Assembly (NCBI RefSeq): GCF_004027225.2 | Contig: NC_044279.2 | Span: 45,718,744-45,782,743, forward strand | Direction: 5' to 3' | Source: Strigops habroptila | Lineage: Eukaryota; Chordata; Aves; Psittaciformes; Psittacidae | Length of the DNA stretch: 64,000 nt | Part shown: positions 1 through 64,000 of the stretch, in pieces | Numbering within the stretch: position 1 is the first letter of the stretch | Layout: each line of letters opens with the position of its first letter | The notes under the pieces: model-generated | Seen by the model: the letters and a program-made list of their open reading frames with translations, nothing else | Databases searched by the model: none | Told to the model about the DNA's origin: nothing | Position numbers and translations under genes: made by a program

Positions 1-3000
1 TAAAACTTTTTTTAAGAAAAAAAAAAAAAACATGTTACAATACATTTTGCTTTTTTTTTTCCTTGAGTGTTATTTGCTCTTTGTATTTGCCTGTAGGAGA
101 CAGTCTGTGTTGTTTGGTTGGTGTGCTCAGCTCACAGCAGATAGGTGGTGCTAGAAAGGCCAATTAAAAGCACATAATAAAAATTAACGAAATCCCCAAA
201 CATAGCACATTTCCACAGCAGCCAAGAGGTTATTTTTTCAGGAAGCCTTCAGGTCCCTTAAAAACAGAACATTTAAGCAAACGCCACAGACAGTTTTATG
301 AGACTGGGATTAGCAATTTAAATGAAGGAATTTATCTTGTCAGTTCTCATCCTAAATCATAATGCTGACCAGTTATGTATCAAATGATTTTTAGAGTAAT
401 ATAAGGAAATAATTTCTTCATACAACATGCAGTCTGCAGTAAAACCTAGGCTTCTGAAGCACAGTTCTTTGAGAAAACTAAGGAACTGTGGCCTTCCTCT
501 TAGTATTTGCTCTTCTGGTAACTTGCAGCTGGAGTGTGTAACTGTGAGACCAAGGGTAGGGGCACACTTGATGATGAAGAGGACAGTTCTCTGTGGGGAA
601 GACATTACCTCCGCGCTTCTCCCAGATGGCTGCTGGTGTAGTGTGCTCACAGAGTCCCAGACCAAAGTTCAAGCTGTGATCCTTCAGGGGAAGCCTGGTT
701 GCAGAACCACTGCCTGCCTGCCTGCCTGCCTGAGCTCAGAAATAAAAGATAGTGATAGACACTGGGAAGAATAATCTGACCTACTAATGTACCTTACAGG
801 GCTCTAAATTACATGCAACCACAGAGGGGAAAAAAGGACTTGAATACTGTGAACAACTCAGTAACCGTCTCTGCTCAATACATGGCATCAATCAAAAGAG
901 CAAACAGAATGTTAGGATGCAAATGGAACGATGTTGAAAATGACACTGAAAGTGAAGACCATCATATAAATCAATGAGAGATTCCTCTGAATCACTGTTC
1001 TGTGCTGATTACTTCATTGAAAAAAGGATGTGGCAAAAAGCTTACAGACAGGCAACAAAAATGAAGAGATGCTTGGGAAAATATTGATTATGTGGAGAAT
1101 GAAATGACTGGGACATTTCAGCTTTGAGAGGTACTATTTAGGGTGCCATGAATAATACATCCACTAAATGGAATTTAGGGAGAGCTGGGGATTTTCTAAA
1201 TGTTTCGTTCCAGTAGAAAATGTGAATTTGTCAAAACAAAAGGTTTTTGTGGGAATGTATCATTTTAAAAAATTATTTCAATGGAATCACAGTCAAGGTT
1301 TCTGCCTGTCAAGAACTTTTCTCCCATTAGAAACATTAGAACCAAGCAGGCTGTCTGGCATCTCAACTTTCTGCGACAGATCTGTGTCATGAGCCCCCTC
1401 AGACACAGGACAAGGGACTATTTATGTTCAAAACTTCAGGGCAAAGCCACTCTAGGGGCAACCAAGAATTTAAAAATCAAAATTTCCAGTGCTCTAGAAG
1501 CTTGGATCTGACAGCGCTGTGCTTGGATCCGACAGCTCCCCCCAAGTGGTCTCTCTCAGGATTTCATGAGTATGGCTTGAGCACATACCACCCTTTGTGG
1601 CTCATTTAGCATACTCTTCTTCATAAAGGCAAATGAGTAGGCACCTACAGACAAGAATCCAGGGGGAGCCAAAGGATGAAGCACTGTGTCTTTCCCAAGA
1701 AGCCTTCTAAGACAACAGTGAACCTGCACTAATAGTCCTCCAAAGCCCAAAGAGCAACTTAATGGTAGACCTCACAGTTGAGGTCTGCTCCTGTGGCTTA
1801 GGTGCTGGACTGGAAGTGCATGATATCTGCAGAATCCCAATAGGTCAGGCATTCCCAGTGAGAAATTGTCTTGATGACATGTCTTATTCATGTATCCCAT
1901 TAACACTATCCATAAGAATGGGGTTGGAGAATGGCTACAGATACCTTGATGATAGCTTTTTCTGTCTTCACTTGCATTTATCTACCTCAAAATGTCCAGC
2001 TGCTGAGCAGTCAGGTTGAGTGTAATCAGGCTATCCAGGGTGATAGCCACCATGTTGAACAGTTGCTCCTGAAATGTTGTTGAACAATGACAAAGTCATG
2101 GTGCTGTTCTTGGCAGAAGGCCTCCACTCTGCCCCTCCACATCCAGAGGTCTTCCTGCATCCATTGCTAGTCATCTCCTGTCCTGACGACAATGTTACCC
2201 CACAAGCTGGATGTTGCCTCATTCTCCAGACACAATCTCTGATCAATAGAGGGAAGAGCAACTGCAGAGACTCTGAGGATTTTATTAACCCATCTTCCTG
2301 ATTTGTGAAAGTTGACAGCAGGCCACCAAGATGTTCTCTCAAAAGTATGCTGCATCTGTTTGGGTAAGCTTGTCATTTCCTCATCCATCATTGGGCCTTT
2401 GCAGTGGTCATCGGCATTTCAGTCAGCAGGCACTTCAACGTCATCTATAAGAAAGCTGGAAATGGATGAGCAGGAACAGAATTCACACTTCATTGAGGGT
2501 GATAGTCATAGGGCCAGTGATGTGCCATCATCTATGTGGGGCAGGTGAAAGGACATAGTAGCACATCCTCATGAGGTCCACTGTCCTGATGGCAAAGGTT
2601 TCAGGAAAACATTTCCTTTGTGAGTGCTTGGGAATGCATCTTTTCTCCAAAGCACTCTAATATGCACAATTACAATTTTCTACCCCAAACCTGGGGAACA
2701 CTCTACCTTATTCTTAAATAAAAAAAAAATTTACAGTTTTCTGACAACAGACTATGGAAAATTGCCTTTGCAGGGAAACACGGGTATAGTGACATCATAA
2801 AATTCCTAAGAACTGAGAAAGCAAAGTGGTCTGACTTCACAAAAATTATTGGGGGGTGGGAGGGAGGAACATGACAACACAACTTGTACAAAATGAAACA
2901 TTTAATTATAACCTCTTTGAAATGTCAGAATTTTTAACAGAATAAAAATACCCATTGTCTGTCCTCAGTGTAGTTAGTTGTTTATAGAAAAAGGACACAT

Positions 3001-6000
3001 CATTTAAGACGATGTCAAGAAGTTGAAATCTGATTATAAAAAAGAATATGTTAAGTACATCAGGGAAAAAAGCTGTGGAATTCACCACTGCAGTTATATT
3101 AGGCAGGAGGAAAATATATTTGGAAAGAAAATAAAAATCACGTGCTTCAAGCTTTAAGATCACTCCTAAACAAAGAAATTTTCCAGCACAGGTACAGCTC
3201 ATTATTTCCCTGCTTTGGAAATGCCTGCAGTTTGCCTGAAGCACCCTCTTTTGGTCACTGCTTGAAACGAATTATTGGGATATCTGGATTGGTAATCAGC
3301 CTTAAGAAATCATAGTTTATGAGCCTGTAGAGTTTCAATCAGCATAGATATCCTACACATGCAGTGACTACAAATCGCAAGCATTGCCAGTTGTAGGTTC
3401 TAAGAAGGAAGTACAGGTTATGAATTTACAGTACAGTACAAGGTCACTGAAACAAGCCATGTAATGTGGAAAATACTACTTCTATCAACAGTAAAATAGT
3501 GTACATTTAAAACAAAATATAAAAATTAGGAAACCTTCTTTTCAGGACATTAGCTCTTTGCTACTATGTGCCTGCAGTTTACATGGGATTTATGAGATTG
3601 GCTTTGTCTAGAGAGCTCTGATGAGAGTCATGTATCAAAATCTTGAGAGATGAATGATATGATCTGGTAAATTAAAACTTATTTCAGTTATTTACCATAA
3701 TAAAAAGTGGTTGCTAGTCTATTAGCGTAGAACTTATGCACTGCTATTCCTTGGCTTTTTGATAACGTTAGTGTATATACTATTCTAAGGATTTTCAAAT
3801 ATTGGCTTTTAAAAGAGTTTTCCAGAAAATCAAATATTGGATCAGTCATGCTGGAATAAGGGGAGGAAAGTCTCCTGTGAGTCCCTGTGCTGTGTCACTT
3901 TAAAATAGTGCAGTGCATTCTAGGGCAAATAAAACATTTGTAAATCAGGAGAGTTCAACTTTTGCTGCTATTTATTCTACAGCAACTTCAGATCAAGCTA
4001 TGCTGATAGTTTTTCTAATGCCTTAAATCAAACAACAGGTATGTGTGGCCTCAAGATAAGAAATGCTAAACATCTGCCAGTTTCTAGACTTGAAACATTG
4101 CAGCTGCCTTACCTGAAGGAAATTTCGCTGTTAGTATACCAGGAATCTCAGAGCTACCATCTGTGCTTCGTTAGTGCTTTTTCACTAAGGAATACATGAC
4201 TGTCACTTTGTAACACATTGGGAAACTCTCTCTCCCAAAGATTAAATTTTAAGTAATTTGAAAAATATTTTGGTTATAATTCCCTATACTAGCCACAAAA
4301 ATACAACCACAACCTATTCAATTTTAGTTCTTTAACAGCCTCAAGACTTCTCTTGACTGCTGGCAGTGACATTAGTGTCTATTTCAGTAGCCCATCTGTC
4401 CAAGCTGTAGTGACACTATTCCTGCTGACATCTGCTTTCGCCTATGAGAAAGACCTGCAGATGTAAACATAATGGAATAAACTCATAATCCCCCAAAATA
4501 AATATTTCATTTCTTAATGTTAATGGTCTGGTACTTAAGAGCACAAGCTATTCATGTCTTCTGTCTTCTCTTCAACATCAGGTACACCCTATGCCAAGAG
4601 AACAAAGGTTTTGATTGGCACTGACCAACTGAAAGAGCTGGTTCAAGGCATGTTTTATCTAACTTGCAACTGGTTGTCACTTTTCCATAATTTATTGCTC
4701 CTCCTACAATCCTCTACTATATTTCCCCAATCTGCAAATTTTGCTTCGAAAGTTAGTCTTGCTACATCTTATGCCTTCATTTATTTCCAAGAGCAATACC
4801 AATTTGGCAGGCTGCAATGCATACCGCAATGAAAACCTTGGAGGTCACTCTGCTGTGATCAGTCAAAATACACTTGGATTTAAGAATAGGAATAACTGTG
4901 TTGAAATCAATAGAATTACCATGGGTCATGTCAGACTATGTTGTACTTTGTGCGTACTCCTGTAAGGCAGAATAATCTTCAAGATCTGATCTGCAGATTC
5001 TCCTGGGGGGCAGAAGGAGTTATGAAGGTGTAAGCAGCACATTCATCCTTACAGTGGAAATCCATTAATAAACCTTCATCATGCAGGAACAGCAACAACG
5101 AGGATACCAACCTTGGAAGACATTGCTTTGCTTTTGTCCAAAATGAGTCATAAAAAACCCCTAAAAGTGTATTTTGTATATGTGTTCTTAAACCAAGTGA
5201 AGTCTTGGATGTTCACCTTACCTTCTCAAACAGTCCATAAATTTAAATATTTAGTAATTCCTAACTACCTTTTTCTTAGAAATTAAAAAGAGGAAAGAAG
5301 CAGGAAGAGTTTCCTTGTATTTGAAGCATAATGGGTGTCTCAAATATTACATATCACAGTAACATGTTTATATTATTATCTTCACCTGTAAAACCAAAAC
5401 CAAAGCAAACCAAGCCAAACCAAACCAAAAAACAGAATGTGAAAAGACATATACAATTATCTAAAAGGTTTCCAGACTGGAAAGGTTAAAGGAGGCTCTC
5501 AGTTTGGGAACACCTCTTTTGAAAGACTATTTCCCTGAGGAGAAGCTGTGGTGAGGGCTGTCCAAATCAGTAGGTAACAGAAATGCCTTTTGGAAAGCAT
5601 GTAGTATGAGGGAGAAGTAGGGTTACATCATAACCATGTTTGAAAAGACAAAAAATAGCCATTTAGTAATTTTAACTATAGGTTGTTGTACCTCTACCCT
5701 GAATTAGGAAGCAAAACAAGCCTACTCCGCCCTTTTCTCTTAATTTAAAGCTACTGCAGAACACTGCAGAGAGGCTTAAGCTCTGAAGAGCTGGAATGAA
5801 GCTCACGCTAATGAAAGTTCGCTCCTGGGCGTTGTTCGAGCCCATTCCTGTGGCTGCGCTGACCCCTAGTGACTGCAGAGACAGTTAAATAATCGACAGC
5901 CTTTTTTAAAAATAAACGTATGACTTTACAGAAAGTATTGCTATACAAGGGATATTTTATAAGCAAATGTCTTCATTAGAAGGAAATTGTAAAAATCCTT

Positions 6001-7554
6001 CTTTTTTAAGCAATCTGTATAATTCCCGGGGAAGTTTCGTTTCGTTTTTATTTTACAACCACCAATTTTTTCTTATTTGGGTATTGACTAGAGACGGACT
6101 TTGCTACCTTAATTAATAAACAGCTTATTTAAAATTCCAGTGCTGCTAAGATGCTAGGAATTACCGGTTTCAATTCAGCTGTATAAGTTTGTTCAGGAAT
6201 GTAGGATCTCTGGCTGGAATCTTTGCAAATTATTAATAAAATACAGGTGGTACCTCTGTTAATAAATGAAATTATGAATATCCTCCAGTTCCTCTGGCTC
6301 CTCCTTGGGGCCCTAGCAATAGAGACAACCAGGCAGAAGGGGACTAAGGAACACAAGAGGGAATTCATCTGTGATCTGGAAAACACGCATGAATTTTTAT
6401 TATGTTAGTGGATCTTTGAAGGTGTTACAGGAAAATCTTAAATAAGGATTTGATCATACAACCCACTGATCCCTTTCTGTTCCTCTGATGTCAAACACGA
6501 GTAGTAAACACCTCACAGGCACTGTTAATATGTTGTTGAGCTGTGTATTTATTGTACAATGATGAGGTGTTTCGTACTATCTGTGACCTGTCAGCTTGAG
6601 CAAGTAATGACTAAAAAGAACAGTATCTGTAATTTCTCTGCAGGAAGCTCCAGTGAAAAAGGAATAGATAATGTATTGAGGCTCTGGTTCCACAACAATC
6701 CATGATCAGACAAGTATTTCTCTAATAGCCAAGTCATTCTCCTCCTGCATTTCTTTTTTTTCCCTTGAGCTGGGCCTGACACTTAGCCCGATACTCCACT
6801 GGGAATAGTGGCATGTTAAGATGCTTGAGAACTATTTTCTTTTGACTTTGGCTTGGTGGGTTGGCTTCTCAGGCTTGGGAGGTGGATTAAATTGCAACAG
6901 AATGTGTCGTTTCTTTATGATCTCAGTTGGAAAGATGCTCAGATTCTATAAAGCAGCTCTTATGATGCTGGTTTTTGGAGACACACCAAAAAGACCAGTA
7001 GCATGCTATAGATAACCATATGACTGTTCAGATGCTGGCAGCCCCAAATTGTGCAACATCCAATCTGACCAATGCCCAGAACAGCCTGCAGATCCCGTCC
7101 AGAGAAAAGTGACCCCATTTTGGTCATTTGAGCTCTTATAGGATTTCCGCAAAGAAGGCAACTCTATTCCTCATTTCTACTGTCAAACAGAAAGGATGAT
7201 CATCTGAGAACTTCTCACTGCACTGTTAGATAGAGGAGAGGCCAGGCAGGAGGCCTTATGTAACTGGACACAACATCCCTTAGAATTAAGATTTTAAATT
7301 GCCTGGGGCATACACTATATAAAATATAAAATATTGCTGCAAGGCATCATGTGCTACAATGATGTCCACAGTTCTGCTGCCCTGCTAAAATGGCAAAATC
7401 TCAAGATCAAACTCTGACTGAGCCTCCAAACATCATCCAAACCATTAAACCTTCTAAGAATCTGGCTTTCACAGCAAAACAGCTACTTTCTGGAATGCAG
7501 TATTGTTGCCATTTAAATTAAGTCCTCGGAAATTGCTAAGTAAAACTAACAGTA
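1..7554. other. Flanking DNA without a recognisable gene
   Basis: I could not assign a gene, RNA gene or named repeat family here. Open frames are short and overlap on both strands, as expected by chance. Small simple repeats are present: a TGCC run at 711-731 and an A/C-rich AAACC-like stretch at 5391-5432. The part at 1500-2650 is less AT-rich and has coding-looking but broken stretches on the minus strand (for example 1556-1750 and 2031-2342). This could be an old pseudogene or transposon remnant, and I could not name it. The right end probably holds the 3' untranslated region of the first C12orf50 copy. Confidence 0.5.
711..731. repeat. TGCC tetranucleotide repeat
   Basis: Five consecutive TGCC units are directly visible. 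It is an ordinary microsatellite with no gene attached to it. Confidence 0.9.
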
Positions 7555-7560
7555 TTTATT
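7555..7560 (-). terminator. Candidate poly(A) signal, C12orf50 copy 1
   Basis: The plus strand reads TTTATT, which is AATAAA on the minus strand, about 230 bases after the stop codon of C12orf50 copy 1. Position and orientation fit a polyadenylation signal. No transcript evidence is available. Confidence 0.4.
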
Positions 7561-7792
7561 CAAAGCACAATTATGCATTAAAAACTTTGCAAAAATCATT
7601 TCACGGAACAAACTTTTGTAACAGATTAAACTTAGTGAATATATTTTTGACCTTTATAAGTGACAATTCAGGGCATACTTTCAAAGTTTCTGAACAGTTT
7701 TGACACATCACGTGTACTTCCTGCATCTTATTATTTGAATTTGCAATATTATCATCTTTGTTTTCTCCATTTGATAATTTCCTTATTTCAAT

Positions 7793-10700
7793 TCAGATTT
7801 TTCTTGTGAATTCAAGTACTTGCTTCATCTCCCTCCTGTCTTCATATCGTTTTCCTTTTCGGTTCACTTCCATGTCTTCTTGGCTCTGTTGTCAAAATAG
7901 AAACACAGAACATCTTGTGCATGATTTCCTACGGTAAAACTATATGCTTTGTCAGAAGCAGTTTAAGTAGTAAACTGTCAACACAGGAGACAAGGTCAAG
8001 TTGTAATCTCTGCTTTCTGCTCAGCTGTGAAATGTATTAACTTTAGGCCCTCACAGCATCCTGTGAATGTTTAGTAGTCCGATGCCTTTCATGAATTCGG
8101 ACCATGGCTGATCAATGTTCAGCTGTCGAACATGCTTCACAAGCAGTCAGAGACAAATCGACCACACTCGTGTAGTGTCTCTGCTGTGCTTTGTCCATCA
8201 CTACAAGCCAAATCCCCTCCTGTAGCTCCTCACGTTAAAGGCAGGTACAACTTTTGCTGTCAGATTAGTAATACCGTACAAAATTAGGACTCATTGGTTT
8301 GTTCTGCAGGCCAAATTTCAGGTCTGCAAACCCACACAACTCTTAAATGCTCTTTCAGACTGCTCAGCGTTGCCTGGAATCTTTCGGGATTTGGTTGGGG
8401 AAGTTGTAACTGTGAAGTTTTGATTTCCAGGTGGGGAAGAGACTGGATGGTCAAAATCTCTATCAAGCAATTACCTGAATGGTTGTTTTAGTCTTGGAGA
8501 ACGTTTTTGCCTGTGGATTTCTTTTCCTCCAAGTTGGTGCATTATAGGATCCTGGAGGGTATTTGTCTGTAGGAAGAGCACAGACATGGTTTCCTCACCT
8601 GAGCTGCACTTTCTGGGAAGACTCTCTTAGCCTGACAGGTGAATCAGGTATTACATTATTACAAATACTACATTAGCTGAAATATCCATGAATGCATTGG
8701 GTGAGTCATGCAGCACCTCTGAAATAGAAGCTAGGATTAAGTACAGACTCTCTCTCTAGTTCTGCCTTCAAAGATTTTTTATATTCTTGCAGGCTTTCCA
8801 TGAGGCTCACAGGACCTTCCAAGCAAAGTGAGTCTACCACGGTCCTCCTGGACTTTAACCAAGTGCATGTTCCTGTACTGAAAATCTTCCCAAAGGCATC
8901 AACTGCTTTTAGAGGAAACTAATCCATAATCCAGTCCTCCTGTTTTATCCCTGCTTGTGAAGACACTTAGATGCAAGGTAGTATCATGTTTAAGTACCCT
9001 TGTTTTCTCTTAGTTCCAGACTAATTGCATTAATTCACATTATTAATTCCATACTAAACCTAAAATTTTCAGTTTACACTCCACACTGCAGTATTACCAT
9101 AGATGTCCGTTTGTGTCCAAAATCTCCTATTTTTGCCAGGCTGATTCTTTCCTTTGGAGGATTTCCAAACAGACCGCTCAGGAGCTGCTGAAAAAAAAAA
9201 TAAGCCAGTAACCAAGATGGTAATGGTTGTCATTATGAGAATAATGCCGATCACCTTGTTTTAGACATGCTTTATCCTTTTTTAACGTGGAAACTTGATA
9301 AGATGTGGTCTTCGTGTTAAGAATGCTCTCTCTGTAATCTCTGCACCAATCTGTCCACATTTTATCAAAGCAAACGTTAAAAGGGAAAAGAAAAACCCAC
9401 AACTATTCGTCCCTGGGATAAAGCAGTGATTTTGGGATTCATTCCCCTTAAACCTTATTGAACTTCTCTGTTGGAAGGAGGCTCCTTTCATTAGAAACGA
9501 AAACAGGGAGGCACCTCGAGATGGAGATTCAACACGATTTAAGAGAGGTGACCAAAACTGTTACGAGGAATTTACTTTTTAATTTAGGATTATTGAAATA
9601 CTTTATCACTAATTTTTATGAAGTGACAGATAAAACAATTTTCCAGAGTTATCATGGACAGGGAAAGGAGAAAGGCACACAAACTCCAAATTATGTACTT
9701 GATTCTGTGAAGCTCTATTAGCAAATTAAAAATAAAGCAAAAGATGTACAACTACAATTACATCCAAACTAGATATCCAAAAAGGAAGACACAAGACTCA
9801 GAATCCCACCTGTCAGCTCCTGTCAAATTTGTGACATAGTACATTCTATCAGGAGGACAGTAGCGTATTTCCAAGATGGAGAAAAGTTGATGGAAAATAT
9901 CATCCTGCATGAATGGCAAGAAGAATGAACCCAGTGCTCTGTCCAACAGAAATGATGTGAAGAAACAATAATAATATAAATCACAGAAATTTACACTGCA
10001 TGTAATTCAAGAAAAGCAGCTCGATTAAGATCCAAGGACATTTTTATTGAAGATGAAAAATATACCTAAATAATGAAAACAATCATAAATTCTTTACATT
10101 TCTGTCTGTGAGTACTGCTGCAACCTACTTGTGAAAGTTATGCTGGATCAAATTTGCTCTTACTCGTCTTCAGGCATAAATTACTTCATATTCACCTGGA
10201 GGATAACAGTCGACCACAGCACAATACAGGCAGGTATATTAGAGGCATTTTAAGAATCCTCCTGTTGAAGCAGGAACCCACCTCTAGGTCCACTGAACTT
10301 TGGTTCTTGGGTGACTGTGACAGTACGGTAGACTACATACGCTGATCTTCGTGGTTCTGAAGAACAGAAGTAAGACTTTCTCCCAGTTTCTCTCTCAAGT
10401 GGAAGAGAAGAAGGAGTTTCACCATCTTTACAGTGACCATTTTTTTGGTAACCGGGTTGTACTTTGGGTTCTGCAGTGTGGCTTTCTAAAAGGGAAAAAA
10501 AACCCCAATACTGTTGATTTGACACTTGAAGACAAGATTAAAAACAAAAAACAATTTATCTGTGGATAACCCAATCCAAATATACAGTTACATCATTTAT
10601 GAGGTAATGTTCAGCCATGAGAAGTCCACGCTCATAAACCTTACCTCCATTTTCAAAGGATCTGAAACGCATTCTGGGAACACTCTCTTTTGGTACTCTC

Positions 10701-13700
10701 CTTCCCAAACTCTCTCCTTCTCTATTTGTGTTGTTCAATTCTGGAGGAATTGTATTGCTGTCACCTGTGAAAGCATCAGAAAGAATGTTTCAGCTGCTGT
10801 TTAAGCACAGGGAAGGGCACTGCCATTCACTTCCTCCCACCTCTGTGAGCTTGTCATGAGTACAGTGCAGTTGCCTTCCAACTCTTGTTTTATATTCTTC
10901 TCTCTCTTTTAGTTGTTCTTTGGATCTTGCCTGGAGTAACTCCAGTAGCCGAGCTATAATACTCATGCCCTCTACGAAAATACCATCATACACAGGCTAA
11001 AGAAGACACTGGCTCCAAAGCAAAGAACCATCTACAAGTTACCTGCTTGTTCTTTAGCTTCTCACTTTTCATGAATGATATTTATGAATCCTACCTGACT
11101 GAATAGACGGTATTTTCAAGGCACCTGTCATAACAGAACTTAAAGCCTCAGAGAACTCAATTAAAGAAATGGTTTGGGGAAATCTTTCTATCCTTTCCTC
11201 AGAATGTATCTAATGATAAACACATACCTTAAACCCAGGTATTTCTTACTATTTCTCTCATCTGTGCTCTAAACATATCTAAACACTTGCCAGGAAAAAC
11301 TCATCACAACTATTATAATCACATGCATTTGAAATGTAGAAATGAGAATAACAAGATTCTGTAAAATTCTGTGGAACAATTTAGGATTGCAAAATTGGTC
11401 AGCCAATACTGCAAGGTGAAAAAAATCTCTGGATGGTTCAAATTCAACTACATAAATATAGATTGTGAAGAAAAATCAAAAGAAAGACCAGCGTTGTGCA
11501 TCTCTGGAAAGTCCACCTTGGGTTAGTAGCCCATTTTCACCCTTTCCATTGACAATTGATGCAGGTAGTCACCATGTGTGTGATACCCTTGCACATATAT
11601 ATGGGAAAAACTAATGAAGTATTTTTATGCTCTTTGCAGTACGCTGTCTTTGACTGTCCCTGAGTTCAAAAAGCGGGGAGGAAGGGCAAACTGTGTCATA
11701 GTTTCTCCTTGTAAGAGTAATTTCAAAAGTGGTACCCAGCATCCGAGGTGATGAAAAGTACTTGCCTTTCTGCAAGTCCCACTGGGTAGCTTCCAAGGGC
11801 AGTAGCTCAGTTTCCTGAGATGGTGACACAGGGTTGGATGACTGGTGTTGGTCAGGCTGCTGAATCCCATAAAACTCTCCTAAACATTATTCAAGAGGGA
11901 AAAATACCCCAAAGTTTACTGTGTGTGCAGCATGGCTGCTCAGAAAAGAGTGACAACTCCTTTCATACTTACCAGATTTATAGCATATTTCCTTTATTGC
12001 TCTTTCCTCTTCGATATCCTCAGCAGTCTTAGGCACCCAGTCAGAAACATCTGTGGGAAATATTTTTAAAAGATTAGGAGATAGCTAGACAAAGACCTTC
12101 AGCAATTCTTAACAATCAACTACCACAACAAATTTCATTTGGTCCTGTTTTTTGGTTTTTATTTCCTTCCCGATTGCAACCTCTGCTTCTGGACAGGGAA
12201 ATCAGTCCTTCAGATTAGATATTTCCAAGGGCAAAGGACTTGCAGTTACAAGCCTTGTAAGAAGCTAACGTGTGTTGATTTAAAATTACTAGTGCAGTAA
12301 TTTACGCAGTGCATGCCCGAGAGTAGGTCGTTGTCTCACTCACCGGGAATGTGCAATTCATCCCTTCCCTATGCATCTCTTATCTCTAAATGAGATTCAC
12401 TGAATAGTTCAACCACATTTAAAAATTTTTAAAACATAAGGAAATGTAAGTATATAAACTTACACATCCTGAAATGAAGAGCTTGGTATGATTTCTCTTT
12501 GCTAGATTTCAGAATAACATTCTGTAAGGAGACTGCCTACAGAGTGCAGCAAATCAATGGAACAAATGATTTAAGTTGAAGTCACACAACTGTCTTTTGT
12601 AAATAAACCTGTGACTTCCATCACCTTCACTGATGAGTGAGTACAGTCCCTGTTCAAAAGCTTGTTTCCAGGAAAAGAAGTACCTCCTAAGCCTGTAATG
12701 TCATCCCTGAATTTTGAGAACTTGTGAAGAGTATTAGATGGCCATCTGAATTGTGGATCATATCATCTGAATTGGGGATCACCTTTTAAAGTCTAGTTAA
12801 TGAGAAAGAGGAATGTGAGTTATACCACTACTGAAATACACAGCTGGGCATTTCACAGGAGTTAGAAAATGTTGCCTCACTCACAGCTGGTGACTACCAG
12901 GTCCGATAATTTGGGGATTTGCTGGAAACTGTTTCAGCAACTTGTCAGCCACTCTTTTCTTCAAATGTAATGCTTATTCTAATGAATCAGTTGATTATGA
13001 AGTACATTGCAAGAGTTGACAAAACCCATTCTACTTGCTTGTATAACAAAAAAGCTGTTTACATTTCTCTTCGTCATCCTCTTCATCAATCTCTTCATCA
13101 TCCTCTTCGTCGTTGAGGTTTATAATCAGTGGAGGGTGAATTGGTATTACAATATTCTCTGGACTTGTGAGTGATCCTTCACACTGGACTGGAGGCAGAA
13201 TTTCTTGGTCACCCTGTGGCAATGGAGCACCTGCAGAAAAGAGCAGTATCACTACTAGAGAGATTTAATCTAGCAAATGCCCAAGGAAAAAACATTCTTG
13301 ATCTATGGATCTCAGGAACCTAAACTACCGTTCGTGACTTCATCTTTCATATCAGTGGTAGCTATGAAGATTTGTAACATGATAGGGAAAATTCCTGCAA
13401 CAACCCTATTCCAATGCCAAAGCAATTCCTTTCCTTGCCTTCAGGATCTTGTTATAGCAGATCATACCTGACTGTTTTGCAATGGTACATTTCTTGTCCT
13501 TAATATGGAAGCACTGGAACAAGAGTAGAAGGATATTTCCTGAACTCTAATGAACAAATTGTTGAGAAAATATTTTTACTCACTGTTAGTAGGTGGCAGA
13601 AAAAGTCCATTGATATGACGAGGTTTGCTGTGACGGAAGGCGCAGCTGATCCTCACACAGCCTGAGGGCTGTGTTTCCCAGAAACAGGCGATGTTCTTCA

Positions 13701-15222
13701 ACTTCTGCTGCAGGAGAAAACAGTTTTCAGATACTGTAAATGTACTAGAAAAAATGGACTTAATGGATTAGTACATGATATAACTACTGTGCACATATGA
13801 CTAAGACTTGGTGGGAGCATATTCTGATATTTTAGAACATTTAACGTTATCTTGAATGAAATCTGCTGTACATGTTCAAATCTTACACAATTACTCTCTT
13901 ACTATTAGAATACATGTGTCTATGGGAAAATGAGAAGTAAGAAACAAACCCCACAAAGATTCCCAACAAGAAGTGAAAACCTAAACATTTGGGGAATTTG
14001 TAATCCTTGCACAGACCTTTCAGACTTGGACTTAAAAATCTGGAAAAAAATCTTTTTTTCCAATTCCCTTTGGAAACATCAGCTTGGCTGCAGAAGGTCA
14101 CTTTTGTTTTCTAGACTAAAACGTGTTTGAAGGGACTTGCTCATTTCCACCTCTATTTCTGTATTTCTAAATCCACTGAACAGATGCAAACGACTCCCCC
14201 ATTTCCATAACGGGTGCACAGTATCACAGCCAAGAGGTTTTCCATAGTAACAGAATCTGCACCCGAGGAAAATTAATTTCTGGGTAGTCACACTGGTTTC
14301 CCATACCCCGGTGGCTGCCATAAAGGTGACTCTACTCTTTTAAAAGATTTTGGTTTTAATTAGTTGGGGAGATGATGCAGTAGTCCATGTATAACAGTGT
14401 TACAGTGACAAATGTAAACTCAGGTTTCTATCCTGGATACAAACCACATCCCAGCTCAGAGCTGTATATGCCAGGTGACCTGTTGTTTCTCAGTGAATTT
14501 TGAAAGGAAAACAAAGCCACACTTGAAAATATTAGCGTACTTGAAGGTTGGTTTCACCCAGTTCCAGATATTTAGAAAGAAAAGAGGCCATGTCTAAACT
14601 GTAGTCAGGAGAACTGGCCGATACCCTGAGAATCACTGGGGTCTGGAGCCAAAACCTATTTCCTAGGCATTAGCACTAGTTAATCATCCCCCAATCATGA
14701 CATGGGGGCAACAATCAAGATCCCTTATAGCCACCCCTGATTTTCACTCAGTGGAATGTAAATTTTTTTTTTGAGGACAATCCCATTTTGAAGAGCTTTG
14801 TTTTAAATAACAGATTTTACAGGAATTCAGGAAGTTGCTATAAGAAGAAATTACAAACATGGTGTATTTGTTCAGAATCAGTACAATGTTGACTCAGTAG
14901 GAAACTGATGAGTGGTCTGTAGGTGCAATTTGTAACTTCTGTGTTCTTTGATTGTCTGTGCCCAGTTGAAAGGAGAAACTGTCTGTAGTTTAGACCATCT
15001 TTAGCTCTTCTAGCCACTTCTGAAAATGATGTATTCAATTTACGGGCGCTGCCGTGACACAGGTAGAGTGCCGTATCAACTTGAAAGTTTACATAATGAA
15101 CCCCCTTCCAACATGACGATATCAAGAAAATCAAGGATACGAACCACTCTAAAATCAAAAGTATTTACCTGTGAGTAAGGGGAATAAAATTGGAAATAGC
15201 ATTCTGTCTGATTTGTGTCCAT
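7793..15222 (-). CDS. C12orf50: C12orf50-like CCCH zinc-finger protein, copy 1 (11 exons)
   Basis: Coding exons, 5' to 3' on the minus strand: 15169-15222, 14151-14279, 13584-13707, 13063-13230, 11973-12050, 11766-11879, 10645-10764, 10282-10485, 9098-9187, 8475-8566, 7793-7885. The joined frame is 421 codons plus stop, close to human C12orf50 (about 414), and all phases agree. Exon 3 carries the diagnostic CCCH finger (C-x8-C-x4-C-x3-H, starting [10 protein letters not shown]) followed by [13 protein letters not shown]. Exon 4 is acidic (DEEDDEE). Exon 5 has EERAIKEICYKSG, and exon 10 reads [16 protein letters not shown], like the human C-terminal part. Exons 1 and 2 resemble the first two fingers of ZC3H11A but have lost most zinc ligands. 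The donor after exon 6 is GC rather than GT, and the exon 2 donor (GTGGAA) is weak. The cellular role is unknown; RNA binding is only inferred from the finger. The gene lies head to head with the orphan RLIG1 exon 1. Confidence 0.8.
13584..13707 (-). other. C12orf50: C12orf50 copy 1 exon 3: the intact CCCH zinc finger
   Basis: This exon encodes the only complete zinc-binding set in the protein: four ligands spaced C-x8-C-x4-C-x3-H. It starts after a CAG acceptor at 13708-13710 and ends at a GTGAGT donor. The matching exon in copy 3 (32588-32711) appears identical. Copy 2 has lost it. Confidence 0.85.
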
Positions 15223-16680
15223 TTTCACCTCCTTCACTCTCTGGTGCACGAAAGAGATGCTACCTTCTACAGGCTTGCTGAGTTGACTAAAGCAACTGCT
15301 AGCCAGTAGAGAATGTTCAACAAATGTTCCATATTCTGTGTTCCATAGAATGTTTTGTGGTTGCCAACGGCTCCTCCAGCTGGTGACATCAGCATGATGG
15401 TTCCATGTGGCCAGTGCAGCTTGAACATCTTCCTTTATCTCATTTCATCAAAGTATGGAAAATCAGATCATCTCAAAGAGTCTCCCATTCTCCCATCCTA
15501 TGTTTATTTCATGTAAAATGGAGCAAACCCATCTGGTGATGCTTAAATAATACCCAACTTCTTCCTGTAGAACCTGTGGTCTTGGAAACAAATCTTTGAG
15601 AGCACAAAGATGAACCTTGTTCTTTGACTGTTTTCTAAGCCAAGTCCTTGTGCCCCACGTGTTTCCTACTCCACTTCTTTCTGTGGATTGCTGCTTCCCA
15701 CTAGTAGGGTGCTAGGTGTTAACTGCTTATTTAGCGGGGGTTCATTGTTTTTTCTTGCTTCCATGATGTCCAGTGCCACAGCTGCAGCAGAAAGAGCAGC
15801 GGACACTTGTGTCCCTAATGGACACCTCTGATCCCATTCAGGTCCTAGGCTGCCTCTGAATAAAAAATATCTGGGGGTGAGAAGCTGTAAATTTGACATC
15901 AGTGACTTGGAGATGAATGCTTCTGTGCAATGTTGGAACAAAACCTGGAAACGTAGTAGTAAAACAGAAAACGAAACACGGAAAAGAAAAGGAGCCACGA
16001 CCTTAGGAGAGAAGAATGCCATTACTTTGAGAGTAATAAGGATAGAGATGAAGCCAAAGAGGAGGGAGGGGGGATACAAGGCAGACTGCAAGAAAGAGGA
16101 TTAGTGGTTCATAGCACCATCAAAAGTGCATGCGACCGGCAGTTCGTTGGGAGAAAAGAAAAACAACGCAAAACTGAACAAATCAGAAAAACTCCACAAG
16201 AACCCACCCCGACAGTGCGTGGTGACAAGACTGCCTGACAACTCAGCAGAGCACAGCGGTGCTGTACGTCATTGGTGTGCCAGGGCAGGACTGACTGGGG
16301 CACACAGGCAAAGGAGAATTCAGCAAAAGCAGATGAGGGCCATGAGTAAGGAGCTGTCAGTTGGCAGGAGCAGCCCTAGGAAGGATGGGTCAGCTCTGCC
16401 AGGGGCTATCCAAACAGGCGCTCTGTAGCTGTGCAGCTGGGCCTACGTGAGGCACAGCAGAGCTGGTCAGAAGAGCTGATTCTGCACTGGGTTTGTGTGG
16501 CAAGAATTTGGCAGCTGGGGCTGCAGGGCTGGCTTCTGGGAGAAGCTGCTCAAGCTTCCCCCGTGTCTGACAGGGCCAATGCCAGCGGGGAAGAAGGGAG
16601 TGGTGGGGGGAAGGCGTTTGGACATTTGGCTTTTATTTCTCATGCCCCTGCTTGGCTGCGATTGGCAATAAACTGAGAGA
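15223..16680. other. Upstream region of C12orf50 copy 1
   Basis: No coding sequence is recognised between the C12orf50 start codon and the CpG island. It is matched in unit 3 (about 34064-35330) with patchy similarity, and the part from about 16200 onward is almost the same in both units. It presumably holds the 5' untranslated region or promoter of C12orf50 copy 1. Minus-strand open frames such as 15666-16091 show no recognisable family. Confidence 0.5.
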
Positions 16681-16689
16681 AAAGGATGA

Positions 16690-17204
16690 GTGATCGCTGC
16701 ACGTGTCCTTGTGTCGACCCAGGACCCTTTGGTTGTACATTCTTCCCTCTTCGCAGCTGAGGAGGGCAGTGATAGAGCAGCTTTGGTGGGCACCTGGCGT
16801 CCAGGCGGGGTCAACCCGGCAGAGACTCAAAGGTTGTACGCCGAGGCAGAGAGCCTGGGTAAGGAAGGAGGCGGCTGTCCTAAGGGAGAGGTCACCACAG
16901 CCTGGCGCCTCAGGCCGGCCTCAGCCTCACCCTGGCGGCCGCCCCGGCCCGGCGGGAGCCGCCGCTGTGGAGAGCGGAGCTGCCCGGGGCCTGAGGCCGG
17001 GCGGGGCGGCAGAGAGCGGCAGAGCCACCGCGAGGCTGCGGGCCGCTGGAGACAGGCGGCCACGCTCCGCCCCACCGCGCTCAGGGCTGTGCCGCGGCTC
17101 CTGGCGGGCGGGAGCGGTAACGGACTCCATTTCCCGTGGCGCCCCGCGGCGCAGGCGCATTGTGGGCTCGGAGCGGGGACGCCGGCGGGAGCGGGGCCGG
17201 GGCC
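16690..17204. promoter_or_regulatory. CpG-rich promoter of RLIG1, duplicated copy (unit 1)
   Basis: Base composition becomes very GC- and CpG-rich from about 16.8 to 17.45 kb. An NRF1-like element GCGCAGGCGCA lies at 17149-17159, about 45 bases before the ATG. The whole stretch is nearly identical to 35340-35854 in front of the functional RLIG1 gene. A working housekeeping-type, possibly bidirectional promoter is likely but inferred. Long open frames on both strands here come from the GC content and are not genes. Confidence 0.7.
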
Positions 17205-17294
17205 ATGAGTCGGCGGGGCTCGGTGCAGCGGAAGGTGCCGTGTCTGTTCGTGACCGAGGTGAAGGAGGAGCCGTCGGCCAAGCGGGAGCGGCAG
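17205..17294 (+). pseudogene. RLIG1: Orphan RLIG1 exon 1 (duplicated)
   Basis: This is a copy of the first coding exon of RLIG1: 30 codons from ATG ([10 protein letters not shown]...) to a CAG|GTGGCC donor at 17295. The encoded residues are the same as in the functional exon at 35855-35944. Exons 2-7 do not follow, because the unit ends about 20 bases before where exon 2 would start. It is therefore a gene fragment, unless it is used as a distant alternative first exon spliced to 37712; phase would allow that. Confidence 0.8.
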
Positions 17295-18500
17295 GTGGCC
17301 GGGGCGGCACGGGCCCGGGCGGGCGTCAGGCGGTGGAGGCCCCAGTCCCCGCGGCGGGTCCGGGTCCGGTGCCGGGCCGAGGGGAGTGAGACAGCCGAGT
17401 GGTGAGGGGTTCGGCTGCAGGTCTGTGGCGAAACGCGTGCAGGTGCTCACGGAAGTGTTGTGTTTGGCTTTTCTAAGCGTCGGGAACAGTCACGGCAAGG
17501 AGCAAGGCCACTCCAACATAGTGGTACTGGGAAAAGAGCAAGAGGGCCAACCATTATTCTGACTTCCCGAGATGGAAAACGAAGCATCCGGACAGCTTCG
17601 GAAAAGAAGTAAGGGGGGGACGTTTGGCGTGTTGGTGTTTGTCTTCCCAATGAGTGATGGAGCCCGGCTTTCCTGGAGGTGGCTGAACACCTGCCTAACG
17701 ATGGGAAGTCGTGAGTGATGTCCTTGTTTTTTGCTTTGCTTGTGTGCTCAGCTTTTGCCTTCCCTATTAAACTGTCTATGTGAAGCCAGGAGTTTTTTCA
17801 CTGTTGCCATTCCGATTCTCTCTCCCATGTCACCGGGGGGGAGTGAGTGAGCAAACTGCTGTGCGAGGCTCAGTTGCCAGCTGGGGTTAAACCATGGCAC
17901 TCCCTCAGTTGTTCCTTCATACAGAACCCGACAAGGGATTAGATCTGAAACTGGAACATGCATCTTCATAGATTCTATATTTCATGCTTATGGCTACAAA
18001 CCCAGTTCCTAAACCAGAAAGTATTTAACAGCAAGATGCTTTTGCTATCCTTCACTACACAGGTCTGGGTATTGCTTGGTGTAAAATGGTGCTATTGGCT
18101 TTCAGCTCCAAACTGAGAGCTTGGAGCAGCTCATCAGGGTGAATTTCTGTTGCCTTTGTCATACAGGAAGGCCCATCTCCAGATATTGCAGTGCTGGACT
18201 GGAACCTTTCTAGTGTATATGCACTACTTGAAGTGTGTAAAAAGGCAAAATTATCTCTAAATGCTAATCAATAATGGGAAAGGCGGAGAGGGTTTGCAAA
18301 GAGATTGTCTTTCTTCTTTTGTCTTAAAGCATTTTCCAAGCTGTCATCTCTGGAGGAAACACTGGTGTACTTCGATGGGATTAGAAATCAGGAACAGGAT
18401 GGGTAGGGCTAGATTTATAGAGTCCAGTTGTCAGGAGAAAGAATCCACATGAGAAAAAGGTAGTAGCATAGCCATGATGGAGGATTAAAATTTAATCACT
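17295..18500. other. Shortened RLIG1 intron 1 copy in unit 1
   Basis: Sequence matching RLIG1 intron 1 continues here in pieces. 17400-17515 matches 36100-36225, and 18080-18490 matches 37290-37692. An LTR-like segment (about 17660-17900) lies between. No coding exon is recognised. Short open frames in the 18.2 kb part are shared with the real intron and look like chance. Confidence 0.7.
17660..17900 (+). mobile_element. Partial LTR of an avian endogenous retrovirus-like element (unit 1)
   Basis: The segment has the familiar avian LTR layout: a G-rich stretch, an ATTAAAC poly(A)-type signal, a C-rich part (GATTCTCTCTCCCATGTCACC), then GGGGGGAGTGAGTGAG and a 3' end reading GGTTAAACCATGGCAC. 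No internal retroviral genes are present, so it is a solo or truncated LTR. It shares its 3' flank with the longer LTR in unit 2. Family assignment is from memory. Confidence 0.5.
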
Positions 18501-18600
18501 TTTGAAGTGTTACAGTGTACTTTCTACACGTTATATTTGCAATTTGCATTCTTATCATGTTTGGTTTCTCCTCTTGAGAATTCCCCTATCTATCTTCAAT

Positions 18601-21600
18601 TTAGATCGTTCTTGTGAATTCAAGCTCTCGCTTCATCTCCCTCCTGTCTTCATACCGTTCTCGTTTTCGGTTCACTTCCATGTCTTCTTGGCTCTGTTGT
18701 CAAAATAGAAACACAGAACATCTTGTGCATGATTTCCTACGGTAAAACTATATGCTTTGTCAGAAGCAGTTTAAGTAGTAAACTGTCAACACAGGAGACA
18801 AGGTCAAGTTGTAATCTCTGCTTTCTGCTCAGCTGTGAAATGTATTAACTTTAGGCCCTCACAGCATCCTGTGAATGTTTAGTAGTCCGATGCCTTTCAT
18901 GAATTCGGACCATGGCTGATCAATGTTCAGCTGTCGAACATGCTTCACAAGCAGTCAGAGACAAATCGACCACACTCGTGTAGTGTCTCTGCTGTGCTTT
19001 GTCCATCACTACAAGCCAAATCCCCTCCTGTAGCTCCTCACGTTAAAGGCAGGTACAACTTTTGCTGTCAGATTAGTAATACCGTACAAAATTAGGACTC
19101 ATTGGTTTGTTCTGCAGGCCAAATTTCAGGTCTGCAAACCCACACAACTCTTAAATGCTCTTTCAGACTGCTCAGCGTTGCCTGGAATCTTTCGGGATTT
19201 GGTTGGGGAAGTTGTAACTGTGAAGTTTTGATTTCCAGGTGGGGAAGAGACTGGATGGTCAAAATCTCTATCAAGCAATTACCTGAATGGTTGTTTTAGT
19301 CTTGGAGAACGTTTTTGCCTGTGGATTTCTTTTCCTCCAAGTTGGTGCATTATAGGATCCTGGAGGGTATTTGTCTGTAGGAAGAGCACAGACATGGTTT
19401 CCTCACCTGAGCTGCACTTTCTGGGAAGACTCTCTTAGCCTGACAGGTGAATCAGGTATTACATTATTACAAATACTACATTAGCTGAAATATCCATGAA
19501 TGCATTGGGTGAGTCATGCAGCACCTCTGAAATAGAAGCTAGGATTAAGTACAGACTCTCTCTCTAGTTCTGCCTTCAAAGATTTTTTATATTCTTGCAG
19601 GCTTTCCATGAGGCTCACAGGACCTTCCAAGCAAAGTGAGTCTACCACGGTCCTCCTGGACTTTAACCAAGTGCATGTTCCTGTACTGAAAATCTTCCCA
19701 AAGGCATCAACTGCTTTTAGAGGAAACTAATCCATAATCCAGTCCTCCTGTTTTATCCCTGCTTGTGAAGACACTTAGATGCAAGGCAGTATCATGTTTA
19801 AGTACCCTTGTTTTCTCTTAGTTCCAGACTAATTGCATTAATTCACATTATTAATTCCATACTAAACCTAAAATTTTCAGTTTACACTCCACACTGCAGT
19901 ATTACCATAGATGTCCGTTTGTGTCCATAATCTCCTATTTTTGCCAGGCGGATTCTTTCCTTTGGAGCATTTCCAAACAGACGGCTCAGGAACTGCTGAA
20001 AAAAACCTCCAGTAACCAAGATGGTAATGGTTGTTGTTATGAGAATAATGCCGATCACCTTGTTTTAGACATGCTTTATCCTTTTTTAACGTGGAAACTT
20101 GATAAGATGTGGTCTTCGTGTTAAGAATGCTCTCTCTGTAATCTCTGCACCAATCTGTCCACATTTTATCAAAGCAAACGTTAAAAGGGAAAAGAAAAAC
20201 CCCACAGCTGTTGTTCCCTGGGACAAAGCAGTGATTTTGGGATTCATTTCCCTTAACGTTATTGATCTTCTTCATGTGAAAGAGGTTCCTTTTATTGGAC
20301 ATGTAGACCTGGAGGCACCTCAAGATGAAGATTCTGCCCGTTTTATGAGAAATGTCTGTAAGCAGGAAGAGGAAATTACTTTTAATTAAGGCTTACTGAA
20401 ATTATTTACAGCTAATAAACCTACAAATGATGTGCTATATTCTGTGAAGCTCAATTAGCAAGTTAAAAATAAAGCTTAAAGGTGTAAAATTATGGTGACA
20501 TTAGAAACAGATCACCAGAAAGACACAAGACTTCGAATTCCAACTGTAACCTCATGTCAAATTTGAGGCATAGTACATTCTATCAGGACAGTAGTCTATT
20601 TCCAAGATGAAAAATGATGAAGGAAAACATCATCCTTCATGAATGTCAAGAAGAAGTATAAATTCAGTGCTCTGTCCAATAGAAATAATGTGAAAAAACA
20701 ATAGTAATATAAATCACAAAAATTTGCAATTTGAGTAAAAGATAAAAGATGCTCTAAAGCGTGAGGGTCTGTATATTTGTGCACATCCACATTCATCCCT
20801 CTATGTTGGGCAGAGAAAAGAATTCCTGCTTTGAAGGTGGTTAATTATTGTTCATGAATATTCCGTCCGACTAATTGCAGAGCTTTATTAAGCTTTATAT
20901 TTCTGTCTGTGAGTCCTGCTGCAACCTACTTGTGAAAGTTATGCTGGATCAAATTTGCTTTTACTCGTCTTCAGTCATAAATTACTTCATATTCACCTGG
21001 AGGATCACAGTTGACCACAGCACAATACAGGCAGGTATATCAGAGGCATTTTAAGAATCCTCCTGTTGAAGCAGGAACCCACCTCTAGGTCCACTGAACT
21101 TTGGTTCTTGGGTGACTGTGACAATCTGATTGACTACATATGCTGATCTTTGAGGTTCTGAATAATAGAAGGAAGTCTTTCTTCCAGCTGCTTTCTCATG
21201 AGAAAGAGAAGAATTGTTTTCACCATCCTTACAGTGACGCTTTGTTTGGTCACTGGGTTGTAGTTTGGGTTCTGCAGTGTGGCTTTCTATAAGAGAAAAA
21301 AAAAGCCAATACTGTTGTGCTACTACTGAAAATTTGACATACTGCAAGAGACAGGACATTTACAGAGTTATTTCATTGATGATACGATATTCAGCGATGA
21401 GAAGTCAATGCTCAAGTATCCTGTCTCCGTATTTCAAAGGATTTATGATCTGTTTTGGGAATACTCTCTCGGTACTCTTCCTGAACTCTGTCCTCCTCTT
21501 TTTGTATCATTAAATTTTATAGGGTTCAGATATGTTACCTGCTTGTTCCTTAGCTTCTCACTTTTCATGTATGATATTTATGCATTCTACCTGATCGAAT

Positions 21601-23699
21601 TGATGGTATTTTCAAGGTGCCTGTTATCACAAAACCTAAAGCCTCAGAGAACTCGGTTGAAGAAATGCTTTAGGGAAACATCTCTATCCTTTTCTTGGTA
21701 TGTATCACAACATCCCATCATCTAGACATCAGAGAAGTCCAGCAGAGAGCACAAAACACCTCTGGAAAAGGGACTTATCACACCTTTCTTTGGCATCCTC
21801 ATGGTGCAATAAATAGCCCTGTAAGAGTGCCTGTCTCCCTATTTACAAGAGAGAGCCCGCTAGAGAAATTGAAAGCAGTTCTTAAAATTAGGATGGTTAA
21901 AATTAGAGTACATAAATCGTGATTGTGAAGAACAATTACACAAAAAAATGATGTGTACCCAAGGAATGTATGCCTGGGGTTAATATTAAGCCCATTTTCA
22001 CCTTTTCCATTGACAATAGATGCACGTAGTCACCGTGTGTGTGATAAGTGTACACATATATAAGGAGAAAAACTAATGAAGTATTTTTATGCTCTTTGCA
22101 GTACGCTGTCTTTGACTGTCCCTGAGTTCAAAAAGCGGGGAGGAAGGGCAAACTGTGTCATAGTTTCTCCTTGTAAGAGTAATTTCAAAAGTGGTACCCA
22201 GCATCCGAGGTGATGAAAAGTACTTGCCTTTCTGCAAGTCCCACTGGGTAGCTTCCAAGGGCAGTAGCTCAGTTTCCTGAGATGGTGACACAGGGTTGGA
22301 TGACTGGTGTTGGTCAGGCTGCTGAATCCCATAAAACTCTCCTAAACATTATTCAAGAGGGAAAAATCCCCCAAAGTTTACTGTGTGTGCAGCATGGCTG
22401 CTCAGAAAAGAGTGACAACTCCTTTCATACTTACCAGATTTATAGCATATTTTCTTTATTGCTCTTTCCTCTTCGATATCCTCAGCAGTCTTAGGCACCC
22501 AGTCAGAAACATCTGTGGGAAATATTTTTAAAAGATTAGGAGATAGCTAGACAAAGACCTTCAGCAATTCTTAACAATCAACTACCACAACAAATTTCAT
22601 TTGGTCCTGTTTTTTGGTTTTTATTTCCTTCCCGATTGCAACCTCTGCTTCTGGACAGGGAAATCAGTCCTTCAGATTAGATATTTCCAAGGGCAAAGGA
22701 CTTGCAGTTACAAGCCTTGTAAGAAGCTAACGTGTGTTGATTTAAAATTACTAGTGCAGTAATTTACGCAGTGCATGCCCGAGAGTAGGTCGTTGTCTCA
22801 CTCACCGGGAATGTGCAATTTCATCCCTTCCCTATGCATCTCTTATCTCTAAATGAGATTCACTGAATAGTTCAACCACATTTAAAAATTTTTAAAACAT
22901 AAGGAAATGTAAGTATATAAACTTACACATCCTGAAATGAAGAGCTTGGTATGGTTTCTCTTTGCTAGATTTCAGAATAACATCTGTAAGGAGACTGCCT
23001 ACAGAGTGCAGCAAATCAATGGAACAAATGATTTAAGTTGAAGTCACACAACTGTCTTTTGTAAATAAACCTGTGACTTCCATCACCTTCACTGATGAGT
23101 GAGTACAGTCCCTGTTCAAAAGCTTGTTTCCAGGAAAAGAAGTACCTCCTAAGCCTGTAATGTCATCCCTGAATTTTGAGAACTTGTGAAGAGTATTAGA
23201 TGGCCATCTGAATTGTGGATCATATCATCTGAATTGGGGATCACCTTTTAAAGTCTAGTTAATGAGAAAGAGGAATGTGAGTTATACCACTACTGAAATA
23301 CATAGCTGGGCATTTCACAGGAGTTAGAAAATGTTGCCTCACTCACAGCTGGTGATTACCAGGTCCGATAATTTGGGGGTTTGCTGGAAACTGTTTCAGC
23401 AACTTGTCAGCCACTCTTTTCTTCAAATGTAATGCTTATTCTAATGAATCAGTCGATTGTGAAGTAGATTTCAAGAGCTGACAAAACCCATTCTACTTGC
23501 TTATAAAGGATAGAAAAAGATTGCTTACAGTTCTCTTCATCGTCCTCTTCATCGTCCTCTTCATCGTCCTCTTCATCATTGATGTTTATAATCAGTGGAG
23601 GGTGAATTGGTATTACAATATTTTCTGGGCTTGTGAGTGATCCTTGACACTGGGCTGGAGGCAGAATCCCTTCTTGGTCACCCTGTGACAGTGGTGTAT
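18601..23699 (-). pseudogene. C12orf50: C12orf50-like pseudogene, copy 2
   Basis: Surviving exon homologues: exon 4 23529-23699, exon 5 22435-22512, exon 6 22228-22341, damaged exon 7 about 21425-21518, exon 8 21083-21286, exon 9 19906-19995, exon 10 19283-19374, terminal exon 18601-18693. Exons 1-3, with the start codon and the zinc finger, are absent. The sequence runs from intron 3 straight into DNA that lies upstream of the gene in the other copies. Exon 7 has lost its acceptor and 5' end to a deletion, and its donor GTAAGG has become ACAGGA. The other exons remain open with good splice sites, so the decay is recent or those exons are refreshed by gene conversion. A read-through transcript is possible, but a normal protein is not. 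Confidence 0.8.
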
Positions 23700-23710
23700 C
23701 TGCAGAAAAG

Positions 23711-25699
23711 AGCATTAGGTTTCTTTTGTTAAGAGGGACCTGTAATATCAAATCCAGGTTGAGACCATCTGGTCTAGTTTTGAAACCATTATCATAGAGA
23801 AATTGCAGTCATTTCCACCTGTGGCCATTTGCACGTCTTGTGCTCCTCCACTCTCACTTGCACGAAGGAGATGGTAGCTTCTGTAGGCTTGTTGAATTCA
23901 CATTCTATACCAGTTGCTAGGCAGTATAGAATGTTCCATTGCCACGGCTGCCAATGGCTCCTCCAGCTGGTGACGTCAGCATGATGGTTCCATGTGGCCA
24001 GTCCAGCTTGAACATCTTCCTTTATCTCGTTTCATCAAAGCATGGAAAATCAGACCATCTCAAAGAGTCTCCCATTCTCCCATCCTATGTTTATTTCATG
24101 TAAAATGGAGCAAACCCATCTGGTGATGCTTAAATAATACCCAACTTCTTCCTGTAGAACCTGTGGTCTTGGAAACAAATCTTTGAGAGCACAAAGATGA
24201 ACCTTGTTCTTTGACTGTTTTCTAAGCCAAGTCCTTGTGCCCCACGAGTTTCTTACTCCACTTCTTTCTGTGGATTGAGAAACTTGCTGCTTCCCACTAG
24301 TAAGCTGCAGATGTTAACTGCTTACTTTGCTGGGGTTCATTGTTTTTTTCTTGCTTCCATGATGTCCAGTGCCACAGCTGCAGCAGACACTTGTGTCCCT
24401 AATGGACACCTTTGATCCCATTCAGGTCCTAGGCTGCCTCTGAACAAAAAATATTTAGGGGGGCAGATGAAGCTGTAGATTTGACATGGGGTCAATTCCT
24501 CAACAGTGAGTGACATCAGTGACGTGGAGATACCAGCGACAGCGGTAGCGCCTCTGGGATAACATGTTTCAGAAAGGAGAAAAAAAAAAACTCAAACCAA
24601 AAACCTGCAGAGATGCACCTGAAGAGAGGAGTGAGAATATGTGAGAGCAGCAGATCTGCAGACCCCAAGGTCAGTGAAGAAGGAGTTGCTGGAGCAGAAA
24701 TTCCCCTGCAGCCCATGAAGGACCCCACTCTGGAGCAGGGGGATGCCCAAAGAAGGCTGTGACCCCGTGGGAAGCCTGCACTGGAGATGGCTGAACACCT
24801 GCCTACCGATGGGAAGTGGTGAGTGATGTCCTTGTTTCGCTCTGCTTGCGTGCGCAGCTTTTGCTTTAGCTATTAAACTGTGTTTATGTGAACCCAGGAG
24901 TTTTCTCACTGTTGCTATTCTGATTTTCTCCCACAAGTCACTGGGGGGGAGTTGAGTGAGTGAGCAGTCAGCTCTATGGGGCTTAGTTGCCAGCTGTGGT
25001 TAAACCATGGCACTCCCTAAGTTGTTGTTCCTTCATAGAGAAGAATCCGACAGGGGATTAGATCTGAAACTGGCACGTCGAGTTTTTTCTTTTACAAAGT
25101 GCAGGCAAGGATACCAGAGAGGGTTCTGACTGCTGGGGTAGAATGGGGGAGGTGTCCGGAAAATCAATTTGCATGTTTTCTTTGTCCCTGAAAATTTCTG
25201 TTTTCATGAAATCTTCATAGATGCTGCATTTTAAGATTTATGGTGACAAACCTGGTTTCTAAGATAGAAAGTATTTAATACCAGGATGCTTTTACCATCT
25301 TGCATTGCACTGGCCTGTTTTTCATGGCATAACAGGGGAAGATGTTTTTTTGATTTGAGGTGCCAAGTTCTCTGCAAAGAGCTTTGACGTTGAAGGATGA
25401 GGGTAAAGAAGGTGTAGCATTGTGCTTTTCAATTCAATGTGGTCAAAGTTCAGTGCAATTTATATTAAGTGATCACAGTCCTGATACAAGCAAGGGAAAT
25501 AACGTATATAAAATATAATACATCTTTACTTCTATTACGTACATGTACTGTACATTTAGGATTATAATGAAACTATTGTTACACAATTTCCACAATTTCT
25601 AATGTATTGAAACATTACAGAGAATACCCTACATCTTATTTTTGGAATTTACAATTTTATGATCATTTGAACTGCAGTTGAGAATTCCCTTATTTCAAT
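23711..25699. other. Non-coding remainder of unit 2
   Basis: From about 23.83 to 24.46 kb the sequence corresponds to DNA upstream of C12orf50 in unit 1 (about 15.24-15.87 kb). An LTR follows (24.59-25.01 kb), then fragments of RLIG1 intron 1. No CpG island, RLIG1 exon 1 or other gene is seen. Confidence 0.7.
24590..25012 (+). mobile_element. Endogenous retrovirus-type LTR (unit 2)
   Basis: This is a longer version of the unit 1 LTR. Purine-rich sequence with CCCCTGCAGCCCATG-type motifs is followed by TATTAAACTG (poly(A)-type signal), a C-rich tract, GGGGGGAGTTGAGTGAG and a terminal GGTTAAACCATGGCAC. The flank after it (TTGTTCCTTCATA...) is the same as after the unit 1 LTR. No retroviral coding sequence accompanies it. 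The subfamily cannot be named from the sequence alone. Confidence 0.55.
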
Positions 25700-28600
25700 T
25701 TAGATTGTTCTTGTGAATTCAAGTATTCGCTTCATCTCCCTTCTGTCCTCATATCGTTTTCCTTTTCGGTTCACTTCCATGTGTTCTTGGCTCTGTTGTT
25801 AAAATAGATACACAGAACACAATTTTGTGCATAATTTCATACAGTAAAATTACACATTCTTTCAGTAATACTGTACAAAATTAGGAATCACAGGTTAGTT
25901 CTACAGGCCACATTTCAGGTCTGCAAACCCACACAACTCTTAAATGCTCTTTCAGACTGCTCAGCATTGCATAGGATGTTTGGGGATTTGGTTGGGGAAG
26001 TTGTAACTGTGAAGTTTTGATTTCTACGTGGGGAGAGACCAGACGGTCATAATCTCTATCAGGCAGTTACCTGAATGGTTGTTTTAGTCTTGGAGAATGT
26101 TTTTGCCTGTGTATTTCTTCTCCTCCAAGTTGGTGCATTATAGGATCCTGAAGTGTATTTGTCTGTAGGAAGAGCACAGACATGGTTTCCTCACCTGAGC
26201 TGCACTTTCTGGGAAGACTCTCTTAGCCTGACAGGTGAATCAGGTATTACATTATTACAAATACTATGTTAGCTGAAGTATCCATGAATGCATTGGGTGA
26301 GTCATGTAGCACCTCTGAAATAGAAGCTAGGATTAAGTACTTCCAAGCAAAGTGAGTCTACCACGGTCCTCCTGGACTTTAACCAAGTGCATGTTCCTGT
26401 ACTGAAAATCTTCCCAAAGGCATCAACTGCTTTTAGAGGAAACTAATGCATAATCCAGTCCTCCTGTTTTATCCCTGTTTGTGAAGGCACGTAGATGCAA
26501 GGCAATGTTATGTTTAAGTACCCTTGTTTTCTCTTAGTTCCAGACTAATTGCATTAATTCACATTATTAATTCCATACTAAACCTAAAATTTTCACTTTA
26601 CACCCAAGACTGCAGTATTACCATAGATGTCCGTTTGTGTCCAAAATCTCCTATTTTTGCCAGGCGGATTCTTTCCTTTGGAGCATTTCTGAACAGATGG
26701 CTCAGGAACAGCTGGGAAAAAAAAAAAAAAAGGAAACAAAGTAGCGAAAATGGTAATTGTTGCTGGTATGACAAAAATCATATAATCATAGAATCATATA
26801 ATCACAGAATGGTTAGGGTTAGAAAGGACCTTAAGATCATCTAGTTCCAAACCCCCCTGCCACGAGCAGGGACACCTCACACTAGACCATGTCGCCCAAG
26901 GCTCTGTCCAACCTGGACTTGAACGCTGCCAAGGATGGAGCATTTATCACTTTGGGCAACCTGTTCCAGTGCCTCACCACCCTCACAGTAAAGAACTTGT
27001 TCCTTAAACCTAACCTTAACTTTTCATGTTTAAGTTTAAACCCATTTTCCCTTGTCCTGTCGCTACATCCCTGATGAAAAGTCCCTCTCCGGTATCCTTG
27101 TAGGCCCCTGTTGTGGTTTAAGCCCAGCCAGCAACTCAGAACTGGCTGGGCTTAAACCATGACAGCCCCCTTCAGATACTGGAAGGCTGCTATGAGGTCT
27201 TCACGCAGCCTTCTCTTCTCCGGGCTGAACAGCCCCATTTTTCTCAGCCTGTCTTCATATGGGAGGTGCTCCAGCCTCCTTATCATCCTTGTGGCCCTCC
27301 TCTGGACTTGCTCCAACAGCTCCATGTCCTTCTTATGTTGAAGACACCAGATCTGCACACAGTACTCCAAGTGGGATCTCACAAAAGCAGAGTAGAGGGG
27401 CAGGATCACCTCCTTTGTCCTGCTGGTTACCAGCCCCTGAGGGACACCACTTATTACTGGTCTCCAGTTGGACATTGAGCCACTGACCACAACTCTGTGT
27501 GTGTGGCCATCCAGCCAATTCTTTATCCACTGAGTGGTCCATCATTAAATTTATGTCTCTCCAGTTTAGAGACAAGAATGTTGTGCGGGACAGCATTGAA
27601 TGCTTTGCACAGGTCCAGGTAGATTACGTCAACTGCTTTGCCCCTATCCACCAGTTCACTAGCCCCATCACAGAAGGCCATGAAATTGGTCAGGCATAAT
27701 GTACTTTTGGGGAAGCCATGCTGGCTGTCACCAACCACCTTGCTGTTTTTCATGTGCATTAGCATGGTTTCCAGGAGAATCTGTTCCCAGATCCTGACAG
27801 GCAGAGAGGTGAGACTGACTGGTCTGTAGCTTCCTGGGTCTTTCATTTTCCCCTTCTTGAAAATGGGGGTTATATTTCCCTTTTTCCAGTTGTCAGGAAT
27901 GATGCTGATCACCTGGGTTTTGGTCTCGAGGAGATTCCTCTATTGGAAATGAAGACAGTGAGGGACCTCAAGATAGAGATTCAACACGGTTTAAGAGAGG
28001 TTATCAAAACTGTCAAGGGGAAATGACTTTTTAACTTAGGATTATTGAAATTCTTTACCACTAATTTTCTTGATGAGGCGACAGATGAAACAATACAATT
28101 TTCCAGAGAAACTCTGGTCAGGGAAAGGAGAAAGGCACATAAACCCCAAATGATATACTAGATTTTTGAGGCTCTATTAGCAAGTTAAAAATAGAGCAAA
28201 GGTCATGCAGTTATGGTTACATCCAAACCAGATATCAAAAAAGAACAAAAGAAGTCTCAGTATCCCACCTGTAGGCTCCTGTCAAATTTGAGAATAGTAT
28301 GTACTATCAAAGAGGACAAAGATGACAAAAAATAGTATCCTGTTTGAATGCAGGAAGAACGAAATTGTGCTCTGTCCAACAGAAAAAAAAGTGAAAATAA
28401 AATAATATAAATAATAAAAATTTACACTGCATTTGAATCAAGAAGAGCAGTTTAAGTAAGACCTACCCTTTTTTATTCAAGATGAAAAAAACTCCTAAAT
28501 AACGAAAGTAACCATAAATCCATCATACTTAATTGAGAAGTTAAAGGTAACTATTATGAGGTTTAATAAATATTTGAAAAGAATGAATCACATAAAAGAT

Positions 28601-31600
28601 GATGTAACAAATGTGGATGGGTATATTTATACATCAGCACATCATTACATTCATCCCTCTCTTTTGGACAGAGAAAAGAATTCCTGCTTTGAAGGTGATT
28701 AATTACTGTTCATGAACGCTCTGTCTGACTAATTGCAGAGCTTTATAAAGCTTTACATTTCTGTCTGTGAGTCCTGCCGCAGCCTACTTGTGAAAGTTAT
28801 GCTGGATCAAATTTGCTCTTAACTGTCTTCAGCCAGAAATCACTTCATATTCCCGACCACAGCACAATACAGGCCGGTATATTAGAGGCATTTTAAGAAT
28901 CCTCCTGTTGAAGCAGGAACCCACCTCTAGGTCCACTGAACTTTGGTTCTTGGGTGACTGTGACAGTACGGTAGACTACATATGCCGATCTTTGAGGTTC
29001 CGAAGAATAGAAATAAGTCTTTCTTCCAGGTTCTCTCCCATTAGGAAGAGGAGAATTGTCTTCACCATCCTTACAGTGACCCTTTGTTTGGTAACTGGGT
29101 TGTACTTTGGGTTCTGCAGTGTGGCTTTCTAAAAGGGAAAAAACAAACAATACTGTTGTGCTATTACTGAAAATTTGACATACTGCAGAGGACTGGAGGC
29201 TGGAAGACAAGATTAAGAAAATGTTCATTGTGGATAGCCCAATCCAAATATACACAGTTATGTCATTTATGAGGTAATGTTCAGCCATGAGAAGTCCACG
29301 ATCATAAACCTTACCTCCATTTTCAAAGGATCTGAAACCCATTCTGGGAATACTCTCTTTTGGTACTCTCCTTCCCAAACTCTCTCCTTCTCTATTTGTG
29401 GTGTTCAATTCTGGAGGAATTGTATTGCTGTCACCTGTGAAAGCATCAGAATGTTTCAGCTGCTGTTTAAGCACAGGGAAGGGCACTGCCATTCACTTCC
29501 TCCCACCTCTGTGAGCTTGTCATAAGTTCAGTGCAGTTGCCTTCCAACTCTCGTTTTATATTCTTCTCTCTCTTTTGGTTGTTCTTTGGATCTTGCCTGG
29601 AGTAACTCCAGTAGCCGAGCTATAATACTCATGCCCTCTACGAAAATACCATCATACACAGGCTAAAGAAGACACTGGCTCCGAAGCAAAGAACCATCTA
29701 CAAGTTACCTGCTTGTTCTTTAGCTTCTCACTTTTCATGAATGATATTTATGAATCCTACCTGGCTGAATTAATGGTATTTTCAAGGCACCTGTCATAAC
29801 AGAACTTAAAGCCTCAGAGAACTTGGTTGAAGAAATGCTTTGGGGAAACATCTCTATCCTTTTCTTGGAATGTATCTAATGATGTATCACTACATCCCAT
29901 CATCTAACCACCCAAGAGATCCAGCAAAGAGCACGAAGCACCTCTGGGAAAGGGACTTATCTCACCTTTCTTTGGCACTCTCTTATGGTGCAATAAATAG
30001 CTCTCTAAGAGTGCCTCTTGTTGTAAAAGTCTCTCTCCTTTTACAACAGAGAGCCTGGACAAGAACGTTAAACTATGTTACTAACCAAAGGATGGCTGAT
30101 AGCCTGTTTCCACCTTTTACCTCTACAGTCGATGCACGTAGTCACCCCATATGTGACACTCACAATATATATTCATATATATATATACAGGAAATATGTG
30201 GTCCTTGATTGTCCCTGAGTTCAGAGTCCAAAAAGCGGGGAGGAAGGGCAAACTGTGTCACAGTTTCTCCTTGTAAGAGTAATTTCAAAAGTGGTACCCA
30301 GCGTCCGAGGTGATGAAAAGTACTTGCCTTTCTGCAAGTCCCACTGGGTAGCTTCCAAGGGCAGTAGCTCAGTTTCCTGAGATGGTGACACAGGGTTGGA
30401 TGACTGGTGTTGGTCAGGCTGCTGAATCCCATAAAACTCTCCTAAACATTATTCAAGAGGGAAAAATACCCCAAAGTTTACTGTGTGTGCAGCATGGCTG
30501 CTCAGAAAAGAGTGACAACTCCTTTCATACTTACCAGATTTATGGCACATTTCCTTTATTGCTCTTTCCTCTTCGATATCCTCAGCAGTCTTAGGTACCC
30601 AGTCAGAAACATCTGTGGGAAATATTTTTAAAAGATTAGGAGATAGCTAGACAAAGACCTTCAGCAATTCTTAACAATCAACTACCACAACAAATTTCAT
30701 TTGGTCCTGTTTTTTGGTTTTTAGTTTTCTTTTTTATTTCCTTCCCGGTTGCAACCTCTGCTTCTGGACAGGGAAATCATTCCTTCAGATTAGGTATTTC
30801 CAAGGGCAAAGGACTTGCAGTTACAAGCCTTGTAAGAAGATAACGTGTTGATTTCAAGTTATTAGTACTGTAATTCGCGCAGTGTGTGCCTGAGAGTAGG
30901 TCGTTTTCTCACTTTCACTCACCGGGAATGTGCAAGTCGTCCCTTCCCTATGGATCTCTTACCTCTGAATGAGGGCACCAAATTGGTCAGGCATGATTTG
31001 CCCTTAATGAAGCAATGTTGGGCTTGTTTTTCATGTACCTTAGCATCGTTTCTAGGAGAACCTGCTTCAAGATCCTGCCATGCACAGAGGTGAGACTGAC
31101 TGGTCTGCAGTTTCCCACATTAATATATAAATATATAAACATACACATCCAGATAAACTGGATAAATTAAGGAAGAGCTTGGTATGGATTCTTTTTGCTA
31201 GATTTCAGAATAACATTCTGTAAGGAGACTGCCTACAGAGTGCAGCAAATCAATGGAACAAATGATTTAAGTTGAAGTCACACAACTGTCTTTTGTAAAT
31301 AAACCTGTGACTTCCATCACCTTCACTGATGAGTGAGTACAGTCCCTGTTCAAAAGCTTGTTTCCAGGAAAAGAAGTACCTCCTAAGCCTGTAATGTCAT
31401 CCCTGAATTTTGAGAACTTGTGAAGAGTATTAGATGGCCATCTGAATTGTGGATCATATCATCTGAATTGGGGATCACCTTTTAAAGTCTAGTTAATGAG
31501 AAAGAGGAATGTGAGTTATACCACTACTGAAATACACAGCTGGGCATTTCACAGGAGTTAGAAAATGTTGCCTCACTCACAGCTGGTGACTACCAGGTCC

Positions 31601-34063
31601 GATAATCTGGGGATTTGCTGGAAACTATTTCAGCAACTTGTCAGCCACTCTTTTCTTCAAATGTAATGCTTATTCTAATGAATCAGTTGATTATGAAGTA
31701 CATTGCAAGAGTTGACAAAACCCATTCTACTTGCTTATAAAGGATAGAAAAAACTTTACAGATCTCTTCATTGTCCTTTATATTGTCCTCTTCATCATCC
31801 TCTTTGTCACTGATGTTTATAATCAGTGGAGGGTGAATTGGTAGTACAATATTCTCTGGACTTGTGAGTGATCCTTGATACTGGGCTGGAGACAGAATCC
31901 CTTCTTGGTCACCCTGTGGCAGTGGGGCATCTGCAGAAAAGAGCATTAGATTTCTTTTGTTAGGAGGGACCTGGAATGTGAAATCCATGTTGACATCAGC
32001 AGGTCTAGTTTTGAAACCATTATCATATGGAAGTAATCAAAAAATGGAGACATTGTGCCTTTTAGGAAGAATCTTCTGCAGAGGTTGGCAAAAGAGCATC
32101 TTCCAACTACAGAAAGTCTTAAAAACCAGATTAAATATGACAATATAGGGATAGGTGTGATTAGTAATACCTGGTCTGAAATTAATAAATGAGTTCAGGA
32201 TCCCAGTGATGTAAAAGATATGCCAGGCTACCTTTTCCTTTCCTGGGGGAATTTCAGGAACACAAAGGGTTTGCTTCTAAATAGAAGTCTTCCTGCATTT
32301 GTCTCATGACACCTGTCTCCAGGTCTGTAGTTAAGTTAAGGCCCATGAATAACTCTTTTTTTAGCTCTCACTCCTGGTTCTCCTGCATTTCTGATATCTA
32401 AAGATTCCTAACACAACAGCAACAAAAATTCCTGCAACAACCCTATTCAAATGCCAATACAATTCTTTTCCTTGCCTTCCACTTGCAGGGATAGCAGATC
32501 GTACCCCACTGATTTGCCATGGCACATTTCTTGTCTTGTCTTGACTAACTCTAATGAACAAATTATTGAGAAAATATTTTTACTCACTGTTAGTAGGTGG
32601 CAGAAAAAGTCCATTGATATGACGAGGTTTGCTGTGACGGAAGGCGCAGCTGATCCTCACACAGCCTGAGGGCTGTGTTTCCCAGAAACAGGCGATGTTC
32701 TTCAACTTCTGCTGCAGGAGAAAACAGTTTTCAGATACTGTGGTAAAAATGGACTTAATGGATTAGTACATGATATAACTACTGTGCACATATGACTTTT
32801 TGTGCAAGCGCATTGTGATATTTTAGAACATTTAGTTATCTTGAATGAAATCTGCTGTACATGTTCAAATCTTACACAATTACTCTCTTACTATTAGAAT
32901 ACATGTGTCTATGGGAAAATGAGAAGTAAGAAACAAACCCCACAAAGATTCCCAACAAGAAGTGAAAACCTAAACATTTGGGGAATTTGTAATCCTTGCA
33001 CAGACCTTTCAGACTTGGGACTTAAAAATCTGGAAAAAAATCTTTTTTTCCAATTCCCTTTGGAAACATCAGCTTGGCTGCAGAAGGTCACTTTTGTTTT
33101 CAGACTAAAACGTGTTTGAAGGGAGTTGCTCATTTCCACCTCTATTTCTGTATTTCTAAATCCACTGAACAGATGCAAACGACTCCCCCATTTCCATAAC
33201 GGGTGCACAGTATCACAGCCAAGAGGTTTTCCATAGTAACAGAATCTGCACCCGAGGAAAATTAATTTCTGGGTAGTCACACTGGTTTCCCATACCCCGG
33301 TGGCTGCCATAAAGGTGACTCTACTCTTTTAAAAGATTTTGGTTTTAATTAGTTGGGGAGATGATGCAGTAGTCCATGTATAACAGTGTTACAGTGACAA
33401 ATGTAAACTCAGGTTTCTATCCTGGATACAAACCACATCCCAGCTCAGAGCTGTATATGCCAGGTGACCTGTTGTTTCTCAGTGAGTTTCTGTGTGAGGT
33501 TTTTAAAGGAAAACAAAGCCACCCTTGGTATTATTTAAAGGTCAGTTTCTCCCAGTTCCAGACATTCAGAGCTGGGTGTAGGAGCAGCTTTTTTTCACCC
33601 AGTGGAACGTAAATATTCTTTTTTGTGGACAAACCCATTTTTAAGGGCTTTGTTTTAAATAACAGATTTACAGGAATTCAGGTAGTCACTAGAGGCAGAA
33701 ATGATAAACATGGCCATTATATAATCAATATAATGTTTACTCAATAAGCAAGCGATGAGTGGTCTATAGGCGTGATTTCTAACTTCTGTGGTTTTTGATT
33801 GAACCCAGCTGAAGGGAGAAATTGTCTGTAGTTTAGATCTTTAGCTCTTCTCGCCACTTCTGAAAATGATGTATTTGATTTACAGGCGCTGCCATGAAGC
33901 AGACAAAGTGCCATATCAGCTTGAAAGTTTACATAATGACCCTCCCTTTCAACATGGAGGTATCAAGAAAATCAAGGATACAAACCACTCTAAAATCTAA
34001 AGTATTTACCTGTGTGTAGGGGGAATGAAAACGGAAATTGAGTTCATTCCCTGCTGCGCCCAT
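25700..34063 (-). CDS. C12orf50: C12orf50-like CCCH zinc-finger protein, copy 3 (11 exons)
   Basis: Coding exons 5' to 3': 34010-34063, 33140-33268, 32588-32711, 31760-31930, 30535-30612, 30328-30441, 29315-29434, 28925-29128, 26622-26711, 26071-26162, 25700-25792. The joined frame is 422 codons plus stop, with every phase consistent. It is the likely orthologue of human C12orf50, because it lies head to head with the complete RLIG1 gene. Exon 3 holds the intact C-x8-C-x4-C-x3-H finger. Exon 10 reads [13 protein letters not shown], closer to human than copy 1. The exon 6 donor is GC (AAAG|GCAAGT). The start exon has diverged from copy 1: the CYFQF stretch there reads LNFRF here, which removes the first zinc-ligand cysteine. 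Intron 8 contains a CR1 insertion that leaves the splice sites untouched. Molecular function is not established. Confidence 0.82.
26780..27897 (-). mobile_element. CR1 LINE fragment in intron 8 of C12orf50 copy 3
   Basis: On the minus strand this encodes part of a CR1 reverse transcriptase: [29 protein letters not shown], and the C-terminal part with [19 protein letters not shown] and [19 protein letters not shown]. The frame is interrupted. Its 3' end is marked by the short ATCATAGAATC-type repeats at 26780-26810 and the familiar sequence GGTTAGGGTTAGAAAGGACC. The element is 5'-truncated, lacking the endonuclease part, and absent from units 1 and 2. A 46-base inverted-repeat hairpin interrupts it at 27114-27159. 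Confidence 0.85.
27114..27159. repeat. Perfect 18-bp inverted repeat inside the CR1
   Basis: The left arm 27114-27131 and right arm 27142-27159 are exact reverse complements, separated by a 10-base loop. The arms (TGGTTTAAGCCCAGCCAG) resemble the end of the LTR type seen at 17.9 and 25.0 kb (GTTAAACCATG). It looks like a foreign insertion in the CR1 3' region. Confidence 0.85.
30962..31118 (-). mobile_element. Short CR1 fragment in intron 4 of C12orf50 copy 3
   Basis: The stretch matches part of the CR1 reverse-transcriptase region also found at 27.67-27.83 kb (plus-strand wording such as ACCAAATTGGTCAGGCATGA and GGTGAGACTGACTGGTCTG). It is absent at the corresponding place in units 1 and 2. 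It is too short to encode anything. Confidence 0.65.
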
Positions 34064-35339
34064 CTTCACCTCTTCCACCTGTCCTCTCTCAGTACTCTCT
34101 GAACATACATGAAAACGTTAAAGCTTTCACATTCTGGCAAACTGTAATCCTACCCTAAAATCAGTAGCTTTGTTTCAAAAACTGGACCTTCAGAACATTA
34201 GTTCTGCTGGGTTTTTTTGAAACAAAACTCCAACTAACAAAGAAGAAGGAAGGATGTGGTACCTTCTCCGGGCATCCTGAGCCGACGAAGGCAGTTGCTG
34301 TCCAGTATAGAATGTTCCGTTTCCACAGTTGCCAACGGCTGCTCCAGCTGGTTCCATGATGGTTCCATGTGGCCAGTCCAGCTTGAACATCTTCCTTTAT
34401 CTCGTTGCTTCAGAGTAAAGTATGGAAAATGGGACTTTCTCCAAGAATCTCCCATTCCGGTGTTTCTTTACCATAAAATGTAGTAAGGTGCTAGCTGTTA
34501 ACTGCTTAGATTGCTGGAGTACCTTGCTTTTTCTTGCTTCCATGATGCCAGTGCCACAGCTACAGCAGAAAGAGCAGCGGACACTTGGGTCCCTTACAAA
34601 AAACTCTGTTCCCATTCAGGTCCTAGGCTCTCTCTGAATAAAAAATATCTAGGGGGGGGGAATTAAGTTTTCATCCTGGAAATCAGTTAAGGCATGCTAT
34701 TATCCCGAGTTTATGGGGTCAAATCCACAACCGTGAGCGACATCAGTGACTTGGAAATGAACACTTATGAGCATTCTTGAATAAAACCCTGGAATTTAGG
34801 GAAAAGAAACAAACAAAAAATCACAAAGTAAGAAAAAACCCCCCATCAAGAACCCACCCCAACAGTGCGTGGTGACAAGACTGCCTGACAACTCAGCAGA
34901 GCATAGCAGTGCTGTACGTCATTGGTGTGCCAGGGCAGGACTGACTGGGGCACACAGGCAAAGGAGAATTCAGCAAAAGCAGATGAGGGCCATGAGTAAG
35001 GAGCTGTCAGTTGGCAGGAGCAGCCCTAGGAAGGATGGGTCAGCTCTGCCAGGGGCTATCCAAACAGGCGCTCTCTGTAGCTGTACAGCTGGGCCTACGA
35101 GAGGCACAGCAGAGCTGGCCAGAAGAGCTGATTCTGCACTGGGTTTGTGTGGCAAGAATTTGGCAGCTGGGGCTGCAGGGCTGGCTTCTGGGAGAAGCTG
35201 CTCAAGCTTCCCCCGTGTCTGACAGGGCCAATGCCAGCGGGGAAGAAGGGAGTGGTGGGGGGAAGGCATTTGGACATTTGGCTTTTATTTCTCATGCCCC
35301 TGCTTGGCTGCGATTGGCAATAAACAGAGAAAAGGATGA
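34064..35339. other. Upstream region of C12orf50 copy 3
   Basis: No coding sequence is recognised. The right half is nearly identical to the corresponding part of unit 1 (16.2-16.69 kb). It lies between the C12orf50 start codon and the RLIG1 CpG promoter and probably contains the C12orf50 transcription start and 5' untranslated region. Confidence 0.5.
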
Positions 35340-35854
35340 GTGATCGCTGCACGTGTCCTTGTGTCGACCCAGGACCCTTTGGTTGTACGTTCTCCCCTCT
35401 TCGCAGCTGAGGAGGGCAGTGATAGAGCAGCTTTGGTGGGCACCTGGCGTCCAGGCGGGGTCAACCCGGCAGAGACTCAAGGGTTGTACGCCGAGGCAGA
35501 GAGCCTGGATAAGGAAGGAGGCGGCTGTCCTAAGGGAGAGGTCACCACAGCCTGGCGCCTCAGGCCGGCCTCAGCCTCACCCTGGCGGCCGCCCCGGCCC
35601 GGCGGGAGCCGCCGCTGTGGAGAGCGGAGCTGCCCGGGGCCTGAGGCTGGGCGGGGCGGCAGAGAGCGGCAGAGCCACCGCGAGGCTGCGGGCCGCTGGA
35701 GACAGGCGGCCACGCTCCGCCCCACCGCGCTCAGGGCTGCGCCGCGGCTCCTGGCGGGCGGGAGCGGTAACGGACTCCATTTCCCGTGGCGCCCCGCGGC
35801 GCAGGCGCATTGTGGGCTCGGAGCGGGGACGCCGGCGGGAGCGGGGCCGGGGCC
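35340..35854. promoter_or_regulatory. CpG-island promoter of RLIG1
   Basis: The sequence is strongly GC- and CpG-rich from about 35.5 kb into exon 1 and on to about 36.1 kb. An NRF1-like GCGCAGGCGCA lies at 35799-35809, 46 bases before the ATG. A TTTCCCG-type element lies just upstream. No TATA box is evident. Because C12orf50 starts on the other strand about 1.8 kb away, a bidirectional role is possible but not shown. Confidence 0.7.
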
Positions 35855-38800
35855 ATGAGTCGGCGGGGCTCGGTGCAGCGGAAGGTGCCGTGTCTGTTCG
35901 TGACCGAGGTGAAGGAGGAGCCGTCGGCCAAGCGGGAGCGGCAGGTGGCCGGGGCGGCACGGGCCTGGGCGTGGGGCGGGCGGTTGGGGCGGCACGGGCC
36001 CGGGCGGGCGTCAGGCGGTGGAGGCCCCAGTCCCCGCGGCGGGTCCGGGTCCGGGTCCGAGTCCGGTGCCGGGCCGAGGGGAGTGAGACAGCCGAGTGGT
36101 GAGGGGTTCGGCTGCAGGTCTGTGGCGAAATGGACGGTGGCGCGTGCAGGTGCTCACGGAAGTGTTATGTTTGGTTTTTCTAAGCGTCGGGAACAGTCAC
36201 GGCAAGGAACAAGGCCACTCCAACACGAACAGACTGGGAGTTGTGTAAACTATCGTGCCGTTCCCCTCTGTGAGCTTTGTGGGCAATAAATACGTTTTTC
36301 TTTGTTTTTTTCGTTTTGGTTGTGATCCAGGCAGTAACAGAGTTATGAGAGAAGAATTCCTTTGAGGCTGTAAGACGTCGAATATTTAGTAAGGGGAAAG
36401 TAATGGATCCCAATCAACGTTATGATTTCCCGAGATGGAAATGGCAGTGTCAGGACAGACTGGGGTGTGATTCACCTCTCTAGCCATATACCTCCAACCT
36501 GTCTTCCCTGATTTTTGTAGCAGCACCTACTGCTCTCAGCTGCATGGTGAATTTGTATCCATGCGGGTGACTTTCGCCCCTTAGTATTTGACTTGTGGAT
36601 GGAAGAACTGAAATGATTGCCAAAACATCAGTAACTAAGTTGTTCAACTCTGAGTAGCAACACCATCATGATAATGGCCATGTAAGCGTCTCTCGCTATA
36701 CATTTGTTCCTTCATACAGAAGAACCCAACAGGAAATTAGATGTGGAACTGACACATGGTGTGTTTTCTCTTTTTTTTCAAACTGTAGGCAAGAATACCA
36801 GAGGGGGTTCTGTTTGCTAGGAAAGAAGGGGGGTGGTGGTCAGAAAACCAATGGGAATTTTTTCTTCCTACCCTGAAAATGTTTCTTTTCATGAAATATT
36901 CATAGATGGTTACAAATCTGGTTCCTAAAATAGAATACAGCCATTTTATCCAGCGAAAGCCTGTAGAAGGTTCTCATTTTATGAATTCAGAGTTCTGTTT
37001 TGGGACATGCAACTTAAAGGTGTCTGGAGAAAGAGGAGGGAGGGGTGATGATTATGCGGGAACATTTGAATCCAAGCACAGCTAATGACCTATTTACAGT
37101 GACACTGTTACAGAACCCCACCTAGAAATGTGGACTAGTTGTGGCTGGCTGTTTGTTTCAGTGACTGAATCACTTGCGTCTTTGCTCTTTTGAAGTGGAA
37201 GACTGTTTAGTTGGCATCTCTGATACCAGGTATTTAACACCAGGATGCTTTTGCTACCTTGTGTGGCACCGGCCTGTGTATTTCATGGCATAAAATGGTG
37301 CTATTGGCTTTCAGCTCCAAACTGAGAGCTCGGAGCAGCTCATCAGGATGAATTTCTGTTGCCTTTGTCATACAGGAAGGCCCATCTCCAGATATTGCGG
37401 TGCTGGACTGGAACCTTTCTAGTGTATATGCACTACTTGAAGTGTGTAAAAAGGCAAAATTATCTTTAAATGCTAATCAAGAGTGGAAAAGGCAGAGAGA
37501 GTTTGCAAAGGGATTGTCTTTCTTTTGTCTCAGAGCATTTTCCAAGCTGTCATGTCTTGAAGAAACATTGATGTACTTCGATGGGATTAGAAATCAGGAA
37601 TAGGATGGGTAGGGCTGGGCTTACAGATTCCAGTTATTGAGAGCAGGAATCCTCATGAGAAGGCGGCAGTAATCTAGCCACGAGGGTTTAAAATACCTGT
37701 CTTTTTTTCAGCCCTTTAAAGTTTTGGCAACTGAAACTATAACTGCAAAGGCGATAGAGGCAGATATATACAGTGCAGTTCCTACTGAAAAGGTGGATGG
37801 AACCTGCTGTTATGTAACTACTTACAAAGGTAATGTGACAGATCCATGTGCAGTTTTCTCATGCTGAGTAGAAACCTTGTTTTATGTAGTTTTTGCTTTT
37901 GTTGTGAGATTTATTGGATTACAGCTTTTGCAAATGTGCCTGGCATTGAAGATCTTGACCATGTGGTAATAGTTATTGTGACCATAGGAGGTGTTTATAA
38001 GGTTGTTATAGATTGTACTCTGTCAAATACATGCACTATGATTTAAGTGAACATGCTAATCAAGGAACTTGTCCGGGTTTAATATTTCCTGCTAGTAAGT
38101 CTTCCTTGCCCACTAGAACTTGTATAAAGGGTGTCCAGTTTCCCTGGGGAGGCTTAAAAGAAGTATGGAAGCTGGGAGGAAATGAGAAGACTGGTTCATT
38201 GCATCACTGGGGTTCTTGCCTTTACCTTCTTGTAGGGAAACTTAGTATTACACTAAGCAAGATTCTACAAATAGGTTTTTAGATTCAGGTAGTCTAATTA
38301 ATGTATGAATTTATGTAATGTCTTTGGCTGTAAAATTTCTCTTGTTGCAAATGAGGATTCATATCTTGTCTTTTATGTAGTTGATTTCAGCAGTCTGCAG
38401 ATATGGTCACCTCAGTAAACTGCTGGTTTTCTTTCTCTGGAAACTCTAGGGCAACCCTATCTATGGGCTAGGCTGGATCGTAAACCTAACAAACAAGCTG
38501 AGAAAAAGTTTAAACGATTCTTGTATTCATTGGAAGATTGCAAAGGTTAGTGAAGATTTCTTACTTCCCCCCCCCAATGTAAGTTAATCTAGTTTGAAAA
38601 ACAGCTCTCATCTGATGCAGGAAATGTCAGTGATCATACTCGAATTTTTTTTATGTCACTCTTCACTTCAAGAAAACTTTAAACAGACTAATTTAAACTT
38701 CCCCAATAGAGTCGATTGGGGTAGGAGATACCAAAAGCAGTGCAGTAGGTAAGATAGGGGCTGGCATGGTATTGCCAGTGGGTGGCAATGCCTGTGGGAA

Positions 38801-41800
38801 CATTTAGGGGTCTCCTGGGAGCATGGAGAGCTCAGGACCATATCTGAAATTCTTGTACACCAGTGCATGCAGTATGAGAAACAAACAGCATGACTTGGAA
38901 GCATTGGTTAGCTCTCAGAGCTATGATATCATTGATATTATTGAGACTTGGTGGAATGAGTGGCATGATTCGAGTGCTGGGAGGGAGGGCTACAAGCTGT
39001 TCAGGAGGGATAGAGAGGGCAGGTGAGGTGGAGGTGTTGCACTGTACATAAGGGAAAGGTTTGACTGTGCAATCCTTACAGTTAGTAGGTGGTGCAGTTG
39101 AGGAGTAGGGGAATGGAAAACAAAGGAGAGGTTGTAGAGGTGTGTCTACTTCCAATAGCCCAGCCAGGATGCAAGCAGCAATAAGTTATTCCATAGGCAA
39201 CTGGGAGATGTTTCTGGACCGGTAGCCCATGTCCTTGTGGGAGATTGCAACTTCCCAGACATCAACTGGGAATATCATACTGCTGTGATGAGAAGGTCTT
39301 GGAAATTCTTGAAGTTTGTAGGAGATAAACTTCTTGTCACAGGCACTCAGTGAGCCAACTAGGAAAGATGCCCTCCTAGACTTGCTGTTTGTGAATAGAG
39401 GAGGACTCGTGGGGGGGGACATGGTGGTAGGTGGCTTGGCCACAGTGATCATGTAATGGTTGAGTTTAAAATTTTCAGGGCAGTAAGAAAAAAGGACAGC
39501 AGAGTTGCTACTGGACTTTAGGAGAGCAAACTTTGAGCTACTCAGGGAGTTATTTAGCAGAGTACCCTGGGAATCTGTTTTTGAAGGATTAGGAGTCCAG
39601 AAGTGCTGATCAGTCTATAAGATCCACCTTTTAGAAGCACAGGAGCAGGTAATTCCACTGTGTTGTAAGTTAAGCAAGGGGGGCAGAAGACCAGCTTGGC
39701 TGAACAGGGAACATGTTGTGGAGCTCAAGAGGAAAAAGAAGTCCTATGATCTCTGGAAGCAAGGTCAAGCTTTGCTGGAATATTAGAGAGACATGGTTCA
39801 TATATGCAGGGAAAAGACATGAAGGGCCAAAGTTCCATTAGAGTTGAAACTGGCCATTGTTGTTTCAGATAACAAAAAGGGCTTTTTTATGTATGTTAGT
39901 AGCAAGAGGAGGTCTAAAGAAAACATTGGGCCAATACTTGTTGAAGATGGTCTTCTGACTAATAGGGATGAAGAAAAAGCAGAGGTATTCAATGCAGGTT
40001 TTGCTTCAGTCTTTAATAATACTGATAGACCTTGGACTGCTTGGTCCTCTCAGTCAGAATGTCTTGCCATGTGGGGATGCTGAAATTGTAGGGGACCAGC
40101 TGTATCAGCTGGATGTTCACAAGTCCACAGGGTCTGATGGGATGCATCCCATCAGGTGAAGGAGCTAGGGGATGTTACGCAGGACCCCTCTTGATCATCT
40201 GCCAAAAAGGTCTTGGGAGTTGGGAAGTCCCCACTGACTGGAATCTAGCCAATGTTATTCCAATCTACAAAAAGGGCATGAGGGAAGACCCAGGGAACTA
40301 CAGACCTGTTAGTCTAATATTGGTTGCAGGAAAAAATATGGAGAAGGTTATACTTGGCTCTGTTGAAAATCATTTAAAGAGTAATGCAGTCATCTGGCGC
40401 AGTCACATGGGTTTACAAAGGGAAAGTCCTGTTTAACTAATTTGGTATCCTTCTATGATAAGCTCACTTGCCTACTGCATGAAGGAAAGGTGGTGGATGT
40501 AGTTTTTCCGGACTTTAGTAAGGCTTTTGATACTGTCCCTCAAAGCATCTTTCTGAGTAGGTTGTTCAATGGTGGGGGCTAAGAAGGTTCACAGTGTGCT
40601 GGGTGAAGAACTAGCTGAAGGGCAGAGCTCCAAGGATGGTAGTGAATGGGGCTGCATCTGGCTGGTGACTGGTCACCAGTGGTGGTCCTCAGGGCTCAAT
40701 TCTAGGGCCAGTTCTGGTTGACAGCAGGCTCAATAGGAGTCAGCAGCATGCCCTGGCAGCCCAGAGGGCAAACCGCATTCTGGGGTGCATCAAACCAGTA
40801 TAACCAGCCAGTCAAAAGAGGTGATTATCCTGCAGCATTGGTGGAGCCTCACCCTGAGTACTGTGTGCAGTTCTGAGCCCCAGAGTTTGAAGGGCATTAA
40901 GGATCTTGAATGCGTTCAGAGGAGGGCAACAAAGCTGGTAATAGGGCTGGAAGGAAGATACTGTGAGGATTTTGGGCTTGTCTAGTTTGCAGAAAAAGAG
41001 GCTGAGGGGTGACCTTTTTCTCTCTACAGCTTCCTGAGGAGGGGAAGTGGAGAGGGAGCTGCTGATTTTGTCTCCATGGGATCCAGTGATAGGACCTGTG
41101 GGAATGGCTCAAAGCTGTGCCAGGGAGGTTTAGCCGTGAAGAGGCTGTTCTTTACTAGGAGGGTGGTCAAACACTGGAAGAGGCTTCCTAGAGAGGTGGT
41201 CGATGTCCCAGGTCTGTTAAAGTTCAAAAGGCATTTTGACAATGCCCTTAACAACAACATGCTTTAAGTTTTGGTCAGCCCTGAATAGGTCGGGCAGTTG
41301 GACTAGATGATGATTGTGGGTCCTTTCCAACTGAAATATTCTATTCTGTTCTGTTCTAATTTTTCTTGTTCCAGTTTAAATATAATGTTGGCTATTTAGG
41401 TAGCTATTTTTTCATCTTAGTTTTGAACTTTTAAACGTAAAGGTGACTGTACTTCTTTAAACCATCGTAATTGTAGACTGCTTGAGTGTGCCAGATTTTG
41501 GTGCTTGTACAAAGTAACTGGAACTACTGTCTGTAAAACAAGGTTTAGAGCAATGGTATTTTAATACTTGCACTGAAAGATGATCAAAACATAAAATGGC
41601 TAACAGTTTGCCAAGAACTAAATGTAATATTTATACATCTAGAATTCGTTTGGAACATTGAAGAGGATTTCAAGCCTGTTCCAGATACCTGGATTCCAGC
41701 AAAGGACATAGAGTTCTCTAATGGCAGTCCCTTGCCTGATGAAAACGGCCATATGCCAGGTACTTATGATGCAGCATGGGTAAAATGGGTGGGGGAAATC

Positions 41801-42409
41801 CATTTTTGAAGTGAAACAGGATTAGTTGCAGAGTAAAAAGTAGTAGTTCACATATTCAGAAAAGAATTGGAATGTCATTCATTCACTATCTAGAAAGGCT
41901 TTGTTCTTCTGGCACATTGAAAATAACTGCAGTTTGCTGTACAGTCTTACACGGCTTCAGCTGAAGGCATAGTTGTCCCATTTGCATTCCTCTGACATTT
42001 CTGAGATATGACAGAGTTTTTCTTGTTACTCTTTCTGTTTGTAGTTAATGGTGTGTTTTGTTGTTTCGGTTTTTCATGCACGTGCAGTTCTACTACGCGT
42101 TTGATAACTTCAGGTATTTATTTCGGTAAAGTGAAATGTTTTCTCCTAGGTTGGGTGCCTGTGGAGAAAAATAGTAAGCAGTATTGCTGGCACTCATCTG
42201 TTGTAAATTATGAGGCTGAAGTAGCGCTGGTATTGAAACACCATGCTGACCCAGGGCTTCTGGAAATCAGCCCCGTGCCATTATCAGAAATTTTAGAACA
42301 AACATTGGAGCTTATTGGGACTAATATTAATGCAAATCCATATGGTAAGTTTGTATGGTCTTTTCTTGAATACTTTTCTATTTAGTGATATTTTTGAGTT
42401 AAATTGATG

Positions 42410-42448
<39 letters not shown>

Positions 42449-44429
42449 TAATAAGTTTTTTAAAAAGTTTCAAGGTAGCAATGGAACCTTTTTAGAAAGG
42501 AGAGAAAGAGCTGGCCCAAAGAACACTCACCCAAAAATGCTTGCCTCTGAAAGCTGAGTTGTCATGAGACAATTTATGTCTGTTAAACCTCTTTTCACCT
42601 GTGTGTTCTTCAGGAGTTACTAGAAGAATGCTTTGAGCCAGTCTTTAGTTGTTTAAAATATTACTATTGAAATACAAAAATATTTTAAGATTGATTGTTA
42701 GTGCCTTTTCTTGACTTTTTTTACTTGCTCTTTTGATGCTCTTTAGTCCATTAAAGCAGAAAGTTAATGGGGCTTTTTCTTGAGTACGTAAAGTCATAAG
42801 TTGCAATTTTAAAATTATATTATGAATGCTTTTTTAAGGAAAAGTAATTTAAGGTAAATTTTGGTTGTGTCTTCTCCATGAAAACCTTACAACAACAAAA
42901 ATAGGTATGAGCACAGCTGATTTCTGAGCTTTGCTGTTAGGATAACTTGCAAGGATAGAAAGTTAAAAATAGTAGTACCTGGTCTAAGCATTTTCTCAGT
43001 GTGTAAAAGAAATGCAACAGAAAGGTGTAATGGCTGTATTCTTAGATGGAGATTTATGTTGAACAGGCAATGAAGCAACAATGCAATAGTTAACAGCCTG
43101 GCTTAAGTATTAATCCATATTCATAAGAAAATATGCCAGATTTTCAGGAACGAAGATATTTGTCCTGTTGATCATGATCTGAAGCGTGAAGAATTTAGTG
43201 GCTTTAAGCTTACTGAGGAGGTGACCACAAGGACAAAGCAGACAACTATGAATCTGTCATGGTTTTTTTATATAAATGTTACATGGGGAAGAAACAGCTA
43301 CATTAGATACTTGAAGTACGTATTTAACTGTTCTCTTAAACAGTTCTCTTAACTGTTGTAGGATCTAATAAAAGTCTACCTTTAATAGTGTTTTTAAGAT
43401 AGCCATCATAACAAAAGTGAGGAAAATCTTAAGTTAACACACTTAACTAGCAGGAAGCTTTTTTTTCCTCTAACATAGGATTAGGAAGCAAGAAGCAGCC
43501 TCTACATCTTCTGGTGCCACATGGAGCATTTGAAATAAAGAATCCGCCTCCTTTGAAACAAAATGACATACTGTCTTGGTTTGAAGGCTGCAGTGAGGGT
43601 AAAGTGGAAGGAATTGTGTGGCACTGCAATGATGGGTGTTTAATCAAGGTAAATATATAAGTGGCCATGTGGGAAGCACTGTAGTAATTCATACTACTTC
43701 AAGTATTGTGAGGTATTCACTTCTTGTCTCGCTTTCCAAATTCTTTAGTAGTAATGTTCTCCTAGCAAGTCAGATGGCAGTAGAATTAGTCAAGATAGTG
43801 AATTGCTACAGTGATAACATACTAAACTTTTTCATTATCTGTTATGCTAATAAAGTAATTGAGAACATAAAATAATATTTTCTTGCCTCTCAGTATAGTA
43901 ATCACTCAACATTTTAAAGCTTCATTTCTTTATCTTAAAAATTCCTTTCTTGTAATGTTGACTTATAGAACAAGTATTGCTAATAAGAATGTGGGTTTTG
44001 ATTAATTAGCAAGTTTGTATTATTTCTGAAACTCTGGAGGACACCTTGGTTCTAGTTTGTCTTTTGTGCTTTGCCGTTATTCATGTTACTCAGATAACTA
44101 CTTAATGGTTCTAAGTGCCCCAGTGCATTGGATCCTAGAATTAGAGCACATGCACGCACACGCGCCCTGCCCCACAAGTTGGGAACTGTTGGGCTACTAT
44201 CTCAAAACCTCTAAACTGCTCTTATTTCTTTCTCTTTTAGCTCCACCGCCATCATCTTGGCTTATGCTGGCCACTTGCAGAGACATACCTGAATTCTCAG
44301 CCTGTTGTAATTTCTTTTAATAGAGCTAAATATGACTGTGACTTTGAACCAAAGAGTTTGTTTCACCATTTTTCAAACTTGGATGGTCAAAGATTTGACA
44401 GACTCAAGGATATCAAGTTTGATGCTTGA
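35855..44429 (+). CDS. RLIG1: RNA ligase 1 (RLIG1, C12orf29 homologue), complete, 7 exons
   Basis: Coding exons: 35855-35944, 37712-37829, 38450-38545, 41643-41759, 42150-42344, 43479-43648, 44241-44429. The joined frame is 324 codons plus stop (human about 325), with GT-AG sites throughout and consistent phases. The family is an ATP-dependent 5'-3' RNA ligase that auto-adenylates on the motif I lysine. Here that is K57 in EKVDG, at the same position as in human. Motif IV is EGIVWH (residues 249-254), and the motif V-like lysine is K262 in CLIK, at the exon 6/7 border. Other signature stretches are [14 protein letters not shown] in exon 3, [15 protein letters not shown] in exon 5 and [10 protein letters not shown] in exon 6. 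No signal peptide or membrane segment is seen. Intron 3 is mostly a CR1 element. The gene is divergent from C12orf50 copy 3 and convergent with CEP290. Confidence 0.95.
35945..37711 (+). other. RLIG1 intron 1
   Basis: The first part is still CpG island and contains a short GGGTCC tandem run (about 36040-36067). Most of the rest has counterparts in units 1 and 2. No further exon is recognised. Confidence 0.75.
37712..37829 (+). other. RLIG1: RLIG1 exon 2 with the adenylated lysine
   Basis: The exon starts after a pyrimidine-rich acceptor (CTTTTTTTCAG) and ends at AAAG|GTAATG. It encodes residues 31-69 plus one base, including [13 protein letters not shown] with the catalytic K57. It is the first exon not included in the upstream duplications. 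Confidence 0.95.
38840..41357 (+). mobile_element. Degenerate CR1 LINE filling RLIG1 intron 3
   Basis: On the plus strand, pieces of CR1 ORF2 appear in order: endonuclease N-terminus ([26 protein letters not shown]), a middle part ([29 protein letters not shown]), reverse transcriptase ([27 protein letters not shown]) and the C-terminal part ([16 protein letters not shown]). It ends in the usual 3' region (GGGTCCTTTCCAACTGAAATATTC) with short ATTCTGTTCTGTTC repeats. Many stops and frameshifts show it is dead. It lies in the sense direction of RLIG1 and spans most of the 3.1 kb intron. Confidence 0.85.
42411..42441. repeat. Poly-T run in RLIG1 intron 5
   Basis: There are about 31 consecutive T residues some 65 bases after the exon 5 donor. 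It is a homopolymer microsatellite whose length should be treated as uncertain. Confidence 0.9.
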
Positions 44430-45151
44430 AATGATTTTTACGAGTTAATTGTATGCGCTGCATTCCTTTTACTTGTGTCTACCACAGAACTCTTTACAAA
44501 TAATCTCCTATCTCAGGCAACAGCCTAGGTACTGTACAATATTAAGTTTTTCCTAAATGACTGATTTTATGTAACGAGAGATCCAACATCCAGAGCAGAG
44601 ATCTAGCTTTTAGCATGTTCATTTTCAGTTTGGAAAAATCCTTAACTTTTGAATCCGTTTCTGGAAACTGTTATAATTAAGTGCAAGCAGCATGCTGTCT
44701 AACACTGGCTGGTCCTAATAACTTCGCTAATGAGTGCAATCAATTGTAAAAGTTCCCTAGGTTGCACTTCTATAAATATTATGATGACACTGTTGTATGT
44801 AGGATCTTGTTGTTTCTTAACAGTAAAGGATGTATTTCAGGTGAGACCATAAAATTGCCTTTTTTTGTTTTTTTCTAAGTTGTAACAATTTCTTTTGGGG
44901 GAAAACTTTTCACTGGTATTATTTAACTGGTAAGCTGCAGCATTATACTGTTACTCAAAAACCTCCTTAAGCTATATGCTACAGGTACTTCCACTATTTT
45001 GAGACAAAAAGAGTAAAAGTAAGTATACTAGTTCTATTTTGGAGATCCTTAGTAATTTGAGATATGACTTGGCTTAACAATACCTATTTTCAGCCTGCAT
45101 CTCAATTAGGAAACTTCATCAAGGGCATATTAAGTAAGAGGGCATATAAGT

Positions 45152-45157
45152 AATAAA
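45152..45157 (+). terminator. Candidate poly(A) signal of RLIG1
   Basis: A canonical AATAAA, 723 bases after the RLIG1 stop codon. A second one at 45731-45736 is the alternative. Use is not proven. Confidence 0.45.
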
Positions 45158-45442
45158 GTGTGAGACTCCATGATCGTTTTGAGTTGGCTTTATTTTATCT
45201 ATGCTATAAAAGTATACATCCAGCTATATAAAATATACAAAATGAAAAATTATTTAAATACCAAAACACCATTAGATTGGTTGAAATACTACTGTAACTT
45301 TATTTTCAATTCTTTGTTCTTGGATTTTCTAAAATTGAGGTAAAAATAATCAGGGATGTAAGAACAGACATCCAGCACACTGACCTTGAGTCCACAGTTA
45401 AGAAGTATGATAGCACGAGAGAGCAGGAATGAATTACATGTT

Positions 45443-45448
45443 TTTATT
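45443..45448 (-). terminator. Candidate poly(A) signal of CEP290
   Basis: TTTATT on the plus strand, which is AATAAA for the minus-strand gene, about 360 bases after the CEP290 stop codon. Another lies at 45189-45194. Confidence 0.45.
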
Positions 45449-45805
45449 TATCTGGAACTTGGCATACTTAGCACATTTTAAGAGTTTCTTGACTTATAGG
45501 ATAAGTCCAAGGTTTCAACTTCACCTGACCACCTGTGTATTACCCCAGTTACTGTTCTGAATTAACATCTAGTACTGCAAAGGGGTTGGGAGAGGTAAAA
45601 CTCATTTTTGACTGGTGTATATAAATACTGACCATAATCTGTTGACTAATCCAATTCTGTGCTCTTTGGTACATGCCAAACTATTGTAACTTTAATAGAC
45701 TTGTATTATTCCAAGATAAAAACCAGACAAAATAAATCAGTATTATGTAACTAACTGCCCTGGAACTTATTTACTGTATCAATACCGAAGACACTAAACA
45801 CTAGC

Positions 45806-48800
45806 TTAATCAACAGAAACATTGCCTGGACTATCCCTTTGGATGCCAAACTCTTCAGAAAGCTGCTTTAGTTTCTCTTCTAAGATAATATTTTTTTTAA
45901 CTTCTTCATTGTAGTTATATTTCAGATCTTCAATTTCTTCAAAAAAGGAAGGGCCACAGTTTTCTAGTTCTCTTCTCAGCTTTTTTGTTTCTTCCTATTA
46001 AAAAGAATGAAGGAATACCATCTTTATCCAGAACTTGGGAAATACATGTCAACAATAGCTTTTTTTTTTTTTTTCTTAAGTGGTAAATGGTGAGATAATA
46101 ATAAGCATGTTCTCTAGAGACACAAACATCTGCCCATGAACAGCACATTCACTAAAATCAAAATGGGCTTCATAAACATAATGCTCAGAAATTGACTTTG
46201 CTATTAAATATTAGTTTAGATATTAAACAGCTCCTTCTAGCTAACCATAATTTTGCTCATTGCCTTGCTCAGGATGATCCTTGCAACTCACCCTTAATTG
46301 CTGTTTTTCCAACTCAGAGGCTTTTAACTGTGTCTGGAGGTCAGCTACTTCCCTTAACCTGTCGTTTTTATCCTTCTCTAAAATATCATTATGTCCTGCA
46401 AAAATAATGGTAATTTGTTACAAAATTTAAGGTAATGAAAACGAATGACATGAATAATCTTGTCACAGTAATTCTGCATCCCCTGAAAGCTGGAGCAGTT
46501 TGTAACAGTGTGTAAACCCAATGGGGATCAACAACCACCAAAAATTCAAGTCACCTGGGCTTTTCTTTAGTTCTTGTACAAAGTAAGTGAATATATACAT
46601 ATAGTAAATGTCCTGCATTCAGTTTCTCTGAATTAAATGCAGGAAATTTGATAATAACATAGTGTAAGGATCTTGTTAACTGTATTCATAATTTCAGGAG
46701 GGTTAATTTTTATTTCTTTTCCCAGTCATACAGCAATGTGCTGCTCTGCAGTGCTCTGCTTTTCCCATGGGAGTCTTAAATTATTCACAGAGCTGGTATT
46801 TGGGGATAGATGCTCATTCTCTGGCAGCTTGGAATCCAAGGCAAAAGGGGTAGGCAAGACGATTTCAGTGAATGACTGGCATCTTACAAGCAGTCTTTTG
46901 AGGTTTATAAAGCAAATCAATGAAGTACACATCCTCTCGGAAAGGGAAGTCTGACAAGTATTATAGCCTCTTGTTCAAAATAGTAAAAATCTCCAGAATT
47001 AATTAACACTTCTCTATAAAAACCTTGTGTTAGTAACTCAAAAATCCAAGACCATAGTCTGCTCCAGTATACACTACTCTGGAATTAATAGAATTCAAAT
47101 AATTCGTTAGATTTATTATCATTTTGCACATACATTTTAAGTAAAAATAGTTTTAGGCCCCAAATACAGGAAGATCATCATTTTAGGTATTGAAAATGAT
47201 TACCAGCTGCAGGAACTTCACTTGTACATGTGTGCATGTGGTGCTTATAATCCTCCACCTGGTGAGCTAGTTCTGCTTTGTCTTTCTCTAATCGGTTATT
47301 AGTTAATCTGGAATATAAAACAATTTTTTAAAAAACTATTAAAATATTTTAGAATAAAAATCATGTAACTAAAAATCACAATGACCATTTCCTGATTATT
47401 CTCATTTCATCTATATTGGATGAGTTATTTAGTTATTTAAAAGTACATTACCTTAAAAGCTGAAGCTCCCTGAAAAGGCTTTGCTCTGTCCTTGCACTTT
47501 CAGGAAACTGTTTGAGAAGCTCAATCTTAAAAGAAAAATTAAGAAAGTTTTACTCCTGAAACAGCATCCACAGACAGTGCAGTTCAGATGGAGTTCTTTG
47601 GTACAGGTTAAAAAAAATGAATGAAAATAGTACTAAGATTGTAACCAAGTACTAGATTATCACAGTGTTCATCTACTGACAGTTTTCACAAACCTAATTA
47701 CCTACACATAATTAGGTTTGTGGAAATAAATAATCCTCTACAAGTGCCTTTGAGTAGAGGATGCAGGAGCAAAAAAATCAATGTTTTCAATATAAGACTA
47801 TATATTTGAATGCAGTGACAATTTATGAACTCTCCTAAGACTACTGTTAGTGATAGTCTTTCTTTTGTTCTGTTACTAATTAAAATGGGAAGGATTTGAG
47901 TTTTTTCCCCCACAATCAATCTCTTGTTTCTTTGTAATGTAGTTACCTGTGACCACATCCCTTCATCAGTATTTAAGACACAAAAGACACTGGGAAGTGT
48001 GTTGCTCCAGAGTAGTATCCCATAATGAAATAATTTTATCTCTGTGTTAATTTTGCTGCTGGTGTACACTTCCCTTTAATAATACTGACTTCAGAAAAGG
48101 GAAAATAAGCACAAATTAACAAATTAATTGTTTTATAGGACTCAATTCCAAGTTCTATTTATTGAACACACTTATTTGCCTACATAAAATATGACTTCCT
48201 ACATTGAAAGTTATGTGTTTGATAACCTTACACCGAGAATGGCCAGTACAAGATGCCTGGGGAAGAAAACCGTGCACATATTAAATAAATGAGAAGATGG
48301 AAGCTAATCTAGGTGGATAGTCTTAGGGCTACATCTGCAGAGTACTTAAAGGCCAAAATTCAATACATCTTTTCAAAGGTACCAGAGTTTAAAATTCATC
48401 ACCTTTTCCATGTGTGAAATAATATTTGTAAGACTTACTAGGGACTGCATATTCAGAGGCCATATTGGAAATAGGCATGAAGATCCCCTTTAGGAGGGCA
48501 GAGTTAATCAATCCTCCCAAAAAAGACCTGGAAGGAAGAGGGAAGTTCCTGCAGCAAACTCACTCTGCGGAACAAGCTAAAAAGTTTTTATTATTTGAAG
48601 CATCTGTACCGACAGACTTTCATGTGATCAATGAAACTATAATAATAAAAAAAACCTATGGAAGAATAAAAAAAAAAAAAAAAAAAAAAATCCCCTAAAA
48701 CTGCAAGTCAAAAATATATATCGATAATCTGTGGTAAACCTCATTAATGGCTAAAACACATAAATGTACAATTACAGCAACTAGGACTGCAAAAAGCCCA

Positions 48801-51800
48801 ACATAAAAACATGGATTAGAGAAAAAAAGTGAACTCTGCCAATACAGATATTAGAAAGAAATTAATATTAAGCAATCTATTTTCAGAGTCATCTGGCTAA
48901 ATTTTACTCACTTGTTCTTTTAGATCTTGTAAGTTTTTATCAGCATTCTGTTCGCGTTCTTTTGCTTCCTGGAGCAGCCGTTTAAGGTCAGTAATGCTTT
49001 GGGTTTTTTTAGCAATATCCATTTCCATTTCCTTTATCTTAGCTTCGTGCATCCTGGTGGTATTTTTATTTAGAAAAAGAGAAGAGCAAAAGCTAATACT
49101 TTTAGAGCAACAGAGATTAAAATACCTGCAGGAGATTAAATGCCATAAAATACAACCTAAAATATGTTTGAGGCATTGGTCTTGAAATAATCACTGGTCT
49201 TAAAAATAAGTGAGCTGAAAGAAGCATAAAGAAAAATACATTTTTCATCTTAGAATAAAGGCTTTTCCAAATGTTACACCTTTGTGGATCTTACTTTGTG
49301 TCTACACTTTATTAAAGGGGGACTGGGATCTTTTTATTATATTACAAGTAAACCCCAAACTACCTCCTGCTAAAAACATGCACATCTCTTATTGATACAG
49401 CATGCACATTGGTTGGGTCTTACTTCAGTGTCATACCTTTGACTGTATTTTTTTTATGATTTAATAATATGATTTCTTATGGATTTATTGGGAAATAAAT
49501 TAATGTACTGAGAAAGGGCTAATATAGATATAGAAGATGAAGACTCCAAAGACAAAAGCATTCTGAAAAAAATTCCATTTACCCTGGAGTAACAGCAGTT
49601 GGAGGAGGATTTTGTTTTGCTTTGAGCCATACAAGGCTACAAAAAGGTTTTTGCAGAATCATTGGAATTTGGCTGGAAGGTATCTCTGGAGATCACATAG
49701 TCCAATCTCTTGTCTGAAGTGGGTTTTCGGATAGCAATATGATCTACATCTTGCTACCTGCCAAAGAGCCTTTCAGAGGATCACTTGGATGACCCCCCTG
49801 TCTGCCCTATCAAACACTTTCTACTACTTTGGAAGATTTGCTGGTGAGGTGGACTGCGTGTTGAAGTGCCCTAGTGATCTCCTTTAGGTTAGTGATGTCT
49901 TAACCTCAGTCACTTACTTTAAAATTATCTTAAAGTAAACACAAATAGAAGTTTATTCACACCACTTGAAATAGACAAGTAAATTAAGCACAACCATTTT
50001 GATTTTATATCTATCTACCTATCCACAACAATGTATCTATATCAACTAAACAGAACTAAGTGGAAATGTTTTTCAAAGAGGTGAAGAACTAAAAGAAAAA
50101 CTTATGTTCAAACTACTGAGCTGATATGCTAGGTGTTAAGGGCCTACCATCTTCATTGCATATTCCTGTCTTCCTCCTCCAGTGGCTGGCAACCAGTTTT
50201 GCCTTCCTTCCTTGTGCTAAATATGGCTGTCACTGACCTTGCAGAGAGACATTTTACCTCACTACATGGTTAGGGGGAAGGTTAAAAAAAGGAACAGCTT
50301 TCTGAAGTCTCAGTGAAGCGAAAGGGCTCAGCAGTATGGCAGAGAAGCACTAGATCTTCTGCAAGGGATCCTGTGGGAGTACAAGACTGGGCATCAGCAG
50401 AAAGATTGTTAACAGTGGTCTGACCTAGGACGAAATCAGACAAGCCTCTCTCCTGCCCAGCTGATTTTCTGCTCTAATAATGTACCTGTCAGAGGTTCTG
50501 GTTTTGTAGATAACTTCCACTTCTGTTTACAACTATTAGAGAGTACTTTTGCAACATGTCATCTTATGTCATCCTGAGGCCATCCAGGAGTCAATGACTA
50601 AGTATTTCTTTCCCCCAGATTTGCTCTCTTCTATCCTTATGCAGGATGCAGGGTGTTTATTTCTTTTAATAGTGTATGCATTGTCTTGTTTTCTTGTCCT
50701 TTTCTGAGTTACAGCAGTACAAGAGATAATACCCAGTTAAAAATTCTTGCCTCAAGGGGGGTAAAATTCTCCTTCATCATCCACTTTGATGAATCACAGA
50801 TGTATTTCCCGTGAATATATTTTCTATCTCTCTTCATATTCTATATCACTCTAGCGTGACATATAACTAGCATCTTTGTGTGCAGCTCATTACCAAAACC
50901 AGGTGTTAACAGTAATGGTTTGGGGGTGATTGTTTGCCAAAATCATTTTTCTAAGCAAAGCACAAACCACAGAATTAACAGCTTGCTTCTAGCAAAGGAA
51001 TGTATGCCATTAAAGTTGTGCAGGCTGTAGAGTTAAGGTCTTCAGCCTGTATAGAAGGTTGTTGTAGAAAAAGCAACTGAACTAGTCGTGGAAGTACAGA
51101 CAAGTGAAAAAAAAAAAAACCAAAACTAAAACAAACGTGTGTCTAGGTTGTAAAGAAGAAATTGGCATCATAAACCAGTTTTCTTTATTTTGTTCCACAC
51201 TGAGTGATGAAAGTGATACTTTTAAAACAATTGATAGGTAACTTGCAGATAACTTATTGGTAGTTATAGACGTTTACTATTACTACCAAACAAAAAATGA
51301 TTTTTTTATGCTGATTTCAAAATCTGAGTTTCATCTAAAAATCTGGAAATGGCGATTCTCACACTTCATGTAATATATTGAAAAAGATAATCCAGTGCCA
51401 GTCTGCGAGTTATTCTCCCTTCTTCTACAGTTCTCCCTTCTTCTACAGATAATAGAACCAGCTGGCTGACTGCAATTAGCTTTCAGGGCCTTCAGAACAC
51501 ACGCAAGGGAGCGTCAACTATGCCTACATGCCCCAAGGAATATAGAAATCCAGTGTGTTTCCTAACACAACCTCTTCACATTCACATGGTTAAACCTACG
51601 TTCAAATCCAGCCAAGATGGAAAACGCAGGTTCCTGGCTTACAGTTTTTGTTTCAGGTTATGATCCACGTGCTAAGGTACTGAAATACTTTCTAAGCTCA
51701 GCAAAAACGCTGACATTCCACAAGCCACAAATACAATACATTTAAGCAGCAAGGAACACAAAATACTTCCTTTACCAAAACTATCCACAAGCCTATAGAT

Positions 51801-54800
51801 AATCTGAAGAAGGGAGATAAGTAACTGGCTACTGTATAGAAGCAGCTGACAAGGCCAGTATTTAAGGACCCTAGATCTCTGCTGGACCTTTATACTGATT
51901 CTACGTACTGTTACATAATCAGAAAATAAAATATGGATAAATCAAACTATCTTCAAAAGAGGACAGAAGAAGTATGAAAATTCAAGCCTAATTTGTTTGC
52001 TAGTATTTTAAGAGAAATTATCTTCCTTACTTCATTCTCAATTCCTACCTTGTTACAATGGACTTCCAGCTTTTGCTATCAGCTTCATCAATTTGGCTCT
52101 CAGCCAAATTTAGCCTCTTAATGGTTTCCTCCAGCTGTACTGTTAACTTCTCATTTAATATCTCCAAGTTATTCTTTGCTATTCGTAGCTTCTCTCCATT
52201 GTCAACTTCCTATTGTTCAATAAAAACAAAGGTTTATGGAATACTTGACCTAACGAAGCTCAGGATTATCTGAAATGATGGTGAGATAGGGTCAGTGCTG
52301 ATTTAGAGGAAAACTGCCTCCAAGATCACTACTGCTGTAACTTCCAAATTCTGTCTTGAGCTGCTCCTTGGATGTCTCCTCTCCACATATAATTAAAAAT
52401 TCTATCATAGCAATATCAGTTCTTAGAAAAGTGTCCATTCCATATCAGCCATTAAAAAAAAATATACACTTACCACAACCAGTAACTAATGGAAATCAAG
52501 GCATGCATTACAATGATCATACCTTTTTCAGTTCTTTACGCAGCCTCTCATTTTCAGTAATGACTTTTTCCATTCCTTTGGTTTTAGATTCGTGACGCAT
52601 ACTCAGCTGGTCCCCCACGTGAAGTTTCATCTTTTCCATTTCAGACTAAATATCAAACAGTTTGTTAAAACACATATACATTGCTTAGTAGAAAATTTCA
52701 GATCTCCATTTTTAAAGCATGGCGTAGTTACAGCTACCTAGAACAGCAAACCTCACATTTAATCACGTTTAAATGTATCCTTAAGGTGCAGAGTGCCATT
52801 ACATAAAACATGCAGTATGTTACACTAAAATGAAGTTCTGCTTTTCTGTTGTACAGGTTTCATATTTGGTTTTTTTAAAACACTTTTCTGCTGATCGATA
52901 TCAATAACAGGCCTGCTGTTCCCATTTTCCTACTAACTTGCATACTAAACTGCTATATAAATATAGTTGCTGGAGCGATATCAGTACCTTTAGCCTCTCA
53001 TTTTCCTGTTCAAGACCAAGTAATTTCTCGTTAGAAACCACAGCTGGAGTTTTTTTCAGATCCTCATTTTCTCTTTGGACTCGCTCTACAACCTTTTTCA
53101 TCAAACCAATTGTTTTTTCCAATTCTGCGACTGTCTTTCCACTCCTACCAGCCTGGGGGGGGGGGGGTGGGGGGAGGGGGGAATTAAAAAAAAAAAAAAA
53201 TTCAAAGGAAGTAAACAGTTCATCTTAACATTATGAGATATTCCAAATCTTATTTTATCACGTATTTCCCCACTGCAATGTATATTTATAAGAAAGATGT
53301 TATATTTTGGTGTGAGTTGAACCCTAAAGTTTCTTGCATACTTAGCTCCCCAAAGTCAACACAGCAGCTCCTTCATCTTCTGTGTTACTCAAGAAAGCTC
53401 CAGTTAGTCTCAAAATCTGCTGTACTTTATGAACTAGACTGAAAAATACTAGGAAAATAAATCAAAATACTACTTTATTTTTTAGCTTTCTTGTAGAGCA
53501 ATTCCCCTCATCCAATGGACCATGGCAATTGCTTGAATGCTAATACCGTCTGAGGGAAAAATTTCTGCTGGATTAAAGTGACAAGAACAACTACATCTTA
53601 AAGCATGAGTAAATCTTGCTTTCTCAAGACATATATTCTCCTTGTAGAGTGATAAATAAATATGTGAAGAAAAAAGCTTGTAATTTCTCCATTTTTCTTC
53701 TTTCACTACGTTCTTTTATGAGGTAGGAAAGCTGTTAAAAGGTCTTCACATGCATTTATTTTCTCGTCATCTTTGCAGTGACTGTTTTCCTCAGCAATTA
53801 TAATTTAAAGATGCTGCTGTTTCTTGTTCTGGCCCCAGGTATCTCCTTTTCTTTCTACAGAGTTACAGAGCACAGTATTGTGGAAACCGGGGAGGATTTT
53901 CTCCCTGGAGTAAAACATATACAGCAATGAAATTTTGGAAGTAGAAATGAGGACCTATTCTTTCTTCTCTAAAATAATTGGAGAGATTAGGAGGGTTGTG
54001 TTGGAACACAGCAGAGTTAAAGAAAAACCTCTGTCAGATCTTGGTGCCTGAAAAGGAGGAACATTAAGAATTTGCTGCCTCCTCAGACCCTTTGCATGAA
54101 ACAATTTTATAAACTGCGTTTCTTTATCCAAAAACTACCACTGTGTAAGAGACAGGCAGATAGACAAGCAGTCCATGCAAGGTACAAGTAAAAGAATGGG
54201 GAACATGCAATGTTTTCCAGGTACCCAAAAGCAGAACTCATTCTCCTTGTATACCGAAAGAGCTACAAAGGCACTTAAGAGCTTTTATTAAGTCAGCTTC
54301 CTTTAAAAGGTCACACAGATAGTTTGACAAGTTAGTGGCAAGGGAGATACTGGGAACTGCTGAAGCCTTTTTTACCTGATTTCTGAAATATTGCTCTATT
54401 AAAGTAGTTGACAAGAGCTAAGGTAGAATTTAATCGCATTATCTTGCATAATACATCAAACAAAATACTTCACTAACAATAACATAGGCTTTCTAACATC
54501 TGTATCAAATCAAAATCCTGTCTTTTAAATAAAAAGCTGTAATGGTATTATGCACTTACATAAATAGAATCATAGAATAGTTAGGGTTGGAAAGGACCTT
54601 AAGATCATCTAGTTCCAACCCCCCTGCCATGGGTAGAGACACATCACACTAAACCATGTTGCCCAAGGCTCCATCCAACCTGGCCTTGAACACCGCCAGG
54701 GATGGAGCATTCACAACTTCCTTGGGCAATACATGAATATAATTTTCAATATTAGGGCTTTAACTCCCATTTTTTTGTACAAATATGATTCTGAAGAGAA

Positions 54801-57800
54801 CTTTAATCCAAAAATCAAAATAAGGCCATGACAGTGCGACTATTTAATAGTGTAGCTCTAATCCTTCTAATGGTCCCATTAACTGAATTTCATTAATTAT
54901 TATACTATTTTGGCAATAAAAAACAAGTAAGAACAATTCCTCTTTGTTTGGTTGATTCCAAATAAGTTAGCTTTAATAAAACATTGCCTTTTTTTGTATT
55001 TTGGTTTCATTTAATTACCATGAAAAATGCTGTTACAATACTCACCCCTCTAACGCTGCCCAGCTTTCGTTCAACATCTGCTTTCTCTTTTTTAAGAAGT
55101 TCACACATTTCTTTTAAGTCACCTACTTGGTCCTATAAAAAACAAAGTAATAAGGAACTTATTTTGATTTCAAACTGAGGTGAATAGTAAAAGAATTACA
55201 GAACTGGTTTACTTTAAAAAAAAAAAAAAAATAATGTAACGAGAAATCAATTTCCCATCGCAATGGCACTTTTCATAATCTCTACCAGCCATTCAACCTT
55301 CTCATCTTCCATAAAACCATAAAAAACTTAACAGTATGTACAGAAAAGATAGCAATTTCTTTTTAAGCAATCCCCTAACTTTTTTCAGGGTAAAGGGGGC
55401 TAAAGGTAAAAAGATGTTACCTTTAGTCTTGGCAAATCTTTATTGGCCTGCTCTAGCTGGAATCTTAGCTCAACGTTTTCAGATGACAATCTTAAATTTT
55501 CCTTTAAAACCTCTTGTTCTCTTCGATATTGATCGTCTGATCCCATTCCTGATGTCTTGAGAAAACAGGGAAAAAATTATTAAGTGGTAATGCACTAGTC
55601 ATTGTATCAGTTGTAGCTGATAAAAAGCAACAGAGAATTACTATTTTTCACAGAAATGAAATGGATGACAGTTGTGTTTTGATCTAATTTGCCCTGACTG
55701 TAACTCCTTCTCTTACATCTTCTAAACTTGCTTAACCTTTAAGCTTTACAAAGCTAACTGCTTCACAAACCAGTACAAGCCACTAAAAATTTTGTCAAAT
55801 TAACTCTCAAACTATTGGGTAGAAATAAATCTCAAAGTCTAAAAGACAAAAAAATTACTGAGTGTAGTAAGCTGTGACACTGTACCTGGGAACAGCATCT
55901 AATTCTAAGGATATATTCTGACACGTTCATTAAATAGTACATATGGCATAAGGAATTTCACTTAAGTCAAACAGGTCACAGAGCAAGTCAAGAAGAGTAG
56001 TACATCACTCTAGTTTTTAGTCTGTAAGTTCCTACAATCTTAAATCTTTATCCAGGGAGGCTAGTGATTTCTATTACATAAAGAGTGCTTTGCATGCCTT
56101 ACATTGCCAATTCAAATCAAAAGTATATGGTAAACTATTAACCTGACTACTAAAGAGTAAAAATCTTTGATGGTATAATGATGAGCAGGTTTTGATTATG
56201 TAATTATGGAATTAATTAACCATATGATCACTTAATAATTCAATAATAATACTACTAGGAACAAAGTACATGGTTCATTAAAACATATTTTTTTTCTTAG
56301 TGCAAGTAATAATACATCATAAGTCTCTTAAAGAATGAAGATCATCAACTAGCTGCAGGTATCATTGATAGTATTTGCAAACTTTCTGGATCAAAATTTT
56401 AGAGTTGACAGTAGTTTAGACGTGAGCTGACATGCTGCCTACCATGCAAGTAATAAGGTTTGCTTTGTGGACCCCTTGGTGACCACTTTAATATTCCTGC
56501 AGAGGATGCATAGGAAAGCACTGCATTATCTAGATCAAACAATTCTATTTCTACATCATTTATACAGAAGAAATGCTAGCTGACTGCTACAGTATCAAAC
56601 CTCAGGCATTTCACAAAGTTCTGGGGTTGTTTCAAGCCCCTCTGTACCACTTTGGTAAATTTCATGTTTATCCTCTGCAGTGTGTTCATTCATTTCATTA
56701 TTCACATTTAATTTTAATGCTTCACAGTCATTAGCCTGATTAAAAGGTTCTCCTGCATCAGACTGATTGCAGCTTATTCTGTCAGTATCAGGCTCTTCTA
56801 CACTTTCACCACCAGGAGCATTTGATTGCTTGAGCATTTCTTGTTCCCTCTCCTCCTCTTGAAATTCCTCAAGTTTTCCGTTTTCAGGTTGGGTTATATT
56901 TTCTTCTTTTTCATTGCACATCTCCTTCATCAGCTTCAGCTATATTTTTGTTTTTCAGTCCTTCCCTAGAAATATCTGTGTCCTTGCATTTCTCACTATC
57001 TTCAGGATGCTCTTCAGGAGACACGTCTGTGCTTGCATCCGCAGTAGCCTCATGCCCTTCATTAGGCATGATGCATGTTTGCATGTCTGCTTCCTCATCT
57101 ATTTCATTGTCATCAGTAATGCCATGATTAGTCAGATGTTTGATTTCATTCCTACTTGAAACAGTTTGCTTTTGAAGGGAATTCAAATACTTTTGTTTAC
57201 TGATACTGAGAGGAACAGACTCGGACAGTTCAGTTTGGTCACCTGTACTCTGATGCAAGTTGAAGATAGAATGAAGCATGAAAGAAAGCAGAAAGACAGT
57301 AAAACAAAACAGGAAATAAAGAAACCTAGAACGTACTGGTAAAGCTATTTCTTGAAAGATTACGATAACCTAATAATGCAATATTTGCAATATAATGAAC
57401 CTTGTAAAAATCAAAACACAACAAAAACAAGTAATGTAACTGAAATGCAGATCAGTACTTCCCCAAACTCTGTGTATCCCAAATTTTCAATCAATATGGA
57501 ATATGAAAGTAGTCTCTCAGTTGCAGACTCACATATTTAAAAATACATATCCCTTATTTCTCCACATACGCTAGGATGCTGAATATTTCAACTTCTACAT
57601 GTAGAACACAGAAACTGCAAGTTTTGGGGTTTGGGGATGGAGTTGTTTTGTTGTGTTTTTTAAAAACACTAAAAACTAAGTATTTCATATCCTATTCTAG
57701 AATACTATCATTTGAAATAAAACCAGCTAAGTGACACAGAATACCAAATGGATAACAAATATTTTTGTTAAATAGGTGCAATTCTTCTAGGGAATATGGT

Positions 57801-60800
57801 TACAGTATTAACTTACTGATGGTCTAGAATATGCCTCTCTTGAACACTGCCTCTGCAATGCATGAAGCTTTTCCTGGAGGTATTGATTTTTGAAATGTAA
57901 TTCTTCTACAACAGAATCTCGTGGGATTGCTTGCTGTGTTCTACATCAAAAAATGAATCAAACCAAAACAAACAAATGGCTATTAATGCAGAAAAACATC
58001 CCTTAAAGTGAAAAACCCCCATGAACTTCTGGATTTCTAGACTGGATTTTCTAGTATTACTGGGCTAGTTATTCTAAATCAATGCTAGCCATATACGCTA
58101 CTTCAACTAATCCCCATGAATCAAAAGTACCTGCTTTGGCAAAAGGAATCTGCTCCTTTGAGATGTGTACACCTTCTATTACTCAGGTCCACTAGCCACT
58201 GTGATAGTGGATACATTGATTAAGAACACTCCCTAACTGAAACTTAGTTCCCGTAACTTTCATGAATTCTAAATTGTAATTATAGTTTTACACAATAGGA
58301 ACCAGATGTTTTTCATATTATTTAGCTTTTCAGAATAATGAACCAATGCTGCATATTCTCTGAACAAGCACAGTTATTCCAAAGTAGCTTTAAGTTTGCT
58401 CATCACAGACTCAAAGAAGGATTTTTGAAATTCCCATCAATTTTTTTTTCCCTTACTGCATCAGTTGGTCTAACAGAGACTACTATCTCCTTCCACAGGT
58501 ATTTTTTCTCATTTAGATCTTTTGGTTTTTATAGATTCTTTCAAAATGCCTCTCACCTCATGTGAGCAACTTCATTTTCTAAATCTAGATTTTGTTTTCT
58601 TAGTTCTTCCAGTTCTTTTTCAGTCTCTAAGGCTCTTACTCCAACAACATGGTCAACAGTGACACCAGTAGTTTTCAGTTTCTTCTGTAGGGTAATTTTC
58701 TCTTTTTCAGTCCTGCAACATCCAGTAACTTTACAGTTAAAACTTTATTTGCTAACTTACTTCATTTAGAAGATATTTTCTGTCTTAAAGGATCCACATT
58801 TGTGACGTACTTGCTCACTGAACCACACCCCCTTGTCTGCTTAATAAGGTTAACTTATAGACAGTACAGCTTTACAAAAAGAACACCTCAAAACCAAACC
58901 TGGAAAAAACAATGAACATTAAGTCAGTATCATGCATGTCATAAACCACTTTCTGGTCTTGCCCATCTTTTATGTGAAATTCATGTAAGACTTGCGGAGA
59001 ATAAATACCATTTTGAAGCAGTTTCAAACCAACTCTAACAACAGCTACAATCACCATCACAGTTTCCTTTCTCTTCTGCATCTTTATCAGTAAAACCCTG
59101 CCACTACTATACTGAAGTAAACATAACATTTGCAGAGGGTTTGCACATGTGGGTTTTTTTAAACAGCTTCCATCTCATAATCCTAGAACTGTCAGCACTG
59201 CAGTAGCACTGCATACAGCAGTAGCACAGCGTCCCATCCTAGTAATCTAAGAAACAGCCTGTCTTCATAAAGCTGTTTTTGTTTCATGGCCATTACAGAA
59301 TGCTATATGCAAGAAGCATAATAAAGGACTTTACTTTTATTCAGAGACAGTTTCTTCTAATAAAGGTGTTGGCTTCTACAAGGGAAAAGGTACTAGAAGA
59401 ATAGCCTGCTGCTTGAAAATTAACCAATCCCTTTAATCTCAATCGCAATGTCAAATTCTAGACAACAATCTTATAACAAACTGTTAAAATTTTTATGTGA
59501 CAAACATATTTGGATTTCCCTCATGTCATCATTTTGTAACTTCATCTATTAAAACAAACTCACTTGGTATAGATTTCCTTCAAAGTATTCAACTGTTTAG
59601 CTAAAGCATCTGCTTCTTTTTCCTTTTCCCTTAGCTTGTTCCGCAATCCTTCCGTTCTCATTTGCCATTTTTTGCTTTCTTCCCATTTGAGTATTTCCTC
59701 CTTGGAGGTCTGCGAAGCACATAAACAAATTATGTATTTCTTTTTGACTTTTTTTCTTTAAAGCAAAATAAACAAACATGTTAAAAGCCAGAAATGGTAT
59801 ATTCTTCATTTATCAATTTAAAACATGAAGCTATAGCAGGCACATGTTATTTACCTCATCTACCAAAAGGTAAATAGCAGGCCCAGCTGGGAACCTTAAG
59901 TATGCTGTGGTGACTTGTGTAGTGCAATGTATCCTTTTACTCGGAATTACACATTAGTAAAGATGACAGATTAAAGAAGTGGTTTTTTATGCCAATTTAC
60001 AGCAGATCTGCAGCTCACCCAGAGTTTATATGCCCCTGCTGCACAGCTGTATAATTGGTCATCTCAGTTTATTTTTTCCTATAAGAAATGGAATCTCTAC
60101 TTAAAGTTACAATTCAGTAGCTGTAAATTATACATCAGATAAAACCTGTACCTGTGTGATCACAAATGATTACTGAAAACCAGTCAATAACAGTCAATAT
60201 TTCTGTAAGCAATTCTGAGTTTTCTTAACTTGTCTTTCCCCTTTTTCAGCTAGCCCCTGTACTTTCTTTTCTGTCTTCATTCTGAACAGTCACTGCTACT
60301 AAGGGACAGACAGAAAGCAAAATCTTGGAAAAAGGAAAATACGTGCCAAGTTTGAGAAAAATATCTCTAGATACTAAGCAAAAGGTAATAAAAAAAGACT
60401 CAAATTAATTGGAAGTGTAAGTGCAGTCGTCGAATGTTTAATATCATAAATATCATAAATAGTCTGAATGCATCTTATAGTATTCCTGTATACTTTACAA
60501 TTACTGTGATAAGCCACTAATTAGTTACTGAAGTAGTAAAATAACAAGCAAACTCCAAACAAAGCAACTGGTAAAACGAACACATCACCAATTGCTCTTG
60601 TACCTCTTGTACGTGGAGATCACTACTGCGAAGAATAATCACTTACAGAGACATCATCTCTTTTAGGATTCACACTTTTGCTCCTAGGTACTTCATGTTT
60701 TATCACTGCATTCACTTCACAAATGCACATTTGACAGCACTTACATAATCAATTTCACTGCTACCTATTAATCTTAGTTTTCTAAGACTTGTAATGGATC

Positions 60801-63800
60801 TTTACTTCTACAAGAAGGGCAGGAAAACATTAATATACTAGTACTAAGCAACAAGAGCAGTAAAAATAAAGAGCATGGTAAACACAGAGAAGTTAGTTAC
60901 AGTAATGAAACTGCTTTTCTCCTGATAAAGTTTAGTTGGGGTTTTTTGAGAGGCAGGTAGGGTTGAACTGCCTAGACCTCAGCCAATGATGTCTTTCACA
61001 GCCACAATCCAAACATCACATACCTTGTCTTCTCTTACACGTTTTTTGTCTGTATCTTCACACTTCTTCTCAATTTCACTTTCCAACTTCTTAATTTTTT
61101 TCTGAAGTGTATCTATCAGATTTTGTTCATCAGCTTTGCTCTGAAAAATTGCAAACTTTTACAAACTTCAATTTTAATGACCACTACCTATTTTCTCCAC
61201 TCAAAAAATAAGGACTTTAATTCCAATTGGTAGAGTTAGTTTACAACCTAAATGATCTTTTTAGAATTATCTTTGAAGTATTAAAGTATTACAATGTAAC
61301 TTTGCATTCTAAACTGAATAATCAGCAACAAGTAGCTGAATTAAAAAAAATAAATTATACGATTCTACTGTAAATTCTTCACTTTTCTTCTGAAAGAGGA
61401 AATAAGAAAAGGAGAATCACAAAATTCCATTTTTCAAAGAAGCCTTGGAAGTGGTGATTCAACTCCTCAGACTCTTTCAAACATTTTAAGGAGCAAGTAT
61501 TCTTCAGTCTCTTCCTTCCTTTCATTTGAGGCATGCTTCAAACAGCAAAAGCTAATAGCTCCCATGTGACCCAGCTGATAAGCAAAAATAACATTTCAAA
61601 TCCGGTAAGTCTCAATGCCTGCCAAAAGTACTTAGTCTTATCCCCAAACCCAGCACATCTATGCAGAAACTTGACCAAGATTGAACATATTTTTAAAAAT
61701 CACTTCTACCTGAATGTTACTGCTTAGCCTCTTAATCCGTTTCTTCAGTTCTTCATTTTCTTCTTCCAATTCACTTTTTTCTCTCAACATTTTAGCAAAT
61801 GCTTTTTGTTTCCTCTGAAGTTCTTGGTTCAACTCATCCCTTTCATCAGACAAGGAAGTTTCCCTGGTTTTACTTGTTTTAAGGTTATCTGTAAGTTTTG
61901 TAATCTGATTATTTAATTCTTCTATCTGTGTCTAGAAGAAAAACAAACAAAAGAGCAAACCTCTCAAATCAGGATTATCAATAATACAACAATGCAATAC
62001 TAGTGCAATAATACAACAATGCAATAATACAACAATATTACCTAGTACTCACCGTAAGCTCCTTTGTTTGTCTGTCAACAATCTCCTGGACATTCATATA
62101 TGCCTCTTTTTGTGATGCAGCAGAAATAATCTGCTGTTCAGCATTAGCAGTCATTTCTGCTCTGAGTTCCAGAAGTGCTTTACTCAAAGCCTGAAAACAA
62201 TAAATTCAAGTGCTTTTAAGTGAAGAAGTTGCTAATATGAACATTACAAAACAAGAAAAGGCAATTGGATTTTACTATGTTATATTATGCAATTATATTC
62301 TCCTGCTGTACTATACATAGAATTCTTAAGCACTAAGCAACATTAAACATTTATATGACATAGGGATTAATTTTTATTGACTAACTTTCTGCTGCTTCTC
62401 TTTTATGACTAACTGGCTCTTCAGCTGCTCCACCAGATTTTTCAGTGTTGCTGTGGGTGCTCTATTATTTGCTTCTTTTTGGACCTCTAGTTCAGCTTTT
62501 ACATTTGCAAATTCCTTCTCCATCTGAGATATCATGTTCCTCAATACATTTGCCTCATCTTTTAGTCGTTCCACATCAGCTGTGTGCTTTTCACGAAGCC
62601 TAATAAAAAATAAGCATTGATAGTGTACACTGCAGTAATAAAGTTATCAATTAGTAATTAAGCATGATTTTTTATCATTGTTAAAGCAAATGACACATTG
62701 ATTTGGAAACAGCAAGAAAAGACTGACTCACCAGAGAAAGCCTCCATTTAGTATGAAAATTACTCAAGAAGATCAGGAAAATGAGATTAGAGCATTGTTC
62801 ATTCTAATTTCTGGCCTTTAGATGTAAAGAAAGCATTATCCTTTTCTCCTTTTAAACAGGAGTTAAATTTTCATGACTTTATACTTGTTAGGCAGGTTGA
62901 TTTTTCCCTATCAGGGGAAAAAAAGCCCTGAACCAAAACACAAACCAGCAAGTATCACAGTAGCTTAAAACCAGCTGTGATATCAAGACTCCTTGAATAC
63001 TTTCTTTTCCACTGAATGGCACAAAGCTAACAACTGAAAGGCATTTTTCGAAGCCACAGTTTTTCAGTATTAGCCCCGATGAAGGGCTACAACCATAGTA
63101 ACTCTTTTGAGTTCGTTTTTCAGCCAAATGTTAAATTCAGCAAAAACATGTTCAATGTCAGACCAGCACCGTAGCAGCAATACATAATTGATTTGTCCAA
63201 CTTACATTAACAGAGTCTAAAAACTTACTGGGCTCTGATAGTCTCAAACTCTTTGATTTTCATTGAAGTAATTTGGTTTTGTTTCTCCAAATCAAATGAT
63301 GTTTTCTTTAATTTTCCAACAAGTGAAGTAAGAGAATTATCCTGTTCTGCTACAGTTTGCTCCACTTCAGCTAAGTGGAGAAAATGTTTGTTGTTGGAAA
63401 GTGATGAAGAAGTCTTTGCTAACTCCTGTAAAAGAGAACAAATGCATATGGTAACATTTTAAGCTTTAAATCAAAGGTAAGCATTACTGATGCATTTTAA
63501 ACTCAATCCTGAATATAACCAAGCATTAATATCTAACGTGTATATTTACTGAGATGTGTTTCTTAGTCCACAGAGAAAGCAGTCGGTCTGGTTTGAAAAG
63601 AGCTTTCTGCATCTAATAATCCTCAGAATAACCAGTCAAATACAGGTTTCACCGTATCATAAAGTGTCAAGAAAAAAATTTGTATTGAAGTGGTTAGTTT
63701 AACATAAGCACAGACTGAATGAAAAGGACAGAAAACAAAATGTACTTCTCTCTCCTAGAAACCTCCATAAATTAGGATGATACAAATAATGCTCATATAT

Positions 63801-64000
63801 ACTGAGGTGGCAACTTTGTTTTACACTTGATTTCTAATCCATCTCTCATGAATTTTCTCAAGAATAATACAATAATTCTGTATCAACCACACATTTATTT
63901 CTCCTGTCATCATTCCTTACTTACTTTTGATTGCAAAACTGTTCTTTTGGTCAACAATTTTAAAAATTTGAGAACAACTTTACTATCACACTTACCAAAG
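45806..64000 (-). CDS. CEP290: CEP290, C-terminal part (gene continues past the window end)
   Basis: Coding exons 5' to 3': 63996-64000 (partial), 63229-63425, 62386-62599, 62053-62190, 61710-61931, 61024-61140, 59564-59709, 58557-58712, 57817-57940, 55421-55555, 55046-55132, 52988-53152, 52523-52645, 52049-52209, 48912-49053, 47452-47525, 47204-47307, 46292-46395, 45806-45994. The 18 complete exons give 865 codons and a stop with matching phases, which agrees with the last third of human CEP290 (2479 residues). Recognisable stretches: APTATLKNLVEQLKSQL, KWEESKKWQ, IPRDSVVEELH, QLEQANKDLPRLK, TIGLMKKVVERVQREN, RIAKNNLEILNEKL, PSFFEEIEDLKYNYNEEVKK. The protein is almost entirely coiled coil. 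It organises the Y-links of the ciliary transition zone and localises to centriolar satellites. The C-terminus (SPGNVSVD) is shorter and less acidic than I recall for human. Confidence 0.95.
48668..48690. repeat. Poly-A run in a CEP290 intron
   Basis: Twenty-three consecutive A residues, directly visible. No element boundary is recognised around it. Confidence 0.85.
49054..52048 (-). other. CEP290: Long CEP290 intron
   Basis: This 3 kb intron joins exons encoding WKSIVTR and MHEAKIKEME. Human CEP290, as I recall it, is continuous here, so no exon is expected and none is seen. It contains a probable old CR1 3' end (about 49640-49900) and an 18-base tandem duplication near 51413-51450. Confidence 0.7.
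49640..49900 (-). mobile_element. Probable old CR1 3' fragment
   Basis: The plus-strand text resembles a diverged CR1 tail (AGAATCATTGGAATTTGGCTGGAAGG..., ...GGAGATCACATAGTCCAAT, then a region like the CR1 3' untranslated part). It is much more diverged than the piece at 54.57 kb, so the assignment is tentative. Confidence 0.45.
53155..53200. repeat. G-run and A-run next to a CEP290 splice acceptor
   Basis: On the plus strand there are 13 G residues at 53155-53167, further G blocks to about 53181, then about 15 A residues at 53186-53200. On the CEP290 strand this is T-run, C-rich tract, CAG acceptor, exon. The polypyrimidine tract is therefore made mostly of C. Confidence 0.85.
54567..54735 (-). 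mobile_element. CR1 3'-end fragment in a CEP290 intron
   Basis: The sequence GAATCATAGAATAGTTAGGGTTGGAAAGGACC-type start, followed by a stretch closely matching 26810-26960, marks a short 5'-truncated CR1 copy inserted in the sense of CEP290. It has no coding capacity. Confidence 0.85.
56601..57249 (-). other. Exon-like acidic block in a CEP290 intron, with a one-base frame shift
   Basis: On the CEP290 strand, a good acceptor (long pyrimidine tract then CATCAG) is followed by an open frame from 57249 to 56914 encoding acidic, Ser/Thr-rich sequence (DDNEIDEEAD, VSPEEHPEDSEK). A second frame of like composition (KLEEFQEEEREQEM, ESVEEPDTD, CEMPE) runs on to 56601, before a weak GTTTGA donor. 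The block is 649 bases, one more than 216 codons, and the two frames meet within 56912-56940. Flanking CEP290 introns are phase 0, so a one-base-shorter version would be a clean cassette exon between SRPS (57817) and TSGMGSDD (55555). As I recall, human CEP290 joins these two directly. It could be a lineage-specific exon with a sequencing error, a decayed exon, or chance. Confidence 0.5.
61975..62041. repeat. Short AT-rich tandem repeat in a CEP290 intron
   Basis: Units like AATAATACAACAATGC recur several times between two coding exons, close to the donor of the exon at 62053-62190. It appears to be an ordinary minisatellite-like repeat. Confidence 0.75.

What the first reader, a model, noticed from the sequence alone, without database searches (positions are those of the whole stretch)
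7690..37692. Recent tandem triplication of C12orf50 together with the RLIG1 promoter and first exon
Three head-to-tail units share the same exon order and strand. Terminal exons of C12orf50 start at 7793, 18601 and 25700, and RLIG1 exon 1 copies start at 17205 and 35855. Two C12orf50 copies are intact over 11 exons and one is broken. In mammals, as I know the locus, C12orf50 is single copy. Two intact copies of a little-known zinc-finger gene offer a natural test of dosage or divergence of function. Assembly duplication is an alternative, but the private insertions (CR1 in unit 3), LTRs and deletions (unit 2) argue that the units are real.
Basis: partly seen in the sequence, partly recalled or inferred. 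Interest (0 to 1): 0.75.

Follow-up and report, generated by a model that had tools for sequence, protein, structure and literature searches.

The report
Old gene triplet kept alike by copying
In a parrot genome (the kakapo), a little-known zinc-finger gene sits in three side-by-side copies that are old rather than recent, and DNA copying between the neighbours has overwritten some stretches while sparing most of one exon, so each copy is a patchwork of old and new sequence.

Summary
The three head-to-tail units are real: U1 7712-18480, U2 18515-~25320, U3 25628-37686. U1 and U3 each hold an intact C12orf50-like gene (378 and 379 aa, 10 coding exons) and an identical RLIG1 exon 1. U2 lacks the promoter stretch, start exon, zinc-finger exon and a usable exon 6.

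'Recent' is wrong. Identity between units is a step function: tracts at 98.3-99.4%, mostly intronic (longest mismatch-free run 1,123 sites), alternate with an 18-20% divergent background. Annotated proteins of other parrots carry the same exon-7 paralog types, and AU tests reject a kakapo-private triplication (p 0.0009 and 0.0045). The array predates the kakapo/other-parrot split; what is recent is, most likely, interlocus gene conversion.

Exon 6 groups by species and neighbouring exon 7 by paralog in 3 of 3 testable parrots (kakapo, macaw, swift parrot), on short alignments. Many other Neoaves list several C12orf50 proteins; a chicken gene list shows one.

RLIG1 exon 2 starts 25 bp beyond the last unit, so U1's exon 1 is an orphan.

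The kind (concerted evolution of a tandem array) is known. I found no description of this locus in the searches made. Function, and why exon 7 is spared, remain inference.

The parts
7712..18480 (-). Unit 1 (U1): intact C12orf50 copy plus CpG-island promoter stretch and orphan RLIG1 exon 1
18515..25320 (-). Unit 2 (U2): broken C12orf50 copy; no promoter stretch, start exon, zinc-finger exon or usable exon 6
   Evidence: right end approximate (last clear homology 25317)
25628..37686 (-). Unit 3 (U3): intact C12orf50 copy plus the promoter stretch and exon 1 of the complete RLIG1 gene
15169..15222 (-). U1 start exon (MDTNQTECYFQFYSPYSQ)
   Evidence: same type as the start exon of both Melopsittacus models read
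13584..13707 (-). U1 CCCH zinc-finger exon
   Evidence: PF15663
13063..13230 (-). U1 exon e3 (acidic stretch)
11973..12050 (-). U1 exon e4
11766..11879 (-). U1 exon e5 (GC donor, same in U2 and U3)
10645..10764 (-). U1 exon e6 (in a U1-U3 tract; groups by species)
10282..10485 (-). U1 exon e7 (5' 146 of 204 bp outside any U1-U3 tract, 3' 58 bp inside tract 10211-10339; groups by paralog)
9098..9187 (-). U1 exon e9
8475..8566 (-). U1 exon e11
7793..7885 (-). U1 terminal exon e12 with TGA
23529..23699 (-). U2 exon e3 (open)
22435..22512 (-). U2 exon e4
22228..22341 (-). U2 exon e5
21083..21286 (-). U2 exon e7 (own type, shared with a Neopsephotus model)
19906..19995 (-). U2 exon e9
19283..19374 (-). 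U2 exon e11
18601..18693 (-). U2 terminal exon e12
34010..34063 (-). U3 start exon ([18 protein letters not shown])
   Evidence: same type in Ara, Guaruba, Amazona and Neopsephotus models
32588..32711 (-). U3 CCCH zinc-finger exon
31760..31930 (-). U3 exon e3
30535..30612 (-). U3 exon e4
30328..30441 (-). U3 exon e5
29315..29434 (-). U3 exon e6
28925..29128 (-). U3 exon e7 (own type)
26622..26711 (-). U3 exon e9
26071..26162 (-). U3 exon e11
25700..25792 (-). U3 terminal exon e12
7856..9159 (.). High-identity tract U1-U2 (partner 18664-19967): 3 mismatches in 1,304 sites
11603..12991 (.). High-identity tract U1-U2 (partner 22064-23453): 6 mismatches in 1,388 sites; overlaps U1-U3 tracts 11655-12264 and 12498-13040
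10593..11097 (.). High-identity tract U1-U3 (partner 29263-29763): 9 mismatches in 501 sites; covers e6, stops about 110 bp short of e7
13541..14496 (.). High-identity tracts U1-U3 (13541-13802 and 13825-14496; partner 32542-33485): 4 mismatches in 922 sites; cover the zinc-finger exon
16212..17459 (.). High-identity tract U1-U3 (partner 34862-36166): 12 mismatches in 1,246 sites; GC 0.67, CpG o/e 0.70; covers the promoter stretch and RLIG1 exon 1
17205..17294 (+). Orphan RLIG1 exon 1 in U1 (CDS part, GT donor follows)
35855..35944 (+). RLIG1 exon 1 in U3 (CDS part), presumed start of the complete gene
37712..37829 (+). RLIG1 exon 2 (one copy in the window, holds EKVDGTCC), 25 bp beyond the end of U3 homology
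26796..27939 (-).

Best explanation
A roughly 11-12 kb stretch holding all of C12orf50, its CpG-island intergenic promoter stretch, and exon 1 plus intron 1 of the divergent neighbour RLIG1 was tandemly triplicated before the split between kakapo and the other sampled parrots (supported by exon-7 trees and AU tests). Since then the copies have drifted to 18-20% background divergence (shown). Patches of about 0.1-1.4 kb, including the promoter stretch with RLIG1 exon 1, the zinc-finger exon and exons 4-6, have since become nearly identical (shown), by interlocus gene conversion (inferred). U1 and U3 keep open reading frames; U2 lost its promoter stretch, start, zinc finger and exon 6 and survives as a decayed copy that shares tracts with its neighbours (shown; exchange inferred). 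The start exon, much of exon 3 and the 5' 70% of exon 7 keep old paralog identity. For exon 7 this holds in 3 of 3 testable parrots, so two somewhat different proteins persist beside shared parts. That selection guards the difference is only a possibility; dN/dS does not show it.
For: Step-function identity. Two-state HMM: U1-U2 3,536 sites at 0.65% mismatch against 2,426 at 20.0%; U1-U3 4,711 at 1.15% against 3,583 at 18.0%; U2-U3 1,776 at 1.7% against 3,132 at 17.8%. Longest mismatch-free run, observed / maximum of 1,000 permutations: 1,123/132, 413/150, 342/116. U1-U2 and U1-U3 tracts are 88% and 87% non-exonic; in non-exonic sites alone the contrast is 0.6% against 21% (U1-U2) and 1.0% against 18% (U1-U3), and it holds under 4 of 4 HMM settings for these two pairs. 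Exon 7: U2 groups with Neopsephotus at 100/98, U2 and U3 types with other parrots at 96/80 (50 rows); U1-type against U3-type 100/98 (11 rows). AU rejects the kakapo copies as one clade, p=0.0045 and 0.00085. Exon 6: kakapo U1+U3 together 100/98, a U1-type clade rejected p=0.0004; exon 7: same-species pairing rejected in kakapo 0.0009, Ara (with Guaruba) 0.0018, Lathamus 5e-5. Both intact ORFs match PF15663 and PF17732. One C12orf50 in a chicken gene list (PMC9498448, passages).
Against: The exon trees rest on 39-69 columns of predicted proteins, some of them fused models (Neopsephotus P0002, Lathamus P0003). The U1-type exon-7 clade is weak in the 50-row tree (81/19) and unresolved in the 26-row tree. 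For kakapo, raw exon-7 counts do not separate the readings: 12 of 68 residues differ between its U1 and U3, 9-14 between it and other parrots of the same type; only the tree does. Within-species exon-6 support in Ara/Guaruba (76/85) and Lathamus (72/76) is modest. The 3' 58 bp of kakapo exon 7 do lie in a tract. Guaruba pairs a U3-type start exon and exon 7 with an exon 3 nearer U1/U2. I saw no DNA of other parrots; their linkage rests on shared contig lengths. dN/dS of U1-U3 in the less converted exons is 0.67 (bootstrap 0.39-1.18): constraint not shown. The kakapo tracts come from one assembly. The exon groups were named after I had seen the sequences.
Confidence: 0.85

Rival explanations
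1. Recent, kakapo-private triplication; divergent patches are simply fast-evolving or badly aligned.
For: Long tracts at 98-100% identity.
Against: Background of 18-20% mismatch with many indels in all three pairs; exon-7 paralog types shared with other parrots and AU rejection; between U1 and U3, synonymous divergence is about 0.2 in exons 3 and 7 against 0 in exons 5, 6 and the zinc-finger exon.
Confidence: 0.04
2. Old array, but the near-identical tracts are an assembly artefact: consensus polishing or gap filling overwrote one paralog with reads from another.
For: One assembly only; short-read polishing can homogenise paralogs (general knowledge, recalled).
Against: Tracts still hold scattered differences (0.65-1.7%); no N in the window; exon-6 grouping by species is also seen, with modest support, in Ara and Lathamus proteins from other genomes.
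Confidence: 0.08
3. No gene conversion: serial partial duplications or unequal crossovers made the patchwork.
For: Unequal crossover also homogenises tandem arrays; U2 is truncated.
Against: 6 (U1-U2), 10 (U1-U3) and 5 (U2-U3) separate high tracts lie within conserved order, and the one genome search that answered found no further copy; single crossovers would change copy number or homogenise whole flanks. Mixed histories cannot be excluded.
Confidence: 0.06
4. Strong purifying selection rather than exchange keeps the similar segments alike.
For: Some tracts contain exons.
Against: U1-U2 and U1-U3 tracts are 87-88% non-exonic and in non-exonic sites reach 0.6-1.0% mismatch, while coding exons 3, 7, 9 and 12 diverge.
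Confidence: 0.02

Closest known systems
C12orf50 (zf-CCCH_3 PF15663 + DUF5571 PF17732) of birds and mammals
   Same: Exon content, both Pfam domains, and divergent transcription beside RLIG1; listed next to C12orf29 in a chicken gene list (PMC9498448, passages)
Other multi-protein C12orf50 sets in Neoaves (crane, wood stork, pigeons, macaw)
   Same: Several proteins listed per species on one contig length, e.g. 7 of 8 crane clusters and 7 of 7 wood-stork clusters
   Different: Crane copies are nearly alike in the exons I read; parrots keep three distinguishable exon-7 types
Concerted evolution of tandem paralogs by interlocus gene conversion, with conversion-spared segments (recalled examples: RHD/RHCE, primate opsins; bird loricrin appeared in a search listing, PMC6447390)
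   Same: Near-identical tracts with sharp ends, species-wise grouping of a converted exon, an older signal elsewhere
   Different: Locus and lineage; here the split between converted and spared falls between two neighbouring exons in three parrots
RLIG1 (C12orf29), RNA ligase, PF17720
   Same: One complete-looking gene from 35855 to about 44429, Pfam 487 bits
   Different: A second, orphan exon 1 about 18.6 kb upstream of the first exon, nearly identical to it

Membership tests
C12orf50 | CCCH zinc-finger domain PF15663 above curated cut-off | tested here: met
   U1 47.4 and U3 48.2 bits, cut-off 31; exon absent from U2
C12orf50 | DUF5571 PF17732 | tested here: met
   U1 204.8 and U3 198.9 bits, cut-off 25
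C12orf50 | Head-to-head with RLIG1 | tested here: met
C12orf50 | Expressed protein, germline role | not testable with these tools
   No expression data; PMC8875138 (two passages) lists the human gene among genes changed in NOA, which I read as non-obstructive azoospermia
Concerted evolution by interlocus gene conversion | Near-identical tracts with sharp ends inside divergent paralogs, noncoding included | tested here: met
Concerted evolution by interlocus gene conversion | Converted segments group by species, spared segments by paralog | tested here: met
   3 of 3 testable parrots; strong for kakapo, modest exon-6 support in the other two; 39 and 67 columns
Concerted evolution by interlocus gene conversion | Conversion events seen in populations or pedigrees | not testable with these tools
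   No reads or resequencing data
Recent segmental duplication | Uniformly low divergence between units | tested here: not met
   18-20% mismatch in 41%, 43% and 64% of scored sites for U1-U2, U1-U3 and U2-U3
RLIG1 | PF17720 match | tested here: met
   487.4 bits (seven exon pieces joined, at least one internal stretch left out)

The most novel reading that the evidence does not exclude
Most of exon 7, with the start exon and the acidic exon 3, is a conversion-resistant island: selection keeps two functionally distinct C12orf50 proteins in parrots by removing conversions that cross it, while conversion freely refreshes the zinc finger, exons 4-6 and the shared promoter. The array would then be a natural dissection of which parts of this uncharacterised protein must differ and which must match.
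Probability: 0.25. Interest if true: 0.62.

Novelty: new member of a known kind. Interest (0 to 1): 0.45.

Why it matters
It shows how misleading raw similarity is for dating tandem copies: an array that looks recent is older than the split between kakapo and the other sampled parrots. It supplies two intact, partly distinct copies of a gene of unknown function in parrots, with a boundary between overwritten and spared exons that recurs in three species and can be tested in any parrot genome. It also warns that gene models, orthology calls and read mapping for C12orf50 and RLIG1 exon 1 in birds can be confounded: NCBI's kakapo protein is a U1 model with a different start, and the Neopsephotus protein joins exons of two units.

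Tried and rejected
Two open stretches in U1 (9350-9255, 8905-8717) looked like in-frame exons and first suggested that U3 had lost coding sequence. They score under half of self in 148 of 148 fetched proteins, while true exon e9 passes that mark in 33, so I dropped them (used).

Reading U2 as an intact third gene was rejected: no start exon, zinc-finger exon or usable exon 6, and no promoter stretch. Its exons 3 and 7 hold no stop, but in a substitution-only simulation that happened in 10-45% of runs without selection, so it is no evidence of function.

dN/dS as proof of function was inconclusive. GC-biased conversion: tracts in U1 7712-16100 are slightly GC-richer (0.408 against 0.379), suggestive only. 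tRNA scan: 0. Pfam on three CEP290-like coiled-coil stretches: 0 of 3 matched. A search for parrot divergence dates gave 3 papers, none opened, so ages rest on a recalled rate. A protein search of the whole genome was asked and never answered, so degenerate copies elsewhere are not excluded. First script versions failed: error; time limit; searches are the corrected runs.
Full report
WHAT IS THERE. The window contains no N. A self-comparison finds three head-to-tail units: U1 7712-18480, U2 18515 to about 25320, U3 25628-37686. The NCBI kakapo (Strigops habroptila) C12orf50 protein equals U1 residue for residue over the zinc-finger, e3-e7, e9, e11 and e12 exons, and its N-terminus, which differs from the start exon I use, is encoded at 14541-14591 on the minus strand. 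I therefore take the window to be kakapo. The one whole-genome search that answered places it in a 1.149 Gb, 89-contig assembly; its 801-bp query gave 7 matches, 7 of 7 in the three units. Nineteen earlier or later requests to that tool did not complete.

GENE MODELS. On the minus strand U1 has 10 coding exons and a 378-residue open frame, U3 10 exons and 379 residues, with consistent phases and GT-AG splice sites except a GC donor after e5. Both match zf-CCCH_3 and DUF5571 above curated cut-offs. U2 keeps e3, e4, e5, e7, e9, e11 and e12 but has no start exon, no zinc-finger exon, a degenerate e6 and no promoter stretch. RLIG1 runs on the plus strand from 35855 to about 44429. Its exon 1 is present in U1 and U3 with identical coding, inside a CpG island in both (GC 0.67, CpG o/e 0.70-0.71 against 0.19 in a control stretch). 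Homology between U1 and U3 ends at about 37686, 25 bp before RLIG1 exon 2 at 37712, so U1's exon 1 is an orphan. Whether it is used is unknown.

AGE. Identity between units is not uniform. A two-state model on reliably aligned sites (5,962 of 6,584 for U1-U2, 8,294 of 9,293 for U1-U3, 4,908 of 6,109 for U2-U3; the rest dropped for low local identity or long gaps) gives high-identity tracts at 0.65%, 1.15% and 1.7% mismatch and a background at 20.0%, 18.0% and 17.8% (JC 0.233, 0.205, 0.203). For U1-U2 and U1-U3 the contrast holds under 4 of 4 parameter settings, though tract number varies (5-7 and 11-17 by that script's count), and in non-exonic sites alone. In 50 shuffles of site order the model still calls on average 1,075 (U1-U2) and 1,556 (U1-U3) sites high (maxima 1,609 and 2,319), far below 3,536 and 4,711. 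Longest mismatch-free runs are 1,123, 413 and 342 sites against permutation maxima of 132, 150 and 116 (1,000 each). With a recalled avian neutral rate near 2e-9 per site and year, the background would mean some 50 million years and the clean U1-U2 run under about 1 million. Both are rough.

OTHER PARROTS. The protein search reported 200 hits, the best 120 shown; a second with U2's exons gave 119 from a capped candidate list. Exon-7 peptides from 42 bird proteins chosen out of the first list, five second copies within them, and the three units (50 rows) were put in a tree. Parrots form one group (100/99). U2 joins a Neopsephotus exon (100/98); U2 and U3 types with other parrots' U3-type exons form a group (96/80); the U1-type group is weak (81/19). 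With a macaw and a Pezoporus sequence added and fewer outgroups (26 rows) the U1-type group is unresolved, but the kakapo copies as one clade are rejected again, and so is each pair of them that was tested (two pairs, p 0.017 and 0.032; three pairs, p 0.0005 to 0.011). So the three units appear to predate the split of kakapo from the other sampled parrots.

EXON CONFLICT. For the three parrots with U1-type and U3-type proteins spanning e6 and e7 (kakapo, Ara, Lathamus), exon 6 differs by 2-3 of 39 residues between paralogs within a species and by 4-10 between species within a type. Exon 7 differs by 12-21 of 66-68 between paralogs within a species and by 7-14 between species within a type; in kakapo the within-species count (12) overlaps the between-species range, and only the tree separates them. 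In an 11-row tree exon 7 splits by paralog at 100/98 and same-species pairing is rejected in all three (p 0.0009, 0.0018, 0.00005). Exon 6 does the opposite, with strong support for kakapo (100/98) and modest support for Ara with Guaruba (76/85) and Lathamus (72/76); a U1-type clade is rejected (p 0.0004). In kakapo DNA the U1-U3 tract that covers e6 ends at 10593, about 110 bp short of e7; the 3' 58 bp of e7 fall in another tract (10211-10339), so the spared part is its 5' 146 bp. Melopsittacus has two listed full-length copies, both U1-type in e7, and cannot test this.

MECHANISM. Shown: tandem array, mosaic identity, shared paralog types. Supported on short alignments: species-wise exon 6. 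Inferred: interlocus gene conversion as the agent; U2 as an occasional partner; selection or local divergence as the reason exon 7 is spared. dN/dS of 0.67 (0.39-1.18) between U1 and U3 does not prove constraint. Guaruba shows exon 3 switching type relative to its start exon and exon 7, so exon 3 is not always spared.

OTHER BIRDS AND LITERATURE. C12orf50 clusters listed: crane 8 (7 on one contig length), wood stork 7 (7 on one), rock dove 8 (isoform labels included), macaw 4 (4 on one), among others. Clusters are not gene counts. A chicken GWAS paper lists one C12orf50 next to C12orf29 (PMC9498448, passages). Searches for C12orf50 (16 papers), kakapo with gene conversion (5), gene conversion with tandem duplicates, birds and concerted evolution (6), C12orf50 with testis (4), DUF5571 (0), and parrot with tandem and gene conversion (63, 10 shown) gave no title or opening abstract that describes this array. 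A 117-vertebrate segmental-duplication survey includes kakapo (PMC13431229, passages); its supplements were not read and may list the units. PMC8875138 (two passages) places human C12orf50 in a list of genes changed in NOA, which fits a germline role but proves none for birds.

VERDICT. The locus is a clear case, ordinary in kind, of concerted evolution in a tandem array, with one repeated feature, the mostly spared exon 7, that deserves a genomic test.

Noticed in passing
window 48900-62643, minus strand: Coiled-coil ORFs (e.g. 48900-49190, 61662-61931, 62377-62643) that look like CEP290, expected next to RLIG1; the name is recalled, and Pfam matched 0 of the 3 pieces tested.
   Followed up: partly
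proteins P0022, P0029, P0044, P0026 (Rissa, Larus): Both gulls list a C12orf50 protein on a ~94.79 Mb contig, identical between the two species in the exon 3 and 7 stretches compared, besides different copies on 219-224 Mb contigs: an older second locus, possibly sex-linked (guess).
   Followed up: partly
protein P0002 (Neopsephotus): The annotated protein runs from U3-type exons into U2-type exons, in the order of transcription: either a fused gene model or a real read-through transcript.
   Followed up: partly
protein P0125 (Ara ararauna): A macaw model without zinc finger starting at exon 3, like kakapo U2; the zinc-finger loss may be old.
   Followed up: no
window 35938-36019: 35-bp GC-rich tandem repeat in U3 beside RLIG1 exon 1, where U3 is longer than the otherwise near-identical U1 stretch.
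   Followed up: no
window 15169-15222 and 34010-34063: Start exons of U1 and U3 have the highest dN of the ten exons (0.44, dS 0.29, 18 codons); each type is shared with other parrots' models.
   Followed up: partly
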